From NCBI GenBank assembly GCA_949290565.1, contig CASESH010000002.1, positions 1 through 64,000 of the forward strand: a DNA stretch of 64,000 nucleotides, written 5' to 3'. This stretch comes from an uncultured Christensenella sp. GTDB lineage: Bacteria > Bacillota > Clostridia > Christensenellales > UBA1242. The notes beneath the pieces are model-generated. The model searched no databases and was not told the DNA's origin. It saw nothing but the letters and a program-made list of their open reading frames with translations. Position numbers and translations under genes: made by a program. Shown here piece after piece: positions 1 to 64,000 of the stretch. Position 1 is the stretch's first letter. Every line of letters starts with the position of its first letter.

Positions 1-135
1 CTAATAAACAAAATAATTTTTAATTATAAAATTATTGTGTTAAAAAAACTAATAAAATTAGATATAAATTTTAATTAATAAACTTTTTTCTTAAATTTTT
101 AGTAAAAAATATATAATTGTTTTTCTATTTTATTA

Positions 136-163
136 TTGAAAAAAAATTAAAAAAGTTTATAAT
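136..163 (+). promoter_or_regulatory. Sigma-A-like promoter of queH, apparently leaderless
   Basis: TTGAAA at 136-141 and TATAAT at 158-163 are separated by 16 bp. The -10 box ends only 7 bp before the queH ATG at 171, and no Shine-Dalgarno sequence lies between. Transcription would begin at or next to the start codon. Confidence 0.55.
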
Positions 164-170
164 ATAAAAT

Positions 171-716
171 ATGAAGAAAAAATTATTACTCCACAGTTGT
201 TGTGGACCATGTTCAACTGCCGTTATTGATAAATTAAAAGATGAATACGATTTAACCATTTTTTATTATAACCCAAATATATTTCCACAAGAGGAATATA
301 TTCATAGATTAAATGAACAAATAAAATATGTTAAAGCGATAAATTTACCAATAGTTGTTATTGATGGCAAATATGATGACTTTAATCTTTTTTATAGTAA
401 ATTTAAAGGATTAGAAAATCAACCAGAGGGTGGTTCAAGATGTTCTATTTGTATAGGTCTTAGAATGGAAAAAACAGCAAAAATGGCAAAAGAAAATAGT
501 TTTGACTGCTTTGCAACGACACTAAGTGTTAGTCCTCACAAAAATGCTAAATTAATCAATGAAATCGGTTTATCTTTGCAAGAAAAAAACAAAATAGAAT
601 ATCTTGTAGAAGATTTTAAAAAGAAAGATGGATTTTTAAAAAGTATACGCATATCAAAACAATATAATTTGTATAGACAAAATTATTGTGGTTGTAAGTA
701 CTCTTTGCACGAATAA
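171..716 (+). CDS. queH: Epoxyqueuosine reductase QueH
   Basis: QueH (DUF208 family) catalyses the last step of queuosine synthesis, reducing epoxyqueuosine to queuosine in tRNA. It is the non-homologous alternative to QueG. The 181-residue protein shows the family's cysteine layout: CCGPC at residues 10-14, a CSIC pair near residue 91, and a C-terminal YCGC near residue 173. These cysteines carry the iron-sulfur and metal sites in characterised QueH. The length is normal for the family. The ATG at 171 is preceded directly by a -10 box with no ribosome binding site, so the mRNA is probably leaderless. A convergent gene 400 bp downstream looks like a queuosine-precursor transporter, which fits a salvage pathway. 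Confidence 0.9.
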   Translation: MKKKLLLHSCCGPCSTAVIDKLKDEYDLTIFYYNPNIFPQEEYIHRLNEQIKYVKAINLPIVVIDGKYDDFNLFYSKFKGLENQPEGGSRCSICIGLRMEKTAKMAKENSFDCFATTLSVSPHKNAKLINEIGLSLQEKNKIEYLVEDFKKKDGFLKSIRISKQYNLYRQNYCGCKYSLHE

Positions 717-756
717 AGACTAAACAAAAAATGAAAAAATCTTTATGAATAAAAGT

Positions 757-809
757 AAAAAAGAACAATACAAAATGGGGTGCACCCCAAAAAGTAAGGT
801 TCTTTTTTT
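757..809 (+). terminator. Intrinsic terminator after queH
   Basis: AAAAAAGAAC at 757-766 pairs with GTTCTTTTTT at 799-808. A second perfect palindrome, GGGGTGCACCCC, sits inside the loop. The stem runs into a T-tract, typical of a rho-independent terminator. Confidence 0.65.
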
Positions 810-1073
810 AAAATAAAATAAATAAAAATAAAATAAATAGAAAAGAATATATAAAAATAAGATTAAAAAATAAAAAATAAAGAGATAATAAAAGAGAAAA
901 AAACAATATAATTATTTTATATTTTTAAATTGAGTTTAAATCTTATTATTTAACATACAAAAATATAAGTTTATTTTTTTAAATAAATTTCATACTATTG
1001 TTATAGTTTAAAAAATTTTAGTCAAAAAAAATAAAAGATTATAACAAACAAACTTTACTAATAAAAAAAAGAA
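810..1073. other. A-rich intergenic stretch
   Basis: This is low-complexity A/T sequence between the two convergent queuosine-related genes. I see no open frame with coding character and no RNA gene in it. Confidence 0.5.
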
Positions 1074-1118
1074 AAAAACTTTACTAAAATGGCTTTTATT
1101 CCAACTTAGTAAAGTTTT
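1074..1118 (-). terminator. Terminator of the VUT-like transporter gene
   Basis: An AAAAACTTTACTAA stem pairs with TTAGTAAAGTTTTT, placed directly after the stop codon of the minus-strand gene. A/T tracts on both sides make it potentially bidirectional. Confidence 0.65.
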
Positions 1119-1123
1119 TATTT

Positions 1124-1813
1124 TTATTCTTCTTTATCAGGAATATCCTCTATTGGATTAACAGGTTTTCTATTTAAGTATTTTGCAATGTAGCATACAG
1201 CAAAACTAGATGCGATAGAGAATAAGGCTCCAATTAATACGATTAAAAGAATATTACCAAAACTATGTAAACCCAAAGTACTTAAAACGACGTATATTAC
1301 TGCGTGTAGAACACTAACAATTGAAGTGCATACTGCTCTATTTAAATATTTTTTTTCTTGGAGAGCAACAAATTTTCCACTTATTAGACTTAGCACAAAC
1401 AAAGATATACTGCAAGAAACAATTGTAGAAACATAAGGCCCTAAAAATTCCCAAGACAAGAAAACAAGAGTATTTGTACTTGAATCAGCATATGCTGAAA
1501 TAAAGAAAACTGAGATTACAAAGACAAGAATTGATGACATTATCCAAATTGAAAGCCTTTTAAAATCATCTCTACCATACTTTTCATCTATAATCACAAG
1601 AGAGAAATATACTAATGGCATAAGTACATATGTAATTGAAACGGGCAAGTTAAACATTTGTACAAGTGGTAAAAAGAAACCAATCATAATTGCTAAAATA
1701 CTAAATAAGAAGAAACCACTTTTATTTAAGAAACTATAAGAAACCCAAAGTCCTAAAAGTGCTATAACTAAGAATAGAAATATAGCAGACCAATGAATAC
1801 CAATAAAAATCAT
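1124..1813 (-). CDS. VUT/YhhQ-like membrane protein, probable queuosine precursor transporter
   Basis: A 229-residue integral membrane protein with about six hydrophobic helices. Two stretches resemble the VUT (YhhQ) family, which imports preQ0, preQ1 or queuine. One is near residues 60-85, where a helix ends in a DEKYGRDDFKR segment, like the family's conserved D/E-x-YGKK loop. The other is near residues 150-180, with KKYLNRAVCTSIVS before a hydrophobic helix, like the RNNxSTxxSQ region. The assignment rests on this pattern and on its position next to queH; I could not align it formally. The start is supported by AAAGGAG just upstream and a good promoter at 1844-1872. No preQ1 riboswitch is visible in the short leader. 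Confidence 0.6.
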   Translation of the reverse strand: MIFIGIHWSAIFLFLVIALLGLWVSYSFLNKSGFFLFSILAIMIGFFLPLVQMFNLPVSITYVLMPLVYFSLVIIDEKYGRDDFKRLSIWIMSSILVFVISVFFISAYADSSTNTLVFLSWEFLGPYVSTIVSCSISLFVLSLISGKFVALQEKKYLNRAVCTSIVSVLHAVIYVVLSTLGLHSFGNILLIVLIGALFSIASSFAVCYIAKYLNRKPVNPIEDIPDKEE

Positions 1814-1843
1814 TTTGACTCCTTTATAATGAACTTCACTATA

Positions 1844-1872
1844 TTAGTATGAAAAAAAATGAATTTTGTCAA
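1844..1872 (-). promoter_or_regulatory. Sigma-A-like promoter of the VUT-like gene
   Basis: On the minus strand TTGACA (1872-1867) is followed after 17 bp by TACTAA (1849-1844). The transcript leader is about 25-30 nt, too short for a riboswitch. Confidence 0.55.
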
Positions 1873-2264
1873 CTAAAATGAAATAAAAATTAGAATATTA
1901 GTATAATTTTATAACTAATATAAGTATTTTTAGTTTCTTTTAAAATAATTTTAATTAGAACTTTTTGTTTATTATAGTCTTAGACATATATATAATGTAA
2001 TGCAAATTTAGTAACTCTATTTACTAATAGTTATAAATAAATTCTTGTTTTAAAAATGTTTATCTCACCGAAGTTTAATACATAAAAAATTATAAAACGA
2101 TATAAACAACTTAAAATTAGATACTTTAAAAAACAAACAGAGTTAAATAAAATTAAAAAAATAAAGTAAAATTGATAATTTAGAGATTACACAGTTAACA
2201 AAATATGATAAATAAAAATTTTATAAAAAAAGTTATACTATTAAGAGTAAGACAAATAAATATG
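1873..2264. other. AT-rich intergenic region downstream of pyk
   Basis: About 390 bp between the VUT-like gene promoter and the end of pyruvate kinase. I see no convincing terminator hairpin, coding frame or RNA gene. Confidence 0.4.
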
Positions 2265-3677
2265 TTATTTCACATTACATACTTTTATTGTATTTGTGTG
2301 TACGACTTCATCTAGTGGTAAACCCAAAGTAATGACAATGTCATCATTTTCTTTGCAAACTTTTATGGCTTTAACAATATCATTTGAAAAATCTAAAATC
2401 TCTTTAATACTATTTTGTTTTCTTGCAAGTACGGGAATAACACCCCAAGCGAGGGCTAATTTGTTATAAGTAAAAATGTCGTGAGTTATTGCGACAATAG
2501 GGGCTTTTGGTCTAAATTTAGAAATTTTTTCTGCTGTTTTTCCTTGGTCAGTAAAACAAACTATTGCTTTTGCACCTATTGCCCTAGCCGTAGCACAAGA
2601 AGAATATGCTATTACTTCAAGGTTTTTGTGTAAATTTTTATAACTTACTGCAAAGTCGTTATCATAGTTTACAACTTTTTCTGTTGCTAAGGCAATTTTT
2701 GTCATGGTAATTGCTGATTCAAAAGGATAACTCCCAGAAGCAGTTTCGCCAGAAAGCATAGTTGCTCCTGCCTTATCATAGATTGCTTGTGAAACATCAG
2801 TAGTTTCAGCACGAGTTGGGCGACGTTTATATGTCATTGATTCTAGCATTTCTGTTGCAACAATTACCTTTTTTGAATATTCAATACACTTTTGAATCAT
2901 ATCTTTTTGAATTTGTGGAATATGTTCAATTGCAACTTCTGTTCCCATATCGCCTCTGGCAACCATTATACCATCGCTTACATTAATTATGCTATCAAGT
3001 TTATTTATTCCCTCCAAACTTTCTATTTTAGAAATTATTTCTTGTCTTCCTCCATATTTTTTTATACATTCCCTCATTTCTATGACATCTTCTGGCCTAT
3101 TGACAAAAGAGGCAGAAATATATTCAACATCATTTTTTGCAGCAAATTCAATATTTTTTTCATCCTTTTGACTTATAAATGGAAGTGGTAGTCTTACTCT
3201 TGGAATAAAAATACTTTTATGATTACTAATTTCACCACCAACAACAACTTTACATATTATATCTGTGTTTGTAACTTCTTTAATAACGAATTCAAGTAAA
3301 CCGTTATTAGCAAAAATTTTTTGATTTTTTGTCAGTATTTTTAATAAAGAAGGATATGGACAATTTACAATATTTTCATCTCCTTCAACTTCTCTTGTTG
3401 AAAAAACAAACTCATGGTTCTTTACAAGGCAAACCTTACTATCTTTAAAAGTTCCGATTCTAAGTTCGGGACCACAGGTGTCAACCATTATTGCACAAGG
3501 AACACCTAAATCGTTTCTTGCTCTTTTTACATTGTCAAGTGTTTGTTGATGCCAATCTAAATCTCCATGACTCATATTAAGTCTTGCAACATTCATACCG
3601 GCTTTTAATAATTTTACTATTTCTTCGTACTTGCTGGTCGCTGGCCCTAGTGTACATACCATTTTTGTTTTTTTCAT
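2265..3677 (-). CDS. pyk: Pyruvate kinase
   Basis: Converts phosphoenolpyruvate and ADP to pyruvate and ATP, the final step of glycolysis, in the cytoplasm. The 470-residue protein is collinear with bacterial pyruvate kinases. The N-terminal CTLGPAT and NMSHG segments, the substrate and Mg2+ loop (SKIESLEGI, then GIMVARGDMG around residues 215-245) and ATEMLESM with RAETTDV (about 275-295) are all intact. The C-terminal allosteric domain is present, but there is no extra PEP-utiliser domain, which some Bacilli carry. The start is fixed by GTGGGAGA upstream. It is monocistronic, with unrelated genes on both sides. Confidence 0.96.
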   Translation of the reverse strand: MKKTKMVCTLGPATSKYEEIVKLLKAGMNVARLNMSHGDLDWHQQTLDNVKRARNDLGVPCAIMVDTCGPELRIGTFKDSKVCLVKNHEFVFSTREVEGDENIVNCPYPSLLKILTKNQKIFANNGLLEFVIKEVTNTDIICKVVVGGEISNHKSIFIPRVRLPLPFISQKDEKNIEFAAKNDVEYISASFVNRPEDVIEMRECIKKYGGRQEIISKIESLEGINKLDSIINVSDGIMVARGDMGTEVAIEHIPQIQKDMIQKCIEYSKKVIVATEMLESMTYKRRPTRAETTDVSQAIYDKAGATMLSGETASGSYPFESAITMTKIALATEKVVNYDNDFAVSYKNLHKNLEVIAYSSCATARAIGAKAIVCFTDQGKTAEKISKFRPKAPIVAITHDIFTYNKLALAWGVIPVLARKQNSIKEILDFSNDIVKAIKVCKENDDIVITLGLPLDEVVHTNTIKVCNVK

Positions 3678-3850
3678 ACTTTTATTCTCCCACTTATTTT
3701 ATAACATTTATATTATATATTTTTTATTTTTTTTTATCTACTTTTTTTGTAGAAATTTTTAAAAAATACGCTAAAATTCAGTATTTTATTTTACAAATCT
3801 TAAAAAAATTTATATAATTATATCAAGTTAAATCAAAAAGAGGATTCTGT

Positions 3851-4438
3851 ATGAAAAAAGAATTAATTTATGAAGAAGTACTTTCTATGCTTAACGACCG
3901 CGTGGACTATAAGTCTATTACTTTGTCAGAAGTTGCAAAAAGATGTGGTATGGGTAAAAGCACTTTGTATGAATATTTTGAAAGTAAAGATGAAATGGTT
4001 TACAACAGTATTATCTTTTATCTTAACCGCATGGTTAAGTTTTTCTCTGCTAGTTTTAAAATTTCGACTTTCAGGACTACTTTAAAAACTTTTATTAAGG
4101 CTATTATTATTACTATGAAGGCGAATTATTGGATGGTTATGCCTTGGACTTTTTTAGATAATTATGCTCCTTTCTTTACCGAGGAAAATGCTGATACTAT
4201 TACTGAAATGCTTTACAAGTGCAGAGAAGTTATTATTTCTCTCTTTTCTTCAATTTGCGAAAAGGGAGAGGAGGAAGGTACTCTTTATAAGATTGATGAC
4301 CAAAATATTAATTTTGCGTTTAATGGTATTATTGGTAGTCTTAGTGAGGAAATTGATGCCGACTATGATTTAGAAAGTGAGGACGCAAAATTATTTGTTG
4401 AAGATTTGTGTTCTTGTGTAGTTAAACAGTTAAATTAA
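3851..4438 (+). CDS. TetR/AcrR-family transcriptional regulator
   Basis: A 195-residue one-domain repressor-type protein. The N-terminal helix-turn-helix is clear: TLSEVAKRCGMGKSTLYEYF at about residues 24-43, the TetR recognition-helix pattern. The remaining helical part is the variable ligand-binding and dimerisation domain, so the inducer cannot be guessed. The start has AGAGGAT upstream. It is followed after 8 bp by a cloverleaf inverted-repeat element and then by a P-type ATPase gene on the same strand. It may control that pump, but nothing in the sequence proves it. Confidence 0.85.
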   Translation: MKKELIYEEVLSMLNDRVDYKSITLSEVAKRCGMGKSTLYEYFESKDEMVYNSIIFYLNRMVKFFSASFKISTFRTTLKTFIKAIIITMKANYWMVMPWTFLDNYAPFFTEENADTITEMLYKCREVIISLFSSICEKGEEEGTLYKIDDQNINFAFNGIIGSLSEEIDADYDLESEDAKLFVEDLCSCVVKQLN

Positions 4439-4446
4439 ATTTGTGT

Positions 4447-4529
4447 GGCGTACTATTAAAATTTGCTTTTTAAGCAAATTTTAGAAAATATGAAATATTT
4501 TCGAGCAACTTGTTGCTCAATAGTACGCC
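4447..4529 (+). repeat. Cloverleaf intergenic element, copy A
   Basis: The outer stem GGCGTACTATT (4447-4457) pairs perfectly with AATAGTACGCC (4519-4529). Inside are three hairpins in a row: AAAATTTGCTT/AAGCAAATTTT, GAAAATAT/ATATTTTC and GAGCAAC/GTTGCTC, with loops of 2-3 nt. The whole forms a four-way junction. It begins 8 bp after the tetR stop codon. No T-tract follows, so it is not an ordinary terminator. Confidence 0.85.
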
Positions 4530-4563
4530 GATTAATACAAAAAATATTTTGGGGAAATAGTTA

Positions 4564-6942
4564 ATGGAAAGATATGAAGTAAATAAAAATGTAAATTTAG
4601 AATTAGGGTTATCATCTTCACAAGTTAGTGAGAGGGTAAAAAACAAATTAGAAAACAAAACATACACAAAAACGTCAAAAACATATTTACAAATTTTTGT
4701 TTCGAACATTTTTACCTGGTTTAATATAATATGTTTTTTAATAGCCGGGGTATTAATTGCTGTTGGCAGTTTTGAAAATATAACTTTCTTACTTATTTTC
4801 ACTGCAAATTTGCTAATAGGATTAATTCAAGAGATTAGGGCAAAAAGAATGGTTGACAATATATCTGTTATATATAGCAATCAAGTTGAAGTTTTAAGAG
4901 ATGGACAAAGGCAAAAAATAAAACTAGAAAGTGTTGTTGTTGATGATATCTTTTATATAAAAAATGGAGACCAGGTATGTTGCGACTGCGTCATTATTGA
5001 TGGAAATGTTGAAGTAAATGAGAGTTTGTTGACAGGTGAAAGTAAGGCAATTAAGAAAACTAATGGAGACACTCTTTTAGGAGGTAGTTTTTTAGTAAGT
5101 GGCTCATGTAAAGTTATGGCGGTAAAAGTTGGCTTAGAAACTTATAGTTCAAAACTCATAAGAAAAGCAAGAGAATTAAAATCTAATCAAAGCGACATAT
5201 TAAAAACGCTAAATTTTATAATTAAAAGTATTGGAATAATAATTGTTCCGCTTGGTATTCTTACTTTTTTTGATTTAAAAGCAAATCACGATATTGTCTA
5301 TGCTATTGAAAAAACTTCTGGTTCTGTTATAGGAATGATGCCTGTTGGAATGTTTTTACTTACTAGTGTTTCTCTTGTTGTTGGAGTTATAAATCTTGCC
5401 AAACACAAGACACTTGTTCAAAATTTATACAGTATAGAAATGTTAGCAAGAGCAAATGTATTGTGTCTAGATAAAACAGGAACGCTTACTGATGGAACAA
5501 TGTCTATAAAAAGTGTTTTACCATTAAAGTCAAAGACTGATGAGATTTATAAAATTATGCAAAGTTATGTTAGAGCAAACAAGACAGAGAATTCAACTTC
5601 AAAAGCATTGGCAAGTTATTTTTGGGCAGAAGAAAAAGATATTGAAAAACCCCTTAATTTAGTTGAGTTTAGTAGTGAAAGAAAATTTTCTGCTGTTGAA
5701 TTTAAAAATCTTGGAACATTTATGCTTGGCGCTCCTGAATTTGTAACAAATAAGTTAGATGATGAGATAAGGGCGACTATTAAAGATTTTACAAAAGAAG
5801 GGTATAGAGTTTTACTTCTTTGCAAAAGTAGAGCAAAAAATATAAGTGAAAAAATCTCAAAAAATAATACTCCTATGGCTTTAATCACTATTGAAGACAA
5901 TATAAGGCCAGATGCAAAGTCAACTATTGAGTGGTTCAATAATAATGATGTTGAGATTAAAATTATTTCTGGCGACAACGTTGACACTGTAAGTAATATT
6001 AGTAGAAAAGTAGGAATTAAAAACTACGATAAATGTATAAGTCTAGAAAAATTAAGTGATGAAGAAGTGGAGAAAGTTGCTAATGAATATACAGTTTTTG
6101 GTAGAGTAACGCCTGAACAAAAGGCCATAATCGTTAAGGCTCTTAGAAAAAATGGAAATAAAGTCGCAATGACCGGAGACGGAGTTAATGACATTTTGGC
6201 ACTTAAAGAATCTGACTGTTCTATTGCAATGGCAAGTGGAAGCGAAGCAACTAGGAGTTCTAGTAACTTAATTATGCTAGAAAATAACTTTTCTGCAATG
6301 CCTTGTATTGTGGCAGAGGGAAGGCGTGTAATAAACAATATTTCAAAAGCGTCCTCTTTGTTTTTGACTAAAACATTCTTCTCAATTTTCTTGACTATTT
6401 TTGTTATTATTTCAACTAAATATGAATATCCTCTACAACCAAATCAAATCTTATTATGGGAAACCTTGTTTATTGGAATACCAGCCTTCTTCTTAGCACT
6501 TCAACCAAATAAAGATAGAATAAAAGGTTCTTTCTTAGCAAGTCTATCTTCTAAGGCTTTACCTGGTGCAATCGTTTTGTTTTTGAGCACAATTGCCTGC
6601 TATATTTACTGTAATATAATTAATATGGAAGAATTAATACCTACTTTGATTTCTTATTCAGTTACTTTTGGGGCTTTCTTTATTTTACTTAATCTTTGCC
6701 AACCTTTTGATAAGTACAGAACAATTATGTTATTTAGTTTGTTAGGTGTTTGTATTTTAGGTTTTGTAATTATTTCTAATGATTTCTTTAACTATTCAAG
6801 TTTAACGCTTGCTAACTATGGTTTCTTAATTGGCAACTTGGTATTTATTTATCTATCTTACTTGTTATTAAAGTTTGTTTTTGAAAAAATATTTATAACA
6901 ATAAAGAACAATAAAAAACAAAAGAGCAAAGAAAATAATTAA
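4564..6942 (+). CDS. P-type cation ATPase, CtpE-like
   Basis: A 792-residue P-type ATPase with the full set of landmarks: actuator-domain TGES near residue 157, phosphorylation motif DKTGTLT near 303, hinge GDGVND near 538, two N-terminal and several C-terminal membrane helices. The M4 segment reads MMPVGMFLLTS where related actinobacterial and Firmicutes pumps (CtpE, a calcium transporter) have IPEGLVLLTS. The glutamate of the PEG motif is therefore replaced, which may change ion coordination. The family is recognisable but the transported ion is inferred. GGGGAA precedes the ATG. The upstream tetR gene and a cloverleaf element separate it from other genes. Confidence 0.88.
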   Translation: MERYEVNKNVNLELGLSSSQVSERVKNKLENKTYTKTSKTYLQIFVSNIFTWFNIICFLIAGVLIAVGSFENITFLLIFTANLLIGLIQEIRAKRMVDNISVIYSNQVEVLRDGQRQKIKLESVVVDDIFYIKNGDQVCCDCVIIDGNVEVNESLLTGESKAIKKTNGDTLLGGSFLVSGSCKVMAVKVGLETYSSKLIRKARELKSNQSDILKTLNFIIKSIGIIIVPLGILTFFDLKANHDIVYAIEKTSGSVIGMMPVGMFLLTSVSLVVGVINLAKHKTLVQNLYSIEMLARANVLCLDKTGTLTDGTMSIKSVLPLKSKTDEIYKIMQSYVRANKTENSTSKALASYFWAEEKDIEKPLNLVEFSSERKFSAVEFKNLGTFMLGAPEFVTNKLDDEIRATIKDFTKEGYRVLLLCKSRAKNISEKISKNNTPMALITIEDNIRPDAKSTIEWFNNNDVEIKIISGDNVDTVSNISRKVGIKNYDKCISLEKLSDEEVEKVANEYTVFGRVTPEQKAIIVKALRKNGNKVAMTGDGVNDILALKESDCSIAMASGSEATRSSSNLIMLENNFSAMPCIVAEGRRVINNISKASSLFLTKTFFSIFLTIFVIISTKYEYPLQPNQILLWETLFIGIPAFFLALQPNKDRIKGSFLASLSSKALPGAIVLFLSTIACYIYCNIINMEELIPTLISYSVTFGAFFILLNLCQPFDKYRTIMLFSLLGVCILGFVIISNDFFNYSSLTLANYGFLIGNLVFIYLSYLLLKFVFEKIFITIKNNKKQKSKENN

Positions 6943-6970
6943 CCTCTTTAAATGAAAAAATTTATATTGA

Positions 6971-7006
6971 CCTCAGCAATGAAAATTTTTATTGTTGAGG
7001 TTTTTT
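6971..7006 (+). terminator. Intrinsic terminator after the P-type ATPase
   Basis: CCTCAGCAAT pairs with ATTGTTGAGG (one G-T pair) across a 10-nt loop and is followed by TTTTTT. Confidence 0.85.
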
Positions 7007-7111
7007 ATAAAGTTTTAATAAATAAAATTTATTTATAATTTTTTTCATTTTATATTTTAGAAAACTAAAAATTGTTTAGTATTTAGTGTAAAAAATTTAT
7101 TTAAAAATTAC

Positions 7112-7140
7112 TTGAAAAAATAAAAAAAACGTTGTATAAT
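7112..7140 (+). promoter_or_regulatory. Promoter of tRNA-Val
   Basis: TTGAAA at 7112-7117 and TATAAT at 7135-7140 with a 17-bp spacer, about 22 bp upstream of the mature tRNA 5' end. Confidence 0.6.
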
Positions 7141-7162
7141 ATCTTATATTAATATTTTAATT

Positions 7163-7238
7163 GGGCAATTAACTCAGTTGGTAGAGTGTCACTTTGACGT
7201 AGTGAAAGTCAGGAGTTCGAGTCTCTTATTGCCCACCA
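7163..7238 (+). tRNA. tRNA-Val (anticodon GAC)
   Basis: A 76-nt cloverleaf. The acceptor GGGCAAT pairs with ATTGCCC, and the anticodon stem TCACT/AGTGA encloses loop TTGACGT with anticodon GAC. The T-loop is TTCGAGT, and CCA is genomically encoded. Confidence 0.93.
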
Positions 7239-7244
7239 AAAATA

Positions 7245-7266
7245 GCACCTTTTAGGTGTTTTTTTT
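7245..7266 (+). terminator. Terminator of tRNA-Val
   Basis: CACCT and AGGTG form a short stem around a TTTT loop, followed by eight T residues directly behind the tRNA. Confidence 0.7.
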
Positions 7267-7673
7267 AATAATTAATTTTTAATTTTTTAAACATAGTGAT
7301 TTTAATAATTAATTGTATTAGAGTTTTTTAATTTATTTATTTTTAACATATAAAAAAAGACTAATTAGTTTTTAATTTAGTTAATATTTTGTTAGGTATA
7401 TTAGTTATAATATAAAAACTAAAAAATTAATTTTTTTAAATTGAAAATTTAATTTAGTTGACATTAAGTCTTTTTTAATAATTTCAAAATATTCTTTAAA
7501 AAATTTATCTTTTATTTTTTTATTTTTTAAAAACTTTTATGTTCTATTATTTTTTAAACTTGCTTTTTAGTTTAATGTTTATGTAATAACTAACTTTTTA
7601 AAAAGATAACATAAATTTATTTAACAAGTTTGACTAAATTTCTTAATTATGACAAAATAGTTAAGGTGATATT
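7267..7673. other. AT-rich gap before greA
   Basis: About 400 bp of A/T-rich sequence with many short T and A runs. I see no coding frame or RNA structure I could defend. The end of the gap must hold the greA promoter. Confidence 0.4.
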
Positions 7674-8174
7674 ATGTATAACGAATTAACTGAAAAAGAT
7701 ATAAAAAAAATGCAAGAAGAAATTGATTATAGAATTACAGTCGTTAGGCCAAAGATAAATCAAGAGATTCAAAACGCAAGAGAATATGGTGATTTAAGTG
7801 AAAACGCAGAGTATCACGCAGCGAGAAAAGAAAAAGGTAAAAATGAAGGTAGAATTGACTATCTTAAACAGATGATTAGAACGGCTAAAATAGTTGAGTT
7901 AAATGAAAATAAAGATGAAGTTGGCATCTTTGATAAAGTAAAGGTTTTGTTTGAAGAAGATAATCAAGTTGAACAAATTCAAATTTCTACTACTATGAGG
8001 ACAGATACTACAAAAGGGATTATTAGTAAAGAGTCTCCATTTGGAAAAGCAATCTTAGGCAAAAAAGTAGGAGATAGAATTAAGGTTGTAGTAAACAGTG
8101 ATTATAGTTATTTTGTAAAAATTATTTCAATAGAAAAAAGCAAAGATGACATTGATTTGCCCCTAACTAGATAG
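7674..8174 (+). CDS. greA: Transcription elongation factor GreA
   Basis: A 166-residue GreA/GreB protein that rescues backtracked RNA polymerase by stimulating transcript cleavage in the secondary channel. The N-terminal half is the antiparallel coiled coil. Its tip carries the acidic GDLSENAEY signature near residues 37-45, with the catalytic Asp and Glu present. The C-terminal half is the FKBP-like domain that contacts polymerase, ending with a SPFGKAILGKKVGD segment. AAGGTGAT lies before the ATG. Length is normal. The next gene has its own promoter, so greA is probably transcribed alone. Confidence 0.95.
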   Translation: MYNELTEKDIKKMQEEIDYRITVVRPKINQEIQNAREYGDLSENAEYHAARKEKGKNEGRIDYLKQMIRTAKIVELNENKDEVGIFDKVKVLFEEDNQVEQIQISTTMRTDTTKGIISKESPFGKAILGKKVGDRIKVVVNSDYSYFVKIISIEKSKDDIDLPLTR

Positions 8175-8182
8175 TAAATCAT

Positions 8183-8211
8183 TTGACTTTATTCATTAAA
8201 TAGTAGATAAT
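8183..8211 (+). promoter_or_regulatory. Promoter of rubrerythrin gene
   Basis: TTGACT at 8183-8188 and GATAAT at 8206-8211 with a 17-bp spacer. It lies upstream of AAAAGGAG and the ATG at 8237, giving a leader of roughly 20 nt. Confidence 0.6.
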
Positions 8212-8236
8212 AAATTTGTTAAAAGGAGAATTTTTT

Positions 8237-8776
8237 ATGGAAAATAAATATAAAGGAACTAAGACTGAGGAAAATTTAAGGGCTGCTTTTGCTGGGGAAA
8301 GTCAAGCAAGAAATAAATATACATATTTTGCTTCTGTTGCAAAAAAAGAGGGCTTTGAACAAATTGCTAGTATTTTTGAGCAAACTGCAAATAACGAAAA
8401 AGAACACGCTAAACTTTGGTTTAAGGAACTTGGAGAATTAAATCAAACGGCTAAAAACTTGGAAGAAGCAGCAAGTGGCGAGAATTACGAATGGACCGAT
8501 ATGTATGATGGCTTTGCAAAAACTGCCGAGGAGGAGGGTTTCCCTGAACTTGCTAAAAAGTTCAGAGGAGTTGCTGAAATCGAGAAAAGACACGAAGAAA
8601 GATATAGACAACTTCTAAAAAATGTTGAAACTAAACAAGTTTTTGAAAGAAGTGAAATAAAAGTTTGGGAGTGTAGAAATTGTGGGCATATTGTTGTTGG
8701 CAAGAAAGCCCCTGAGGTTTGCCCTGTTTGTGCTCATCCACAAAGTTATTTCGAACTTCATTGCGATAATTTTTAA
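8237..8776 (+). CDS. Rubrerythrin
   Basis: A non-haem di-iron peroxidase that removes hydrogen peroxide in anaerobes, fed by rubredoxin or NADH-dependent reductases. The ferritin-like domain has paired carboxylate motifs: EESQAR-type [10 protein letters not shown] near residue 22, then [10 protein letters not shown] near 55, and [10 protein letters not shown] near 120. The C-terminal rubredoxin-like domain binds one iron through CRNC and CPVC. I chose the ATG at 8237 because AAAAGGAG lies 9 bp before it; an in-frame TTG at 8216 would overlap that site. Length is 179 residues, typical. A second, different rubrerythrin lies at 34346-34942. Confidence 0.95.
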
Positions 8777-8785
8777 TATTAATAT

Positions 8786-8818
8786 AAAAAAGGTTAGTAT
8801 CAAATACTAACCTTTTTT
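8786..8818 (+). terminator. Intrinsic terminator after rubrerythrin
   Basis: AAAAAAGGTTAGTA pairs perfectly with TACTAACCTTTTTT around a 5-nt loop. A and T tracts on both sides allow it to work in either direction. Confidence 0.9.
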
Positions 8819-9105
8819 AGTACTCTATATTGATTTTTATAGGAATAGAATTTGTAATTTCTATATTAATTTTATTTGAAAGTAGTTTTTTATATTGCGA
8901 TTGTATTAAATAGTTTCCAAAAGGCACGTTAATTTTTACTATTCCATTTTTTGTTTTTAAAAAAAACATATTATGAGTTTTTAGATTTTTTAAAATTATG
9001 ATTGCGTCAAGTTGTTTAAATTTTTCTATTAAACTTATTTTAGTACATTTTATTTGGCGACAAATTTTATTACAAAAATTAATGCAACAATAATTACAAT
9101 ACTTT

Positions 9106-9645
9106 TTGTTAGAATTCTTTATAAATATTTCCTTTTTTGTTACAACTAGAATTAATGTGCCATACCCACTATCAAAACTTAAATTAATTTGTTGTTCTTC
9201 ATTCCTTAAAATTTTTTTACCTCTTATTGCAGGTTTGTTAGGAGAAATAATTGCTTTAATAAATATTTTTATTATTGGAAACCAAGTTGAACAAAATATT
9301 TTTCATAATGTTACTAACGGAATAATGTATGGGTTTTCTGCCGTTGGAACTTTTTCTTTTGCAAAAGAAATAAAATCTTTTTACTATGATAAAAAAAACC
9401 AAAAAATGATTGAACAGGAAAAAATAATAAGTGAAAAAACAAAGAATATTTTTAATCAGTTAATTAAACAACAAAATAAAGATGATACACAAAACGAGAA
9501 CTTAATTAGCAAAGAAAATGAAACAGAAGTTGTTGAGGATTTAAATAAGAAAGAAAATGACAATTTGCTAGATTTACAAAATAAAAAGCAAAATTATATA
9601 GATGAAAATTTAATAGAAAAAATAAAGTATGATTTTATAAAGTAA
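9106..9645 (+). CDS. Uncertain ORF: holin-like membrane segment with a charged tail
   Basis: An open frame of 179 codons whose only early start is a TTG without a ribosome binding site; the first ATG is at about 9331. Residues about 34-90 contain two hydrophobic segments, with GLLGEIIALINIF and GIMYGFSAVGTFSFAKEI. This pattern resembles the two-helix phage or bacteriocin holins of Clostridia. From residue 95 on, the protein is a Lys/Glu/Asn/Gln-rich tail of low complexity. A minus-strand frame, open from about 9315 down to 8819 but lacking a normal start codon, overlaps its first half. The gene could be real, or a remnant. I do not assign a function. Confidence 0.35.
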   Translation: MLEFFINISFFVTTRINVPYPLSKLKLICCSSFLKIFLPLIAGLLGEIIALINIFIIGNQVEQNIFHNVTNGIMYGFSAVGTFSFAKEIKSFYYDKKNQKMIEQEKIISEKTKNIFNQLIKQQNKDDTQNENLISKENETEVVEDLNKKENDNLLDLQNKKQNYIDENLIEKIKYDFIK

Positions 9646-9692
9646 ATTAAGGATGAATTAGATAAAAATTAAATTTTATTTTGTTTTTCGAT

Positions 9693-9721
9693 TTGACATA
9701 TTTTCTTTAAAAATATAAAAT
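9693..9721 (+). promoter_or_regulatory. Promoter of the EEP-family gene
   Basis: TTGACA (9693-9698), a 17-bp spacer and TAAAAT (9716-9721), with the ATG 20 bp further on. Confidence 0.65.
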
Positions 9722-9740
9722 CTTTTATAAAGAAAGAAAT

Positions 9741-10850
9741 ATGGTTAAAAAAAATAATTTCTTAAGAATTTTTTTAAAAACAATTGCTTTAATTTTAGCG
9801 ATTATTATTTTAGTCGTAGGTGGCTATATTGTTTATGTTTGCGTTCAATATTACAGAATTGAAGACAATAAAGTTATTACAATTAATAATAATCAATCTA
9901 ATCTTGTTTCATTAAATCAAGAAATATCTATTTCTACCTATAACATAGGTTTTGGCGCATATTCACAAGACTTCTCTTTCTTTATGGACAGTGGTGAAAC
10001 GTTAGATGGTAAAATACTCCAAGGAACAGGAAGCGTTGCTAAAAATTTACAAACTGTTTTAAACAATACCTCCGGAGCCGTTAATGTGATAAAGGAATTG
10101 AATACAGACTTTATGTTCTTTCAAGAAGTTGATGTAAATGCAACAAGAAGTTATTATTACAATCAATATAAGTACATTCAAGATAGTTTTAAGGATTACT
10201 CTAATTCAATTTCTATGAATTTTCATAGCGCCTTCTTAATGTATCCTATTTTTAATCCTCATGGTAAATCAGACGCTGGTATTGTTACTTTAAGTAAGTA
10301 TAATATCTCAAATGCTGTACGTAGGAGTTTACCTATTGATGAGAGTTTTCCAAATAAATTCTTTGACCTCGATAGGTGCTTTCAAATTAACTATTTACCG
10401 ATAGAAAATTCAGATAAACAACTTGTCCTTATTAATATTCATATGAGTGCTTATGATGAGGGTGGAAAGATTAGAGCAAAACAACTTGAAATGTTAAATT
10501 CAGTCTTGAAAGAAGAAAGTCAAAAAGATAATTATGTTATAGTTGGTGGAGACTTTAATCATGATATTGCTAATTCAGTTGGGATTTTTCCAACAAATAG
10601 AAAACAGCCTGAGTGGGTCTTTCAGTTGTCTAATGAAGATTTAACAAGCGGCTACTCTTGGGCTTCAAGTCTAAACGCTCCAACTTGTAGGTCTAGTGAT
10701 ACGGGCTATATTCAAGGCGAGTCCTATCTTGTTGTTATTGATGGATTTATTGTTTCTTCTAATATAGAAGTTGTTAATGTACAAAATATTGACACTCAAT
10801 TTATGTTTTCTGACCATAATCCTGCTAGAATGACTTTTAAATTAATTTAA
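9741..10850 (+). CDS. Endonuclease/exonuclease/phosphatase-family protein, membrane-anchored
   Basis: A 369-residue protein with one N-terminal transmembrane segment (about residues 10-33) that places the rest outside the cell. The body has the EEP-fold metal-dependent phosphoesterase motifs: FFQEVD near residue 130 (metal-binding Glu), GGDFNHD near 275 and SDHNPARM near 358 (catalytic Asp-His). Family members cleave nucleic acids, sphingomyelin or inositol phosphates; the substrate here is unknown. The extracellular location argues for a secreted nuclease or phosphodiesterase rather than a DNA-repair enzyme. A weak AAAGAAAG ribosome binding site precedes the ATG, and a cloverleaf element follows the stop after 21 bp. 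Confidence 0.85.
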   Translation: MVKKNNFLRIFLKTIALILAIIILVVGGYIVYVCVQYYRIEDNKVITINNNQSNLVSLNQEISISTYNIGFGAYSQDFSFFMDSGETLDGKILQGTGSVAKNLQTVLNNTSGAVNVIKELNTDFMFFQEVDVNATRSYYYNQYKYIQDSFKDYSNSISMNFHSAFLMYPIFNPHGKSDAGIVTLSKYNISNAVRRSLPIDESFPNKFFDLDRCFQINYLPIENSDKQLVLINIHMSAYDEGGKIRAKQLEMLNSVLKEESQKDNYVIVGGDFNHDIANSVGIFPTNRKQPEWVFQLSNEDLTSGYSWASSLNAPTCRSSDTGYIQGESYLVVIDGFIVSSNIEVVNVQNIDTQFMFSDHNPARMTFKLI

Positions 10851-10871
10851 AAGTTTGTAGTTTTTAATGAG

Positions 10872-10951
10872 GCACTTTGTGCAAAAGTTTCACTTTTGCG
10901 TGAAATTTTAATTTCACGGTAAAAATTGAAAATTTTTACAGCACAAAGTGC
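10872..10951 (+). repeat. Cloverleaf intergenic element, copy B
   Basis: The outer stem GCACTTTGTGC (10872-10882) pairs with GCACAAAGTGC (10941-10951). Inner hairpins are AAAAGT/ACTTTT, GTGAAAT/ATTTCAC and GTAAAAAT/ATTTTTAC. Seven T residues follow, so this copy could also terminate transcription. It shares sequence with copy C at 13826, with paired changes in the stems. Confidence 0.85.
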
Positions 10952-11092
10952 TTTTTTTATAAACATTTTTGTATAGAATAAGTTTTTTATTTTAATATTT
11001 TACAAAATTGATTTTAAAATTCTTCATTTAAATCATTTTAATTTAAATAATAAAAACATAAGAATTGAATATAATAAATTAAGGAGGTTGAA

Positions 11093-11578
11093 ATGGAGAA
11101 AAAGAAAACTTTAAACAAATCAATATTTAGTATTTTACTCGCTATTTTTTTGATTGGTATTATATCCTTAATGTTAGGGTGTAACGATGAAAATAATACG
11201 CAAAGATTATTTGTCTATAATACAAAAAATATGACAGATGAGCAAATTACAACTTACTTTTCACAAAGTGTTTTACAAGATGTTAAAGCAGATAATAGAA
11301 ATAGAACAATCATTATTTATAAGATTGATGAAAGTATTCCAGAACAAGCCGAAATCAAATATAAATTATATCAAGGAGAACAAGTTTATGATAACTTAAA
11401 TCAGTATGTTGATGAAGATGCTCCTGATGTTGAAAGAACATTTAAAATAATGATAGGTTGGGATGAAGTCGATTTAAACAAAACTTGGACAGTTGAAATA
11501 TATTATATGAATGGCGAGCAGAGGGTAGAACTTGCAAGCACAAACATTTTTGTAGATGCACAAGAATTTACAAAATAG
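11093..11578 (+). CDS. Lipoprotein of unknown function
   Basis: A 161-residue protein with a lipoprotein signal peptide: a basic start, a hydrophobic core to residue 27 and a lipobox ending LMLGC with Cys30 as the lipidated residue. The mature part begins with an Asn-rich linker, then about 110 residues of mixed beta character with several aromatic and charged residues. I recognise no family. The strong AAGGAGGT site 4 bp before the ATG suggests good translation. It is transcribed alone, between cloverleaf element B and a terminator. Expected on the outer face of the membrane. Confidence 0.8.
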   Translation: MEKKKTLNKSIFSILLAIFLIGIISLMLGCNDENNTQRLFVYNTKNMTDEQITTYFSQSVLQDVKADNRNRTIIIYKIDESIPEQAEIKYKLYQGEQVYDNLNQYVDEDAPDVERTFKIMIGWDEVDLNKTWTVEIYYMNGEQRVELASTNIFVDAQEFTK

Positions 11579-11586
11579 TAGAAAAA

Positions 11587-11619
11587 CTCTTACTTATAAA
11601 AAAAGTAAGAGATTTTTTT
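11587..11619 (+). terminator. Terminator after the lipoprotein gene
   Basis: CTCTTACTT pairs with AAGTAAGAG and is followed by A and seven T residues. Confidence 0.85.
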
Positions 11620-11623
11620 AATA

Positions 11624-11652
11624 TTGACTTATATTGGTCTTTCTATTATAAA
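11624..11652 (+). promoter_or_regulatory. Promoter upstream of the AAA-ATPase fragment
   Basis: TTGACT (11624-11629), a 17-bp spacer and TATAAA (11647-11652). It survives in front of a gene that is now broken. Confidence 0.55.
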
Positions 11653-11678
11653 TTAGAAAAATAAGAGAGAGTAGTTGT

Positions 11679-11884
11679 ATGAGTGAATTTGATAAAATTT
11701 TTGTTATGAAGCCGAGAAAGGTGAGTTAATTCAAATTTGCGATGTTTTAAAGAGATTGGACGAATATAAACAGTTGGGAGTTAAATCTCCAAGAGGTATA
11801 ATTTTGGAAGGTGTTCCTGGTGTTGGAAAAACGTTAATGGCTTGGTCGTTTATTAAAGAGAGTAAGTTAAAGTATTTTCATTGC
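11679..11884 (+). pseudogene. FtsH-like AAA+ ATPase, frameshifted and truncated
   Basis: An ATG at 11679 opens a frame that stops after 16 codons. Shifting one base near 11706 restores a continuous reading, YEAEKGELIQICDVLKR and so on to about residue 65. It includes the Walker A motif GVPGVGKTLM and the PRGIILEG strand that precedes it in FtsH-type AAA domains. The homology ends where a repeated tRNA-Lys terminator sequence begins at 11885, so the 3' part of the gene has been lost. One deletion and one truncation are both visible. The intact ancestor was probably an AAA ATPase with FtsH-like N-terminal part of the ATPase domain. Confidence 0.75.
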
Positions 11885-12085
11885 AAAAAAGATAATACTA
11901 TTTTTGTATTATCTTAGTTTTTGGTGGAGGGTCTTAGGACTCGAACCCTGGACCCGGGTAAAAACATTCGCTTATGTCTATTTGCTAAACGCAAAATAGG
12001 ACTTTAACGCTCAGTTTTTACTTTTATCTCAAAAATTTCACTTCGTTGCTATTTTTGAGAACTCTATCAGTGGGTCCATATTAAT
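11885..12085. repeat. Partial duplicate of the tRNA-Lys 3' end with an internal inverted segment
   Basis: About 44 bp around the tRNA-Lys terminator and CCA end (11885-11928) is repeated almost exactly at 12087-12131. The first copy continues as a degraded tRNA 3' half, with GGACTCGAACCCTGGACCC matching the real T-arm but a different acceptor stem. After GGACCC the sequence changes to two large hairpins (GTAAAAAC/GTTTTTAC and CTCAAAAAT/ATTTTTGAG). It ends in ATCAGTGGGTCCA (12067-12078), which is tRNA-Lys sequence in the opposite orientation. It looks like a rearranged tRNA locus. Confidence 0.65.
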
Positions 12086-12118
12086 AAAAAAAAGATAATA
12101 CTATTTTTGTATTATCTT
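12086..12118 (-). terminator. Terminator of tRNA-Lys
   Basis: AAGATAATAC pairs with GTATTATCTT. Read on the minus strand it follows the tRNA and runs into a T-tract. Confidence 0.75.
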
Positions 12119-12124
12119 AGTTTT

Positions 12125-12200
12125 TGGTGGACGACCAGGGACTCGAACCCTGGACCCACTGATTAAGAGTCAGTTGCTCTACCAACTGAGCTAGTCGTCC
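12125..12200 (-). tRNA. tRNA-Lys (anticodon CTT)
   Basis: A 76-nt cloverleaf on the minus strand. The acceptor GGACGAC pairs with GTCGTCC, and the anticodon stem ACTGA/TCAGT encloses loop CTCTTAA with anticodon CTT. The T-loop is TTCGAGT, and CCA is encoded. Confidence 0.93.
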
Positions 12201-12454
12201 AAATATGAATTATACATTTTTCTAATTTAAGTTTATTGATATTTTAAATTTCATTTTTAAATAAACTTATTTTTTTTATTTAAAATAACAAAATGTCATT
12301 AAAAACATTTTTTATTTTAATACGATTGTTTTAACTTGTCAACAATTATTTATTTTTTGTTAGTAAACTGATTTAAATTATTTCATTTAGTTTTACTTAT
12401 TTTAATTTTATTGCTATCATATTATTATATTAATTTATTGTGATTATGTGAGAA

Positions 12455-13213
12455 ATGGATACCACGAAGGAAAAAAGAAAAAATATTATTATTTTAGTTA
12501 GTTTAATTTTGTGCTTGTTTTTTATAACAACTTTTTTGTTGTCATATAAGGTTTTTGGAGAGAAACTTGTAAATACAAAAAACGATGAAAATAAAATTGT
12601 TATAACACAAGATTTTGATTTATCAACCTCTTTTACTGATGATTTTAGCGGAAATTATATTTTGACTATAACAGGTACTATTAAAAATTTAACTGACGAT
12701 GATTTAGAAAATGTTGAGTTAACTGTCGATTTAAAAACAACCTTTTTTAATAAAAGACAATCTATTATTATTAAAATTAATAATATTGAAGAAGATGAAG
12801 AATATAACATTAATGAAAGTTATATTGTTGAAGATAATTATAGTAAAATTGAAAATGTTTCTATTAAGTTTAGAAATGGAAGCGAATTTAATTTGCAAAA
12901 ATACTCAAATGTTTTGTTCAGAAATCCTATTACGATTCTTTCTTTAATTTTACTTGTAGTTTCATTTATTATCTTTATTTCAATGATTGTTAATAAAGAA
13001 ACAGATAAGGCAAGAAGTAAATATAAAAAAGTGGAACAAAGTAAAAAAAATGTAGGAACTTTTTTTGACTTAAAGTTAGAATTAGAAAAAGAAAAAATGG
13101 AAAACGAACTTAAAGAGTTGAGAAATGAAAAATATATAATTTGTGAATACTGTGGAAACAAAAATAATGTTGATGATAAAAAATGTTCTTCTTGTGGAGC
13201 AATTCTTAAATAA
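12455..13213 (+). CDS. Membrane protein with a C-terminal zinc ribbon
   Basis: A 252-residue protein. A basic N-terminus is followed by a transmembrane helix (about residues 10-32) and an extracellular domain of about 100 residues. That domain's alternating pattern (GTIKNLTDDDLENVELTV) resembles the FxLYD/DUF3426-type immunoglobulin-like fold. A second transmembrane helix follows (about 155-176), then a charged helical linker. The C-terminal zinc ribbon has two pairs, CEYCGN and CSSCGA, in the cytoplasm. Such zinc-ribbon membrane proteins are common in Clostridia; function is unknown. It is the first of an apparent same-strand pair with rsmD, which has its own promoter. Confidence 0.75.
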   Translation: MDTTKEKRKNIIILVSLILCLFFITTFLLSYKVFGEKLVNTKNDENKIVITQDFDLSTSFTDDFSGNYILTITGTIKNLTDDDLENVELTVDLKTTFFNKRQSIIIKINNIEEDEEYNINESYIVEDNYSKIENVSIKFRNGSEFNLQKYSNVLFRNPITILSLILLVVSFIIFISMIVNKETDKARSKYKKVEQSKKNVGTFFDLKLELEKEKMENELKELRNEKYIICEYCGNKNNVDDKKCSSCGAILK

Positions 13214-13231
13214 AATTCTTTTAAAAAAATA

Positions 13232-13260
13232 TTTACTTATTTTATCATTTAATCTATTAT
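13232..13260 (+). promoter_or_regulatory. Promoter of rsmD, apparently leaderless
   Basis: TTTACT (13232-13237), a 17-bp spacer and TATTAT (13255-13260). The ATG at 13267 follows after 6 bp and no Shine-Dalgarno sequence is present. Confidence 0.5.
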
Positions 13261-13266
13261 ATTAAT

Positions 13267-13803
13267 ATGAGAATTATTTCAGGTAAGTTTCGTGGGTTAG
13301 CAATTCCTTCTCCAAAAGAAATAATTGTTAAACCAACACTAGATAGAATTAAAGAAAATATTTTTAATATTATTCAGTTTCGAGTGAAAAATAGTAAATG
13401 TTTAGATTTGTTTTGCGGAAGCGGAGCCTTAGGAATTGAATGTATTAGTAGAGGCGCTTCTTTTGTTGATTTTGTAGACAACAATAGTCACAACATAAAC
13501 AACTTAAAAACTTTTTTGCAAAAAATCAATGTAGAAGATTATGAGTTACATAATTTAGATTATTATGATGCTTTAAAAGGTTTTAATGATAAAAATAAAA
13601 AATTTGATATAATTTTTTTAGACCCTCCTTATGACAGTAACCTTGCCTTTTTATCAATTCAAAAAATTTTTAAGTTTGATTTATTAAGTGAAGATGGAAT
13701 AATTATTTTTGAACATCAAATAAATTATGAAAATAAATATTTAAGTAAAGTTTATGATAGTAGAAAATATGGTAATATTCAAATTGATTTCATAAAAAAA
13801 TAA
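13267..13803 (+). CDS. rsmD: 16S rRNA (guanine966-N2)-methyltransferase RsmD
   Basis: A 178-residue SAM-dependent methyltransferase that modifies G966 in 16S rRNA. The start MRIISGKFRG, the SAM-binding motif I DLFCGSGALGIE near residues 49-60 and the catalytic DPPY near residue 118 are the family signatures. Length is typical. The ATG lies 6 bp after a -10 box with no ribosome binding site, so it may be read from a leaderless transcript. It is followed after 22 bp by cloverleaf copy C. The usual partner coaD (phosphopantetheine adenylyltransferase) is not next to it here. Confidence 0.93.
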   Translation: MRIISGKFRGLAIPSPKEIIVKPTLDRIKENIFNIIQFRVKNSKCLDLFCGSGALGIECISRGASFVDFVDNNSHNINNLKTFLQKINVEDYELHNLDYYDALKGFNDKNKKFDIIFLDPPYDSNLAFLSIQKIFKFDLLSEDGIIIFEHQINYENKYLSKVYDSRKYGNIQIDFIKK

Positions 13804-13825
13804 TATCATATTTACATTTTATTAA

Positions 13826-13915
13826 GGGCTATGTGCGAAAAGTTATCTTTTCTATGAAGTTTAATTTTTAAACTTCATTGTAAAAATTTTAAAAAATTTT
13901 TACAGCACATAGCCC
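13826..13915 (+). repeat. Cloverleaf intergenic element, copy C
   Basis: The outer stem GGGCTATGTGC (13826-13836) pairs with GCACATAGCCC (13905-13915). Inner hairpins are GAAAAG/CTTTTC, ATGAAGTTT/AAACTTCAT and GTAAAAATTT/AAATTTTTAC. No T-tract follows. Compared with copy B, several stem positions differ on both sides so that pairing is kept. Confidence 0.87.
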
Positions 13916-14005
13916 ACAAATTGAGATACAATATATTTAATCTAAAAATAATTGAGATAATTATTTAAGTAAAAATGTTAAGATATAAAATAAAGGAAAA
14001 GAAAA

Positions 14006-16420
14006 ATGTTAGAAAAGAAATATGATTTTAAAACAAAAGAAAAGTTTTGGCAAGACTATTGGCAAAAAGAAAATATTTACAAATTTAATGAAAACTCATC
14101 AAAGCCAATATTTTCAATTGATACTCCTCCACCAACGGTTAACGGAAAAATTCATATAGGACATATTTTTAGTTATTCCCAAGCAGAATTTGTAGCAAGA
14201 TACAAGAGAATGATGGGTTATAATGTTTTTTATCCATTTGGATTTGATGATAACGGACTTCCAACAGAATTGCTTGTTGAAAAAGAAAAAAACTTAAAAG
14301 CATATACTGTTTCACGTGAAGACTTTACAAAAATGTGTCTTGATACAGTTGAAAAGTATGAGGAAGAATTTAAAAAACTTTTTATATCGGTTGGCAACAG
14401 TGCTGATTGGAGTTTGCTTTATCATACTGTAAGTCCAGAAAGTCAAAAGGCAAGTCAAAAATCATTTTTAGAGTTGTATAAAAAAGGACAAGTATATTAT
14501 TCATTTGCTCCTGCATTATGGTGTACGAAATGTCAAACTGCAATTGCACAAAGTGAATTAGAGAGTCAAGAAAAAGATAGTAGTTTTAATTATTTAAAGT
14601 TTTACATACAAGACAGCGACGAATTTATTGAAATTGCAACAACAAGACCAGAATTATTATGTGCTTGTGATTGTATTTTTGTAAATCCAAAAGATGAAAA
14701 GAATATTCATTTGATAGGAAAAAAAGTTTTGGTTCCATTATATAATTTTTATGTTCCTGTATTAAGCGATGACAAAGTAGATTTAGAAAAGGGAACCGGC
14801 GTAGTAATGTGCTGTACATTTGGAGACCAGACAGACACTCAATGGTTTAAAAAGTATAAGTTAGAATTAAAAGTTGCTATTGACGACTTCGGAAGAATGA
14901 CCGAAATTGCAGGGAAATACGCTGGTTTAAAAGTCAAAGAAGCAAGAAATCAAATTATACAAGACTTAAAAGACAGTAATTTATTAATAAAACAAGAACC
15001 AATTAAACACCAAGTTTCTGTCCATGAGAGATGTGGCAATGAGATGGAAATAAAATTAAAAAAACAATGGTTTATAAAAACGGTCGAGAATAAAGAAAAG
15101 TGGTTAGAACTTGGTAGTAAAATTAATTGGTATCCATCATTTATGAGGTCTAGATATGATGATTGGGTAAAAAATTTAATGATGGATTGGTGTATTTCTA
15201 GACAAAAATATTTTGGAGTTCCATTTCCTGTATGGTACTGTAAAGACTGTGGAGAAATTATTGTTGCTAACGAAGAAGATTTACCAATCAACCCTTTGAC
15301 AACTAATCCAAAGTCACCTTGTCCAAAATGTGGAAGTAAGAATTTTGAACCGGAAAAAGATATTTTGGATACTTGGGCAACAAGTAGTATAACTCCTCAA
15401 ATAAATACTAGATGGGCTTATAATCAAAACTTTTATAAAAAAATGATGCCAATGTCTTTAAGACCAAATGCTCACGATATTATTAGAACTTGGGATTTTT
15501 ATACTATTGTTAAGTCATTTTATCATTCAAACACAATTCCTTGGGAAAATGTTATGATTAGTGGATTTGTGCTTGCTAGTGCTGGGCAAAAGATGTCAAA
15601 GAGTAAGAGCAATGCAAAGACTGACCCATTGGAATTAATTAATAACAACTCTGCTGATGTTATTAGATATTGGACTGCAACGGGCTCTCTTGGAAAAGAC
15701 ATCTTGTTTAGTGAGGACAAGTTTAAAATTGGTGCAAGGCTTGTAAATAAATTATATAACGCATCTAAATTTGTTTGGTTATTTATTGAAAATTATGAGC
15801 CGGATTGTAAAACAAAATTATTGCCACTTGATAAGTGGATTTTATCAAAATTTAGTCAAATGTCAAAAAAATTTAGAAATTATTTTGACAAGTATGAAGT
15901 TGGACTTGCTATGAACGAATTAGAATCTTTCTTTTGGAATTTTTGTGATAATTATATTGAACTTGCCAAGGTTAGACTATATAATCCTGAAATTTATGGT
16001 CAGGAAGCAAAAAAAAGTGGACAATTTGCGATTTACAATGTATTGCTTGAAACATTAAAAATGTTTGCCATTTATCTCCCACACATTACTGAGGAGATAT
16101 ATCAAAATACATTTAGAGATAGTTTAAAAGTAAAAAGTATTCACTTGCTTGAATTTGCTAAGCCTATTATTGATGAAGATATACAATTAATTAAGAATGG
16201 CGATGAAGTTTGTAGTATAGTTTCGCAGGTAAGAGGTTTTAAGACAGACAATAAGATTAGCCTTAAAACAAAACTTGAAAGAGCAGTAATAACGACTAAT
16301 AATATTGATTTTGTTAAATCTTGCGAAAGTGATATAAAAGATGCGACAGGAATTATTAATATTAAGTATGAAAAAGGTGATAATTCTCAAATACAAGTTG
16401 AAGGTATTTTGGAAGATTAA
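14006..16420 (+). CDS. valS: Valyl-tRNA synthetase, archaeal-type
   Basis: Charges tRNA-Val. The 804-residue class I enzyme has the HIGH motif (HIGH within GKIHIGHIFSY, near residue 50) and KMSKS (near residue 530). It also has the CP1 editing domain between them and two Cys4 zinc knuckles (CTKC with its partners, and CKDC/CPKC near residue 420). The sequence IDTPPPTVNG and the absence of the C-terminal coiled-coil arm make it like the archaeal and alpha-proteobacterial subtype, not the roughly 880-residue Bacillus type. This suggests ancestral replacement by transfer. An AAAGGAAAA site precedes the ATG. Cloverleaf copy D follows, then tRNA-fMet. Confidence 0.93.
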   Translation: MLEKKYDFKTKEKFWQDYWQKENIYKFNENSSKPIFSIDTPPPTVNGKIHIGHIFSYSQAEFVARYKRMMGYNVFYPFGFDDNGLPTELLVEKEKNLKAYTVSREDFTKMCLDTVEKYEEEFKKLFISVGNSADWSLLYHTVSPESQKASQKSFLELYKKGQVYYSFAPALWCTKCQTAIAQSELESQEKDSSFNYLKFYIQDSDEFIEIATTRPELLCACDCIFVNPKDEKNIHLIGKKVLVPLYNFYVPVLSDDKVDLEKGTGVVMCCTFGDQTDTQWFKKYKLELKVAIDDFGRMTEIAGKYAGLKVKEARNQIIQDLKDSNLLIKQEPIKHQVSVHERCGNEMEIKLKKQWFIKTVENKEKWLELGSKINWYPSFMRSRYDDWVKNLMMDWCISRQKYFGVPFPVWYCKDCGEIIVANEEDLPINPLTTNPKSPCPKCGSKNFEPEKDILDTWATSSITPQINTRWAYNQNFYKKMMPMSLRPNAHDIIRTWDFYTIVKSFYHSNTIPWENVMISGFVLASAGQKMSKSKSNAKTDPLELINNNSADVIRYWTATGSLGKDILFSEDKFKIGARLVNKLYNASKFVWLFIENYEPDCKTKLLPLDKWILSKFSQMSKKFRNYFDKYEVGLAMNELESFFWNFCDNYIELAKVRLYNPEIYGQEAKKSGQFAIYNVLLETLKMFAIYLPHITEEIYQNTFRDSLKVKSIHLLEFAKPIIDEDIQLIKNGDEVCSIVSQVRGFKTDNKISLKTKLERAVITTNNIDFVKSCESDIKDATGIINIKYEKGDNSQIQVEGILED

Positions 16421-16460
16421 TAAAGTAATAAATATTTATATAACAACATAAAATATGATA

Positions 16461-16543
16461 TAGGCAGGTGTTGATAAAATTTTGTAAAAATTTTATCAAA
16501 ATTATTTTATAATTTTGGCAAGATTCTTGCAAACACCTGCCTA
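16461..16543 (+). repeat. Cloverleaf intergenic element, copy D
   Basis: The outer stem TAGGCAGGTGTT (16461-16472) pairs with AACACCTGCCTA (16532-16543). Inner hairpins are GATAAAATTTT/AAAATTTTATC, AATTAT/ATAATT and GCAAG/CTTGC. It lies 40 bp after the valS stop and has no T-tract behind it. Confidence 0.85.
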
Positions 16544-16559
16544 GTCTAAAAATAAATAG

Positions 16560-16587
16560 TTGACATAAGAAAAATAATGACTATAAT
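16560..16587 (+). promoter_or_regulatory. Promoter of tRNA-fMet
   Basis: TTGACA (16560-16565), a 16-bp spacer and TATAAT (16582-16587), 15 bp before the tRNA. Confidence 0.75.
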
Positions 16588-16602
16588 AGAAAATGTTTTT
16601 GA

Positions 16603-16678
16603 CGCGGAGTGGAGCAGTTGGAAGCTCGCCGGGCTCATAACCCGGAGGTCGTAGGTTCGAGTCCTACTTCCGCAACCA
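16603..16678 (+). tRNA. Initiator tRNA-fMet (anticodon CAT)
   Basis: A 76-nt cloverleaf with anticodon loop CTCATAA. Initiator hallmarks are present: position 1 is C opposite A72, so the first acceptor pair is mismatched, and the anticodon stem ends in three G-C pairs (CCGGG/CCCGG). CCA is encoded. Confidence 0.95.
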
Positions 16679-16682
16679 ATTT

Positions 16683-16710
16683 AAAAGAGATTATTTATAA
16701 TCTCTTTTTT
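16683..16710 (+). terminator. Terminator of tRNA-fMet
   Basis: AAAAGAGATTA pairs with TAATCTCTTTT around a short loop, followed by T residues. Confidence 0.85.
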
Positions 16711-16784
16711 TATTTAAAAAAATTGACACTACTTTTTGATTTATCATGTTTACTAGTTCTAAAATTAAGTTGTAGGAGGTAAAT

Positions 16785-18740
16785 ATGGATAAATTAGAAT
16801 ACATTCTAGAAAAAATTTCTCAGTTATTTAGTGAAATGACAGATGTAAGATATTCTTTGAAGAGTTTTTCAAATCCAACTGAAATAATTACACAAATTGA
16901 CAACATAGAAAATACACTGACTACCAATTTAAGTGAGGTACAACAGTTAAAGAATAGTTTACAACAACTTAATCAAACAGTTAGCAGTATAGATACCGAA
17001 GGCATAATAAATGATATAAATAAAAATGCTTCGGATATAGTGAATTTAACAAATAATTCAACTACTTTTCAAAATTCAATAACAAATCAAGTTAATAGTT
17101 TAGAAACAAGTTTTAACAATAATTTAACAAACTTACAAAATGGATTAATTGAAGATATTAATGAAGTAGAAACAAATTTGACCAATACAATAAATTCCAC
17201 TGAGACCTTGCTAACAGAACAAATTAATCAGGTAGAAGATAATACACTGTCAGCAATAACTGAGATTGAAAATGGGGTAGCTGATTCAATAGCGACAATA
17301 ACACAGCAAATAGATAATAAGGTTTTAAGTTCACAAAATACTTTAAATGCAAAGATTGAAAGTGTAGAAGATAGTGTAACGTCACAAATAACAACTTTAA
17401 CACAAAACTTAACAAACTTAGATGAAGAATTAAGTCAAAGCATCAACAATACAACTACAAGTCTTACTCAGCAGATAGAGAATGTAAACAATAGTTGTAC
17501 AGCATCAATAACAACTCTCTCACAAGACTTAGAAGATAATGTTTCTGCTTTGCAGACAAGCATATCACAAAATACAACAAATTTAAGTACACTAGAACAG
17601 TCAACTACGCAATTTAAAAACAGTGCAAATCAAGCGATAAATACTTTAAACACTAAGGTAGAAAATTTAGATTCTCAAAATCTATCTGATAGAATTACAT
17701 CAAACGACTTAGATATTACAAATTTACTTTTTAGTACCAATCAACTTAATTCTACATTCAACAGTTTTAAACAGGAAGTACAAAATCAAATAAATAAAAT
17801 AAATTCAAACAAGAATATTTTAATTAATCCAAACTTCAAAGTTAACCAAAATGGGAAAACTCTTTATAGAAGAATGGCTAACGATAATGAAATGTTTTAT
17901 ACTGTTGATATGTTTGCTTCGGCAGCGGGAACTCTTGAAGATAATGAATTTGATTTAACACATTTGTCAACGGGAGGAATAAAAATTAAAGGATATGGTG
18001 AATGTGACTTTTTACAAATTATAGAAAATGGTAAGAATTTATATTTAAATAAACCATTAAGCCTTTCAATAAGTGTTGACGGAACAATTTATACAAAAGA
18101 GAATTTTAGTGTAACAACCAATGGTATTCAATCTTTAACTTTTCCAAAGGGTTCAGTTCACGTAATTAACAGTGGAGACATTTTTAAGTGTGTGTTAAAA
18201 GCAAATGCTAATACGGAGTTTGTAGTAAATTGGTGGAAGTTAGAAGAAGGCGAAAAAGTTACTCCATTTGTTGAGCCCAAAGAGGAGGAAGAATTTCTTA
18301 AATGTTCAAGATATTATACAGTTTTAAGAACTGTGCCAAACGATATACAACTAAATGATTATCTCACGACATTTTGCCAAGTTGTAGAATTTTACAAACA
18401 AGATGGAATTGCATATCCTTGTTTTTTTAAAACAAGGTTTTCGTTTGATTTACCAACCGAAATGAGAACTTTTCCAAAACTAAAATACTTTTCAAACTTT
18501 AAAATATTTAACACTAGGAGTGGTGAATACGAGTATGCCTATAGTTTTATGGAATTTGTTCCAGATTCAAAATATAATAACGATGGAGTTAGAGTTATAT
18601 CTTATCAAAAGAATAGAATTTTTATTGAAGGTTATTTCTATGTTTTAGATGAAGCAGGAATAGGAGATATAGGAACATATACGCAATTATTAAGCAGAGA
18701 AAATGTTTATCTTCATTTTGATGCAAACTTATATGAATAA
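16785..18740 (+). CDS. Phage tail-fibre-like coiled-coil protein, orphan
   Basis: A 651-residue protein. Residues about 1-340 are a long Asn/Thr/Ser/Gln-rich repetitive coiled coil with heptad-like units containing LTxQI and NTTxLT variations. Residues about 345-490 begin with NILINPNFKVNQNG and contain EKVTPFVEPKEEEEF followed by CSRYY. This pattern is common in phage tail-fibre and receptor-binding modules, where NLLINGDF, PY/PF-E and CQRYY elements recur. The C-terminal 150 residues are beta-rich and aromatic. There is no signal peptide. AGGAGGT lies ahead of the ATG, and no other phage gene is nearby. It could be a captured tail fibre, part of a contractile injection particle, or a spore appendage protein. 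Confidence 0.6.
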   Translation: MDKLEYILEKISQLFSEMTDVRYSLKSFSNPTEIITQIDNIENTLTTNLSEVQQLKNSLQQLNQTVSSIDTEGIINDINKNASDIVNLTNNSTTFQNSITNQVNSLETSFNNNLTNLQNGLIEDINEVETNLTNTINSTETLLTEQINQVEDNTLSAITEIENGVADSIATITQQIDNKVLSSQNTLNAKIESVEDSVTSQITTLTQNLTNLDEELSQSINNTTTSLTQQIENVNNSCTASITTLSQDLEDNVSALQTSISQNTTNLSTLEQSTTQFKNSANQAINTLNTKVENLDSQNLSDRITSNDLDITNLLFSTNQLNSTFNSFKQEVQNQINKINSNKNILINPNFKVNQNGKTLYRRMANDNEMFYTVDMFASAAGTLEDNEFDLTHLSTGGIKIKGYGECDFLQIIENGKNLYLNKPLSLSISVDGTIYTKENFSVTTNGIQSLTFPKGSVHVINSGDIFKCVLKANANTEFVVNWWKLEEGEKVTPFVEPKEEEEFLKCSRYYTVLRTVPNDIQLNDYLTTFCQVVEFYKQDGIAYPCFFKTRFSFDLPTEMRTFPKLKYFSNFKIFNTRSGEYEYAYSFMEFVPDSKYNNDGVRVISYQKNRIFIEGYFYVLDEAGIGDIGTYTQLLSRENVYLHFDANLYE

Positions 18741-18768
18741 AAAAAGTCTGGTTTAGCAGACTTTTTTT
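18741..18768. terminator. Bidirectional terminator between convergent genes
   Basis: AAAAAGTCTG pairs with CAGACTTTTT around a 6-nt loop. It closes the tail-fibre-like gene on the plus strand and dpaB on the minus strand. Confidence 0.85.
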
Positions 18769-19339
18769 ATTTGTTACCAAGCACTAATGGTTGAATTTGT
18801 TCTTTTTTTTGTGCTTTTAAAATTGTTTCATAAAGCATACTAAAATCAGCAATCATAGATTTTGGTTTACTTTCTGGATTGTCTTGTCTAAATGGTACAA
18901 AGAAAACATTTTTAGCATTTAATAGTTTCGCTATATTTTGTAAATTTAGTCCTAAGGCGTCATTTGTGGAAATTCCAATTACAAGTGGCTTGTAATTACG
19001 CATATGAGCCTTGGCAGACATTGTAACAGCATCATCACTTAACCCGTTTGCAAGTTTTGCAAGAGTATTTCCTGTACAAGGTGCAATCGCTAGAACGTCT
19101 ATACTATTAGAAGGCCCGAGAGGCTCTGCTTCTACTATATTTGAAACTACTTTATGTTCTGTAAGTTCTTCAATTTCCTTTATAAAATCACTTGCTTTAC
19201 CAAATCTTGTATTTGTTGAAAGTACTTCTTTTGATACAATAGGAATTATATTGTTTCCTTTCTCCTTTATTTCTTTAATTATTTTAATTATTTGACTATA
19301 AGTACAGAATGAACCTGTTATAGCAATACCAATATTCAT
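18767..19339 (-). CDS. dpaB: Dipicolinate synthase subunit B
   Basis: Also called SpoVFB. With DpaA it makes dipicolinic acid from dihydroxytetrahydrodipicolinate in the mother cell of sporulating Bacillota. The 190-residue protein is a flavoprotein of the HFCD type, starting MNIGIAITGSFCTY and containing APCTGNTLAKLANG near residues 88-101, as in known DpaB proteins. Its ATG overlaps the dpaA stop (ATGA), indicating translational coupling. The partner order A then B is the usual one. Its presence is strong evidence that this organism forms endospores. dapA, dapG and asd, often linked in Bacillus, are absent here. Confidence 0.92.
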   Translation of the reverse strand: MNIGIAITGSFCTYSQIIKIIKEIKEKGNNIIPIVSKEVLSTNTRFGKASDFIKEIEELTEHKVVSNIVEAEPLGPSNSIDVLAIAPCTGNTLAKLANGLSDDAVTMSAKAHMRNYKPLVIGISTNDALGLNLQNIAKLLNAKNVFFVPFRQDNPESKPKSMIADFSMLYETILKAQKKEQIQPLVLGNK

Positions 19340-20094
19340 AAACTAACCCCTTCTAAATATTGTTTTATTTTTTCAAAAACCAAATTTCCAGCCGACTCCG
19401 GCATAAACTTTGCAGGAAGTGCAGGACATTGAATATACTTAAACAATTTACTTTCAAAATCTATACATTTTTTTGATGCTAATTCAAATACAACGCCATC
19501 TTCTTTAAAGAAATTGTTATCATCAATTGTAAACAAAGTTTCAGGTATTGTGTTGATTATAACATCATAATTTTTCAAAAATTCTTTACAATGAACAATA
19601 TTAAAAACATTTTGACTAATAAGTTTAGCATAGTTACATTCTTTTTCATTTCTCATAGACATATCAAAATCAATGCCCATTTTGTAAAGTAAATAAGCAA
19701 CTGCTTTTGCAACTCTACCTGAACCTAAAATAAGTATTTTTTGTTCAAAAATTGACTTTGAAGTATTCATAATTAAATCTGGCAAAAATCCTTCTGCTGT
19801 ATATAAAGCATTTTTTAATACAAAGTCCTCATTGTTCATTAAATTTATATATTTTATATTTTTTTTATCTAATAAATTTTTATCTATATTTCCACCAAAG
19901 ATTATAATGTTATCCGGAAGGTTAAGAAAATTTTCTTGATTCCATTTGTGAGCCGGAGAGACAACTAGTATATCATTAACTGAAATAAGATTAACATTTT
20001 TTTCATCGTAGTCAATGACTTTATAGTTTAACTTTGCTATTTTAAATGATAAATAATTTATTCTTTTGTCTTTCATTTCTAAAAAAAATTTCAT
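19336..20094 (-). CDS. dpaA: Dipicolinate synthase subunit A
   Basis: Also called SpoVFA, the NAD(P)-dependent dehydrogenase subunit of dipicolinate synthase. The 252-residue protein is about 40 residues shorter than Bacillus DpaA, mainly through loss in the N-terminal half. The Rossmann dinucleotide motif ILGSGRVAKAVA lies near residues 122-133, INTIPETLF near 188 and the C-terminal ALPAKFMPESAGN near 230, matching the family's G/A-LP-x-x-x-P-x-(S/T)AG. AAAGGATG precedes the ATG. The stop codon is TGA within an ATGA overlap with dpaB, the only TGA stop I found in the window. Expression is expected under mother-cell sigma-K control, which I cannot verify from sequence. Confidence 0.9.
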   Translation of the reverse strand: MKFFLEMKDKRINYLSFKIAKLNYKVIDYDEKNVNLISVNDILVVSPAHKWNQENFLNLPDNIIIFGGNIDKNLLDKKNIKYINLMNNEDFVLKNALYTAEGFLPDLIMNTSKSIFEQKILILGSGRVAKAVAYLLYKMGIDFDMSMRNEKECNYAKLISQNVFNIVHCKEFLKNYDVIINTIPETLFTIDDNNFFKEDGVVFELASKKCIDFESKLFKYIQCPALPAKFMPESAGNLVFEKIKQYLEGVSL

Positions 20095-20188
20095 TTTATT
20101 TCATCCTTTTTCAAATCACATTATGATAATAAAAAAGTATGTGTTACATTTTGTAACAAAAAAAATATAAAAAAAATAGAATATCTAT

Positions 20189-21157
20189 ATGAAAAGATAT
20201 TTTTTAGGAGCAGGCAACACCTGTAAGTTGTTTAAAAACTATTTTGATAATATTTTGTACGGGGATGATGGTTTTGAATATATTCTAAAAGGTGGCCCAG
20301 GAACAGGTAAAAGTTCTTTTATGAAGAAAGTTGGAGAATATTTTGAAAACCGGGGTTTTCAAGTTGAGTATTTTTTTTGTTCATCAGACATAGATAGCCT
20401 AGATGGAATTAGAATTGTAGAAAAAAATATTTGTATTGTTGATGGAACTGCCCCTCATGTAACTGAGGCTTCTATTCCAGGTGTAAAAGAAAAAATTATC
20501 AATTTAGGAATGTTTATAAATGATAATATTGTAAAAAATAAAAATGAAATTACTTCAAAATTAATTAGTAAGAATAAATGCTTTAAATTAGGTTATTCTT
20601 ATTTAACGGCAATAGATGAGTTAATTCAAGTTGAGAGATTAATTCAAGAAGTTGATATTAAAACTGTAATAAAAAAATCAAATAAAATTTTAGCAAAAAT
20701 AAACTTAAATAGTTTAGAAAAAGGAGTGGAAAGAAAACTTTTTATTTCTTATTTAGCAATCAATGGAATACAATCTCTTTATGAAAAAAATTCTTTTAAA
20801 AAGATAATTCAGTTAAACTGTAAAAATATGTTTGAGGGAGAACAAATTCTTGAAGAAATAAGAAAAACATTAATTCAAAATAATATTTATTTTGTTTCTT
20901 TTTTATCTCTTTTGGACCCTACAAAAGTTGAAAGTATTTTGATTCCATCTATAAATTTAGTTGTTGAAAATAATAATAAAAATTTTATCTTTGAGAATCA
21001 ACAAATGTTAGATGAGTTAATTTTAAAAGCAGGTGAAAGCATAAATAACGCTAAATATTATCATAAGCAAATAGAAGAATTTTACATTACAAATATGGAC
21101 TTTGATGGCATAAATAAACTAAGAACTAATATTATAAAAGAAATAGAAAACAGATAA
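20189..21157 (+). CDS. P-loop ATPase of the PRK06851-like family
   Basis: A 322-residue protein beginning MKRYFLGAGNT, with a Walker A motif GGPGTGKSS at residues 35-43. A conserved block around residues 75-100 reads CIVDGTAPHVTEASIPG. This combination recalls the PRK06851-type ATPases found mainly in spore-forming Firmicutes, whose function is not established. It is shorter than the usual roughly 360 residues. It lies divergent to dpaA, with about 95 bp between the starts, which fits a sporulation-related role but does not prove one. No ribosome binding site is visible; a TAGAAT box at 20177-20182 ends 6 bp before the ATG, so it may be leaderless. Confidence 0.65.
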   Translation: MKRYFLGAGNTCKLFKNYFDNILYGDDGFEYILKGGPGTGKSSFMKKVGEYFENRGFQVEYFFCSSDIDSLDGIRIVEKNICIVDGTAPHVTEASIPGVKEKIINLGMFINDNIVKNKNEITSKLISKNKCFKLGYSYLTAIDELIQVERLIQEVDIKTVIKKSNKILAKINLNSLEKGVERKLFISYLAINGIQSLYEKNSFKKIIQLNCKNMFEGEQILEEIRKTLIQNNIYFVSFLSLLDPTKVESILIPSINLVVENNNKNFIFENQQMLDELILKAGESINNAKYYHKQIEEFYITNMDFDGINKLRTNIIKEIENR

Positions 21158-21190
21158 AAATTTTTTTTGCTTTAAAAGTGAAAAAGAGAG

Positions 21191-21287
21191 AAACACGTGT
21201 GTTAGAATTTTGCAAAAACAAAATTCTAACAAGTAAAATTTATAAATAAATTTTACTTTCAAAAATAATAATTTTTGACACGTGTTT
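21191..21287 (+). repeat. Cloverleaf intergenic element, copy E
   Basis: The outer stem AAACACGTGT (21191-21200) pairs with ACACGTGTTT (21278-21287). Inner hairpins are GTTAGAATTTT/AAAATTCTAAC, AGTAAAATTTA/TAAATTTTACT and TCAAAAAT/ATTTTTGA. It is the longest copy, and T residues continue after it. It lies between convergent genes, 33 bp after the ATPase stop. Confidence 0.85.
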
Positions 21288-21641
21288 TTTTATACAATAC
21301 AACTTATACAATACAACATAACGATATAACCTAACAACACAAATATATAAAAAAATTTTGATAAAAATAAAAATTTATTTAGTTTGAAATTTATAATTTT
21401 AGTTTATTATTTTAAATTTTTTATTAAAATGCAACAAGAAATTAGACTTTTATATTTACATTTTTAAACTAAACTAAAAAAGGGAATATACAAAAAGTAT
21501 AAGTCCCTTTTACAAATAAAATATTTAACTTTTCTTTAATTTGTTCTTAATAAGATTGAAAATATTTATAAACAACTAACAAAATTTGGCCAAATATAAA
21601 TTTAAGAAAAAGTAAGTGAAAACTAACGAATTAGAAAAATT
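21288..21641. other. AT-rich gap with one hairpin
   Basis: No coding frame is visible. A two-part hairpin at 21477-21512 combines AAAAGGGA/TCCCTTTT with an inner TATAC/GTATA stem and lacks a T-tract. The rest is low-complexity A/T sequence. Confidence 0.45.
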
Positions 21642-21680
21642 AAACAAAATAAAACAAGTAAGTTTTGTTTTATTTTGTTT
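21642..21680 (-). terminator. Terminator of the DegV gene
   Basis: AAACAAAATAAAAC (21642-21655) pairs with GTTTTATTTTGTTT (21667-21680), overlapping the last codons of the gene. It is A/T only, so weak. Confidence 0.4.
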
Positions 21681-22533
21681 TGCCATCATTTATATACAAG
21701 ACTCCAAGACAATCTGGTCCACAGTGACTAGAAATAGTGCCACCAGCAACTGTTTCGTATATATTTTTAAAACCTAAATTTTTTAATTGATTTTTTAAAT
21801 AAATGACATCATCTTTTAAAGCAGTTGTATATGTAATAAAAACATTTTCTAAATCTGGATTGTTGAATTTTTTTGTAATATCTAAAAAATAACTTTTTAT
21901 TACTGTTGAATAATTGCCAAAAAATTTTTTTGCAGATTTCATTTTTCCATTTTCAACTATTATTTCAGGTTTAATTTTTAAGAGGTTTGCGCTAAAATAT
22001 TGTAAAGAATTACATCTTCCGCCTTTATATAAATATTCTAACTTATTAATTACAAAACTTGCTTGAACAAAAGGAATTCTTAATTTTATTTTTTCTTCGA
22101 TTTCATTTAGTCCTAAACCTTCATTAATCAACTTTCTAGCATATAACACTAAGAGGGCAATCCCTGTTGAAAGAGACATACTATCAATTACTCTTATTTT
22201 TTGGTTTCCTAATTGTTTAGAAACGGCGACGGCGTTTTCATAGGCACTACTCATACTAGAACTTAATGAAATATGAATTATACAATCATATTTTTCTAGC
22301 ATGTCAGTAAAGTGTTTTTTATACTGTTCTTGATTTACGGCAGATGTTTTAGGGAGTTCTTTTGTTTTCTCTACATAATTAAAAATTTTATTTGCAACAA
22401 ACTCATCATCTTTTAAAACTTCTTCACCTAAGGTTATAGTAAATGGAACAGTGTAAATTTCGTTATCTTTTATAATTTTATTTGTTAAATCAACTGTCGT
22501 TTCACATGATAATCCAATTTTCATAAAATTCAC
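21670..22533 (-). CDS. DegV-family fatty-acid-binding protein
   Basis: A 287-residue DegV protein (FakB type). These bind a fatty acid so that the kinase FakA can phosphorylate it for phospholipid synthesis. The N-terminal GLSCETTVDLT, the central SLSSSMSSAYENA (ligand-binding Ser/Thr cluster, about residues 95-107), IDSMSLSTG near 120 and the C-terminal GGTISSHCGPDCLG near 263 are characteristic. The ATG has GAGGTG 8 bp upstream. Several paralogues per genome are usual; fakA is not in this window. Length is normal. Confidence 0.9.
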   Translation of the reverse strand: MNFMKIGLSCETTVDLTNKIIKDNEIYTVPFTITLGEEVLKDDEFVANKIFNYVEKTKELPKTSAVNQEQYKKHFTDMLEKYDCIIHISLSSSMSSAYENAVAVSKQLGNQKIRVIDSMSLSTGIALLVLYARKLINEGLGLNEIEEKIKLRIPFVQASFVINKLEYLYKGGRCNSLQYFSANLLKIKPEIIVENGKMKSAKKFFGNYSTVIKSYFLDITKKFNNPDLENVFITYTTALKDDVIYLKNQLKNLGFKNIYETVAGGTISSHCGPDCLGVLYINDGKTK

Positions 22534-22682
22534 CTCTTTGTTGTTTTTCTATATTTTAATACATAAACCTAAAAATTTTATTCTACTTTATTATTTTTCA
22601 TCTCTCAATTTAAAAAATAAATAGTAGAGTAAAAAATTGAAATTCTACTATTAGTAGAGAATGTATTTTTAATATAAAATAG

Positions 22683-22711
22683 TTGATAACTTTATTTTAT
22701 TTTTGTAAAAT
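22683..22711 (+). promoter_or_regulatory. Promoter of an XRE regulator gene, apparently leaderless
   Basis: TTGATA (22683-22688), a 17-bp spacer and TAAAAT (22706-22711). The ATG at 22718 follows after 6 bp, without a ribosome binding site. Confidence 0.5.
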
Positions 22712-22717
22712 ATTGTT

Positions 22718-23302
22718 ATGGAAAATATAAGTTCAACAATTGCAAAAAATTTAATAAGACTTAGAAAACAAAATGGTTTAACTCAATTGGAATTTGCAAA
22801 AAAGTTTAATTATTCTGATAAAGCCGTTTCTAAATGGGAGAATTCGACAAGTATACCAAGTATTTCAATCCTTATGCAAATTGCAAAGTTCTACAATGTT
22901 AATTTAGAAGAAATTCTATATGAGGAAAGAGAAAACTTTGCAAAAAATAAGAGTGGAAAGATTAAAACTTCAATCTCTCTAATATCTACTGCTACTGTTT
23001 TTTTGATTGCAACTATTGTCTTTGTAACGCTTTTTTATAGTAATTATAAAAGTCAAAGTTGGCTGTCTTTTGTTGTCGCTTTGCCCATTGTATTTTTATT
23101 GCTAACCATTCTATTTAGTATTTGGAGAGAACTTATTTTGTGCGGATTGTTTTCTTCGTTTTTTGTTTGGACAACAATATTATCAATTAGTTTAGTCTTT
23201 AAATCATATAATATTTGGCTTGTTTATATTATTGGTTTTCCATTACAACTTATAATTATTTTTTCTCTTTTGCTGATACATTTAAAAAAAAGTAAGTCTT
23301 AG
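22718..23302 (+). CDS. XRE-family regulator with membrane helices
   Basis: A 194-residue protein. Residues about 8-65 form a Cro/CI-type helix-turn-helix: LRKQNGLTQLEFAKKFNYSD, then KAVSKWENSTSIPS. The C-terminal half has about four hydrophobic helices, which would tether this DNA-binding protein to the membrane. A protein of the same design is encoded at 49378-49980. Such membrane-bound XRE proteins occur in Firmicutes; their signals are mostly unknown. The start codon lies 6 bp after the -10 box. argS follows on the same strand after about 65 bp. Confidence 0.83.
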   Translation: MENISSTIAKNLIRLRKQNGLTQLEFAKKFNYSDKAVSKWENSTSIPSISILMQIAKFYNVNLEEILYEERENFAKNKSGKIKTSISLISTATVFLIATIVFVTLFYSNYKSQSWLSFVVALPIVFLLLTILFSIWRELILCGLFSSFFVWTTILSISLVFKSYNIWLVYIIGFPLQLIIIFSLLLIHLKKSKS

Positions 23303-23366
23303 TTTTTTGTGTTAAAAGTGGATTGACTTTTTAATTAAATTATCTAATAATAATGTGAGGTAGAAA

Positions 23367-25118
23367 ATGGAATTACTAATTAAACAAATTGAGGAAATTC
23401 TAAATAATGCAAGTAAAGAAAGTGGGTTTATAGAGAATTTAAATGTTTCGCCTTGTACTATTGAAAGTATGGGAGATTATCAATGTAATAATTGTTTGAT
23501 GTTAGCAAAGAAATACAAAAAATCTCCACTTTTAATTGCTAGTGAAATAGTCAAAAATATTAAACAAAACAATTTAATACAATCTGTAAACGTCGCTCCT
23601 CCGGGATATATCAATATTTTTATAAAAGATGAATTTTTGTTTAATTATTTAGAAAGTTACACAAAAGAGATAGATGAAAAAATTAAGGAATTAGTTAAAC
23701 CTAGTAAAATCATTATTGATTATGGCGGAGCAAATGTTGCAAAACCATTGCATGTCGGACATTTACGAAGCGCTAATATAGGGGAAAGCATAAAAAGAAT
23801 TTGTACTTATGTTGGCAACACTACAATAGGAGATGTTCATTTAGGTGATTGGGGTCTTCAAATGGGAATGATTATTGCTGAGATAAAAAGACTTCAACCA
23901 AACTTGCCTTATTTTGATGAGAATTTTTTAGGAGAATATCCATCTGTTTCTCCAATAACAATTCAAGATTTAGTTACGCTTTATCCAAATGCTAGTCAAA
24001 GAGCAAAAAATGACAAACTATTTTTGGAACAAGCACAAAAAGCAACTTTTGAGTTGCAAAAAGGCAAGAGGGGTTATGTTGCTTTATGGAGACATATTAT
24101 AAATATTTCCAAAGCAGATTTGAAGAAAAATTATGATAAATTAAATGTAAATTTTGATTTGTGGTTGGGTGAAAGTGATTGCAAGGACTATTATGATAAG
24201 GTTGTAGATTATGCTATAACAAATAAATTTGCATATCAAAGCCAAGGGGCCTATGTTATTGACGTTGCAAAAGAGGAAGATAAAATTGAAATTCCTCCAT
24301 TTATTTTGCTTAAATCAGATGGCGCTGCGCTTTATAGCACAACTGATTTGGCGACTATTGTTATGCGTGATAAAGAACTAAATCCTGATAGAATTATTTA
24401 TGTAGTTGACTTGCGTCAAGATTTACATTTTACCCAAGTATTTAGGGCTGTAAAAAAATTGAACATTTTAAGCAAAGATATTCAATTACAGTTTGTAGGA
24501 TTTGGAACTATGAACGGAAAAGATGGCAAACCTTATAAAACAAGAGAGGGAAAGGCTGTTCAACTTGCTGACTTGCTTAGAGAGGTAAAATCAAAAGCAA
24601 TAGAAAAAGTAAAAGACAATCAAAATGTAGAATTTGACAATAAAGATGAAATTGCCGAAGTTGTTTCTCTTTCAGCGTTAAAGTTTGCAGATTTATCAAT
24701 ATTTAGGACAAGAGATTATGTTTTTGATGTTGACAAATTTTGTTCGTTTGAAGGTAAAACAGGGCCTTATATTTTATACACAGTCGCAAGAATAAATTCT
24801 ATTTTTTCAAAAAATGTTTCTTCTATTAGTAAAAATTTTAAAATAAGTTTAGACCAAGAAGGTAGAAGATTAATTTTAGGGTTAATTCAATTTGACAGCA
24901 CTATTTTAACTGCTTACAGTGAATTGGCTCCAAGTTATCTATGTGATTTCGCTTATAAAATTTCAAATTTGTTTAGTTCTTTTTATGCAAAATCAAACAT
25001 TATTTATGAAAAGGATATGAATATAAAATCATCAAAACTTAGCCTTTGCAACTCTACAAAAATTTTACTTGAAAAAACTTTAAATCTTTTAGCAATAAAA
25101 ACTTTAAATAGAATGTAA
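23367..25118 (+). CDS. argS: Arginyl-tRNA synthetase
   Basis: Charges tRNA-Arg. The 583-residue class I enzyme has the N-terminal Add1-like domain. Its HIGH-type motif is HVGH, in VAKPLHVGHLRSANIGES around residues 126-143. As in most ArgRS enzymes a canonical KMSKS is missing; the region reads GKPYKTREGKAVQL near residue 395. The C-terminal DALR anticodon-binding domain is complete and ends in NRM. The ATG has GTGAGGTAG upstream. TTGACT with a poor -10 box lies near 23323. Length is slightly above average. Confidence 0.95.
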   Translation: MELLIKQIEEILNNASKESGFIENLNVSPCTIESMGDYQCNNCLMLAKKYKKSPLLIASEIVKNIKQNNLIQSVNVAPPGYINIFIKDEFLFNYLESYTKEIDEKIKELVKPSKIIIDYGGANVAKPLHVGHLRSANIGESIKRICTYVGNTTIGDVHLGDWGLQMGMIIAEIKRLQPNLPYFDENFLGEYPSVSPITIQDLVTLYPNASQRAKNDKLFLEQAQKATFELQKGKRGYVALWRHIINISKADLKKNYDKLNVNFDLWLGESDCKDYYDKVVDYAITNKFAYQSQGAYVIDVAKEEDKIEIPPFILLKSDGAALYSTTDLATIVMRDKELNPDRIIYVVDLRQDLHFTQVFRAVKKLNILSKDIQLQFVGFGTMNGKDGKPYKTREGKAVQLADLLREVKSKAIEKVKDNQNVEFDNKDEIAEVVSLSALKFADLSIFRTRDYVFDVDKFCSFEGKTGPYILYTVARINSIFSKNVSSISKNFKISLDQEGRRLILGLIQFDSTILTAYSELAPSYLCDFAYKISNLFSSFYAKSNIIYEKDMNIKSSKLSLCNSTKILLEKTLNLLAIKTLNRM

Positions 25119-25371
25119 ATGTAAAAGAAATTTGATAAATTTTTTATACTTTATAAGAATATATTATTTAAAAAATTTTTTTGTACATTTCAAAAAAAAG
25201 AACTTAGTACTTTGCTTTTTTGTAAAAGATTTTTGTTAGACAAATTGATATTTAACATTATAATTACAGTGTAAAATTACAGAATAAAGAATTTTTTATA
25301 TTTATACTTAATTTGTAATTTTAATTAAAAAATTGCACATTAATTTAATGCAAAAATGTTAGAGGTTTAAA

Positions 25372-25837
25372 ATGGACTTAGGTAAATCTATTTCTTTGGC
25401 AAGAAAACAATCAGGGTTAACGCAAGAAGATGTTGCAGAAAAACTTGCTATTTCAAGACAAACTATTTCAAATTGGGAAAGTAATATTGGTTCTTATAAA
25501 CTTAGAACAGACTAAAAAACTTGCAATTTTATTTAATGTATCTATTGACCAAAGATACATTTTAGTTAATTTTGATTTTCAAATAAATAAAATTAAAGAA
25601 GCTATTGATAGTACAGATGAAAAAACGCAGGAAAGAATTGATTGGACTAAAATGTGGGGAAGCAAATATCCAATATTAAACGTTTATCAACAATTTGTTG
25701 ATACATCTTTTTATGGAAACATCTTAGACAAACTTTTAACTCAATTAAAACATGATTATAATCTAAATGATGTTGATGCTTTACTTGTCTTAAAAGATAT
25801 TATGGCTAATGTTTATAAAAGAAAAAAGAGAGGTTAA
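25372..25837 (+). pseudogene. XRE-family regulator split by a frameshift
   Basis: The ATG at 25372 opens a classic helix-turn-helix (SLARKQSGLTQEDVAEKLAI, then SRQTISNWES) that stops at a TAA at 25513-25515. Reading one base out of phase from about 25496 continues the expected protein with NLEQTKKLAILFNVSID and about 90 further residues to 25837. In intact relatives the segment after NWE continues directly into such a helix, so one net indel between 25485 and 25505 disrupts the gene. No homopolymer or slippery site is evident there, so programmed frameshifting is unlikely. A sequencing error remains possible. The two pieces would otherwise encode about 155 residues. Confidence 0.75.
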
Positions 25838-25925
25838 TTTATTTTACATCTTTTGACTTATAATAAAAATTATGATAAACTGACCATAGTTGTTATTCGT
25901 AAAAAGTTTATAAAGGAAAATTTTC

Positions 25926-26606
25926 GTGAAAAAAAAGAAAGTATGGTTTAATTGCTTAAAAGCATTCCTTAAAATTTTTATTCGCAAACCAAAATTTGTC
26001 TATTTACAAGATAAACCTGATAAGTCTTCAATCATTTTAGGAAATCATGTTGGAGCAAAGGCACCCTTATCCTATGAATTATATTTTGATTGCTCTTTTA
26101 GAATTTGGGGAACGCATGAAATGAATGATGGACTCAAATCAGTTTATAAATATTTATCAGAAGTTTACTTTTATCAAAAAAAGCATATTAATAAATTTTT
26201 TTCTAAATTAATAAGTATTATTGCCGCGCCTCTTGCTAATTTGTTTTACAAAGGTCTTCAACTTATTCCAACTTATCGTGATTATAGGTTGCGCAAAAGC
26301 ATAAAAGAAAGTGTGGAAGTTTTGAAAGAGGGACAAAATGTAATTATATTTCCAGAAGATTCTAGTGATGGTTATCACGACAATTTAAAGAGTTTTTTTA
26401 GCGGATATATGTTACTTGCTAGACAATGTTACAAAAACGGTTTAGATGTAAAAATTTACTTATCATACTTTGTTAAAGAGAAAAGAACTTTTGTTATGGA
26501 TAAACCTATTAGATATAGCGAAATACTTAAAATGAATAAAAGTGATAAGGAAATTTCAAAAATGTTTTGTGATAGGACAAATCAATTGAGAAATTACATT
26601 AAATAA
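25926..26606 (+). CDS. PlsC-like acyltransferase
   Basis: A 226-residue protein with the general layout of 1-acylglycerol-3-phosphate acyltransferases. There is a hydrophobic basic N-terminus, a GNHVGAKAP segment near residue 38 in place of the NHxxxxD catalytic box, and IIFPEDSSDGY near 140 in place of FPEGTRS. The expected Asp of the catalytic box is not at its usual position, so either the chemistry or the family assignment is altered. It probably acts on membrane lipids at the cytoplasmic face. It starts at GTG with AAAGGAAAA upstream. It sits alone between a broken regulator gene and a convergent phosphodiesterase. Confidence 0.65.
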   Translation: MKKKKVWFNCLKAFLKIFIRKPKFVYLQDKPDKSSIILGNHVGAKAPLSYELYFDCSFRIWGTHEMNDGLKSVYKYLSEVYFYQKKHINKFFSKLISIIAAPLANLFYKGLQLIPTYRDYRLRKSIKESVEVLKEGQNVIIFPEDSSDGYHDNLKSFFSGYMLLARQCYKNGLDVKIYLSYFVKEKRTFVMDKPIRYSEILKMNKSDKEISKMFCDRTNQLRNYIK

Positions 26607-26643
26607 AAAAATGTTTTTATAGTTTAATAAAAACATTTTTTTT
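26606..26643. terminator. Bidirectional terminator
   Basis: AAAAAATGTTTTTAT pairs with ATAAAAACATTTTTT between convergent genes, with A and T tracts on both sides. Confidence 0.85.
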
Positions 26644-26645
26644 AC

Positions 26646-27104
26646 CTATTCATTATTACTGTTAAACACAAAAAAATCAATTCCAATCCCTTTTTTATCA
26701 ATATTAATTACTGCATATTTATTTTCTTTAAACGCACCGGGATTTAAAAAGACTATACCATTTACTGTTTGCATATTTTGTTTGTGGGTATGTCCATATA
26801 AAACTAAATTTACGTTATTCTTTTTTGCGTAATCAATAAGTAGTTCGTTATTAATTTTTACTTTAAAAGTGTGGCCGTGGGTTAAAAGAATTTTTTTATT
26901 TTCTAAAAAGAAGGTTTGGGTAATAGGTTCGTTTGAGAATAAATCGCAATTACCACAAACTTTTTTTATTTGTAAATTATCTAAGTTTCTTAAATCGCTT
27001 AAACCATCTCCAAGAAAAAAAACATAATCAAAATAATTTTCTTTTAATAATATTTCTAAATTTTTTCTATTTCCATGACTATCACTTATGACACATACTT
27101 TCAT
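26646..27104 (-). CDS. YfcE/MJ0936-family metallophosphodiesterase
   Basis: A 152-residue calcineurin-like phosphoesterase. All metal-ligand motifs are present: SDSHGN at residues 8-13, LGDG near 32, GNCD near 52, THGH near 76 and GHTH near 104. Relatives hydrolyse phosphodiester substrates in vitro, with physiological role unsettled. Elsewhere such genes often sit next to rdgB or rph, which are absent here. The ATG lies 7 bp behind a TATTAT box and has no ribosome binding site, so the mRNA may be leaderless. The stop codon is TAG. Confidence 0.88.
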   Translation of the reverse strand: MKVCVISDSHGNRKNLEILLKENYFDYVFFLGDGLSDLRNLDNLQIKKVCGNCDLFSNEPITQTFFLENKKILLTHGHTFKVKINNELLIDYAKKNNVNLVLYGHTHKQNMQTVNGIVFLNPGAFKENKYAVINIDKKGIGIDFFVFNSNNE

Positions 27105-27111
27105 ATTAATT

Positions 27112-27140
27112 ATAATAGTTTCTTTTTATTAAAATGTAAA
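27112..27140 (-). promoter_or_regulatory. Promoter of the YfcE-like gene, apparently leaderless
   Basis: On the minus strand TTTACA (27140-27135), a 17-bp spacer and TATTAT (27117-27112), with the ATG starting at 27104. Confidence 0.5.
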
Positions 27141-27145
27141 TTGAA

Positions 27146-27961
27146 TTAGTTAAGTTTTATTGTTTTAAAATATATTGATGATGGCAAATAATTTTCTTGT
27201 GTATCTGCTCTAAAAAGGACTGTTATTTTAGAACTAGCAAATAATGCAACGCCTGATTCTAATATTTTATCATCTGTAATTGTATAAGTATGCAACTTGT
27301 AACTATTAACACTATTCCACGCTAAATCTATATTAAATGTATTTACAATATTAATGTATTCCTCTGGTTCTTCTACGTATTCTTTTGATACTATGTAATA
27401 TTCTATATTACATTCATTTTGGTTATTAACTGTTAAAATTTTTTGTTCCTTGTCTGTTTGAAATATTTCAGCATTAATTTGACTAATGTTAGAACTATTT
27501 TTATTTTCTGGTAAATATTTTTCTATAATTTCTCCATTATAAGAAAAATAAATCTTTGAATTATCTAAATTATTAGAAAATAAATGTTTTTGGTTAGTTA
27601 ATTCAACACCCTCAAAACCACCTTCTACTTTGTCTAAAATTAAATAATATGAGTTATAATTTTGATTAGCATAAAACCAAACGTTATTATCAAAAGAATA
27701 AGTTAAATCGGTACAATTATATTCATTTAATTCTTCATTATCTAAAATCAAATTAGCAACATAGTCGCCATAGCAATTTTGAGAAATTGATATGTCAAAA
27801 CTTGCTTGTTCAACAGGGCCATTTTCAGTCGATGAGTCTGTTTGTGAATTATTAGAACTTCCTTGTATTTTTTTATTATTTTGATTGTTACAAGCCACAA
27901 GACTAAAAGTTAAGATTAACATTAAAACTAGACTAGACAATACAGTTAAAAATTTCTTCAT
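27146..27961 (-). CDS. Lipoprotein of unknown function
   Basis: A 271-residue protein with a clean lipoprotein signal: hydrophobic core to residue 20 and lipobox SLVAC with Cys24. A Ser/Asn/Gln-rich linker (about residues 25-50) leads into a beta-rich mature domain of about 215 residues. No known family or catalytic motif is apparent. Aromatic residues and alternating hydrophobics suggest one or two immunoglobulin-like sandwiches. AGGAGAT lies upstream. It is transcribed away from the DHFR-like gene and probably alone. Confidence 0.8.
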   Translation of the reverse strand: MKKFLTVLSSLVLMLILTFSLVACNNQNNKKIQGSSNNSQTDSSTENGPVEQASFDISISQNCYGDYVANLILDNEELNEYNCTDLTYSFDNNVWFYANQNYNSYYLILDKVEGGFEGVELTNQKHLFSNNLDNSKIYFSYNGEIIEKYLPENKNSSNISQINAEIFQTDKEQKILTVNNQNECNIEYYIVSKEYVEEPEEYINIVNTFNIDLAWNSVNSYKLHTYTITDDKILESGVALFASSKITVLFRADTQENYLPSSIYFKTIKLN

Positions 27962-28130
27962 ATAAATATCTCCTAAACATATTTAGCACAAAATTGTGAC
28001 ATTTGTAAATAAATAATTACAAAAATTTACAAAATTTTCCATTTTTATATTTTTACTTTTTGTTTTTTGACAAACTTATTTTGCTTTGCGTTTTTTATTT
28101 TTTATTGTAAAATGTGTTTGAGGATAAAAA

Positions 28131-28691
28131 ATGAATTTAGTTGTTTGTATTGATAATGAAAATAGAATTTTACCACACAATGTTCTTTTAGAATATATTG
28201 ATGCTCTTTGGGACATTAAAAATTTGGTAAAGAATAAAACTGTTATTTTTAATTTAGATTATGCAAATTTAAAAAATCAGTTTTCACAGTCAAAAAAATT
28301 TTTTTTAAATAAAAAAGATTCTATTCAGTTAATTCCAGACTATCTTTCTAATGACCTTCAAAAAAGAAATAAACTATCAAGTTTTAAACAACTTTTTGAA
28401 TTAAAGAATGAGATAGAAGAAGATAATTTATTTCTATTAACCAATGATTATATTGATGAGTTAATCAATTATTTTGATTTCATTTATGTTTATAAATTCA
28501 ACGTTATAACTAAGTATTCAAACTTTCTTCTAAACTTAATTGAAAATAAGTCTTTTGATTTAGTTAGTAGTCAAAATTCTTATTTTGAAGTTGATAATAC
28601 TTTTGCTAAGTTTATTTATAAAAATTTAGATGTTATTGATTTTAATTCTTTAAATGATAGTCTAGATAAAAATAATTTTAATTTGCTTTAA
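28131..28691 (+). CDS. Divergent dihydrofolate-reductase-like protein
   Basis: A 186-residue protein I do not recognise outright, but its segments follow the DHFR fold in order. MNLVVCIDNENRIL matches the first strand and loop. LWDIKNLVKNKTVIFNLDY matches the helix and strand holding KPVIMGR. LLTNDYIDELINYFDFIYVY matches the GGxxIYxxFLPxADxLYLT segment, and the end has the final beta hairpin pattern. The catalytic acidic residue after the first loop and the Gly-Gly of the NADPH site are not conserved. It may therefore be inactive or have a new role. It is notable in a genome that makes dTMP with ThyX, which does not need DHFR. GAGGAT precedes the ATG. Confidence 0.5.
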   Translation: MNLVVCIDNENRILPHNVLLEYIDALWDIKNLVKNKTVIFNLDYANLKNQFSQSKKFFLNKKDSIQLIPDYLSNDLQKRNKLSSFKQLFELKNEIEEDNLFLLTNDYIDELINYFDFIYVYKFNVITKYSNFLLNLIENKSFDLVSSQNSYFEVDNTFAKFIYKNLDVIDFNSLNDSLDKNNFNLL

Positions 28692-28757
28692 ACTTGCTTT
28701 ATGTTAACTATTTTTTATTTTGTTAAGAGATTATAAACAAATTTAAAAAATTTACTA

Positions 28758-28784
28758 TTGACATGTTGACCTTTAACTTATAAT
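28758..28784 (+). promoter_or_regulatory. Possible promoter of the 28805 gene
   Basis: TTGACA (28758-28763) and TATAAT (28779-28784) are both consensus, but the spacer is only 15 bp. Confidence 0.45.
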
Positions 28785-28804
28785 TAAATTAACGGAGTAA
28801 TAAA

Positions 28805-29434
28805 ATGGAAAGAACAAAATTTTATTTCGCAAAGAAGAAATTAAAAAGTCAAGATTTTAATGAAGTAGATGAATTTATTTTTGCAAAAAAATATGATTCT
28901 AGTGGTAATTCAAATTTATATATATATTCAGAAAAACTTAACATTGATGGAAATAATGAGTATGAATGGAATTTATTGGGTGATAGTCCTCAAATAAAAG
29001 ATGTGAAAAAAGATTACAATTGTATTAGTTTTGAAAAACTTATGGAAACTAGTATGACAACAGGGGAAAGCGATAAAGTATTTTTTAGAATTGCGCCTAT
29101 TTATTATGACAAATTTATAGATAATACCTTTTTTGAGGTAAATTTAAATATTAAAGATAAAAGTTTTAATAAATGTTTGACATCTATACTTTTACAGTTG
29201 CCAGGAGGTTCATTATTGGGTTATAACCATAAATTTGGACAAATACAAATTATTAATAAAGACAAATATATGGGCGACAAGAGTTTCATTATTCTTGATA
29301 AAAAATCTAAAAAAACAATTGATGTTATTAAGGAATTAAGAGAAGGTTTGAAAAAAGACTTAGATTTTAAGAAGGATAAAGAAAGAAGAGATGAATTTTT
29401 AATTAAAAACCTTTTTAATTTGTTTGAGAATTAA
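28805..29434 (+). CDS. Hypothetical cytoplasmic protein
   Basis: A 209-residue soluble protein without signal peptide or membrane helix. It is Lys/Asp-rich, with a mixed alpha/beta pattern and a strongly charged C-terminal helix (KKDLDFKKDKERRDEF near residues 184-199). A glycine-rich stretch, LPGGSLLGYNHKFGQ, lies near residues 130-145. I recognise no family. ACGGAG upstream of the ATG and a promoter-like sequence support it as a real gene. It is monocistronic. Confidence 0.65.
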   Translation: MERTKFYFAKKKLKSQDFNEVDEFIFAKKYDSSGNSNLYIYSEKLNIDGNNEYEWNLLGDSPQIKDVKKDYNCISFEKLMETSMTTGESDKVFFRIAPIYYDKFIDNTFFEVNLNIKDKSFNKCLTSILLQLPGGSLLGYNHKFGQIQIINKDKYMGDKSFIILDKKSKKTIDVIKELREGLKKDLDFKKDKERRDEFLIKNLFNLFEN

Positions 29435-29632
29435 ACAAAAAAATGTCTATATCAAAAATAATGAGTTATAAAAAATTTTATGATTAATTAAAAAATGTAT
29501 TGATAAGTTATTACTTAAATTTAATGACAGTTAAATTTTATATCTATTTTTTTACTAGGTAAGAAAATATTATAATTTAGAAGAGTTAAACATAAAAAGT
29601 TAATTTTATGTAGTGTATTAGTTTTAAAATAT

Positions 29633-29669
29633 AAAAGCATAAGTCTATTTTTTGGCCTATGCTTTTTTT
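29633..29669 (-). terminator. Terminator of tRNA-Ser (CGA)
   Basis: AAAAGCATA (29633-29641) pairs with TATGCTTTT (29658-29666). On the minus strand it follows the tRNA immediately. Confidence 0.7.
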
Positions 29670-29758
29670 TGGCAGAGGGGACAGGATTCGAACCTGCGTG
29701 AGATTGCTCTCAAACTGATTTCGAGTCAGCCTCGTTATGACCACTTCGATACCCCTCC
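29670..29758 (-). tRNA. tRNA-Ser (anticodon CGA)
   Basis: An 89-nt class II tRNA on the minus strand. The acceptor GGAGGGG pairs with CCCCTCT, the anticodon loop is CTCGAAA (anticodon CGA), and the long variable arm GAGA/TCTC identifies serine. CCA is encoded. Confidence 0.92.
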
Positions 29759-29934
29759 ATTAGCCTATATTTTAAAACAAATTTGTTAAAAAATCAAGAA
29801 AATTTATTTTTATCCAAACTTAAATTTCATGAATAAAAAATTTAGTTTTTTATAAAATTATGTTTATTTTAGCATAACTTATAAAATTTTTTATTTCAGT
29901 TTTCTTTTTTTTAATTTTGTGTTAGTTAGTTTAA

Positions 29935-29963
29935 TTGACATGGACTTTTTTCGTTGTTATAAT
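29935..29963 (+). promoter_or_regulatory. Consensus sigma-A promoter of marR-cysS
   Basis: A perfect TTGACA (29935-29940), a 17-bp spacer and a perfect TATAAT (29958-29963). It lies inside the longest open frame of the next gene, so the real start must be the ATG at 29988, about 18 nt after the expected transcription start. Confidence 0.85.
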
Positions 29964-29987
29964 TTTATTACTTTTTTAGGAATAATT

Positions 29988-30413
29988 ATGGAAAATTTAA
30001 ATTTTTTTTATGAACTTTTTACTATTAACAACAGACTTTCTAAACTTTTAATGAGCGAAGACAAAAAACTTGCAAAACAATTTTATTCGTTGCAAAACAA
30101 AATTTTATTTACTATTTATCAAAACAAAGTAATATCTCCTTCGAGTTTAGTAAGGGAATTAAAAATAGCAAAATCTAACATTGCTAAGTTTTGTAGAGTT
30201 TTGGTTGATAAAAATCTCATAACTGACAAAGTTGACAAAAATGATCATAGAATAATATATTACAATATTACCTCAAAGGGTGAGAAATACATATTGAATT
30301 TTACTGAAAAAATTAATAAAATTTTTAGTAAATTTTTTGATGATAATCAACTAGATGAAATAAGTAAATTAACGAACAAAATTTTAAATATTTTAATGAT
30401 AGATGGAGAATAA
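29988..30413 (+). CDS. MarR-like winged-helix regulator
   Basis: A 141-residue protein. Residues about 30-100 form a winged helix: SPSSLVRELKIAKSNIAKFC is the recognition region, followed by VDKNLITDKVDKNDHRII as the wing. Flanking helices give the MarR dimer layout. I use the ATG at 29988 because TTAGGAA lies upstream of it. An upstream in-frame start at 29919 would place coding sequence over a perfect promoter. It is 3 bp from cysS and shares its transcript, an unusual partner for cysteinyl-tRNA synthetase. Ligand unknown. Confidence 0.78.
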   Translation: MENLNFFYELFTINNRLSKLLMSEDKKLAKQFYSLQNKILFTIYQNKVISPSSLVRELKIAKSNIAKFCRVLVDKNLITDKVDKNDHRIIYYNITSKGEKYILNFTEKINKIFSKFFDDNQLDEISKLTNKILNILMIDGE

Positions 30414-30416
30414 TAA

Positions 30417-31799
30417 ATGCTAAAATTATATAATTCATTAACAAATAGAAAAGAAAAATTTGAGTCCTTAAATGAGGGGCTTGTTAAAATGTATACGTGT
30501 GGCCCTACTGTTTATTATTACCAACATATTGGAAATATGAGGGCATATATATTTATGGATTCTTTAAGGAGAGTTTTAAAATATAATGGTTACAAGATTA
30601 AAGGTGTTATGAATGTAACCGATGTTGGACATTTAACAAGTGATGCTGACAGTGGCGAAGATAAAATGGAAATGGCTGCTAAAAGAGAAAATAAAAATCC
30701 ATATGAAATTGCTAAGTTTTACGCTAATATCTTTTTCGAAGATTTAAAGAAACTAAATGTTGATGTTCCTGAAAACATAACATATGCGACAAAATTTATT
30801 CCTCAAATGATTGAATTTGTAAGGGGATTAGAAGAAAAAGGTTATACTTATAAAATAGACGATGGAATTTATTTTGATGTTCAAAAATTTTCTGGTTATG
30901 GTCAATTAAGTCAAAAAGATTTGTCTAAAAAAGGAAATACTAGAATTGAGGAGAATATTAATAAACACCACCCTTTTGACTTTGCTCTATGGAAGTTTGT
31001 GCCAGAAAATCACATAATGAAATGGGATAGTCCTTGGGGAGTAGGATGTCCGGGCTGGCATATAGAATGTTCTGCTATGGGCAGAGATATTTTAGGAGAT
31101 AAGTTTGATATTCATACGGGAGGAATTGACCATAAGACTGTTCATCATGAAGACGAAATTGCTCAAAATGACGCCCTTGCAGGTCATAGAGTAGTTCAAA
31201 GATGGATGCACAACGAATTTTTATTGGTTGATGGTGGGAAAATGAGCAAGAGTTTAGGGAATGTATATACATTATCTCAACTCAGTCAAAAAGGTTTTAC
31301 TCCAATGGACTTCAAGTTCTTTTGTCTAAATACTCATTATAGTAAAAAAATTAATTTTACTTTCGAAGGATTAAAGGCTAGTAGTTTAGGTTATAAAAAT
31401 CTTAAAAATCTTGTTAAAGAACATTTTTTAGGGAATAGCGTTGTTAAAGATGAGGTCATTGAGAAATATTCAAATGAATTTTTGCAAGCGATAAATGATG
31501 ATTTAAATATTCCTCTTGCTATTGGGGTTGTTTGGACAATGTTAAAAAATGAGAGTAAATCTAAACAGATTTATGAATTAGTTTGTAAATTTGATAAAGC
31601 GCTTGGACTAGAATTAGACAATATAGAAATTGAGAAAAAAGAAGAAGTTCCACAAAAAGTTGTTGATTTAGCACAAAAAAGATTGGTTGCAAGACAAAAT
31701 AAAGATTATGCCCTAAGTGATAGGTTAAGAGATGAAATTAACGATTTAGGTTACTCTATTAAAGACAAAAAAGATGGCTTTGAGTTGGAAAAATTATAA
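30417..31799 (+). CDS. cysS: Cysteinyl-tRNA synthetase
   Basis: Charges tRNA-Cys. The 460-residue class I enzyme has the zinc-ligand start MYTCGPTVYYYQHIGN, with HIGN as the HIGH motif near residues 37-40. Further zinc ligands lie in GCPGWHIECSAMG near 205-217, and KMSKSLGN near 266 is the second signature. The C-terminal anticodon domain is complete. The ATG follows the marR stop by 3 bp, with GGAGAA just upstream. Length is standard. Confidence 0.96.
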   Translation: MLKLYNSLTNRKEKFESLNEGLVKMYTCGPTVYYYQHIGNMRAYIFMDSLRRVLKYNGYKIKGVMNVTDVGHLTSDADSGEDKMEMAAKRENKNPYEIAKFYANIFFEDLKKLNVDVPENITYATKFIPQMIEFVRGLEEKGYTYKIDDGIYFDVQKFSGYGQLSQKDLSKKGNTRIEENINKHHPFDFALWKFVPENHIMKWDSPWGVGCPGWHIECSAMGRDILGDKFDIHTGGIDHKTVHHEDEIAQNDALAGHRVVQRWMHNEFLLVDGGKMSKSLGNVYTLSQLSQKGFTPMDFKFFCLNTHYSKKINFTFEGLKASSLGYKNLKNLVKEHFLGNSVVKDEVIEKYSNEFLQAINDDLNIPLAIGVVWTMLKNESKSKQIYELVCKFDKALGLELDNIEIEKKEEVPQKVVDLAQKRLVARQNKDYALSDRLRDEINDLGYSIKDKKDGFELEKL

Positions 31800-31895
31800 A
31801 AATTTATTTTAAGAATTTATAAACGAATAATAAATATGTTTTTAGAAATTTTATTTATCTGTAAAAAATTTATAACTATATTTATCTTACTAATT

Positions 31896-31928
31896 AAAAG
31901 AACTCTACTTTTGTAAAGTTCTTTTTTT
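31896..31928 (+). terminator. Terminator after cysS
   Basis: AAAAGAACT pairs with AGTTCTTTT and is followed by T residues, about 95 bp after the cysS stop. Confidence 0.8.
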
Positions 31929-32030
31929 CTAAAAGATTTAGTTTGTAATAAAATTTTTAAATAATTTAATCTAGTTGTTTGTAAATATTTTTTGATATGA
32001 TATAATTTTAACTATAAAAGGGAAAAACAT

Positions 32031-33386
32031 ATGTTAGAAATTATTGAAAAACAAAGAAAATATTTTAATACTCATGAAACAATAGATGTAAATTTTAGAA
32101 TACTACAACTTAAAAGACTTAAATTGCAAATTAGCGCATATTACAATCAATTATTATCTGCTTTTGAAAAAGATTTGAACAAAAAAGAATTTGATGTTAT
32201 AACAACTGAACTAGGACTTGTCTTTAATGAAATAAATTATATGGTTAAACATTTAAAGAAACTAGCAAAGCCTAAAAAAGTAAGAACTTCTATTATAAAC
32301 TTTCCTTCAAAAGGTTATAAAATTTACGAGCCTTATGGGGTTTGTTTAATTGCCTCTCCTTGGAATTATCCACTGCAATTAACTATGATTCCTTTAATTG
32401 GAGCCATTGCCGGGGGAAACACTGCAATAGTTAAACCTTCTAGAAGTACTCCTAATGTAACAAATGTAATAAAAAAGATTTTAAGCGTTTATGATGACAA
32501 CTATATTTATGTTGTTACAAAAGAGGAGGAGATTAATCAAATATTTGAGTCAAAATTTGATTTCATTTTTTATACCGGGTCCAAGGTAAAAGCAAGCGAA
32601 CTTATGCAAAGTCAATCTAAGTTCTTGACACCTATGATTTTGGAACTTGGTGGCAAAAGTCCTTGCATTGTAGATAGTGATGCAAAAGTTGATTTAAGTG
32701 CAAAAAGAATTGTTTGGGGTAAATTCCTAAATGCCGGTCAAACTTGCGTTGCACCTGATTATGTTTTAGTTCACTCATCTATTAAAGATTTGTTTTTGGA
32801 AAGTGTTCAAAAGTATATTAAAAAGTTCTATTACAGCAATGAGGAGTTAAACGATGATTTTGTTAAAATTATAAACAAAAGTTCTCTTGAAAGATTACAA
32901 AATTTAATTATTCCTGAAAAACTTTTCTTTGGTGGCAAGGTAGAAAAGCAAGTTTTAGAACCAACTGTTCTAATTAATGTTACTAGGGAAGATGAAGTTA
33001 TGAAACAAGAAGTTTTTGGACCTATTTTGCCTATTATAGAGTTTGAAGATTTAGACAAAGAACTCGAAATTATAAATAATCTTGAAAGTCCACTTGCCCT
33101 ATATTATTTTGGCTCAAATAAGGAAAATTTTGAAAAGATTAAGTCTTTTTGTAAATATGGTGGCGGTTGTATTAATGAAGTCGTTATGCACTTTACTGAA
33201 AAGAACTTGCCTTTTGGAGGTGTAGGAGAAAGTGGATTAGGTTCTTATCACGGTGCAAAATCTTTTTATTCTTTCACACACGAAAAGAGCGTACTAAAAA
33301 AATCTACCAAGTTAGATATTGGACTAAAATATCCTCCTGCTTCTAAAAGGAAAAAATCTCTTGCTAAAAAAATTTTTAAAATATAA
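32031..33386 (+). CDS. Aldehyde dehydrogenase (fatty-aldehyde type)
   Basis: A 451-residue NAD(P)-dependent aldehyde dehydrogenase. Signatures: SPWNYPLQLTMIPLIGAIAGGN near residues 109-130 (cofactor site), the catalytic Glu in LELGGKSP near 204, the nucleophilic Cys in NAGQTCVAPDYV near 238 and EVFGPILPII near 327. The ending with a membrane-proximal basic tail (KRKKSLAKKIFKI) is like the class 3 fatty-aldehyde enzymes. AAAGGGAA precedes the ATG. It forms an operon with the following E1-like gene, 14 bp away. Confidence 0.92.
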   Translation: MLEIIEKQRKYFNTHETIDVNFRILQLKRLKLQISAYYNQLLSAFEKDLNKKEFDVITTELGLVFNEINYMVKHLKKLAKPKKVRTSIINFPSKGYKIYEPYGVCLIASPWNYPLQLTMIPLIGAIAGGNTAIVKPSRSTPNVTNVIKKILSVYDDNYIYVVTKEEEINQIFESKFDFIFYTGSKVKASELMQSQSKFLTPMILELGGKSPCIVDSDAKVDLSAKRIVWGKFLNAGQTCVAPDYVLVHSSIKDLFLESVQKYIKKFYYSNEELNDDFVKIINKSSLERLQNLIIPEKLFFGGKVEKQVLEPTVLINVTREDEVMKQEVFGPILPIIEFEDLDKELEIINNLESPLALYYFGSNKENFEKIKSFCKYGGGCINEVVMHFTEKNLPFGGVGESGLGSYHGAKSFYSFTHEKSVLKKSTKLDIGLKYPPASKRKKSLAKKIFKI

Positions 33387-33400
33387 GGAAAATTAATATT

Positions 33401-34087
33401 TTGGATGAAGAATTCTTTGATAGAACAAAGACTGTATTTAATAAAGACTTTGATAAAATAAAAAACTGTAATATTGCTCTTATTGGAGTAGGTGGAGTTG
33501 GTGGTTATATCTTTGAAATGCTGGTTAGACTTGGAGTTGAGAATATAACAGTTGTTGATTGCGATGTTTTTGAAAAGTCAAATCTTAATAGACAAATATT
33601 GTCAACGCTTGATGTTATCAAAAAGCCTAAGGTAGAGGTCGCAAAAAACAGGGCAAGTTTAATAAACTTAAATTGTAATGTTAAACCAATTTGTGCAAAG
33701 ATTAATAAATTAAATGTTCAGGAAATTTTAAATGAGAAATATGATTATGTTATAGACGCTATTGACGATGTTTCTGGTAAGATTGCTATAATTAAATTTT
33801 GTTCTAGTAGAAATATCCCAATAGTCTGTTGTATGGGAACAGGTAACAGAAGTGGAATTCCTAATTTTGTTGTGGAAGACTTGTTTAAAACTTCATATGA
33901 TGGACTTTGTAGAAAAATGAGAAATGAACTAAAAAAAGATAACTTTTCTAAAAAAATAGATGTAGTTTATACAAAAGAGCAAGCAGTAAATACAGATAAG
34001 TTAGGTAGTGTTGTCTATTATCCTTTAATGTGTGCAGGTACGGTTACAAGTTATGTAGTTAACAAAATAATATCAAGTAGTAAATAA
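33401..34087 (+). CDS. tcdA: tRNA threonylcarbamoyladenosine dehydratase TcdA-like E1 protein
   Basis: A 228-residue ThiF/E1-type enzyme that adenylates its substrate. The ATP-binding GVGGVGGYIFEML is near residues 28-40, and LNRQIL near 63 supplies the conserved Arg-Gln. The layout matches TcdA, which cyclises t6A37 in tRNA to ct6A. It is slightly shorter than the E. coli protein. The start is TTG at 33401 with AAGGAAAA upstream. Other E1-like proteins (ThiF, MoeB) are less likely because no thiS or moaD gene is nearby. Confidence 0.85.
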   Translation: MDEEFFDRTKTVFNKDFDKIKNCNIALIGVGGVGGYIFEMLVRLGVENITVVDCDVFEKSNLNRQILSTLDVIKKPKVEVAKNRASLINLNCNVKPICAKINKLNVQEILNEKYDYVIDAIDDVSGKIAIIKFCSSRNIPIVCCMGTGNRSGIPNFVVEDLFKTSYDGLCRKMRNELKKDNFSKKIDVVYTKEQAVNTDKLGSVVYYPLMCAGTVTSYVVNKIISSSK

Positions 34088-34150
34088 AAAATTATTATAA
34101 TTATTTATAATAAAATATCTTATTTTGATTGTAATTATTAGAAATTTTTA

Positions 34151-34290
34151 ATGTAAACAATTTTTAAAAGTTTACCATTTGATAAATTACTTTAATAGCA
34201 ATATAAACAAAAAAACTTTACAAACTAGTAAAGTTTTTTTAATTACTAACGACTAAGATAAAAATTATTTAGAATTTACATTGTTTACAT
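34151..34290. repeat. 11-bp perfect inverted repeat around a terminator
   Basis: ATGTAAACAAT (34151-34161) and ATTGTTTACAT (34280-34290) are perfect inverted copies, with the bidirectional terminator between them. The spacing is larger than in the cloverleaf elements, and the inner part holds only one clear hairpin. Confidence 0.5.
34211..34240. terminator. Bidirectional terminator between tcdA and rubrerythrin
   Basis: AAAAACTTTAC pairs with GTAAAGTTTTT around a 6-nt loop, with T residues after it. Confidence 0.85.
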
Positions 34291-34345
34291 AATAATTTTA
34301 AAATAAAAAAAATTAATAATTAGAAATTTAGAATACTTTAAATTT

Positions 34346-34942
34346 TTACTTCTTTGGAGTAGATAAGAAATCAAGATTTATATAGTCCGAAGTTGCATCG
34401 CATAGAGGACAAACCTTAAAGGCCTCTTTTGAATAGTGGGTGTAGCCACATTTACTGCATTTCCATTCATATGGAGTTGAACTCTTAAATAAAGCATTTG
34501 CTTTTAACTTATTATATAATTCATCTAAAATCATAAAGTGGTCGTTTTCTACAAGAGCAATAAGTTTAAACTTTTCTGCGACATCTTTAAATCCTTCATC
34601 TTCTGCTATTTTTGCAAAACTAGGATAGATTGTAGTATTTTCTGATTTTTCATTGTTTGAGGCATACTTAATCATATCAATAAGTTCTCCATTTTGGAAC
34701 GGAAAACCTGCATTTATTTCAATATTTTTTTCCACATTTGGAGAATGTTTTGTTAACAACTTCCAAAAAGTTTTTGCGTGGACAACTTCATTCTTTGCCA
34801 AAGTCTTAAATAACATTTGAATATTATTTTTGTCTTCTGTCATCGCCTTTTCAGCAATTATTTGATACCTAAGCCCTGCTTGACTTTCTCCGGCGAAGGC
34901 ACGAGCAAGATTTATCTTTGTTTGTGATTTTTCAAAATTCAT
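34346..34942 (-). CDS. Rubrerythrin, second copy
   Basis: A 198-residue rubrerythrin distinct from the one at 8237. The ferritin-like domain has FAGESQAGLRY near residue 16 and KNEVVHAKTFW near 50, with a long insertion around residues 60-85. The C-terminal rubredoxin-like domain has CSKC and CPLC pairs. Residues after ESQA differ from the canonical ARNKY form, matching the longer Clostridia subtype. It would detoxify hydrogen peroxide. AAAAGGAGAT precedes the ATG. It is monocistronic. Confidence 0.93.
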   Translation of the reverse strand: MNFEKSQTKINLARAFAGESQAGLRYQIIAEKAMTEDKNNIQMLFKTLAKNEVVHAKTFWKLLTKHSPNVEKNIEINAGFPFQNGELIDMIKYASNNEKSENTTIYPSFAKIAEDEGFKDVAEKFKLIALVENDHFMILDELYNKLKANALFKSSTPYEWKCSKCGYTHYSKEAFKVCPLCDATSDYINLDFLSTPKK

Positions 34943-35085
34943 AATTTATCTCCTTTTGTTATATATCTTTTACTTTTTTTGTAATTATTATTCACTATTT
35001 TTTTTGTGTTTTTATGCAAACTAATTATGTATAAAATCGTTTGTCATTTTATCAAAATTTTAATAAAATATATGTGGAGTTGTTT

Positions 35086-35862
35086 ATGTTAGATATTTTT
35101 GAAATTGAAAGAAGATACACCGTTTTTGATAAGAAAACGTTTTCGAGATTGATTACTCTTTTAAAAACTATGACCACGTATACTATGGATAAACCTTATA
35201 AGAGAAAAGTGGTCGATTATTACTTTGATAATGAGGAAATGCTTTTAGAAAAAAATGAATTGCTTTTAAGAAAGAGGGTTTTAAAAAATAAAGCACAACT
35301 TAAAATAAAACGTTTTCATTACGACCCTTCTTACTATTATAGAGATAGTTTAAGGGCAAATGAGAGAGAAAAAGATATTGGTGTTTTTGACTCTCTTGCA
35401 AGACACTATTTTTTCTTAAACAATGCTCTTAATTCAATGTTTACTCACAACTTGCAATTTGACCCTGATAAGTTATTCGACCAAATGAGAGTTATTATGG
35501 TAATTAAATCTAAACAAGAAATTAGAAAACTATTTGGTTATGGAGGGCTAAAAGTTGAGATAACAAATGAGAAACTTAGTCTTGAAAATAAAATAACTAA
35601 TAGAAAAAATAACTTTGAAATTGTTCAATTCAAACTTGTTTCGCCAGAAGATACTTTGCCTGTTTTTAAAGATTTTATTACAAGAATCGAAAGACATTGT
35701 AAGGAAATATTTTATACCCGAGATAGCAAGTATGAGATTGCTTATCGTATGACAAGACCTTTACCTACAAAAGAGGAAGCAAAGAAAAGACAGGAAGAAT
35801 TATTAAGACAAAAAATGTTGCAAGAGTCCGAAGAGGCAATGGCTAAAAAAGAAAAAAAGTAG
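35086..35862 (+). CDS. CYTH/VTC-like domain protein
   Basis: A 258-residue protein. The N-terminal EIERRYTVF gives the ExExR/K start of the CYTH (triphosphate tunnel) superfamily. Further matching elements are DYYFDNEEMLLEKNELLLRKR near residues 46-66, LKIKR near 76 and KVEITNEKLSLE near 165. These make an eight-stranded tunnel that binds polyphosphate or nucleotide triphosphates with metal. The C-terminal 30 residues are a charged helix. The exact substrate is unknown. I start at ATG 35086, which has GTGGAG upstream, rather than an in-frame TTG at 35041. It is an operon partner of the nucleoside hydrolase 9 bp downstream. Confidence 0.7.
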   Translation: MLDIFEIERRYTVFDKKTFSRLITLLKTMTTYTMDKPYKRKVVDYYFDNEEMLLEKNELLLRKRVLKNKAQLKIKRFHYDPSYYYRDSLRANEREKDIGVFDSLARHYFFLNNALNSMFTHNLQFDPDKLFDQMRVIMVIKSKQEIRKLFGYGGLKVEITNEKLSLENKITNRKNNFEIVQFKLVSPEDTLPVFKDFITRIERHCKEIFYTRDSKYEIAYRMTRPLPTKEEAKKRQEELLRQKMLQESEEAMAKKEKK

Positions 35863-35871
35863 GATTAAAAA

Positions 35872-36795
35872 ATGAAAGATTATTATGTTATTATTGATTG
35901 TGACCCAGGTATAGATGACGCTATGGCAATTATGAACGCTGTCAATAGTGAAAATATTGAGGTTAAATTAATTTCGACTGTTTCAGGGAACTTAACCATT
36001 GAAGAAACTGTAAGAAATGCTTTAAAACTTACTGAGATTTTTAATGTTGATATTCCTGTTGCCGAGGGGGCAAGAGAACCAATTAAAAGACAACCTATTT
36101 ATGCTGGTCTTGCACAAGGGACTAAGGGGATGGGAGGTTATCAGTTTAAAACTGTTAAAAGAGAACCTTTTATTTTAAAAAGCCCAGATGCCATTCACTA
36201 TGCACTTTGTCAAAATATGGCAAGAAACACTACTATTTTATGTATGGGACCTATGACTAATATTGCTAATCTCTTATTAAAGTATCCCGAAAGTAGAGAA
36301 ATGATTTCTAAAATTGTTTTTATGGGTGGAAGTAAAGATGAAAATGGTTCAACTGTTCCTTATAGAGAATTTAATGTCGCTTATGACCCTGAGGCTATGC
36401 AAATTGTTTTTGATTCTAATATTCCACTCATTATGGTTCCTATGGAGTTGGGGCACATTGCTTATTTTACCCCTGAGGAACAACTTAAAATAAAGAGAGC
36501 AAATAAAGTGGGTGAAATTTTCTATAAGATGTTTACAAAGTATAATGACTTTCACGTTGGAAAGTTAGGTGCAGCAGTTCACGATAGTTGTTCGGCTTTG
36601 TTTTTAACAAATCCAGAAATTTTTACGCTAGAACCTGCTTTCTTGAAAATAGAATATCATAAAAATAATGATAATGAGTATGGATATATTAAGTGCGATT
36701 TTAATGCTAACAAAACTAACGCTATGGTATGTGTTGATGTTGAGATAGAAAAATTTAAGAAAATTATTTATGGTAATTTATTTAATTACAACTAA
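35872..36795 (+). CDS. Inosine/uridine-preferring nucleoside hydrolase
   Basis: A 307-residue nucleoside N-ribohydrolase that splits nucleosides into base and ribose for salvage. The DCDPGIDDA calcium-binding motif is at residues 9-17, with the conserved MGGS near 150, EFNVAYDPEA near 165 and the C-terminal VHDSCSA near 236 supplying further metal and ribose contacts. The sequence does not fix the base preference. Length is normal. It follows the CYTH gene after 9 bp. Cloverleaf copy F begins 14 bp after the stop. Confidence 0.93.
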   Translation: MKDYYVIIDCDPGIDDAMAIMNAVNSENIEVKLISTVSGNLTIEETVRNALKLTEIFNVDIPVAEGAREPIKRQPIYAGLAQGTKGMGGYQFKTVKREPFILKSPDAIHYALCQNMARNTTILCMGPMTNIANLLLKYPESREMISKIVFMGGSKDENGSTVPYREFNVAYDPEAMQIVFDSNIPLIMVPMELGHIAYFTPEEQLKIKRANKVGEIFYKMFTKYNDFHVGKLGAAVHDSCSALFLTNPEIFTLEPAFLKIEYHKNNDNEYGYIKCDFNANKTNAMVCVDVEIEKFKKIIYGNLFNYN

Positions 36796-36809
36796 GTATC
36801 TTGTAGGTG

Positions 36810-36886
36810 GCGAACAAATAAATTTAACTTGTTAAATTTAAAATACTAGCGTATTTTTGCTAAGTGAAACTTAGCAATTTGTTCGC
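36810..36886 (+). repeat. Cloverleaf intergenic element, copy F
   Basis: The outer stem GCGAACAAAT (36810-36819) pairs with ATTTGTTCGC (36877-36886). Inner hairpins are AAATTTAAC/GTTAAATTT, AAAATAC/GTATTTT and TGCTAAGT/ACTTAGCA. No T-tract follows. A naive gene call starting at 36864 would run into this element. Confidence 0.87.
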
Positions 36887-36920
36887 ATTTATAATAACTG
36901 TTAAAAGGAGTAAAAAAATA

Positions 36921-37946
36921 GTGCAAATAAGAAAGAAAAGAAATAAATTGTTTACAACTTTGTTGTGTTGTCTTGTTGTTTGTTCATTTTTTTTAAATCC
37001 TTTTAAAAGCGTAAAAGCACAAGATACAAATAATAAAACTAGTATATATTTACAAACATATCAGTCAAATACAGGAATAATAAATTCAATTTTCTCAATT
37101 GATGTTTCACAACTTAGTAGCGATGATAAACTACAAGCGTATAGTTTGATTAACGCATATAGAGTACAATTAATGGAAAAACATAAAGAAAAATTTTATG
37201 AAATTTTCAGTTCGAATATAAATTCTCAGGAACAAAATATACAGGTTGTTTATGATTCTGTTCCAATAAGTGCAATTGAATTTTTAACTTGGGATTTTAA
37301 TATAAACAATTTTGATGTAAATATGACAAACATAATTGTCAACATAAATTTTATGTCAATTTATGCGTATATGATGTTTTATTACCCAGATATTTTTGTA
37401 TACGATGAGCAATCAAAAACTGTTAAGATAGACAATGCGAATTATTCAACATTAATAGATGTACCGATACCTTCGGTAGATTATCAAGTTAAAGAAAAAT
37501 TTTTTGTTTCTTTGTATGAACAAGTTTGTTCTCCATTTTTTTATAATGGGAAAGAATATTATCTATTAAAAGATTATAAAAATTTTGTGAGTGGAGAAAG
37601 TTTATTTGATGTCTTATGTGAGGTTGCAAATATTGATTATACAAGTTTGCAATTTGAATATACTTTTATAACAAATTTTAGTAGGTTACATTCAAATTCT
37701 ACAAATGTATATTCAACAGAATTAGGCAAGGCACATACTTGGAATTTAGGAAATAATGCTAGTGGACAAATAGTAGTTTGGAGAAACTATGCAAACTACT
37801 CTGCTTGGTATCTCATTTGTTTACTAATTGCAATTTTGTTTATAGGAATAAGTTTGTTAATCCATTTTATAAAGATTAAAACTAATAAAACAAAAAATTT
37901 AGAATTATTAAAAAAGATTGATGATTTTGTTAATAAAAACAATTAA
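36921..37946 (+). CDS. Exported protein with C-terminal membrane anchor
   Basis: A 341-residue protein, starting at GTG 36921 with AAAAGGAG upstream. A basic start (VQIRKKRNK) and hydrophobic core end near residue 33 with a likely signal-peptidase site after VKA. The extracellular part of about 260 residues is rich in Asn, Tyr and Ser, with no motif I recognise. A transmembrane helix (about residues 298-318) and a basic cytoplasmic tail end the protein. The longest open frame would begin at 36864 inside cloverleaf F, and I reject that. It forms an operon with the next small membrane protein (12 bp gap). Confidence 0.75.
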   Translation: MQIRKKRNKLFTTLLCCLVVCSFFLNPFKSVKAQDTNNKTSIYLQTYQSNTGIINSIFSIDVSQLSSDDKLQAYSLINAYRVQLMEKHKEKFYEIFSSNINSQEQNIQVVYDSVPISAIEFLTWDFNINNFDVNMTNIIVNINFMSIYAYMMFYYPDIFVYDEQSKTVKIDNANYSTLIDVPIPSVDYQVKEKFFVSLYEQVCSPFFYNGKEYYLLKDYKNFVSGESLFDVLCEVANIDYTSLQFEYTFITNFSRLHSNSTNVYSTELGKAHTWNLGNNASGQIVVWRNYANYSAWYLICLLIAILFIGISLLIHFIKIKTNKTKNLELLKKIDDFVNKNN

Positions 37947-37958
37947 GGAAAATTTTTA

Positions 37959-38258
37959 ATGAGTAAAAAGAAAGATAAATTAAGAGAGAAAAAAATAAAA
38001 TATTCAATAAGAGATAATATTTATTCATATTTAAAGAAATACGCTATGATAATGCTTATTTCAATTCCTATAATTTTTATTGTAAATTATTTACTTGCTA
38101 TTTATGTAAGCGGTTTTAATGGCGCAGTTGTTGTTTTTGTTACGCTTTGTGAATTAATTCTCGCCTGCTTTATTGGACTTATAATATTTAACAAAATAGA
38201 AGAAAAAAGAATGGCAAATTCGACAAAAGAAAAGGAAAGGGACCCATTTGCTGATTAA
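37959..38258 (+). CDS. Small two-helix membrane protein
   Basis: A 99-residue protein. A basic N-terminus (about 30 residues) is followed by two hydrophobic helices (about residues 31-53 and 57-80) and an acidic-basic tail ending DPFAD. No known family. It follows the exported protein by 12 bp and probably interacts with it or the membrane. AAGGAAAA precedes the ATG. dnaB downstream has its own promoter. Confidence 0.7.
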   Translation: MSKKKDKLREKKIKYSIRDNIYSYLKKYAMIMLISIPIIFIVNYLLAIYVSGFNGAVVVFVTLCELILACFIGLIIFNKIEEKRMANSTKEKERDPFAD

Positions 38259-38272
38259 TTGTAAAAACTGCC

Positions 38273-38301
38273 TTGACTAACTAGTGTTTTTGTTAGATAA
38301 T
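38273..38301 (+). promoter_or_regulatory. Promoter of the dnaB operon
   Basis: TTGACT (38273-38278), a 17-bp spacer and GATAAT (38296-38301), about 22 bp before the dnaB ATG. Confidence 0.65.
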
Positions 38302-38323
38302 TAAAGAACAAGGATAAAATTTT

Positions 38324-39763
38324 ATGAAAAACGAAAAAAATAAAAATGTAGCGAGAACCATTCCTCATAGTATTGAGGCTGAACAGTCTGTGTTAGGTTG
38401 TTGTTTGATTGATGACAATGCCGTATTAAATATAATGACATTAGTAAAAGTTGATGACTTTTATACAAATGTTCATAAAACAATTTTTGAATGTATGTTA
38501 GACATATATTCTTTAAATAAGCCAATTGACTATGTAACTCTTACTGATGATTTGGAGAGAAAAGGATTACTTGAAAGTATTGGTGGGATTGATTATATCA
38601 CAACTTTAACCAATATTGTTCCAAGTGCCGTAAATTACAAACATTATGTTGATATAGTTAAGAGAGATTCAGTTTTAAGAAAATTAATAAAGAGTAGTCA
38701 AGAAATAATAGAAAAAGCGTATGATGCTGAGGAAGAAAATATTCTTGCTTATGCTGAAAAAAGTATTTTTGATATTGCTGAAAAAGAAGATGTTTCAAAT
38801 TTAGTTCAAATTGGAGATACTCTATCAACGGTTCTTAACAAATTTGAGGAAATAGACAAAAATGCTGGTGCGATTAGAGGAATATCAACCGGATTTAGAG
38901 AACTTGATAAGGTAACAAATGGACTTCAAAAAAGCGACCTTATTTTAATTGCCGCAAGACCTGGATTTGGTAAGACAAGTCTTGCCATGAACATTGTAAA
39001 CAACGCCGCTTTAAAAGGGAAGTGTAGTTGTGCCGTCTTTTCTCTTGAAATGCCTAAGGAACAAATTACGCAAAGAACACTTTGTTCAGTTAGTGGCGTA
39101 AGTATGGAGAGGGCTTTAAGTGGTAAACTTCAACAAAGCGATTGGAAAGCACTATGGGAAGGAAATAAGAAACTTGCTCAGGCAAAAATATTTATAGATG
39201 ATTCTTCTTTAACTAACCCTACAAATATTTTAAGCAAATGTAGGAGATTAAAAAGGGAGCACGGACTTGACCTTATTATGATAGACTATTTGCAACTTAT
39301 GAGTCCTGCAAAGACAAATAAAGAGGGAAATAGACAGCAGGAAATAAGTTCTTTAACTAGAACTCTAAAAATTGCAGCAAGAGAATTGCAAGTTCCTATA
39401 ATTGTGCTTTCGCAGTTATCTCGTGATGTAGAAAAGAGAAAGGAAGACCATAAACCTGTTTTAAGTGATTTAAGAGAAAGTGGTTCTATTGAGCAAGATG
39501 CAGATATTGTTATGTTTATTTATAACGCATCTAAGTACAGTGATGCGGAAATGGAAGATGGCCCTAATGTTTGTGAACTAATTATTGCTAAACATAGAAA
39601 TGGTCCTCTTGCAAATATAAAACTAAAATGGATTCCTGAAATTACGACTTTTGTTGATATTGGTTCAAATTCGGAGAAAAAGAGTTTGGAAGATTTAGCA
39701 CCTCCTCCACCTCCTCCACCAAGTCAAGATGAAGACGTTGATATGGAAGAAATAGATTTTTAA
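38324..39763 (+). CDS. dnaB: Replicative DNA helicase DnaB
   Basis: The hexameric helicase that unwinds DNA at the replication fork. The 479-residue protein has the N-terminal primase-interacting domain (PHSIEAEQSVLGC near residue 14) and the RecA-like domain. That domain carries Walker A ARPGFGKTSLAMN near 211, Walker B LIMIDYLQLM near 318 and the arginine-finger region HRNGPLANIKL near 425. The C-terminus has an extra APPPPPPP stretch and an acidic end, longer than usual. AAGGAT lies ahead of the ATG. It is the first gene of an operon with the alaS-like and DUF4097-like genes; rplI, a common partner, is absent. Confidence 0.95.
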   Translation: MKNEKNKNVARTIPHSIEAEQSVLGCCLIDDNAVLNIMTLVKVDDFYTNVHKTIFECMLDIYSLNKPIDYVTLTDDLERKGLLESIGGIDYITTLTNIVPSAVNYKHYVDIVKRDSVLRKLIKSSQEIIEKAYDAEEENILAYAEKSIFDIAEKEDVSNLVQIGDTLSTVLNKFEEIDKNAGAIRGISTGFRELDKVTNGLQKSDLILIAARPGFGKTSLAMNIVNNAALKGKCSCAVFSLEMPKEQITQRTLCSVSGVSMERALSGKLQQSDWKALWEGNKKLAQAKIFIDDSSLTNPTNILSKCRRLKREHGLDLIMIDYLQLMSPAKTNKEGNRQQEISSLTRTLKIAARELQVPIIVLSQLSRDVEKRKEDHKPVLSDLRESGSIEQDADIVMFIYNASKYSDAEMEDGPNVCELIIAKHRNGPLANIKLKWIPEITTFVDIGSNSEKKSLEDLAPPPPPPPSQDEDVDMEEIDF

Positions 39764-39777
39764 TTGGGGAAATAAAA

Positions 39778-41568
39778 ATGAAAAAGTTAACAGCAAAACA
39801 ACTAAGAGAAATGTGGATTAATTTTTATAAAGAAAAAGGACATGTTTTAATTGATGGGGCTTCGCTTGTTCCAGAAAACGACCCTTCCGTTTTATTTACA
39901 ACGGCAGGCATGCATCCGCTAGTTCCTTATTTGTTGGGAGAAAAACATCCTTGTGGGAGACGTCTTGTTGACATACAAAAGTGTATTAGAACGGGAGATA
40001 TTGAAGATGTCGGTGATGACTACCATTGTACATTTTTTGAAATGATGGGTAATTGGAGTTTGGGTGACTATTTTAAAAAGGAAAAAATTGCTTGGAGTTA
40101 TGAGTTCTTAACTAGTCCAAAATATTTAGATATTCCAAAAGAGGACTTAGTTGTAACAGTTTTTGCAGGAGATGAGACTGCTCCAAGAGATGAAGAATCT
40201 TATAATGCTTGGAGAAGTTGTGGACTTCCAGAATCAAAGATTTTTTTCTTGCCAAAAAAGAATAATTGGTGGATTTTAGCAAGCGGAGTTGGACCTTGTG
40301 GACCTGATAGCGAAATGTTTATCGACACTAAAAAACCAAAATGTTGTCCAGAATGTAGCCCTGCTTGTGATTGCGGAAAATATATTGAGATAGGTAATGA
40401 TGTCTTTATGGAATATATAAAGACTTCAAAAGATGGACCAATAAAACAAAATCCTCAAAAAAATGTTGATACAGGGTTTGGGTTTGATAGACTTCTTTAT
40501 ATTTCAAATAATTTAGAAAGTGTCTATGACAGTGAACTATTTATGCCAATAATAAAGAAAATAGAAGAAATTAGTAATAGATATTATTTGCTAAATGATG
40601 AAACAAAGAGGTGTATGAGAATTATTGCTGACCATATAAAAGCCTCTGTCTTTATGATTAGTGATGGAGTAGTACCTCTAAATGTTGAGCAAGGTTATGT
40701 TTTAAGAAGACTGTTAAGGAGAGCAATAAACTGTGCCAACAGATTAAATTTTAGTGGAGATAGGCTTGTTGAACTTGTACCTGTTGTAGTTGATATTTAT
40801 AAAGATTTTTATCCTGTTCTTGTAAAGAATATGGAAATGATTGAGCAAGTGATTTTGCAAGAAAGTGAAAAGTTTTCAAAAACTTTAAATCAAGGGATTA
40901 AGGAATTTGAAAAAGTTGCAATGTACTGCAAAGATGGTGTGTTAAATGGTAAAACGGCTTTTAGATTGTATGATACTTTTGGTTTTCCACTTGAACTAAC
41001 GAGAGAACTTGCAAAAGAAAAAAATCTTACTGTTGATGAACAAGGTTATCAAGAGGCGTACAAAAAACACCAAGAAACTAGTAAAGCAAATAATGATAAG
41101 GTTTTTAAAGGTGGATTGGCAGACACAGGAGAAAGAACTGTTAGACTTCATACTGCGGCTCATATTTTACAAGCAGGACTCAGGAAAATTGTAAGTCCGG
41201 ATATTTATCAAAAAGGATGCAATATAACTTCTGAAAGACTTAGATTTGATTTTAATTGTGACCATAAATTATCCGATGATGAAAAACAAAGATTAGAAGA
41301 TTATGTTAATGATGTTATAAATCAAGATTTACCTGTTGTATGCCAAGAAATGGATATAGATGAAGCAAGAGAAGAAGGTGCTCTTGGAATATTTGACAAT
41401 AAGTACGGTAATAAAGTTAAAGTTTATACAATTGGCAATGTTAGTAAAGAAATTTGTGGGGGTCCACACGCTAAGCATACGGGCGAGTTAAAAAAGTTTA
41501 AAATTTTAAAAGAAGAATCAAGTAGTGCAGGGATTAGAAGAATTAAGGCTACAATTATAACCGAATAG
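39778..41568 (+). CDS. alaS: Compact alanyl-tRNA synthetase-like protein
   Basis: A 596-residue class II enzyme, much shorter than the roughly 875 residues of normal AlaRS. The catalytic core is present from the start (LREMWINFYKEKGH, then FTTAGMHPLVPYLLGEKHPCGRRL). The tRNA-recognition helices follow (RIIADHIKASVFMISDGVVPLNVEQGYVLRRLLRRA in pieces near 280-320). The editing-domain zinc motif HTAAH is near residue 458 and CGGPH near 565. Missing are the beta-barrel before the editing core and the whole C-terminal C-Ala domain. It also has a Cys-rich insertion, CCPECSPACDCG, near 195. It may be the sole AlaRS or an AlaRS-related protein. It lies 14 bp after dnaB. Confidence 0.82.
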   Translation: MKKLTAKQLREMWINFYKEKGHVLIDGASLVPENDPSVLFTTAGMHPLVPYLLGEKHPCGRRLVDIQKCIRTGDIEDVGDDYHCTFFEMMGNWSLGDYFKKEKIAWSYEFLTSPKYLDIPKEDLVVTVFAGDETAPRDEESYNAWRSCGLPESKIFFLPKKNNWWILASGVGPCGPDSEMFIDTKKPKCCPECSPACDCGKYIEIGNDVFMEYIKTSKDGPIKQNPQKNVDTGFGFDRLLYISNNLESVYDSELFMPIIKKIEEISNRYYLLNDETKRCMRIIADHIKASVFMISDGVVPLNVEQGYVLRRLLRRAINCANRLNFSGDRLVELVPVVVDIYKDFYPVLVKNMEMIEQVILQESEKFSKTLNQGIKEFEKVAMYCKDGVLNGKTAFRLYDTFGFPLELTRELAKEKNLTVDEQGYQEAYKKHQETSKANNDKVFKGGLADTGERTVRLHTAAHILQAGLRKIVSPDIYQKGCNITSERLRFDFNCDHKLSDDEKQRLEDYVNDVINQDLPVVCQEMDIDEAREEGALGIFDNKYGNKVKVYTIGNVSKEICGGPHAKHTGELKKFKILKEESSSAGIRRIKATIITE

Positions 41569-41576
41569 GAGAATTT

Positions 41577-43247
41577 ATGAAAAAAGGATATAAGTTATTT
41601 CTCACTTATTTTTTTACACTTATATTAATTCTTGTTGCAATAGTTATAATTTCACTTTGCATACTTTATTTTTTTCCCGGAACAAATATATTAGGTTATA
41701 AATATATTGTTTATTCAGACACTTTAAGTGAAGAAATAGGAGTCAATCAATTAAATTTCAACAATGCAAAATCTTTTAAAGTAGAGGCAGATAATGGTAA
41801 TGTAGTTGTCCGACCAAACAGTCAGTCGTCATCTACGATTGAAATTAACTATAAAAGAAGTCTTTCCGGAGTTTGCAAAGAAGTCGACTCAAAGGTCGAA
41901 TTTTCATATGATTTTTACTATATTGAATATCAAAAAGGTGATTTATCAGATACTTTGATATTGAATGTACAAGAACCAACCGGTCCTTTTATTAATTCAA
42001 GTTCTATTATAGAAGTTTTATTGCCACCTTCATTTTATTTTAACAACATACATATTGAATGTAACAATGGAAAAATCACATTTTACGAAAAAACAAATGT
42101 GGAAGAAGTAGATTATTTTTTAACCTGTAAAAATCTTATTTTAAATTCTGGAAATAATGGTCAAATATTTTTAGAAAACTTTCAATCTACTGAGGAAAAT
42201 TTTCATATTACGAACTACTTAATTCAAACTGAAAATGGAACGGCAACTATTTCTAATTCAACTTCATTGTACGCTTATAATTTTGTTTTTAATAGCAAAA
42301 GGGGAAGTTTAAATTTTACAAATTCTTCAAAGGATGCGACTTTATATGTAAATAATTTTTCAGTTGATGAATCTTTATCAAATTCGCCAACAATTAATAT
42401 TAATAAATTGATTGGCAATCTAGATATTTCAGCATACGGAGGGAGTTATAACTTTTCTTCTCTTGGAAGTGAGGGTAGTGATAACACATTTACTTTTAAT
42501 GTAAAAAATGCAAATGTTAATGTAGGAACTTCTTTCGGTAGTTTTTCTTTGCTTGGAAGTGGCAATGATATTTCAAATAAAATTTATATCGACTCTCTTT
42601 CTACAATAGCGATAGATAACAACAATTTTAAGATTGGTTCTGGTGTTTTAAACATTAATGATATTGATGCAAATGTTTATGCTTCTTCAACTTCTGGCAG
42701 TATTTCATTAAAGCAAATTGACCCTGACCATAATGTTTATGTTGCTTCTGACTCAGGTAGTATAAATGTCGATTATAAATCTTCGGTTGTTGCTTACAAC
42801 ACAACTGAAATTATAGTTATTACTAACACGGGGAATGTAAATTTAAGTAATTTAAGTGGAAAATTGAAATTAGATATTTTAAAGAATAATTCAAATGCTT
42901 TACTTAATATATCTTTCAATGCAATTACTAATTATAACACAGATAATTCTATAATAAATGCAAAAAATAGAAAAGTTAGTATAACATTAAAGGGAATTAA
43001 TAGAGACCTTGCTTTTAGATTGCTAACAACCTGCCTTGTTTCTTCTAGTGCAGGCGTTACGGAATTGGCTGAAAAGAATGATAGCGATTATTTACTTAGT
43101 GATGGTTCGTATGTAGATTATATTTATCAATATAGAGTTAGATATTCTAAAAATGATAATGGTTATATTGACCCTACATTATATGGCTCTCGTTTGCTAC
43201 TTATTAATTGTTCAAATGCGATAGATGTGCAATCTCTATATGAGTAA
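41577..43247 (+). CDS. DUF4097-like exported beta-repeat protein
   Basis: A 556-residue protein with an N-terminal transmembrane segment (about residues 10-34), the rest extracellular. The body is a series of short beta-strand turns with repeated patterns (GNVVV, GKITF, GTATIS, GSLNF, GSISL, GSINV, GNVNL) about 20-25 residues apart. This is the arrangement of DUF4097 adhesin-like beta-helices. No catalytic motif. Function is unknown. AGGAG overlaps the end of the alaS-like gene and the gap is 8 bp, so it is cotranscribed with dnaB and alaS. A terminator follows. Confidence 0.75.
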   Translation: MKKGYKLFLTYFFTLILILVAIVIISLCILYFFPGTNILGYKYIVYSDTLSEEIGVNQLNFNNAKSFKVEADNGNVVVRPNSQSSSTIEINYKRSLSGVCKEVDSKVEFSYDFYYIEYQKGDLSDTLILNVQEPTGPFINSSSIIEVLLPPSFYFNNIHIECNNGKITFYEKTNVEEVDYFLTCKNLILNSGNNGQIFLENFQSTEENFHITNYLIQTENGTATISNSTSLYAYNFVFNSKRGSLNFTNSSKDATLYVNNFSVDESLSNSPTININKLIGNLDISAYGGSYNFSSLGSEGSDNTFTFNVKNANVNVGTSFGSFSLLGSGNDISNKIYIDSLSTIAIDNNNFKIGSGVLNINDIDANVYASSTSGSISLKQIDPDHNVYVASDSGSINVDYKSSVVAYNTTEIIVITNTGNVNLSNLSGKLKLDILKNNSNALLNISFNAITNYNTDNSIINAKNRKVSITLKGINRDLAFRLLTTCLVSSSAGVTELAEKNDSDYLLSDGSYVDYIYQYRVRYSKNDNGYIDPTLYGSRLLLINCSNAIDVQSLYE

Positions 43248-43255
43248 AAAATAAG

Positions 43256-43285
43256 AAAACTTTACTTGCTTTGTAAAGTTTTTTT
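43256..43285 (+). terminator. Terminator of the dnaB operon
   Basis: AAAACTTTAC pairs with GTAAAGTTTT around a 7-nt loop, followed by T residues. Confidence 0.85.
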
Positions 43286-43296
43286 AATTTTTCTTA

Positions 43297-43362
43297 TAAA
43301 AAATAGATAAAAAAATAGATAAAAAAATAGATAAAAAAATAGATAAAAAAATAAATAAAAAG
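43297..43362. repeat. 12-bp tandem repeat, about five units
   Basis: The unit AAAAAAATAGAT is repeated about five times in direct order with the last copy diverged. It is low complexity and directly behind the operon terminator. Confidence 0.8.
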
Positions 43363-43792
43363 TATATAAATAATAAGAAAAAAATAAAATGATACAATAA
43401 TAGAGAATAGTATAAAACGTTAAGATTAATAAAAAAAATTAAATAAATTATAGATAAAATAATTAAATAAAATCCTTACATTTTTTTGTTTAACTTATAC
43501 TTTAACAGTTATAATATAATTCTTTTTAAATTTCAAATGGTTATTATAAAAATACTTTTTTTTTGAAAATAACAAGTAAAAAGATTATAAAATAAGAATG
43601 TTTTAAAAATCATTTTATATTTACTATTTTAACTTTTCTTATAATTTATTTTTAAAATCTAAGGTAATAAAAAATTTTAATTTTATTAACTAAAATTTAT
43701 TATTTCTAAACAAATTTATAAATTAAAATCATATTTTATTTAATAATCAAATTTATTGTGATATAATATTTGTTATTCTAAGGTGGTATTAA
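43363..43792. other. AT-rich gap upstream of the ABC transporter
   Basis: No coding frame or RNA gene is visible. A TATAAT at 43762-43767 is a plausible -10 box of the transporter gene, but its -35 box is weak. AAGGTGGT just before the ATG is the ribosome binding site. Confidence 0.45.
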
Positions 43793-46423
43793 ATGTTAAA
43801 GTTAGTTAATATTAGTAAAACTTATGTTAGTGGTGAAGTTAAAACGCAGGCTTTAAAAGAAATTAATTTACAATTTAGAAAGAATGAATTTGTTTCTATT
43901 TTGGGACCTTCCGGCTGTGGAAAAACTACAATGCTTAATATTATTGGAGGGTTAGATAAATATACTTTTGGAGATTTAATAATTAATGGCGTTTCAACTA
44001 AGGAATATAAGGATAAAGATTGGGATAAGTATAGAAATCATTCCATAGGATTTGTTTTTCAAAGTTACAACTTAATTCCACATCAAACGGTACTTGAAAA
44101 TGTTCAACTCGCTCTTACACTTTCTGGGATTTCAAAAGAGGAAAGTAAAAAAAGAGCGATAAAGGTCTTAACTCGTGTTGGGTTAAAAGATAAATTAAAT
44201 AATAAACCTAGTCAATTATCTGGTGGCCAAATGCAAAGAGTGGCCATAGCACGTGCGCTTGTTAATGACCCTGAAATTATTTTAGCAGATGAACCTACCG
44301 GTGCTCTTGATAGTAAAAGTAGTGTCCAAATAATGAACTTGTTAAAAGAGATTTCAAAAGACAAATTAATTATTATGGTTACTCATAACGCTGATATTGC
44401 AAATGAGTATTCTTCAAGAATAGTTAATCTTTTAGACGGTGAGGTCATTAGCGACACAAATCCTTATATTCAAGAAGAAGATATAAAGGAAGATAAGTTG
44501 CTGAGTGTTAGTAATGATGAAGATTTAACAAAATCTCAACTGCGAAAGAAAAACAAAAAGAAAAGAATGTCTTTTTTTACTGCCTTATCACTTAGTTTTA
44601 AAAATCTTCTTACAAAAAAGGGAAGAACAATTCTAGTAACTTTTGCAGGATCAATTGGAATAATAGGAATTGCTTTAATTCTTGCCATTTCAAGTGGATT
44701 CTCAACTTATGTAGATAGAACCCAACAGGATACGCTTTCAACTTATCCTATTACAATTCAAACTGATTCTTATAACCTTGCGGGTTTAATGCAAATTTTT
44801 ATGTCTGACAATGATGATGGTGGAATTGTTTTAGAAGATGGAAAAGTTCATACAAAGAATGAACTCACAGAAATGCTTTCAAAATTCAATTCTTCAACAA
44901 GTCAAAACAACTTAAACACATTAAAATCTTATTTAGATACGCCACAAGTAAATGAAAGATTATTAAAATACGCCTCGGCAATTCAGTATGATTATAATCT
45001 TGATATTAACGCATATTTAAAAAATGAAAAAAACGGTTTAGTGCCTGTAAATAGTACAGAGATTTTTAATGATGTTATAAAAAACTATGCTATGGAAAAT
45101 CCGGGAATAGAACAAAACAAAAAATTTAAATTACTTGCGGGTATGTTTAGCGAGAATGCAACTTTTTCAGTTTTTTCAAGTACTTTTTGGTCTGAAATGC
45201 TAGATAATCAAAAAATGCTTGAAGAACAATACGAGTTGGTTGGAGAAGGTAGTCATTTTGCTACTGAATATAATGAAATTATGATTGTTGTTGATGAAAA
45301 CTACAAAATTTCAGATTATACGCTCTTTGCACTAGGGTTGCTCGAACAATCTAAACTTGAAAGTTTACTTGATAATTATATTAAAGGTGAAGATTCTAAT
45401 GCTGAGGAAACAACTTTTAGTTATGAAGAATTATTAAATACTGAATATAAAATTATTACTAAATCTTCTTACTTTGTTAAAAATGAAAGTACAAACTTGT
45501 ATGAAAATATTAACGATTTTAAACAAACTAATCCAGAAAGATATGAAAGTGAATTAAATAAAATTTATGAAGATGATTCAAAAACTATAACTTTAAAAGT
45601 TGCCGGTATTTTAAGAGAAAAACCTAACACTAGTGCTCATAGTATAACTACAAATATAAGTTATACTTCTAAGTTAACTGAATATATTATAGACTTTTGT
45701 TTACAAAGTGAAGTTATTAAGGCTCAGATGGCAAGTCCAGAAACTAGTGTAATTACAGGACAAAATTTTGCAGATAGTAGTCAAACTTCACAAGAAAAAG
45801 TTACTTACAATAGTACACTTTCTCAACTTGGTTATATTGATATAGATACACCATATTCTATTAAAATTTACCCAAAAGACTTTCAGTCAAAAACTGAAAT
45901 TAACATTATAATTGAAGAATACAACAATAAAATGATAAGCGAAAACAAGCAGGAAAATATTATTACTTACTCTGACACAATTGGAACTATGATGAGTACT
46001 ATATCTACCATAATTTCAGCAATAACATATGTTTTAATTGCCTTTGTTGGGGTTTCACTTGTAGTTAGTTCAATTATGATAGGAATTATTACTTACATAT
46101 CAGTTCTTGAAAGAACAAAAGAAATTGGTATTTTAAGAAGTGTTGGTGCTTCTAAAAGAGATGTTAGCAGAGTCTTTACAGCCGAGAGTTTTATAATTGG
46201 CTTGTCTAGTGGACTGTTTGGTATTCTTGTTTCAGTAATTTTTATCATTCCTATAAATATTATTTTAAAATCTTTTACTGACATTGCTGGGCTTGCAAGT
46301 TTGCCTATTATTGGTGGAATAGTGCTTGTTTTAATTTCAATTATTCTAACTTTAATTGCCGGATTTATTCCATCTAAGTTAGCAGCGAAAAAAGACCCTG
46401 TTGTAGCACTTAGGGAAATGTAA
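43793..46423 (+). CDS. ABC transporter, ATPase fused to FtsX-type permease
   Basis: An 876-residue fusion. Residues 1-230 are an ABC ATPase of the MacB/LolD type: Walker [11 protein letters not shown] near 38, signature [15 protein letters not shown] near 143, Walker [13 protein letters not shown] near 163. After a charged linker a first transmembrane helix (about 280-305) precedes a large extracellular domain of about 420 residues. Three helices with the FtsX signature then follow ([19 protein letters not shown] near 770-790). Such proteins work mechanically on extracellular substrates or export lipoproteins and peptides. The normal arrangement in Firmicutes is two separate chains; a single fused chain is less common but known. 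No neighbouring partner gene is evident. Confidence 0.9.
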
Positions 46424-46433
46424 ATTCTAAGGC

Positions 46434-47930
46434 TTATGTAATGCTTAAATTTTCACTTTTTGTCTTTTTTGTAAATTTATTTTCTAATGTGATTAGTCTA
46501 TCATAGTTTTGTTTTATATTTTCCAAACAAAGATTACTACTTTGTTTAAAATCTAAATATTGCTTTTTTTCGCCATTTGAAATAAAAAATAAAGAATTAT
46601 TTTTGTCAAATCCGACAACTAAAATTTCTTTATTTTTTTTATTATCAAGCACTGTTATTTGCCATAAATCATTTTTAATTTTAGTTGTTGATATTAAACA
46701 TTCATTAGAGAGTCTTTGTTGCATTTGTTGAACATAATTTGATAAACTAAGTTCCAAATTGATTGGCCTATTATCTTTATAACTAAACATAATTTGACCA
46801 TTTTGTTTTTGTTTAAATGTGAAATTATTACTAAAAGATTGAGATAAAAAAGCATTTGATTTATAAAGTAAAATTCCTGAAATAACATTTTTTATTAATT
46901 TAGTAAATTCTATGGAGTCTTCGCTATCATTTTCAAAATGATTGTTAGAATATGAAGAAATCATTTGGTTTACTAAATTAGAATAATCATAATAATTTGT
47001 ATCTAATTTATTTCTTCTTTCGTTTTGTGAAAACTGTAAAAACGCAGAAGATATTTTTATTATTTGCTCCAAAGAAAAATATTCAGGATTTTGACAAACT
47101 TTTTGACATGTAATATTACATATAAAATCTATTATTTTTTTATAATTAAGATTTTGTAAGTAATCAATTCTATAATTTAAATCAAACTCTTTTTGAAAAT
47201 TACTACAAAGTTTATAAAGATTTTTTAAGTTATCTTCTCCAAAAAAATTACAATGATTTGTTAATTCTCCTTGTAAAAACTCAACATTATTTATATTTCC
47301 GCCATTGATTTCATTTAAAAAATTAATTATTGTTGTTTGAGGTTTATATACATTAAAATCCTCATTATTGTCTTTGACTTTTTGTGCAATAAGTTCGGTG
47401 TAACCTTCATCAAAAAAGGAACTGTCTATTAAATAGTAAGTCTTTGCATCTTCAATTTCACCTGTAACTAAATTTATTTTTTTACATTCCTTTTTTCTTT
47501 CTTGTCCCTGCTGTTTTTTTATTTCTAATTTTTGTCCATTTTGTAATATTTGTAAATAATCCATGCTTCTTTTTAAACAATGCAACATTTCGTGAGTAAT
47601 TACTTTTTCTAAAAGTTTGCTATCTTTTAGTAAGAAACTTTTTATTAAAATAAAATTAATATCATTAACATTTGTGTAACAAGCGTTATAGTGTTCATTC
47701 ATTTTCTTTAATGTATTGTCATTTATTAGCAATACAAATTTATTATCTAATAAGTTTTTAATAACCTTATAATAATTTATTTGTTGGTAAACCTCCATTT
47801 TACAAAAAAGGTCATCTAAGTTATTAATTACATTTTTCAAAGCGTTTTGTAATATTTCTTTTTGTTCGTCATCGCAAATGAAGTGTACTAAATTTAATTT
47901 TGAGTTTAAAATTTGTAGAGGTGATTCCAT
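46434..47930 (-). CDS. Gluzincin-like putative metallopeptidase
   Basis: A 498-residue cytoplasmic protein without signal peptide. It has a zinc-peptidase motif, HEMLH near residue 113, and about 60 residues later DEGYTEL. Together these match the HExxH plus (N/D)EGxxE arrangement of gluzincins, where the second Glu is the third zinc ligand. The long Asn/Lys/Gln-rich rest has no recognised domain. I start at the ATG at 47930, because the GGAGA site is too close to the ATG at 47936. It is convergent with the ABC transporter gene. Substrate unknown; a role in toxin biology or protein turnover is only a guess. Confidence 0.6.
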   Translation of the reverse strand: MESPLQILNSKLNLVHFICDDEQKEILQNALKNVINNLDDLFCKMEVYQQINYYKVIKNLLDNKFVLLINDNTLKKMNEHYNACYTNVNDINFILIKSFLLKDSKLLEKVITHEMLHCLKRSMDYLQILQNGQKLEIKKQQGQERKKECKKINLVTGEIEDAKTYYLIDSSFFDEGYTELIAQKVKDNNEDFNVYKPQTTIINFLNEINGGNINNVEFLQGELTNHCNFFGEDNLKNLYKLCSNFQKEFDLNYRIDYLQNLNYKKIIDFICNITCQKVCQNPEYFSLEQIIKISSAFLQFSQNERRNKLDTNYYDYSNLVNQMISSYSNNHFENDSEDSIEFTKLIKNVISGILLYKSNAFLSQSFSNNFTFKQKQNGQIMFSYKDNRPINLELSLSNYVQQMQQRLSNECLISTTKIKNDLWQITVLDNKKNKEILVVGFDKNNSLFFISNGEKKQYLDFKQSSNLCLENIKQNYDRLITLENKFTKKTKSENLSIT

Positions 47931-48062
47931 AATCATTCTCCTAAATTAAGTTCTATTAAACATAGTTTGATTATAGTTGCAAAAATTAATAGAAAGTTTT
48001 TTGTTTAATATAATATAAAATAATATCTTGTTTAAGTCAATCCCTTAAAAATTTATTTTTAG

Positions 48063-48091
48063 TTGACTTTTAATTTGTATGCAAATAAAAT
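48063..48091 (+). promoter_or_regulatory. Promoter of the ThyX-like gene
   Basis: TTGACT (48063-48068), a 17-bp spacer and TAAAAT (48086-48091), about 18 bp before the ATG. Confidence 0.65.
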
Positions 48092-48109
48092 ATTTTTGAG
48101 GGAAATGAT

Positions 48110-49285
48110 ATGAAAGTGACTATTTTAGCAAAAACAAGAACTATTCAACCAAAAGAAAATTTAAAAGATGAATTTGATAATTTTAGTGGTAAAGCCGCAG
48201 GTATTTGTTATATGCCAAACGACATCTCAACTCTTTTTAGTGAGGAACAAAATAAAACTGACGCTCGTATTAGACAAACTAAAAGTGGACGACATTTAAG
48301 CGTTTATGACCACGCAGTAGTAAGTCTTTATTTTGAAGATATTCCAAAAATTCTTGCCATGATTATTAACAATGAAAAAATGTATAATACTAGCGAAAAG
48401 TCTGCTAGATATACTAAAATGAATTTAAATGAAAAAGAGCAGGCTATTTATAATAAATGGATTGAAATCTTTAAGCAAAAAATCAGTCAAAAATATCAAA
48501 ATCTTTATCCTGATTTCTTTACTAAGTCTAAAATTCAAAAACTTGCTCAGGAAAATGCAAGATATTTAATTTCAGTTTTTACGCCTACTTGTATGTTATA
48601 CACAGTGCCTTATGGGCAACTTAACAAAATTTATCATTTTTTAGTTCACGAGTTCGAATATAAAACAGACAGTAAACTAAGAAATGCTTTAAAACCTTAC
48701 ATAAAGGAATTTTGTCAAAAAGTAAAAGATGCAACCGGTTTAATTGATGATGAACTTAACGCTGATGAAAAAAATAGGGTTTTAAGTTTGTTTGATTTTA
48801 AAGAAGTTCAAAAAGAGTATGGAAGTTGTTACGCTACAACTTATAAGGCAAGTTTTGCACAACTTGCTCAGGCACAAAGACATAGAACTTTGTGGTATTC
48901 AATGAAGACTTTGGATAACAATGAATTTTATGTTCCTAAAATCATAAGAGATGACAATGCTTTAAAGGAAGAATGGTTGTTAGATTGCAAAAAACAGGAA
49001 AGTATTTTTCCTCAGGGAATGTTGGTTCAGGTAAATGAACTTGGTACATTAGATAATTTTATTTTAAAAATGAAGGAAAGAAAGTGTACTTTTGCTCAAC
49101 TTGAAATAAATAATACTACTGATGACATTTTGACTGAGTATGTGCAAGAATTAGGTAGAAAAAATCACCCTCAGGCTGAAATTTTAAAAAAATACACACT
49201 AGGTTCTAGATGCACTTTTGAGGACTATAAATGTATTTCTTCTTGTGGTTTTAAAGAGGGTGTAATTGGAAATAGAGAAATTTAA
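48110..49285 (+). CDS. thyX: FAD-dependent thymidylate synthase, double-domain form
   Basis: Makes dTMP from dUMP using flavin, without consuming tetrahydrofolate as reductant. At 391 residues it is almost twice the usual ThyX length. The N-terminal half has RHLSVYDHAVVS near residue 65 and TSEKSARYTKM near 100, a variation of the RHRxxSxNExSxRY signature. The C-terminal half has another such element, AQAQRHRTLWYS near 257, where RHR is intact. The protein therefore looks like two diverged ThyX modules in tandem, each holding part of the canonical motif. GAGGGAAA precedes the ATG. No thyA or normal folA is visible in the window. Confidence 0.8.
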   Translation: MKVTILAKTRTIQPKENLKDEFDNFSGKAAGICYMPNDISTLFSEEQNKTDARIRQTKSGRHLSVYDHAVVSLYFEDIPKILAMIINNEKMYNTSEKSARYTKMNLNEKEQAIYNKWIEIFKQKISQKYQNLYPDFFTKSKIQKLAQENARYLISVFTPTCMLYTVPYGQLNKIYHFLVHEFEYKTDSKLRNALKPYIKEFCQKVKDATGLIDDELNADEKNRVLSLFDFKEVQKEYGSCYATTYKASFAQLAQAQRHRTLWYSMKTLDNNEFYVPKIIRDDNALKEEWLLDCKKQESIFPQGMLVQVNELGTLDNFILKMKERKCTFAQLEINNTTDDILTEYVQELGRKNHPQAEILKKYTLGSRCTFEDYKCISSCGFKEGVIGNREI

Positions 49286-49377
49286 TTTTTTATAGAAAAT
49301 GTTTAAAGCACAAAATTTGATTGTGCTTTTTTCTTGAAAAAATATTTTAATTTTGTTATCTTTATTATGAGGTAGTT

Positions 49378-49980
49378 ATGAAGAAAATTACACAAATTGT
49401 TGCAGAAAATTTAGTTAGTTTGAGAAAAATTAATAATATGACACAAGGAGAATTGGCAAGTAAACTACAATATTCTGACAATACTATTTCAAGATGGGAA
49501 ATTGGAGAGGCTTCTCCATCAATAGAAGTATTGGAGAAGATTGCTCAAATTTATAATGTACCAATAGATTTTTTATTTAAGGAACATATTAAAAAAGACA
49601 TTGAAAAAGATGAAAGACTTCAAAAAATTAATAAGTTGAGTTCTATGTTGCTTATGGTTTCTGTTGTTTGGTTTGTTGCTACTATCGTTTACACATATAT
49701 TCAAACTTTTTTCAATAAAAACTATTGGACTATCTTTTTGTGGGCAGTACCTATATCTTGTTTAGTATTTTTACTGTTTAATGAATTTTGGGGAAAGTAC
49801 ATGTATAAGTTTATTATTTTGTCAGTTTTTACTTGGAGTTTACTTTTGTGTTTATTCTTTCAATTTTTTGAATATCGTTTATGGCTAATTTTTTTAGCAG
49901 GAATTCCAACTCAGTTTGGCATTATTGTTTGGTCTTTTGTAAAACCTAAGGAATATAAAAATAAAGATTCTTTTAAATAA
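49378..49980 (+). CDS. XRE-family regulator with membrane helices
   Basis: A 200-residue paralogue of the protein at 22718. An N-terminal helix-turn-helix (LRKINNMTQGELASKLQYSD, then NTISRWEIGEASPS) is followed by a charged linker and four hydrophobic helices. It would be a membrane-bound DNA-binding protein. Unlike its paralogue it has a ribosome binding site, GAGGTAG. No target or signal can be deduced. It is monocistronic. Confidence 0.83.
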   Translation: MKKITQIVAENLVSLRKINNMTQGELASKLQYSDNTISRWEIGEASPSIEVLEKIAQIYNVPIDFLFKEHIKKDIEKDERLQKINKLSSMLLMVSVVWFVATIVYTYIQTFFNKNYWTIFLWAVPISCLVFLLFNEFWGKYMYKFIILSVFTWSLLLCLFFQFFEYRLWLIFLAGIPTQFGIIVWSFVKPKEYKNKDSFK

Positions 49981-50292
49981 CTTACTTAAAAATTTTTTAA
50001 ATTTATTAATTATTTTTTATCTAATGTAAAAAAGTGTTTTTTAAAAAAATAATAGTAAAATTAAATAGTTTTCAGGACTTGTATAGTTTTTAGTTATATA
50101 AAAGTTTTTTAGATAGTTAAGTATTTATTTTTTTAGTGATTATATGAAATAAATTTTACTTTTTCAATTTTGTAATTTAATTATCTATTTTTTTAATAAT
50201 AAGTTAGTATAATATTCTATTCTTCTTATTAGTTTAATAATTTTTATATTAAAAATATTAGTAATAAAAAAACATTTTTTAACTAAAAAGAG
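49981..50292. other. AT-rich gap before the riboswitch
   Basis: About 310 bp of A/T-rich sequence with no coding frame, terminator or RNA structure that I can support. Confidence 0.4.
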
Positions 50293-50320
50293 TTGACAAA
50301 GAAAATCAAAATAGTAAAAT
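50293..50320 (+). promoter_or_regulatory. Promoter of the SAM riboswitch transcript
   Basis: TTGACA (50293-50298), a 16-bp spacer and TAAAAT (50315-50320), directly ahead of the riboswitch. Confidence 0.65.
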
Positions 50321-50323
50321 TAA

Positions 50324-50450
50324 AGCACCATAGAGAGTATGCGAGGGACAAGCCCGTTGACCATACACCAACCTACAAATTTTGCAAGGTGGTAATACTT
50401 GTTTGATGGGATTATAGTTCATTAAAGCCCATCTATGATGGGCTTTTTTC
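50324..50450 (+). promoter_or_regulatory. SAM-I (S-box) riboswitch with transcription terminator
   Basis: The core follows the S-box consensus in order: AGAGAG, GAGGGACAAGCCC, TTGA, CAACC, then AAGGTGGTAATACTTG where the consensus has GGTGCTAATTCC. The P2 stem GTATG/CATAC and the P3 pairing ACCT/AGGT support it. The expression platform is visible. GATGGG (50417-50422) can pair with CCCATC (antiterminator), or CCCATC can pair with the downstream GATGGG in the terminator AAGCCCATC/GATGGGCTT followed by T residues. The basal P1 stem is short (CCAT/ATGG). High SAM would stop transcription of the following small gene. Confidence 0.72.
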
Positions 50451-50486
50451 TTACTTCTTATGGTAAAACATAAAAGGAGAATAAAT

Positions 50487-50738
50487 ATGAAAATTAAAAA
50501 AATAATTGAACAAGAAAAAGAGGCTATCATTTGTTTAAATACAAACAATAGACAAGCATTTTTAAACTCGGCTATTAAAAATAATTTAAAGTGGCTAAAT
50601 GGAGAGAAAGTAAAAAAAGATGATAATTGTGCTTTTCATATCTATTTTGATGGTAGAGATAACATTTCAAATTTATCTACAATGTGTTTAAATTATTCAA
50701 TTTATTTTAAAAATCTATTGCGTTTAAATTATAGATAG
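50487..50738 (+). CDS. Small protein under SAM riboswitch control
   Basis: An 83-residue protein with AAAAGGAGA 8 bp before its ATG. It is Lys/Asn/Ile-rich, with a charged N-terminal helix (KKIIEQEKEAIICL) and a mixed C-terminal part holding CAFHIYFDGRDN. No signal peptide or membrane helix, and no known family. SAM riboswitches normally control methionine or SAM synthesis and transport genes, so a link to sulfur or methyl metabolism is suggested by position only. It may also be what is left of a longer operon. The stop codon is TAG, and a terminator follows. Confidence 0.6.
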   Translation: MKIKKIIEQEKEAIICLNTNNRQAFLNSAIKNNLKWLNGEKVKKDDNCAFHIYFDGRDNISNLSTMCLNYSIYFKNLLRLNYR

Positions 50739-50770
50739 GAAGAAACTTATTAAATAAGTTTCTTCTATTT
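50739..50770 (+). terminator. Terminator after the small SAM-riboswitch gene
   Basis: GAAGAAACTTA pairs with TAAGTTTCTTC around a short loop, followed by a T-rich stretch. Confidence 0.75.
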
Positions 50771-51014
50771 TATCTAAATATTTACTTAAAAAAAGAATTA
50801 TATTATATCAATATATATTGAAAATTCTTTTTATCAAAATAATAATATTAAAGAAAAAATTATTAAAAATAGAATAAAAAATATAAAAAAAGAATTTAAT
50901 TGTTTAAAACATTTATACTTGAAAAATATAATTTATAAGAATATTTTTGTTAAAGAAAAATAATATATAAGTGTATAATTGTAAAAAAAAATTAATACTT
51001 ACTAAAAAATGAGT

Positions 51015-51506
51015 ACAGTACAAGTTATGCTCGTTCGTCAAACTTTGCCAGATTGATTTATAAGTATATGTTTGATAGATTTATAATCATTAGATGTTGC
51101 TGTATAATTTATTAGTATATTAGGAAATATATTATTATCAAAAAGTTGCATTGAAATAGCATAAACGCAAGCATCTGTTTGCAAACCATAACATCAATCT
51201 CTTTGTTTTTTAATAATATGTATTTTAATTTTTTTATATATTTATTTTCTAAACCATAACCAAAATTTTAAAAGATGAAACTATTATTGAGAAATTGTTT
51301 CACAAAATTTTTTCGTCATCATTTGTCAAATTATTCCATTTTAATTTGTTAATATAAAAACTATTTTTTTTATTTATAAATTTAGTAAAAATATAGTAAT
51401 CATAATTATTAGTTTTGATTAATTGATTTATTTTGTCTGCTAAATCGAAATATTTCTTATTAATAAATCATTTTTACATATCAATAATTAATAAAAATTT
51501 ACTCAT
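51015..51506 (-). pseudogene. Isochorismatase-like cysteine hydrolase, decayed
   Basis: Reading the minus strand from an ATG at 51506 gives MSKFLLIIDM, then stop codons where relatives have Q and N/D of DMQNDF. The same frame then runs LADKINQLIKTNNYDYYIF and further to a TGA near residue 78. After a frameshift the sequence GLQTDACVYAISMQLFDNN is readable, matching the CGLxTDxCVxAT catalytic-cysteine region of the family, followed by IFPNILINYTATSND. Both catalytic Asp and Cys segments are thus recognisable, but at least three nonsense changes and one indel break the gene. Relatives include nicotinamidase and isochorismatase; the specific activity is unknown. Confidence 0.75.
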
Positions 51507-51523
51507 TACCCCCAAAAATAATA

Positions 51524-51556
51524 AACTGATAAAAACAGTAATTGTTTTTATCAGTT
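51524..51556 (-). terminator. Terminator of tRNA-Ser (GGA)
   Basis: AACTGATAAAAAC (51524-51536) pairs with GTTTTTATCAGTT (51544-51556). On the minus strand it follows the tRNA and leads into a T-rich stretch. Confidence 0.75.
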
Positions 51557-51561
51557 ATACT

Positions 51562-51649
51562 TGGCAGAGAGGACAGGATTCGAACCTGCGGTTGGTTGCC
51601 CAACACGCGCTTTCCAAGCGCGCACTTTAGACCACTCGGACACCTCTCT
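51562..51649 (-). tRNA. tRNA-Ser (anticodon GGA)
   Basis: An 88-nt class II tRNA on the minus strand. The acceptor AGAGAGG pairs with CCTCTCT, the anticodon stem CGCGC/GCGCG encloses loop TTGGAAA (anticodon GGA), and a long variable arm is present. CCA is encoded. Confidence 0.93.
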
Positions 51650-51812
51650 AAGTTTTTTTATTTTACTATATAGAATAAATTTTTGCAACACTTATTTTTA
51701 AATTTTTTACAAGAATAAAATTATAATTCACTGATTTTATTTAGAAACAGTTTTCTAATTTTTTAGTTACAAATTCTTTATAAAAAAATTAAATAAAAAA
51801 ATTATTAAAATT

Positions 51813-51838
51813 AAATTTACTAGTTGGTAAATTTTTTT
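51813..51838 (-). terminator. Terminator of the histidine phosphatase gene
   Basis: AAATTTAC pairs with GTAAATTT around a 6-nt loop. Read on the minus strand it lies just after the gene. Confidence 0.5.
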
Positions 51839-51854
51839 ATTTAAAATGAAATAT

Positions 51855-52364
51855 TTATATATAAAACTTTACAACTGAACCAAAATTTGTATTTACGTAA
51901 TTAATCTTTTGAGTTTTAGGAATTTTATTGATATATGTATTCAAGGCATAAAAAGTAGAGTTGTGTCCTACAATAATGACAGTGTTTAATTCTTTGCTTT
52001 TTTCAAAAATTTTTTCAAAACCTGAAAAACATCTATCAATAAAATTTCTACACGTTGTGAAGTTTGTGTTTTTATATGCGTAATTAAAATAATTTTCTTT
52101 AAAATCTTCTGCGTATAGTTTTTCTTGATCTAATGTAAGTTGTTCTCTTTCATCAAATTCTTTCCAAATTAAAAGTGGAGCCTTAAATTTCTTATTTAAA
52201 ATATTTGCCGTTTGTAGTGTGCTAGTTTGCGGGGAACAAAATATGCAATCGACTTTTTCTTGTTTAATATAACTAAGTGAATTTTTGATTTGTAGATAGC
52301 CAAGCATATTAAGTTTATTAGTTTTTAAGTTTGTTTTTCCGTGTCTAATAAAAATAATTTTCAT
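51855..52364 (-). CDS. Histidine phosphatase family protein
   Basis: A 169-residue protein of the phosphoglycerate-mutase-like superfamily. The phosphohistidine motif RHGKT is at residues 7-11, and the second catalytic His is in VIIVGHNSTFY near 134. It is shorter than classical mutases and matches the small SixA/CobC-like phosphatases in size. Substrate cannot be stated. AGGAGGAGG lies upstream of the ATG. It probably shares a transcript with the lysoplasmalogenase-like gene, 24 bp upstream. Confidence 0.85.
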   Translation of the reverse strand: MKIIFIRHGKTNLKTNKLNMLGYLQIKNSLSYIKQEKVDCIFCSPQTSTLQTANILNKKFKAPLLIWKEFDEREQLTLDQEKLYAEDFKENYFNYAYKNTNFTTCRNFIDRCFSGFEKIFEKSKELNTVIIVGHNSTFYALNTYINKIPKTQKINYVNTNFGSVVKFYI

Positions 52365-52388
52365 AACAATGATTTTCCTCCTCCTTTA

Positions 52389-53117
52389 TTAGATAAAGAA
52401 GATAAAAGAAGAAATTATAATTTGCGCTAGATAATAAAAGGCGTGATTTATTATAATTAAAGTTTTATCTTTTTCTTTATCTCCAAAGTATTGCAAAGAG
52501 AGAATTAAGTCAGAAATTAAAAACATAACAAATCCAATTGCTAAAATATAGGTTGGAATCGTTGTTATTATAAATGATGAGTAAATCGCAAGAATGGTTG
52601 TAAATATTAAAATAAAAGAATAAATATTAACTAAAATAGTAAAATTTTCATAGTTTAGTTTAAGAAGTTTTTTAGAAACAAAATAAATAATTATGGCTAG
52701 TATAATTGACGAAATAAAAATAATAAAAACAGGAATCAAATGATATTTTAGTAAACTTTCATAAGGAGAGGCAATCAAGAATATACCTGCAATATAGAAT
52801 AAATGACCTATTAAAAAAGAAGTTATTCCAGCATAGAGATATTGATTTTTATGAAAGTGGTACATAACCTTTAAATCAAGAATTATATCTCCAATAAGTC
52901 CACACAATAAGCCAAATATAATCATTGTAATTGATAGAGATGTAAATTGATTTGAATCAGACTTATTTAAATAGAGTACAAGAGCAAGGGCTACAAAACA
53001 AAAAGAGGCAACTATTTTAGATATTAAACCATAAGTTTCACCTTTTTTTACTCTCAAACATATAAAAACACAGGATGTAATTAAACACAAAATTATACCA
53101 CTTATTAAATAAATCAT
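52389..53117 (-). CDS. YhhN/TMEM86-like lysoplasmalogenase family protein
   Basis: A 242-residue protein with about eight hydrophobic helices. The arrangement fits the YhhN (TMEM86) family, with GLLCGLIGDIILDLK near residues 73-87 and GFVMFLISDLILSL near 195, each with the conserved Asp in a membrane helix (GD and SD). Family members hydrolyse the vinyl-ether bond of lysoplasmalogens, lipids typical of anaerobic Clostridia. Activity here is inferred. AAAGGGGT lies upstream of the ATG. It forms an operon with the histidine phosphatase. Confidence 0.75.
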   Translation of the reverse strand: MIYLISGIILCLITSCVFICLRVKKGETYGLISKIVASFCFVALALVLYLNKSDSNQFTSLSITMIIFGLLCGLIGDIILDLKVMYHFHKNQYLYAGITSFLIGHLFYIAGIFLIASPYESLLKYHLIPVFIIFISSIILAIIIYFVSKKLLKLNYENFTILVNIYSFILIFTTILAIYSSFIITTIPTYILAIGFVMFLISDLILSLQYFGDKEKDKTLIIINHAFYYLAQIIISSFIFFI

Positions 53118-53204
53118 CTTTTACCCCTTTTTTATAAATATACTAATTATAAAGTTTTTAGTAAAAAAATCAAAACATTATTAACAATTTTAAAAGGAAA
53201 AGTT

Positions 53205-54182
53205 ATGAAAAAAATTAAAGTTGCTATTTTAGGTTATGGAAATTTAGGAAAGAGTCTAGAAGAATTAATTTTGAAAAACGAACTTTTTGAATTAATTGGA
53301 ATTTTTTCAAAAAGAAGAAATTTAAAAAGTAAATTTAATACTTCAATTTTTAATCTTAACAATTTACAAATCTATTCAAATAAAATTGACATTGTTTTTG
53401 TTTGTCAAGGTAGTTATAATGGTGTAGAAAATTTAAGTTATAAACTAATTGAAAACTTTAATTTTGTTGATAGTTTTGATACTCATAAAAAACTAAAAAA
53501 TTATATAAAAAGGTTAGATAAAAAGTCAAAAGTTTATGGAAAAGTTTGTCTCTGTGCCTTTGGTTGGGACCCGGGTTTATTAAGTTTATTTAGATTGTTA
53601 TTTTATGCTATTTCTGGTGAAAAAATCTTTTCAAACTGTTTTTGGGGAGAGGGAGTTAGTCAAGGACATAGTAACGCAATTAGACAAATTAAAGGCGTTA
53701 AAAATGCGATACAATATACCGTTCCAATTACCAAACAAATCGAAAAGTGTAGAAAAGAATTTAATTTTTTTCCATCCGAATTTGAAAAACATTTAAGAAT
53801 TTGTTATGTTTCTACTTTTGATTTTGCAAATAAAATACAAATTGAAAATGAAATAAAAAATATGAAAAATTATTTTCAAGGATATGAAACTGTCGTTCAT
53901 TTTGTAAATGATGAAGAGGTTGTCAAAAGACAAAAATCACTATCTCATAGAGGGCTAGTGATTTCAAATTATAAAATTTTAGATAAATACAATACTAAAT
54001 TGGAATTTAGTTTAGATATACAAAGCAATCCCTATTTTACGGCACAAGTTATGATTATGGGAGCAATGGCTGTTAGTTATTTAGTTAAAGAAAAAAAATT
54101 TGGTGCATATTCCATTTTTGATTTGCCAACAAAATACTTTGTTAATTTTACAAAAAAAGATTTGAATGGTTTTTTATTGTAA
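53205..54182 (+). CDS. ddh: meso-Diaminopimelate D-dehydrogenase
   Basis: Makes meso-diaminopimelate from tetrahydrodipicolinate in one NADPH-dependent step, for lysine and peptidoglycan. The 325-residue protein has the Rossmann motif GYGNLGKSLE at residues 11-20, WDPGLLSLFR near 125 and EGVSQGHSNAIRQIKGVKN near 150-168. The family signature lies in this last segment. The normal length is about 325. It links to sporulation, since tetrahydrodipicolinate-pathway intermediates also feed dipicolinate. AAAAGGAAAA precedes the ATG. Cloverleaf copy G begins 10 bp after the stop. Confidence 0.93.
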   Translation: MKKIKVAILGYGNLGKSLEELILKNELFELIGIFSKRRNLKSKFNTSIFNLNNLQIYSNKIDIVFVCQGSYNGVENLSYKLIENFNFVDSFDTHKKLKNYIKRLDKKSKVYGKVCLCAFGWDPGLLSLFRLLFYAISGEKIFSNCFWGEGVSQGHSNAIRQIKGVKNAIQYTVPITKQIEKCRKEFNFFPSEFEKHLRICYVSTFDFANKIQIENEIKNMKNYFQGYETVVHFVNDEEVVKRQKSLSHRGLVISNYKILDKYNTKLEFSLDIQSNPYFTAQVMIMGAMAVSYLVKEKKFGAYSIFDLPTKYFVNFTKKDLNGFLL

Positions 54183-54192
54183 TTTTAGTAGA

Positions 54193-54270
54193 GGGAATTT
54201 GTCGCAAAATTTTAGAAAAATTTTGAAAAATCTTTGATTTTTAGCAAGTTACACTTGCCGACAAATTCCC
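54193..54270 (+). repeat. Cloverleaf intergenic element, copy G
   Basis: The outer stem GGGAATTTGTCG (54193-54204) pairs with CGACAAATTCCC (54259-54270). Inner hairpins are CAAAATTTT/AAAATTTTG, AAAAATC/GATTTTT and GCAAGT/ACTTGC. No T-tract follows. It separates ddh from a convergent P-type ATPase gene. Confidence 0.87.
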
Positions 54271-54305
54271 CGTATAAAAACAGTTAAAAAATTTAATTAT
54301 TTTAT

Positions 54306-56948
54306 TTAGTTTTTATTTTGAGAAACTTTAAAAATTTCACAAATTGGTATTATTAAGAAAGATAGGGTAAAAACGGTAATCCACTGCAATATTGAAAGAG
54401 GAGCCATTCCAAGAATTTGTGAAAGAGGTGGAATGAAAGATATAAGAACAAACAAACCGATTTCAATTAAAAAGGCAATATTAATAAATTTATTTTTAAA
54501 AGGACTATCTTCAAAAATACTCTTGTTAGAATGAACATTATACATATGAAATAATTGTATAAAATTTAATGTTAAGAAAGCCATAGTAGATGCAATTTCT
54601 TTTGAATTAAAAACAAATATACCAATCAAGAAAGTGATAATTACAATTAAAGCCTGGGCAATTCCTTGATAAACAATATCAAAACCAACCCTACCTCCAA
54701 CAATGCTTTCTTTTGGGTTTCTAGGAGGAACATTCATAATATCTTTTTCGCCTTTATCAATTCCAAGAGCGATTGAAGGGAAGGTATCGGTAATTAAATT
54801 AATAAAGAGTATTTGGACGGCACTTAAAAAAGCAAATTGAGGGAAGAATAAAGTAATTAAAAAAATTGCAAGAACTTCGGCAATATTACAACTAAGCAAG
54901 AATTGTATAGTTTTTTTAATATTAGCAAAGACTTTTCTGCCTTCTTCAACAGCGACAACAATAGTTGCAAAGTTGTCATCACTTAGAATCATATTAGAGA
55001 CTCTTTTTGTAACATCTGTTCCAGAATTTCCCATACCGATACCGATGTCGGCACATTTAATACTAGGAGCATCATTAACTCCATCGCCGGTCATAGCGAC
55101 AATTTTTCCGTTTGCTTGAAGTGCCTTTATTATTCTTACTTTATGTTCAGGACTGACGCGAGTAAAAACATTATATTTATTTATTTCTTTTGCAAGTTCT
55201 TTATCGCTAAATTTATCTAAAAAACTACCATTAACGACTTGTTCAGGAGAAGTAACCATATTGAGTTGCTTTGCGATAGCATAAGCGGTGTCCTTGTGGT
55301 CTCCCGTAATCATCACAGTTCTAATACCAGCAGTTTTACATTTTTTTAGTGCAGAATATACCTCTATTCTAGGTGGGTCAATCATTCCACAAAGTCCAAT
55401 AAAAACAAGTTTGTCTTCGGTAATCTTTTCTTTATATTCATAAGAATTTGTAACTTTTTCTAGTCTTTTAGTGGCAAATCCCAAAACTCTTAAAGCTTTA
55501 TTACACATTATATTGTTTTGTTTTTTTATTCGCTGTTTATCAAATTGAGTTAAAAGTTTAATTTGGTTATTTTCTAAACAAAATTCACACTTTTCTAACA
55601 ACTCATCAATCGCACCTTTTGTATACTGAATATAATAACCATCAATTAAATTTACAGTTGTCATAAGTTTTCTGCAAGAGTCAAATGGAATTTCTCCAAC
55701 TCGTTTATACTCTTTTTCCATTTTATCTTTATCAAAGCCATTTAAAGTGGAATACCTAATTAAAGCACTCTCTGTTGGATCGCCAATAAAATCATCATTT
55801 TGTCTTTTTGCATCATTGCACAAGTTCATACATCTAAATAGTTCTAAATTTTCTTGATTTGGGGTGTTAACTTTGTTAGAAAAAGATTTATTATTTACAA
55901 AAATTTCTTGGACTGTCATTTTATTTTGAGTAATGGTTCCTGTTTTGTCTGAACATATAACCTGACAACAACCAAGCGTTTCAACGGCGTGAAGTTTTTT
56001 AATAATAGCATTCTTTTTTGCAAGTTTAGTAACTCCAATTGACAATATAATTGTTACGACTGCTGGTAAACTTTCGGGAATTGCAGCAACGGCGATTGCC
56101 ACTGCCGTTAGGAATGAGTCTATGTAACCTTGATGGGCAAAAATAACATCAACTAAGAAAATAATTATTGCGATTGCAAGAACAATAAATGTAATTATTT
56201 CACCAAGTTTATTAAGGTTTTTTTGAAGTGGAGTGCTTTCATCTTTGTCTTGGTTAAGCATAGTGGCAATTTTTCCGATTTCTGCATTGTGTCCGGTTGC
56301 TACAACTACGGCTTTTGCCCTGCCATAAACAACTATGGTAGAAGAAAAGCACATATTTTTTCTATCCCCTAAATTTGTTTTTGAAGGTAAAACAATATTG
56401 GAAAATTTTTCAACTGCAAGACTCTCTCCTGTTAAAGAAGATTCATCACATTTTAGACTAGAACTTTCAATAAGCAAAACGTCTGCGGGTACTACATCTC
56501 CTGCTTCTAATAAAATAATATCTCCAACAACTAAGTCGCTAGTTTTTATATTTTTTTGTTGGTTATCTCTAATTACTTTTGAATAAGGTTGAGAAAGTTT
56601 TTTAAGGCTTTCTAGGGCGTTTTCTGCTTTTATTTCTTGAATAAAACTTAAAGTTGCATTTATAAGAACGATTATAAAAATAATAATAGCGTCGATTAAT
56701 TCAGTTGAACTATTTTGTACTATGGCAAATATGAGTGAAATAATAGAGGCGCAAATCAAAATAATTACCATAATATCTTTAAATTGCGAGAAAAACTTTA
56801 CAAAATAATTAGTTTTTTTATTTTCCTGCAACTGATTATAACCATTTTGCTTTAATCTTTTTAGTGCTTCTTGTTCAGTTAAACCATTTAAAGATGATTG
56901 TGTTTCTTTTAATGTTTCTAAAATTGTTTTTGAATGAAAGTTACTCAT
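54306..56948 (-). CDS. Calcium-type P2A P-type ATPase
   Basis: An 880-residue cation pump. Signatures: TGES near residue 173, the M4 motif IPESLPAVVT near 295, DKTGTITQNKM near 336 and GDGVNDAP near 616, plus ten membrane helices with the C-terminal cation-transporting domain. IPE-x-LP in M4 is the calcium-site motif of SERCA-like pumps, so calcium export is likely. AAGGGG lies upstream of the ATG. It is monocistronic. The protein resembles the pump at 61898 more than the CtpE-like one at 4564. Confidence 0.93.
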   Translation of the reverse strand: MSNFHSKTILETLKETQSSLNGLTEQEALKRLKQNGYNQLQENKKTNYFVKFFSQFKDIMVIILICASIISLIFAIVQNSSTELIDAIIIFIIVLINATLSFIQEIKAENALESLKKLSQPYSKVIRDNQQKNIKTSDLVVGDIILLEAGDVVPADVLLIESSSLKCDESSLTGESLAVEKFSNIVLPSKTNLGDRKNMCFSSTIVVYGRAKAVVVATGHNAEIGKIATMLNQDKDESTPLQKNLNKLGEIITFIVLAIAIIIFLVDVIFAHQGYIDSFLTAVAIAVAAIPESLPAVVTIILSIGVTKLAKKNAIIKKLHAVETLGCCQVICSDKTGTITQNKMTVQEIFVNNKSFSNKVNTPNQENLELFRCMNLCNDAKRQNDDFIGDPTESALIRYSTLNGFDKDKMEKEYKRVGEIPFDSCRKLMTTVNLIDGYYIQYTKGAIDELLEKCEFCLENNQIKLLTQFDKQRIKKQNNIMCNKALRVLGFATKRLEKVTNSYEYKEKITEDKLVFIGLCGMIDPPRIEVYSALKKCKTAGIRTVMITGDHKDTAYAIAKQLNMVTSPEQVVNGSFLDKFSDKELAKEINKYNVFTRVSPEHKVRIIKALQANGKIVAMTGDGVNDAPSIKCADIGIGMGNSGTDVTKRVSNMILSDDNFATIVVAVEEGRKVFANIKKTIQFLLSCNIAEVLAIFLITLFFPQFAFLSAVQILFINLITDTFPSIALGIDKGEKDIMNVPPRNPKESIVGGRVGFDIVYQGIAQALIVIITFLIGIFVFNSKEIASTMAFLTLNFIQLFHMYNVHSNKSIFEDSPFKNKFINIAFLIEIGLFVLISFIPPLSQILGMAPLSILQWITVFTLSFLIIPICEIFKVSQNKN

Positions 56949-57138
56949 AAAAGCCCCTTAACAAATTTAATTGGAATAGTGTCCTATTTATTAATTAATA
57001 TTTATGAGTTTTTCTTGTTATGCTAAAATATTTTTATTAAAACATTACTAAAATTAATATAAAGTTGACAATATTTTATTAATATTCAATAATATAATGT
57101 ACTAATTTAGTTTAATAGTTTTTTTAAAAGGTCTAGTT

Positions 57139-58614
57139 ATGAAAAAAGAGTTTAATCTTCCAAAAAATACTTTTTTAATTATTCTCTTTGTGCTTTTTAG
57201 CGCCCTGTTATCCTCTTTATTTTTTGATTATTATAAGGCAGGAGCAAGTAGTAATTTAATTAATTCTTATTCTCAGTCGGCAAGTGAAGGTTTAAATTTA
57301 TTGTCTAGTTTGCCAACCGAGATAACTAGATACCGAGCAGGAAACGGAAGTATAACTTTTTATCCTTCTATTGAAGTCAAAGATTATGATGAAAATTTAA
57401 ATTATGTTCCACCAGAAGTTAACAACTATGAACCAACGGCTGTACTGTTATTGGAAAATGCTCAAATTAATGCCAATACTCAAATTACACATAATTATAT
57501 AAATTATTTTGTAGGCATTGCCATTAGTGAAAAAGTACAAATTGTTTTAAAGGGTAATAACTATATTAACTTAAATGAAAATCAAGATACAGTTGGTATT
57601 TTTGCACTTAATTCAAACACTTCAATCTCAAACTATTATAATATTTTAAATGCAAAAGAACCTCACCCTGTTTTATTTGGTTTAGATTTAGAAAACATAC
57701 AAACTAAAAATCAAGATGAAATTGAAGATAGTTATTTAAATATTAAAATAAGTTCAGGGGCAGACATTAATTTAGTAAATGGGATGACTGTACTTGGAGA
57801 CATTAGTTTAAAGCAACTTGAAGATGAGTTTGGAGAAAGCGACGAAAATCAAGATGGCCCTAAATTTAAAGATAGAGGAAACTTAAATATTAATAGCGGA
57901 ACTATTTATATAGATTTAAATGATAGAATCAATTCAACAGGTATTTTTGTACACAATGTAATTAATATTGGAAATTGCAAAGTAAATGTTAATGGTGGTA
58001 GAGATTGTATTTTTTCTATGTATGAAAGAATTAATATAAATGATGGAGATCATTCTTTAAAAAATTTTTTAGAAAATGGTTTACTAACTTATAATGGTAA
58101 CATTTATATCAATAACGGAGTTATAAATATAGAAAATCTTGCTAGTAATAGTATTAATTTTGTTAAAGGCGTATGTGTTGATTATAATGAGCTAGATGAA
58201 GATAGAAAAACTTATTCTTTTGTTTTAAATGGTGGAAAAATTGATATAAAAATCAATTCTTACAATGAAGGAAATGCCATTTACAGTGAACAAATAATAC
58301 TTAAAACAGGAGATATTAATTGTAGCGTTAATGCTCCGGGTGAAGTAAACTATGTTTTTTCTAATCAACCAGACATTGTAACTATTGGGGCTGAAATTTT
58401 TGGTTGTTTAGAAAGCGATGGGAATGAACTTATTAATTATAATTCAAATGATTATCAAGAGTATAAGTTTTTTAGTTTTATTAGAATAGAAACGCCAGCC
58501 GATGAAATGGATAATGTTACATTAATTGTAATGATTGTTTCTTTTGTAATTTTTACGGCATTTTTATTAACGATTTATTTTGTTCAAAAAAATATAAAAA
58601 GTAAAAATAAATAA
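57139..58614 (+). CDS. Exported surface protein with two membrane anchors
   Basis: A 491-residue protein with an N-terminal hydrophobic segment (about residues 12-33, a signal anchor) and a C-terminal transmembrane helix (about 455-480) with a basic tail. The extracellular part has repeated short units such as NINSGTIYID, NIGNCKVNVNGG, NINDGD, NINNGVINIE and VLNGGKIDIKI. This is a right-handed beta-helix pattern, also seen in proteins labelled carbohydrate-binding-like. No catalytic motif is visible. AAAAGGTC precedes the ATG. Transcribed alone; terminator follows. Confidence 0.75.
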   Translation: MKKEFNLPKNTFLIILFVLFSALLSSLFFDYYKAGASSNLINSYSQSASEGLNLLSSLPTEITRYRAGNGSITFYPSIEVKDYDENLNYVPPEVNNYEPTAVLLLENAQINANTQITHNYINYFVGIAISEKVQIVLKGNNYINLNENQDTVGIFALNSNTSISNYYNILNAKEPHPVLFGLDLENIQTKNQDEIEDSYLNIKISSGADINLVNGMTVLGDISLKQLEDEFGESDENQDGPKFKDRGNLNINSGTIYIDLNDRINSTGIFVHNVINIGNCKVNVNGGRDCIFSMYERININDGDHSLKNFLENGLLTYNGNIYINNGVINIENLASNSINFVKGVCVDYNELDEDRKTYSFVLNGGKIDIKINSYNEGNAIYSEQIILKTGDINCSVNAPGEVNYVFSNQPDIVTIGAEIFGCLESDGNELINYNSNDYQEYKFFSFIRIETPADEMDNVTLIVMIVSFVIFTAFLLTIYFVQKNIKSKNK

Positions 58615-58624
58615 TTTTAAAGGT

Positions 58625-58659
58625 AAAAAATAACGCTTTTATATATAGCGTTATTTTTT
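58625..58659 (+). terminator. Terminator after the surface protein gene
   Basis: AAAAATAACGCT pairs with AGCGTTATTTTT around a 9-nt loop, with T residues after it. Confidence 0.85.
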
Positions 58660-58822
58660 GTATATTTTATTTATTAAAATGAAAATAAATTATAATAAAA
58701 AAATTTAATATTTACAAAATTGAAATTTTTTTAGTGATTACTAATTTAGTCAACTAAAACAATTAAATTGTTTAACTTTTATTTTTCAGTATTTTTAAAT
58801 ATTAAAAATAATAATAAATTTT

Positions 58823-59869
58823 TTATCTTTGGTCAGAAACATTTGCGTTTGAATTGTTTTGCTGTAATTCAGCGACAGATGAATATGGTACTCCGGAAGT
58901 TGTTCCATTTAAAAGAGCAATATCGATTGCGTTCTCCGGGTCGCCCCAAGAATTCCCAGAAAATTCAAATAGGGCATTATCCACCACCCAACCGCGAGTG
59001 TTGTAAACAACATTATGAGTAATGTATCCGGTAGAATTTGGATTTAAATATCCGCTTTGTCTAAGAGAATATAAAATATTACCATCAATCCAACTATTTT
59101 GAACTCCATTTTGAGTTACAATTCCTCTATTTGTTACCCAAGTGTCTGAACTACCTGCTTGTGTTGGTCCATAAAAAATATTATTTCTAACCACATTATT
59201 AGCCCCTCCAATTTGAAGTAATTCAGTAGGGTAGGCAGTATTACTTGTAAAAGTTAAACCCTCAATTTTATTTCCCGTACCGGTTATTAGCAAGGGAACA
59301 GTATTTGCTGTTTGTAAAATTACTGCATTAGGTTTTCCTGTAATTGTAAGATTGTTTTTTGATATATTTACTGTTGAGTCAATTGGATAAGTTCCATCAT
59401 ATAAAGTTATAGTTCCATTATTTGCTACAACATTTAAGGCGTCTTCAAGGGTTGGCAAAGGATTTGATTGTGTTCCAATACCACCAATGGTATTACTTCT
59501 TACATATACAGAATAGGGATTCAAAACATTATTTGGATTTGGCCCGGTTGGCCCGGTAGCCCCAGCCAATCCTGTTGCACCTGTTGGCCCTGTTGGCCCT
59601 GTTGAACCTGCTAAACCTTGAATCCCCTGTATCCCTTGTGGACCGGTAGGGCCTGTTGACCCCGTAGGCCCTGTTGGCCCGGTAGGACCTGTTGAACCTG
59701 CGCCTGTTCCAGCAGGTCCGGTAGGTCCTGTTGGTCCTGTTGGTCCACTTAAACCATTACTTCCTCTTTCTCCACTAGGACCGGTAGGTCCCGTTGGACC
59801 GGTTGGACCATTCACTAATTTTTCTATGAAGATTTTCTTTTTATTAAAACATTTATTATTACAGTTCAT
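58823..59869 (-). CDS. Collagen-like protein with beta-helix domain
   Basis: A 348-residue protein. After a short Cys/Lys-rich head ([12 protein letters not shown]), residues about 21-112 consist of Gly-X-Y triplets, mostly GPT with [15 protein letters not shown] and GATGLAG variants, broken once at [11 protein letters not shown]. This is a collagen-like triple helix as in BclA-type exosporium proteins. Residues about 115-340 are a right-handed beta-helix ([59 protein letters not shown]), the parallel-beta-helix repeat pattern. No signal peptide. GGAGAAAT precedes the ATG. In a sporulating host a spore-surface location is the most likely one. Confidence 0.87.
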
Positions 59870-59940
59870 TATTTCTCCAAAACTTTATAAAATATTTTAT
59901 GCGGATAAAAGATAACTTGTTATTTTATAAATTATAAATA

Positions 59941-59991
59941 AAAAAAAAGACTGTTATAGATTATTCTTTCAGTTAATTAACAGTCTTTTTT
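59941..59991 (-). terminator. Terminator of the aconitase X operon
   Basis: AAAAAGACTGTTA pairs with TAACAGTCTTTTT across a long loop. On the minus strand it lies right behind the small-subunit gene and is followed by T residues. Confidence 0.7.
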
Positions 59992-60003
59992 GTTTATTAT
60001 TTT

Positions 60004-60465
60004 TTAGTTTTTATATACTAAAACAGTTCCATCTTCTTTGACTTCAATTTTATCTCCACTCTCTACCTGTTTTAAAAATTTGCTACCTAGTTTATCAATT
60101 GCAATTATATTGCTATTTTCCCAATTTCGAGCAAGAATAATTCCAGAACAAGCAAGAGAATCTATTTCTTGTGAAAAAAGCATTGCAGATGGGTTAATTC
60201 CCATTGAACAAATTGTTTGAATTACAAGTCCACCTGTTGTTGAACCAATAGTTTGAGGTAGGCATAAAATTTTACCGGTTAAGTTTTTCTTATATAAATC
60301 TGGATTATTTTGGTCAGAACTATAAACTTGTTTTGCATTCTTTAAAGCACTTTTTTGAAATGTTGCAAGTGTATTTACTCCTTGTTTTGAAACAATAGCC
60401 TCACCGACAAGATTTCCTTTTGCTATAACTCTACCTTTAAATTTTAAGATTTTTTTATCTTCCAT
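60004..60465 (-). CDS. Aconitase X small subunit (DUF126)
   Basis: A 153-residue protein matching the DUF126 swivel subunit of aconitase X: FKGRVIAKGNLVGEAIVS near residue 7, the conserved GSTTGGLVIQ near 79 and ACSGIILARN near 107. I start at the ATG at 60465, because AAGGAGG lies 8-15 bp before it; an upstream in-frame start would overlap the large-subunit gene. It pairs with the large subunit, whose stop is only 1 bp away. Aconitase X enzymes dehydrate hydroxyproline derivatives or mevalonate phosphate; no such pathway gene is nearby. Confidence 0.85.
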   Translation of the reverse strand: MEDKKILKFKGRVIAKGNLVGEAIVSKQGVNTLATFQKSALKNAKQVYSSDQNNPDLYKKNLTGKILCLPQTIGSTTGGLVIQTICSMGINPSAMLFSQEIDSLACSGIILARNWENSNIIAIDKLGSKFLKQVESGDKIEVKEDGTVLVYKN

Positions 60466-60466
60466 T

Positions 60467-61744
60467 TTATCTAACCTCCTTACCACAAACGATTTTTAAT
60501 AAGTCCTCATCTTTATAGTACCTAGATGAAGAATAAGTTCTTAGTTTATTTGAACAAGTAATTATAGGTTTTTTCCCGGCAATTGGGTTATTTGTGTACA
60601 TCAAAGGACAAATGCAAGAAACCTTAGCACCCGTTTTCATAAAATCTTTATATTCCTGGGTTTGTGTAAACTTTTCTTTAATTTGAGGGCTTGTGGTTAG
60701 GATTGTTCTAACTGCTACTCTTTTTCTATTGTTTTCTTTTAAACCGTTAACAATATTTTTTGACCATTCAACAAGTTGAGAATAACTTAGATGAGGACAA
60801 CCTATAAAGCATAATTGTGGTTTAGAGTCCTTGTCTTTCCAAAGGATAGGATAACTTTTATAAATTCTTTCAAGTTCTTTATCGTCAATTACATATTTTT
60901 TTGCGTTTTCTTTTATTAGTTTTTTACCAAGTTTTTTAGCCTCAGGAGTTAACTTGTCAATGTGATATAAACCTACGGCACCATTTGATGCGCACGCTGC
61001 TCCAAAATCTTTTAAATAACTTTTTGTTTCATCATTAAGTTCCTTTCCTAAGAATTTGTCTAAACCTATTACGTAAGGAACATCTTCCATAACTTTTAGT
61101 CCAATAGCACTTCCTAATATTTGAGGTAGTGGTTTTTTTGTTGTCTTTACTTCTATAATCCAATCTGCTTTTCTACCTTCGTTAGTGAGCAATCCAAAAT
61201 ATGGGACTTTACCTATTATACAACCAAACAAATCTAACATTCCACTATTTCTATTGCATCTTGCTCCTAGGACAGAATTTGCATAGACGACTGCTGAACT
61301 TTCAGCCCAAGATAGAATATCTCCATATTTAGGTTGATTTCCAACTTCATCTTGATAGCAAGTGCAAGTAAAAGAATTTTCATCTCTTAGACCTATTTTC
61401 TTTAATTGTTCTTCATATCTTTTTTGTTGACTATACATAATTTTACTAAAAACCAATTTGTTTAGTAAATTGCACTTTACATTGCTATAATCAATAGGTC
61501 TAGGGTCAACTGTAAATTTAACACTTGATTTAATTCCTGCATTAATAATTTCATCCATAATTCTAAATAATGGTTTAATAAGCCCTATTCCAAAAGATGT
61601 AACAAGATGTCCATCGTGAGTAATTTTTACTAACTTTTCAGCCCCAAATACGTCTCCAAATTCAACTAAGGTTTTTAGAATTTTTGCTTTAACAGGTCCT
61701 TGCTTTCCTTCTAAAATTTTCTTTTCTTCTAGTGTAAGTTTCAT
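60467..61744 (-). CDS. Aconitase X large (catalytic) subunit (DUF521)
   Basis: A 425-residue DUF521 protein, the catalytic half of aconitase X, with an iron-sulfur cluster held by cysteines as in aconitase. Conserved features include the start MKLTLEEKKILEGKQGP, HDGHLVTSFG near residue 44, FTCTCYQ near 123, GARCNRNSGMLDLFGCI near 156 and the Cys in CFIGCPHLS near 300. Bacterial relatives are cis-3-hydroxy-L-proline dehydratases; archaeal ones act on mevalonate 5-phosphate. The separate-subunit form resembles the archaeal type in gene layout, but I cannot decide the substrate. AAAGGAGAT lies upstream. Confidence 0.85.
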   Translation of the reverse strand: MKLTLEEKKILEGKQGPVKAKILKTLVEFGDVFGAEKLVKITHDGHLVTSFGIGLIKPLFRIMDEIINAGIKSSVKFTVDPRPIDYSNVKCNLLNKLVFSKIMYSQQKRYEEQLKKIGLRDENSFTCTCYQDEVGNQPKYGDILSWAESSAVVYANSVLGARCNRNSGMLDLFGCIIGKVPYFGLLTNEGRKADWIIEVKTTKKPLPQILGSAIGLKVMEDVPYVIGLDKFLGKELNDETKSYLKDFGAACASNGAVGLYHIDKLTPEAKKLGKKLIKENAKKYVIDDKELERIYKSYPILWKDKDSKPQLCFIGCPHLSYSQLVEWSKNIVNGLKENNRKRVAVRTILTTSPQIKEKFTQTQEYKDFMKTGAKVSCICPLMYTNNPIAGKKPIITCSNKLRTYSSSRYYKDEDLLKIVCGKEVR

Positions 61745-61897
61745 TTGTATCTCCTTTTTTAAACTAAAAAAATTCTATCACTTTTAACTAATTTTAACAA
61801 ATTTTTTAACTTATTTTTTTAAATTTTTTTTTATTTTTAAAAAGTTTTACAAAAACTAATTTTATATGATAACATTATTTAAAGAGAGCGAGGAATT

Positions 61898-64000
61898 ATG
61901 AAAAAATTTTACCAATTATCAGGTCAAGAAACATTGACTAAATTAAATAGTTCAGTAAACGGCTTAACTAATGTTGAGGCAAATATTAGACTTGAAAGAG
62001 ACGGAAAAAATATTTTAGAAGAAAAACATAGAAGAAGTGCTATTAAAATATTTTTTAATCAATTTGCAAATATGATGATTTTACTTTTGATATTAGTAGG
62101 TTTTGTATCTCTTTTTTATTCAATTTACAACGGAGAAAGTCTAATTGAAGCCATTGTTATTTTAGGTTGCGTTTTAGTTAACGCCTTGATGGGGTTTAGT
62201 CAAGAATTAAAAAGCGAAAATGCTATTGAAGCCTTAAAAGATTTAACAGAGTCTAAAATAAAAGTCAAAAGAGACGGCGTCTTTATTGAAATTGACACCG
62301 AGCAAATTGTAGTTGGAGATGTATTACTATTAAACGCAGGAGATAAAGTTCCGGCTGATTGTAGAATTTTAACTTGTGTTAATGCCAAAGTTGATGAATC
62401 TATCTTAACAGGAGAAAGCCTTGCAGTTGAAAAACAAGTTGATTCAATTAAAAAGGAAGTTTTATTGCAAGATAGAATAAATATGCTTTTTAGTGGTACA
62501 AGTCTTGTAAATGGTAAGATAGAGGCAGTAGTTGTTTCTACCGGAATGAATACTGAAATTGGAGCAATAGCAAACAGTTTAACAAAGAAAGATGAAACTT
62601 TAACTCCATTGCAGGTAAAGGTAAAAAAGGTTAGTTCATTTATAACTTTTATTGCTTGTATTTTGATTGCACTTACTCTTGTTTATGGTATAGTTCAAAA
62701 ATTGGAAGCGCTTTCAATAATAATGTTATGTATATCTATGATTTTAGCGGCCGTTCCTGAGGTTTTACCTGTTTCGATTACAGCAACGCTTACTATTGGT
62801 GTTCAGCAAATGTCAAAAAGGCGCACTATTGTTAAACAACTTTCTGCCATTGAAACCTTAGGATGTTGTCAAATTGTTTGTTCTGATAAAACCGGGACTA
62901 TTACCACTAACGAAATGACTGTTGTGGAATTATTTACAAATGGTAAAATTTATAGAGATGTAAAGAGTTTTAACAATGAAAATAAAATGTTTTATAATGT
63001 TTTTGCCCTATGTAACGACAGTCAAAAAGATATAAAAAATAAAGGTAATTTTATTGGAGACCCCGTAGAAATTGCTCTTAGTAAATACTTGTATAATCTC
63101 AGCATAAACGTTGATGAGCAAAGAGAAAAATATAAGAGGGTTGGAGAAATACCTTTTGATTCAACTCGAAAAATGATGAGTACAATCAATAAAGTTGACA
63201 ATGAGTTGTATATGTTTACCAAAGGAAGCCTTGGAGATTTACTTACAAAATGTTCAAGAGTTTATAAAAATGGTTTAGAATATAATTTAACTCAAAGCAT
63301 TAAGAACAAGTTTTTACATAAAGAAAAATTAATGAGTAAAAAGTCTTATAAAGTATTAGCATTTGCGTATAAGAAAATTGATTCTAAGAAAAAATACGGG
63401 AATGAAGATGAAGATGATTTAGTTCTCCTTGGAATAGCAGGAATGATTGACCCTCCAAAAGACGGAGTAAAAGAGGCTGTTAAAAAGTGTATAGAAGCAA
63501 AAATGAAACCAATTATGATTACAGGGGACAGTTTGCAAACGGCGTTTTCCATAGCAAAAGAAGTAGGAATTTTAACCTCTAAAAGTCAAGGTGTAGAGGG
63601 TAAGGAAATAAATAATTTAACTGATGATGAACTTGTAAGTTTTGTAAAAAAATATACTGTTTTTGCAAGAGTTACTCCTGAACATAAAGTGAGAATAGTA
63701 AGGGCTTTTCAACAAAGTGGAAAGGTTGTTGCTATGACGGGAGATGGAGTAAATGATGCTCCGGCGTTAAAACTTGCTCATGTCGGTATTGGTATGGGTA
63801 AAGCAGGGACTGATGTTACTAAAAATGTTGCAGACATAATTTTGATGGACGATAGTTTTTCAACGATAATTACAGCAGTTGAAGAAGGTAGAAGAATTTA
63901 TAATAATGTATTAAGAACAATTCTTTATAATTTGTCTAGTAATTTTGCAGAAATCTTTTTAATATTATTTGGAATGATTATAACAAAAAATATTATTTTA
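61898..64000 (+). CDS. P2-type P-type ATPase, truncated by window edge
   Basis: Begins at ATG 61898 with GCGAGGA upstream and runs to the window end in the same frame, 701 codons so far, with no stop. Signatures: LTGESLAVEK near residue 167, the M4 segment VPEVLPVSIT near 288, DKTGTITTNEMT near 329 and GDGVNDAPALK near 615. The sequence breaks off in the first C-terminal membrane helix. It is clearly related to the pump at 54306. M4 has PEVLP instead of PESLP. Cation specificity (calcium, sodium or other) is uncertain. Confidence 0.93.
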   Translation, partial: MKKFYQLSGQETLTKLNSSVNGLTNVEANIRLERDGKNILEEKHRRSAIKIFFNQFANMMILLLILVGFVSLFYSIYNGESLIEAIVILGCVLVNALMGFSQELKSENAIEALKDLTESKIKVKRDGVFIEIDTEQIVVGDVLLLNAGDKVPADCRILTCVNAKVDESILTGESLAVEKQVDSIKKEVLLQDRINMLFSGTSLVNGKIEAVVVSTGMNTEIGAIANSLTKKDETLTPLQVKVKKVSSFITFIACILIALTLVYGIVQKLEALSIIMLCISMILAAVPEVLPVSITATLTIGVQQMSKRRTIVKQLSAIETLGCCQIVCSDKTGTITTNEMTVVELFTNGKIYRDVKSFNNENKMFYNVFALCNDSQKDIKNKGNFIGDPVEIALSKYLYNLSINVDEQREKYKRVGEIPFDSTRKMMSTINKVDNELYMFTKGSLGDLLTKCSRVYKNGLEYNLTQSIKNKFLHKEKLMSKKSYKVLAFAYKKIDSKKKYGNEDEDDLVLLGIAGMIDPPKDGVKEAVKKCIEAKMKPIMITGDSLQTAFSIAKEVGILTSKSQGVEGKEINNLTDDELVSFVKKYTVFARVTPEHKVRIVRAFQQSGKVVAMTGDGVNDAPALKLAHVGIGMGKAGTDVTKNVADIILMDDSFSTIITAVEEGRRIYNNVLRTILYNLSSNFAEIFLILFGMIITKNIIL

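Follow-up and report, generated by a model that had tools for sequence, protein, structure and literature searches.

Intergenic elements of Christensenella that keep a three-hairpin cloverleaf while their sequence changes

Introduction

BOX, RUP and SPRITE of Streptococcus pneumoniae are small, non-coding intergenic interspersed repeats that are strongly base-paired (PMC3049150). As far as this source describes them, the terminal inverted repeats of BOX and RUP pair in duplexes, both are modular and multi-copy, and SPRITE is terminator-like (PMC3049150). The family described here is likewise small, intergenic, non-coding, strongly paired and multi-copy. However, compared with BOX by hairpin number alone, its number of hairpins is fixed at three and a variable number of inner modules was not seen, and it differs from all three families in being a closed cloverleaf of three different hairpins, whose paired stem positions drift together and whose first hairpin carries its loop in either orientation. 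REP and BIME sequences are high-copy extragenic palindromes, uneven among related species and thought to be non-autonomous mobile DNA; REPs are palindromes of 20-40 bp, often arranged as dimers, and are linked to RAYT (Y1) transposases, with CGTC-tagged ones described that lack a dedicated transposase (PMC3733652). The cloverleaf family is also high-copy, extragenic and uneven across species and, as with the CGTC repeats, no dedicated transposase was found for it, but its members are four-way junctions of 75-112 bp in which no GTAG tag was seen, and the CGTC-like motif of one subfamily lies away from the foot of the stem. Prokaryotic MITEs are described as short, AT-rich, non-coding, intergenic and dispersed (PMC10969869). 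Our elements share the short length, AT-richness, non-coding nature, intergenic position and dispersal, and their flank motifs are imperfect and face inward; in contrast to MITEs, the conserved core is the central cloverleaf and not terminal repeats only, and no insertion sequence was found whose ends would mark it as the parent. Efa-1 and Pae-1 are stem-loop families that are repeated and intergenic, as our elements are, and a common fold is predicted for both of their strands (PMC2267715). These are paired stem-loops, unlike the cloverleaf, although the same source also mentions families with complex structures, which might include one (PMC2267715). No named cloverleaf repeat family was met in the literature searched, most subscription literature lying outside its scope. 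Mitochondrial double-hairpin elements are mobile and defined mostly by their structure, and this form of identity is shared with the elements reported here; they are organellar, have two hairpins and lack a closing stem, in contrast to the cloverleaf.

Results and discussion

The window analysed here is a stretch of 64,000 nucleotides from an uncultured Christensenella species, for which a preliminary description had reported seven intergenic elements, each built from an outer stem and three hairpins. Folds and stem measurements reproduce both positions and layout exactly in all seven cases. Element A (4447..4529, minus strand) has an outer stem of 11 bp and hairpins of 11, 8 and 6 bp; it lies 8 nt past a plus-strand stop codon. 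Element B (10872..10951, plus strand) has the sequence that we call type B, with the outer stem GCACTTTGTGC; it lies 21 nt past a stop and is followed by a T-run. Element C (13826..13915, plus strand) is located upstream of valS, 22 nt past a plus-strand stop, and element D (16461..16543, minus strand) in the gap between valS and tRNA-Met, 40 nt past such a stop. Element E (21191..21287, minus strand) lies in a convergent gene pair, 33 nt past the plus-strand stop and with a T-run after it, and element F (36810..36886, minus strand) 14 nt past the stop of a nucleoside-hydrolase-like gene. Element G (54193..54270, minus strand) is found between convergent DAP-dehydrogenase and calcium-ATPase-like genes, 10 nt past the plus-strand stop. 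From A to G the perfect outer stems measure 11, 11, 11, 12, 10, 10 and 12 bp, and each encloses three simple hairpins, with 0-2 unpaired bases at the junctions.

A covariance model (R1) was trained on seven copies, namely B and C, one other copy from the same genome and four from L001, a sequence that we take as part of the congener genome G006 because the element sequences are identical. In a search of the window with R1 the seven elements rank as the top seven loci, and hence they are confirmed as real copies of one family with polarity. The model places B and C, which were in its training set, on the plus strand and the other five on the minus strand; A, for instance, scores 36.5 bits on the minus and 27.5 bits on the plus strand. 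Polarity, originally suggested for A, D, F and G, is therefore real and extends to all seven. The covariance search that had been proposed as a check also turned up more copies in the own genome and in relatives. MAFFT was without success on elements other than type B (A-type), copies of which R1 picked up. Neither Rfam, at gathering thresholds, nor ARAGORN gave a match at the seven sites, and a known RNA family or tRNA relic was rejected for this reason; the resemblance to a tRNA raised earlier does not go beyond the outline.

Structures of this kind do not arise readily by chance. Looser scanners found some three-hairpin structures even in shuffled sequence, and the scanning rule was therefore tightened to a chain in which the outer stem pairs perfectly over 7 bp or more and each hairpin over 5 bp or more. 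Since perfect pairing is required, the word perfect in scanner counts partly reflects selection. Over 318,446 b from the own genome, this strict scanner called 10 three-hairpin and 4 two-hairpin structures, compared to none and 3, respectively, in ten dinucleotide shuffles of the same sequence. In 389 kb of G006 chain scanning gave 40 structures with three hairpins, 18 with two (mostly A/T-rich) and none with more, while five shuffles gave no three-hairpin call. A chance origin is rejected on these grounds, and the comparison with shuffled sequence suggested in the preliminary description was passed. One of the 10 three-hairpin calls in the own genome, at 46581-46643 of the window, was set aside as spurious, its outer stem being A/T-only and its paired fraction low.

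Copy number differs strongly between genomes. We found 14 elements in 633,920 b sampled from the own genome, where a minimum paired fraction and at least two G/C in the stem were also required; all 14 have three hairpins though two or more were permitted, and the window contig, rich in cloverleaves, carries 7 of them. The congener G006 has 81 elements in 763,021 b, counted with a minimum paired fraction and with three or more hairpins permitted (the 40 in 389 kb all had three), and 80 of these lie clear of predicted ORFs (80 aa or longer); genes were defined here by an ORF rule rather than a gene finder. Other relatives contributed 3 strict elements in 1,956,257 b. With R1 at E 1e-4 and stricter filters, at least 4 of 197 genomes of the bacterial family score, the own genome included, and in most relatives searched none was found among the best 110-150 or 22 candidates scored per genome, so that these whole-genome counts are lower bounds that miss weak copies. 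The repeat is thus amplified in a single species, whereas searches of the other congeners found few copies or none.

What is maintained in these elements is the pairing. In an alignment of copies (A1) 15 of 41 pairs changed on both sides, one-sided variation was absent and 267 of 269 cells were paired. Four of five covariation measures were reached by none of 500 shuffles, whereas the fifth, further pair types, was reached by 152 of them. For a broader count, 164 R1 matches in G006 were reduced to 150 aligned and 89 distinct loci by dropping the 14 lowest and opposite-strand duplicates. Their 3358 stem cells comprise 3282 Watson-Crick pairs, 24 G-T (0.7%), 9 A-C and 43 others, counted in a model-fitted alignment that leans to structure and in which several of the 43 are likely end or loop misfits. 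In 52 tRNAs of the same genomes, by comparison, G-U pairs make up 58 of 624 stem cells, and 25 of 364 in the acceptor stems alone, the T-stem being located by position from the 3' end. We show, at the level of the aligned copies, that stems change as Watson-Crick pairs. The loops of the first hairpin come in reverse-complementary forms (TTTCA 37 and TGAAA 15, TTCCA 5 and TGGAA 1, TAAAA 4 and TTTTA 3), and no reversed or merely complemented 5-mers were seen among them. Second-hairpin loops have no excess of reverse complements and those of the third a modest one, so that clear evidence of loop flipping is confined to the first hairpin. The scarcity of G-T pairs, the covarying stems and the first-hairpin loops in both orientations together argue for upkeep at the DNA level. 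The original claim that structure is kept over sequence is borne out by the covariation in A1, the covariance search and the shuffles, while a role in RNA only, as a 3'-end stabiliser or processing site, is disfavoured because G-U pairs are scarce.

One subfamily provides evidence for dissemination. A stretch of 177 bp is present in both C2 and C14 of genome G007, with 99.4% identity and unrelated flanks, and G006 contains tandem module units of 164-168 bp, where the 5'-end motif of the module has 20 matches at up to 2 mismatches, several of them 164-168 bp apart. Hence, this subfamily is shown to be a sharp-ended module of about 167 bp, present at unrelated loci and in tandem; sharp ends are demonstrated for this subfamily only and not for the window copies. 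TATA-like direct repeats occur at both module ends and fit an origin from the target as well as from the element, and GACGAC (GTCGTC on the other strand) starts 12 nt before the cloverleaf. Flank motifs of type B have variable spacing and no clear ends. The inward motif TTATWTYTACTNCAACTAAA was present in 27/72 cases on the training side and 13/72 on the other side, with controls of 1/72 and 3/72. Allowing one mismatch, GACCTATTA within 150 nt of an element points inward 29 times and outward 5 times; 6 of the 29 belong to one tandem array, and 218 of all 252 matches lie elsewhere. A constant tag at the foot of the stem was not seen in the flanks inspected. The sharp ends and the amplification in G006 fit the earlier suggestion that the elements are traces of a mobile element.

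The search for a mobiliser was less productive. No autonomous parent was found among the 16 module units listed from the sampled part of G006 and the two copies of G007, all of which are short, and 763 kb of G006 contained no convincing long inward-facing motif pair; one long inward pair of TTTACGACCTATTA-like motifs was judged to be chance, one member lying inside a predicted gene. Among eight genomes, the Y1 transposase domain PF01797 had no match in G006 (assembly 91% complete), G001, G002 and G007, and 5, 1, 3 and 2 matches in the own genome (G000), G003, G010 and G011, respectively, so that it does not follow copy number. Mobilisation by a Y1/RAYT enzyme is not supported, since G006 is richest in copies and shows no match. 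Genes for serine and tyrosine recombinases are spread through the genus, do not track copy number and are uninformative. An origin from a virus, phage or plasmid was rejected: an exact 22-mer had no matches in viral contigs, a 181-b module region matched neither plasmids nor phages, and a type-B element had no match among plasmids.

Some places are shared between species. For 6 of 10 testable own-genome elements a cloverleaf is found at the orthologous place in G006. The counterpart of B (G006 C21:54843) is a cloverleaf with a different sequence, that of C (L001 9828-9919) has stems with paired changes, and D (G006 C21:46420), E (G006 C21:43823) and F (G006 C23:6722) also have cloverleaves as counterparts. 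In the four pairs with a strand score for each member (C, D, E, F) polarity is equal. Long retention accounts for the shared places better than continued jumping does, and they may be a sign of host function. At two places compared, no empty site was readable because intergenic flanks are unalignable between the species, and insertion is therefore inferred from the copies rather than seen.

On balance, we lean towards a new MITE/REP-like family that is recognised as folded DNA and was later retained near gene ends. As part of this reading it seems somewhat probable that the conserved feature is the DNA cloverleaf, with its closing stem and three polar hairpins, rather than the sequence. Copies would move through the action of a putative enzyme on the single strand in its folded form. 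Replication is the probable occasion, since the elements are oriented with GC skew. Of 68 type-B copies (72 minus 4 that lie inside a predicted ORF or lack a neighbour), 51 agree in orientation with the local skew, as do 16 of 20 where the neighbouring genes give no direction; orientation is partly confounded with gene direction, with which 35 of 48 tandem cases agree, and the four tandem cases that oppose the local gene strand divide 2 to 2. Perfect pairing might be kept by DNA-level processes such as hairpin-templated correction and flipping, together with selection for the folded form. The host would tolerate or keep copies that settled just past genes, and some of these may serve as transcription terminators. 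A more far-reaching version, which we put forward tentatively and do not expect to hold in full, is mobile DNA with shape as its heritable identity: a single-stranded cloverleaf would be moved by a putative enzyme, stems would drift freely while hairpin-templated copying and flipping restore pairing, and old copies, domesticated at gene ends, would persist across species though their letters are replaced.

The strongest competitor, still an unlikely one in our view, is that the host keeps the elements as unusual terminators or 3'-end insulators, in which an RNA cloverleaf formed past the stop codon and followed by a U-run stops RNA polymerase and the symmetry of the two strands serves convergent genes. 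Gene context speaks for it in part. All seven window elements lie 8-40 nt past a plus-strand stop, as first described, and 10 of the 14 own-genome elements lie 1-40 nt past a facing stop; as a rule for the family this spacing fails, since in G006 both strands are used and, among the 75 elements that face a stop codon, only 19 lie within 40 nt of it, with a median of 94 nt. T-runs past the element in gene sense are enriched in G006 (24/49 against 185/870 background 3' flanks, p = 3e-5), but not in the own genome (3/13 against 107/495), and the window has long ones after B and E only, which agrees with the earlier statement that most copies lack a T-tract. A separate canonical terminator is rarer at element-bearing 3' ends (3/62) than at those without an element (107/709, p = 0.02), and the retention at orthologous places would also suit a host role. 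Against these points stand the rarity of G-U pairs, which RNA tolerates, the many-fold differences in copy number among congeners and the 5 of 77 G006 elements in divergent gene gaps, a weak depletion (p = 0.06). Moreover, transcription termination works without a three-hairpin cloverleaf, which would be superfluous for this purpose. A terminator role is thus only partly supported; the view that the elements are not simply terminators holds, with the qualification from the G006 T-runs that some may terminate.

Host DNA sites for a protein with affinity for four-way junctions or cruciforms, such as a nucleoid, recombination or replication-fork factor, with structure and orientation under selection, appear improbable to us. 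Scarce wobble pairs, first-hairpin loops in both orientations, the agreement with GC skew and the polarity conserved in C, D, E and F are all consistent with such sites. However, most sampled congeners yielded no copies or nearly none, which would be odd for a housekeeping site, half of the own-genome elements fall on one contig, and the sharp-ended tandem module resembles amplification. Relics perfected by mutation alone, with template switching perfecting any long quasipalindrome as described for E. coli (PMC7202029) so that pairing is uninformative on function, agree with the paired changes and both-orientation loops, but we regard them as very improbable since they leave three polar hairpins every time, dispersal, sharp ends and orthologous-site retention unexplained.

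Conclusion

Small palindromic repeats are common and their stems usually have a consensus, while in the favoured MITE/REP-like family structure is kept and sequence is not. The cloverleaves persist at orthologous places even though the intergenic DNA of the species has become largely unalignable, and the A-type copies illustrate that covariance-based detection reveals repeats invisible to plain alignment. The family offers a natural test system for whether bacterial repeat palindromes are upheld at the RNA level or at the DNA level, in the latter case through folding, template switching and enzymes that recognise folded strands.

Architecture and chance expectation

All seven elements of the window (A, 4447-4529; B, 10872-10951; C, 13826-13915; D, 16461-16543; E, 21191-21287; F, 36810-36886; G, 54193-54270) were found where the preliminary description had placed them, and each has the layout claimed there, a perfect outer stem of 10-12 bp around three hairpins and no more. 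Between 0 and 2 bases are left unpaired at the junction. The host genome comprises 951,692 bases in 44 contigs. Window GC content is 26.9%, and the valine-tRNA ligase of the window is 91% identical to its counterpart in L001, a sequence of an uncultured Christensenella sp. taken here as part of G006 (record CASFQL010000021.1), the congener with most copies. The window also holds a plus-strand SAM riboswitch aptamer (RF00162; 50325-50420), with a 92-aa ORF starting 39 nt downstream at 50460, and encodes a 651-aa protein (16785-18740) whose match to the Zorya defence protein ZorA is weak (E 8e-4; 17.8 bits, cut-off 190).

Chance is a poor explanation for this layout. A strict scan for perfect hairpins in chain, enclosed by a perfect stem, returned 10 three-hairpin and 4 two-hairpin structures from 318,446 b of the own genome, compared with 0 and 3 in ten dinucleotide shuffles of the same sequence. 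One of the ten was discounted, its outer stem being A/T-only. The same scan of 389,039 b of G006 gave 40 three-hairpin structures, none with more than three hairpins, and five shuffles gave 0 three-hairpin structures; two-hairpin structures, mostly A/T-rich, numbered 18 versus 11 in the five shuffles. Scanners with looser rules found three-hairpin structures in shuffles too.

A covariance model of the cloverleaf, R1, was trained on elements B and C, one more own copy and four L001 copies. All seven elements outscore every other locus of the window and are matched full length, B and C on the plus strand and A, D, E, F and G on the minus strand, in agreement with the polarity proposed for them. 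The unlike sequences thus have one layout in common, and the order of its hairpins matters.

Distribution and retention

Further copies, as sought by this covariance search, exist in the own genome and in relatives, most of them in G006. The strict scan of 633,920 b of the own genome gave 14 copies, half of them (7/14) on the window's contig, and R1 recovered from the whole genome at least six loci of type B (the sequence class of element B), element G and four weak places among the 150 candidates scored out of 1495. In G006 the strict scan covered 763,021 b and gave 81 copies, 72 of which are type B. Matches to R1 occur in 6 of 40 relatives, the own genome counted, with G006 highest. Of the 40, 11 belong to the genus besides the own genome: matches are numerous in G006, number two in G007 and one in G010, G001 has a single weak one, and seven have none. 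With stricter filters and E 1e-4, four of 197 family genomes match, and G001, G010 and G022 drop out. A single R1 match in G079, from another genus of the family, is a perfect three-hairpin cloverleaf (L230:1505-1580). Strict scanning of other relatives, 1,956,257 b in all, yielded just three cloverleafs, each with three hairpins, in L037, L042 and L206. Those at L037:8085-8171 and L042:3054-3138, from two other Clostridia MAGs, resemble each other (GC-richer, outer stem GGGCATATTGC) and lie about 1.15 kb upstream of a valS match in both; this second cloverleaf equals the own family in layout and is unrelated in sequence.

Of the own elements whose neighbour gene has an orthologue in the sampled part of G006, 6/10 have a cloverleaf at the equivalent place (background 53/540 gene sides; p ~0.004), and in the reverse direction 5/40 do (10/460; p ~0.03), the two comparisons being mutually dependent and the p values allowing for two sides. 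Two orthologous pairs are similar in sequence, namely element C, with paired stem changes, and own C44:29130 with G006 C10:177285; the remaining pairs differ widely. The strand of C, D, E and F, judged by R1 or by the first-hairpin motif, agrees across species. Copies thus persist as their letters are replaced.

Paired change and probable upkeep at the DNA level

The proposal that structure is kept over sequence is borne out by the stems, which change as pairs. In a seven-sequence alignment, standard pairs fill 267 of 269 cells, both sides changed in 15 of 41 pairs, and there is no pair whose variation is confined to one side. Four of five covariation measures exceeded all 500 shuffles; the fifth, on further pair types, did not. 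At the 89 G006 loci that the model selected, Watson-Crick pairs make up 3282 of 3358 cells, and the rest are 24 G-T, 9 A-C and 43 other. For comparison, 52 tRNAs from the same two genomes have 58 G-U and 2 A-C among 624 cells in their acceptor and T stems.

The first-hairpin loop, read in the element frame, is TTTCA in 37 copies, while 15 have TGAAA, the exact reverse complement, and two further loop pairs likewise occur as reverse complements, with no 5-mer only reversed or only complemented. This excess is absent from the second hairpin and modest in the third. Selection on RNA does not readily account for a hairpin that is flipped when the rest of its element is not. Extruded DNA hairpins would give such a flip naturally, as would template switching, by which quasipalindromes are known to be perfected in E. 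coli (PMC7202029).

Orientation and the terminator question

The orientation of type-B elements in G006 follows local GC skew in 51/68 (p 4e-5), and in 16/20 (p 0.01) of those whose neighbouring genes converge or diverge. In tandem gene pairs it matches gene direction in 35/48 (p 0.002), and the four tandem cases opposing the local gene strand split evenly, so that skew and gene direction are not fully separable as cues. In tandem gaps of G006, the upstream stop is the nearer end for 36/56 elements (p 0.04), and somewhat fewer elements lie between divergent genes (5/77, versus 47/320 for gaps that measure 100 b or more; p 0.06).

The elements are not simply terminators, as the preliminary description had it. 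In G006, 24/49 have a T-run after them in the gene sense, compared with 185/870 in the background, but in the own genome the figures are 3/13 and 107/495. Some copies are possibly terminators, which is not a general role.

Probable mobility

Two copies in G007 have 177 bp in common at 99.4% identity, with unrelated flanks. They belong to one subfamily, a sharp-ended module of about 167 bp in which a small hairpin is joined to the cloverleaf by a GACGAC linker. When up to 2 mismatches are allowed, the motif at the module's 5' end is matched 20 times in G006. Several of these matches form tandem series spaced 164-168 bp, and inspected units carry TATA-like repeats at both ends. At the two places compared no empty site was readable, and insertion is deduced from the copies. 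Among the genes searched in relatives, no mobilising gene tracks copy number. The G006 assembly has no Y1 transposase match. The own genome has five (C4:37-393, C9:25808-25951, C6:5300-5362, C36:14366-14428 and C41:5-88), four of them partial and all near contig ends, those of C4 and C41 at contig starts; an IS200-like element therefore probably breaks this assembly. Three 56-nt R1 matches of equal score also lie near its contig ends. Short tandem repeats adjoin cloverleafs, of the 24-bp TTTACGACCGATTA type in G006 (C21:108907-109016 and C32:17-126), where the array reaches near a contig end and reappears at the start of another contig, and of the CTACTAA type in the own genome (L086, after 15523).

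The cloverleafs are a new family within a known kind, the small dispersed palindromic repeats; the parts of the literature covered by our searches contained no description of such an architecture conserved in this way. Most likely, copies spread as non-autonomous mobile DNA by way of a folded single strand, on which a putative enzyme would act, and once moved they would be kept near the ends of genes.
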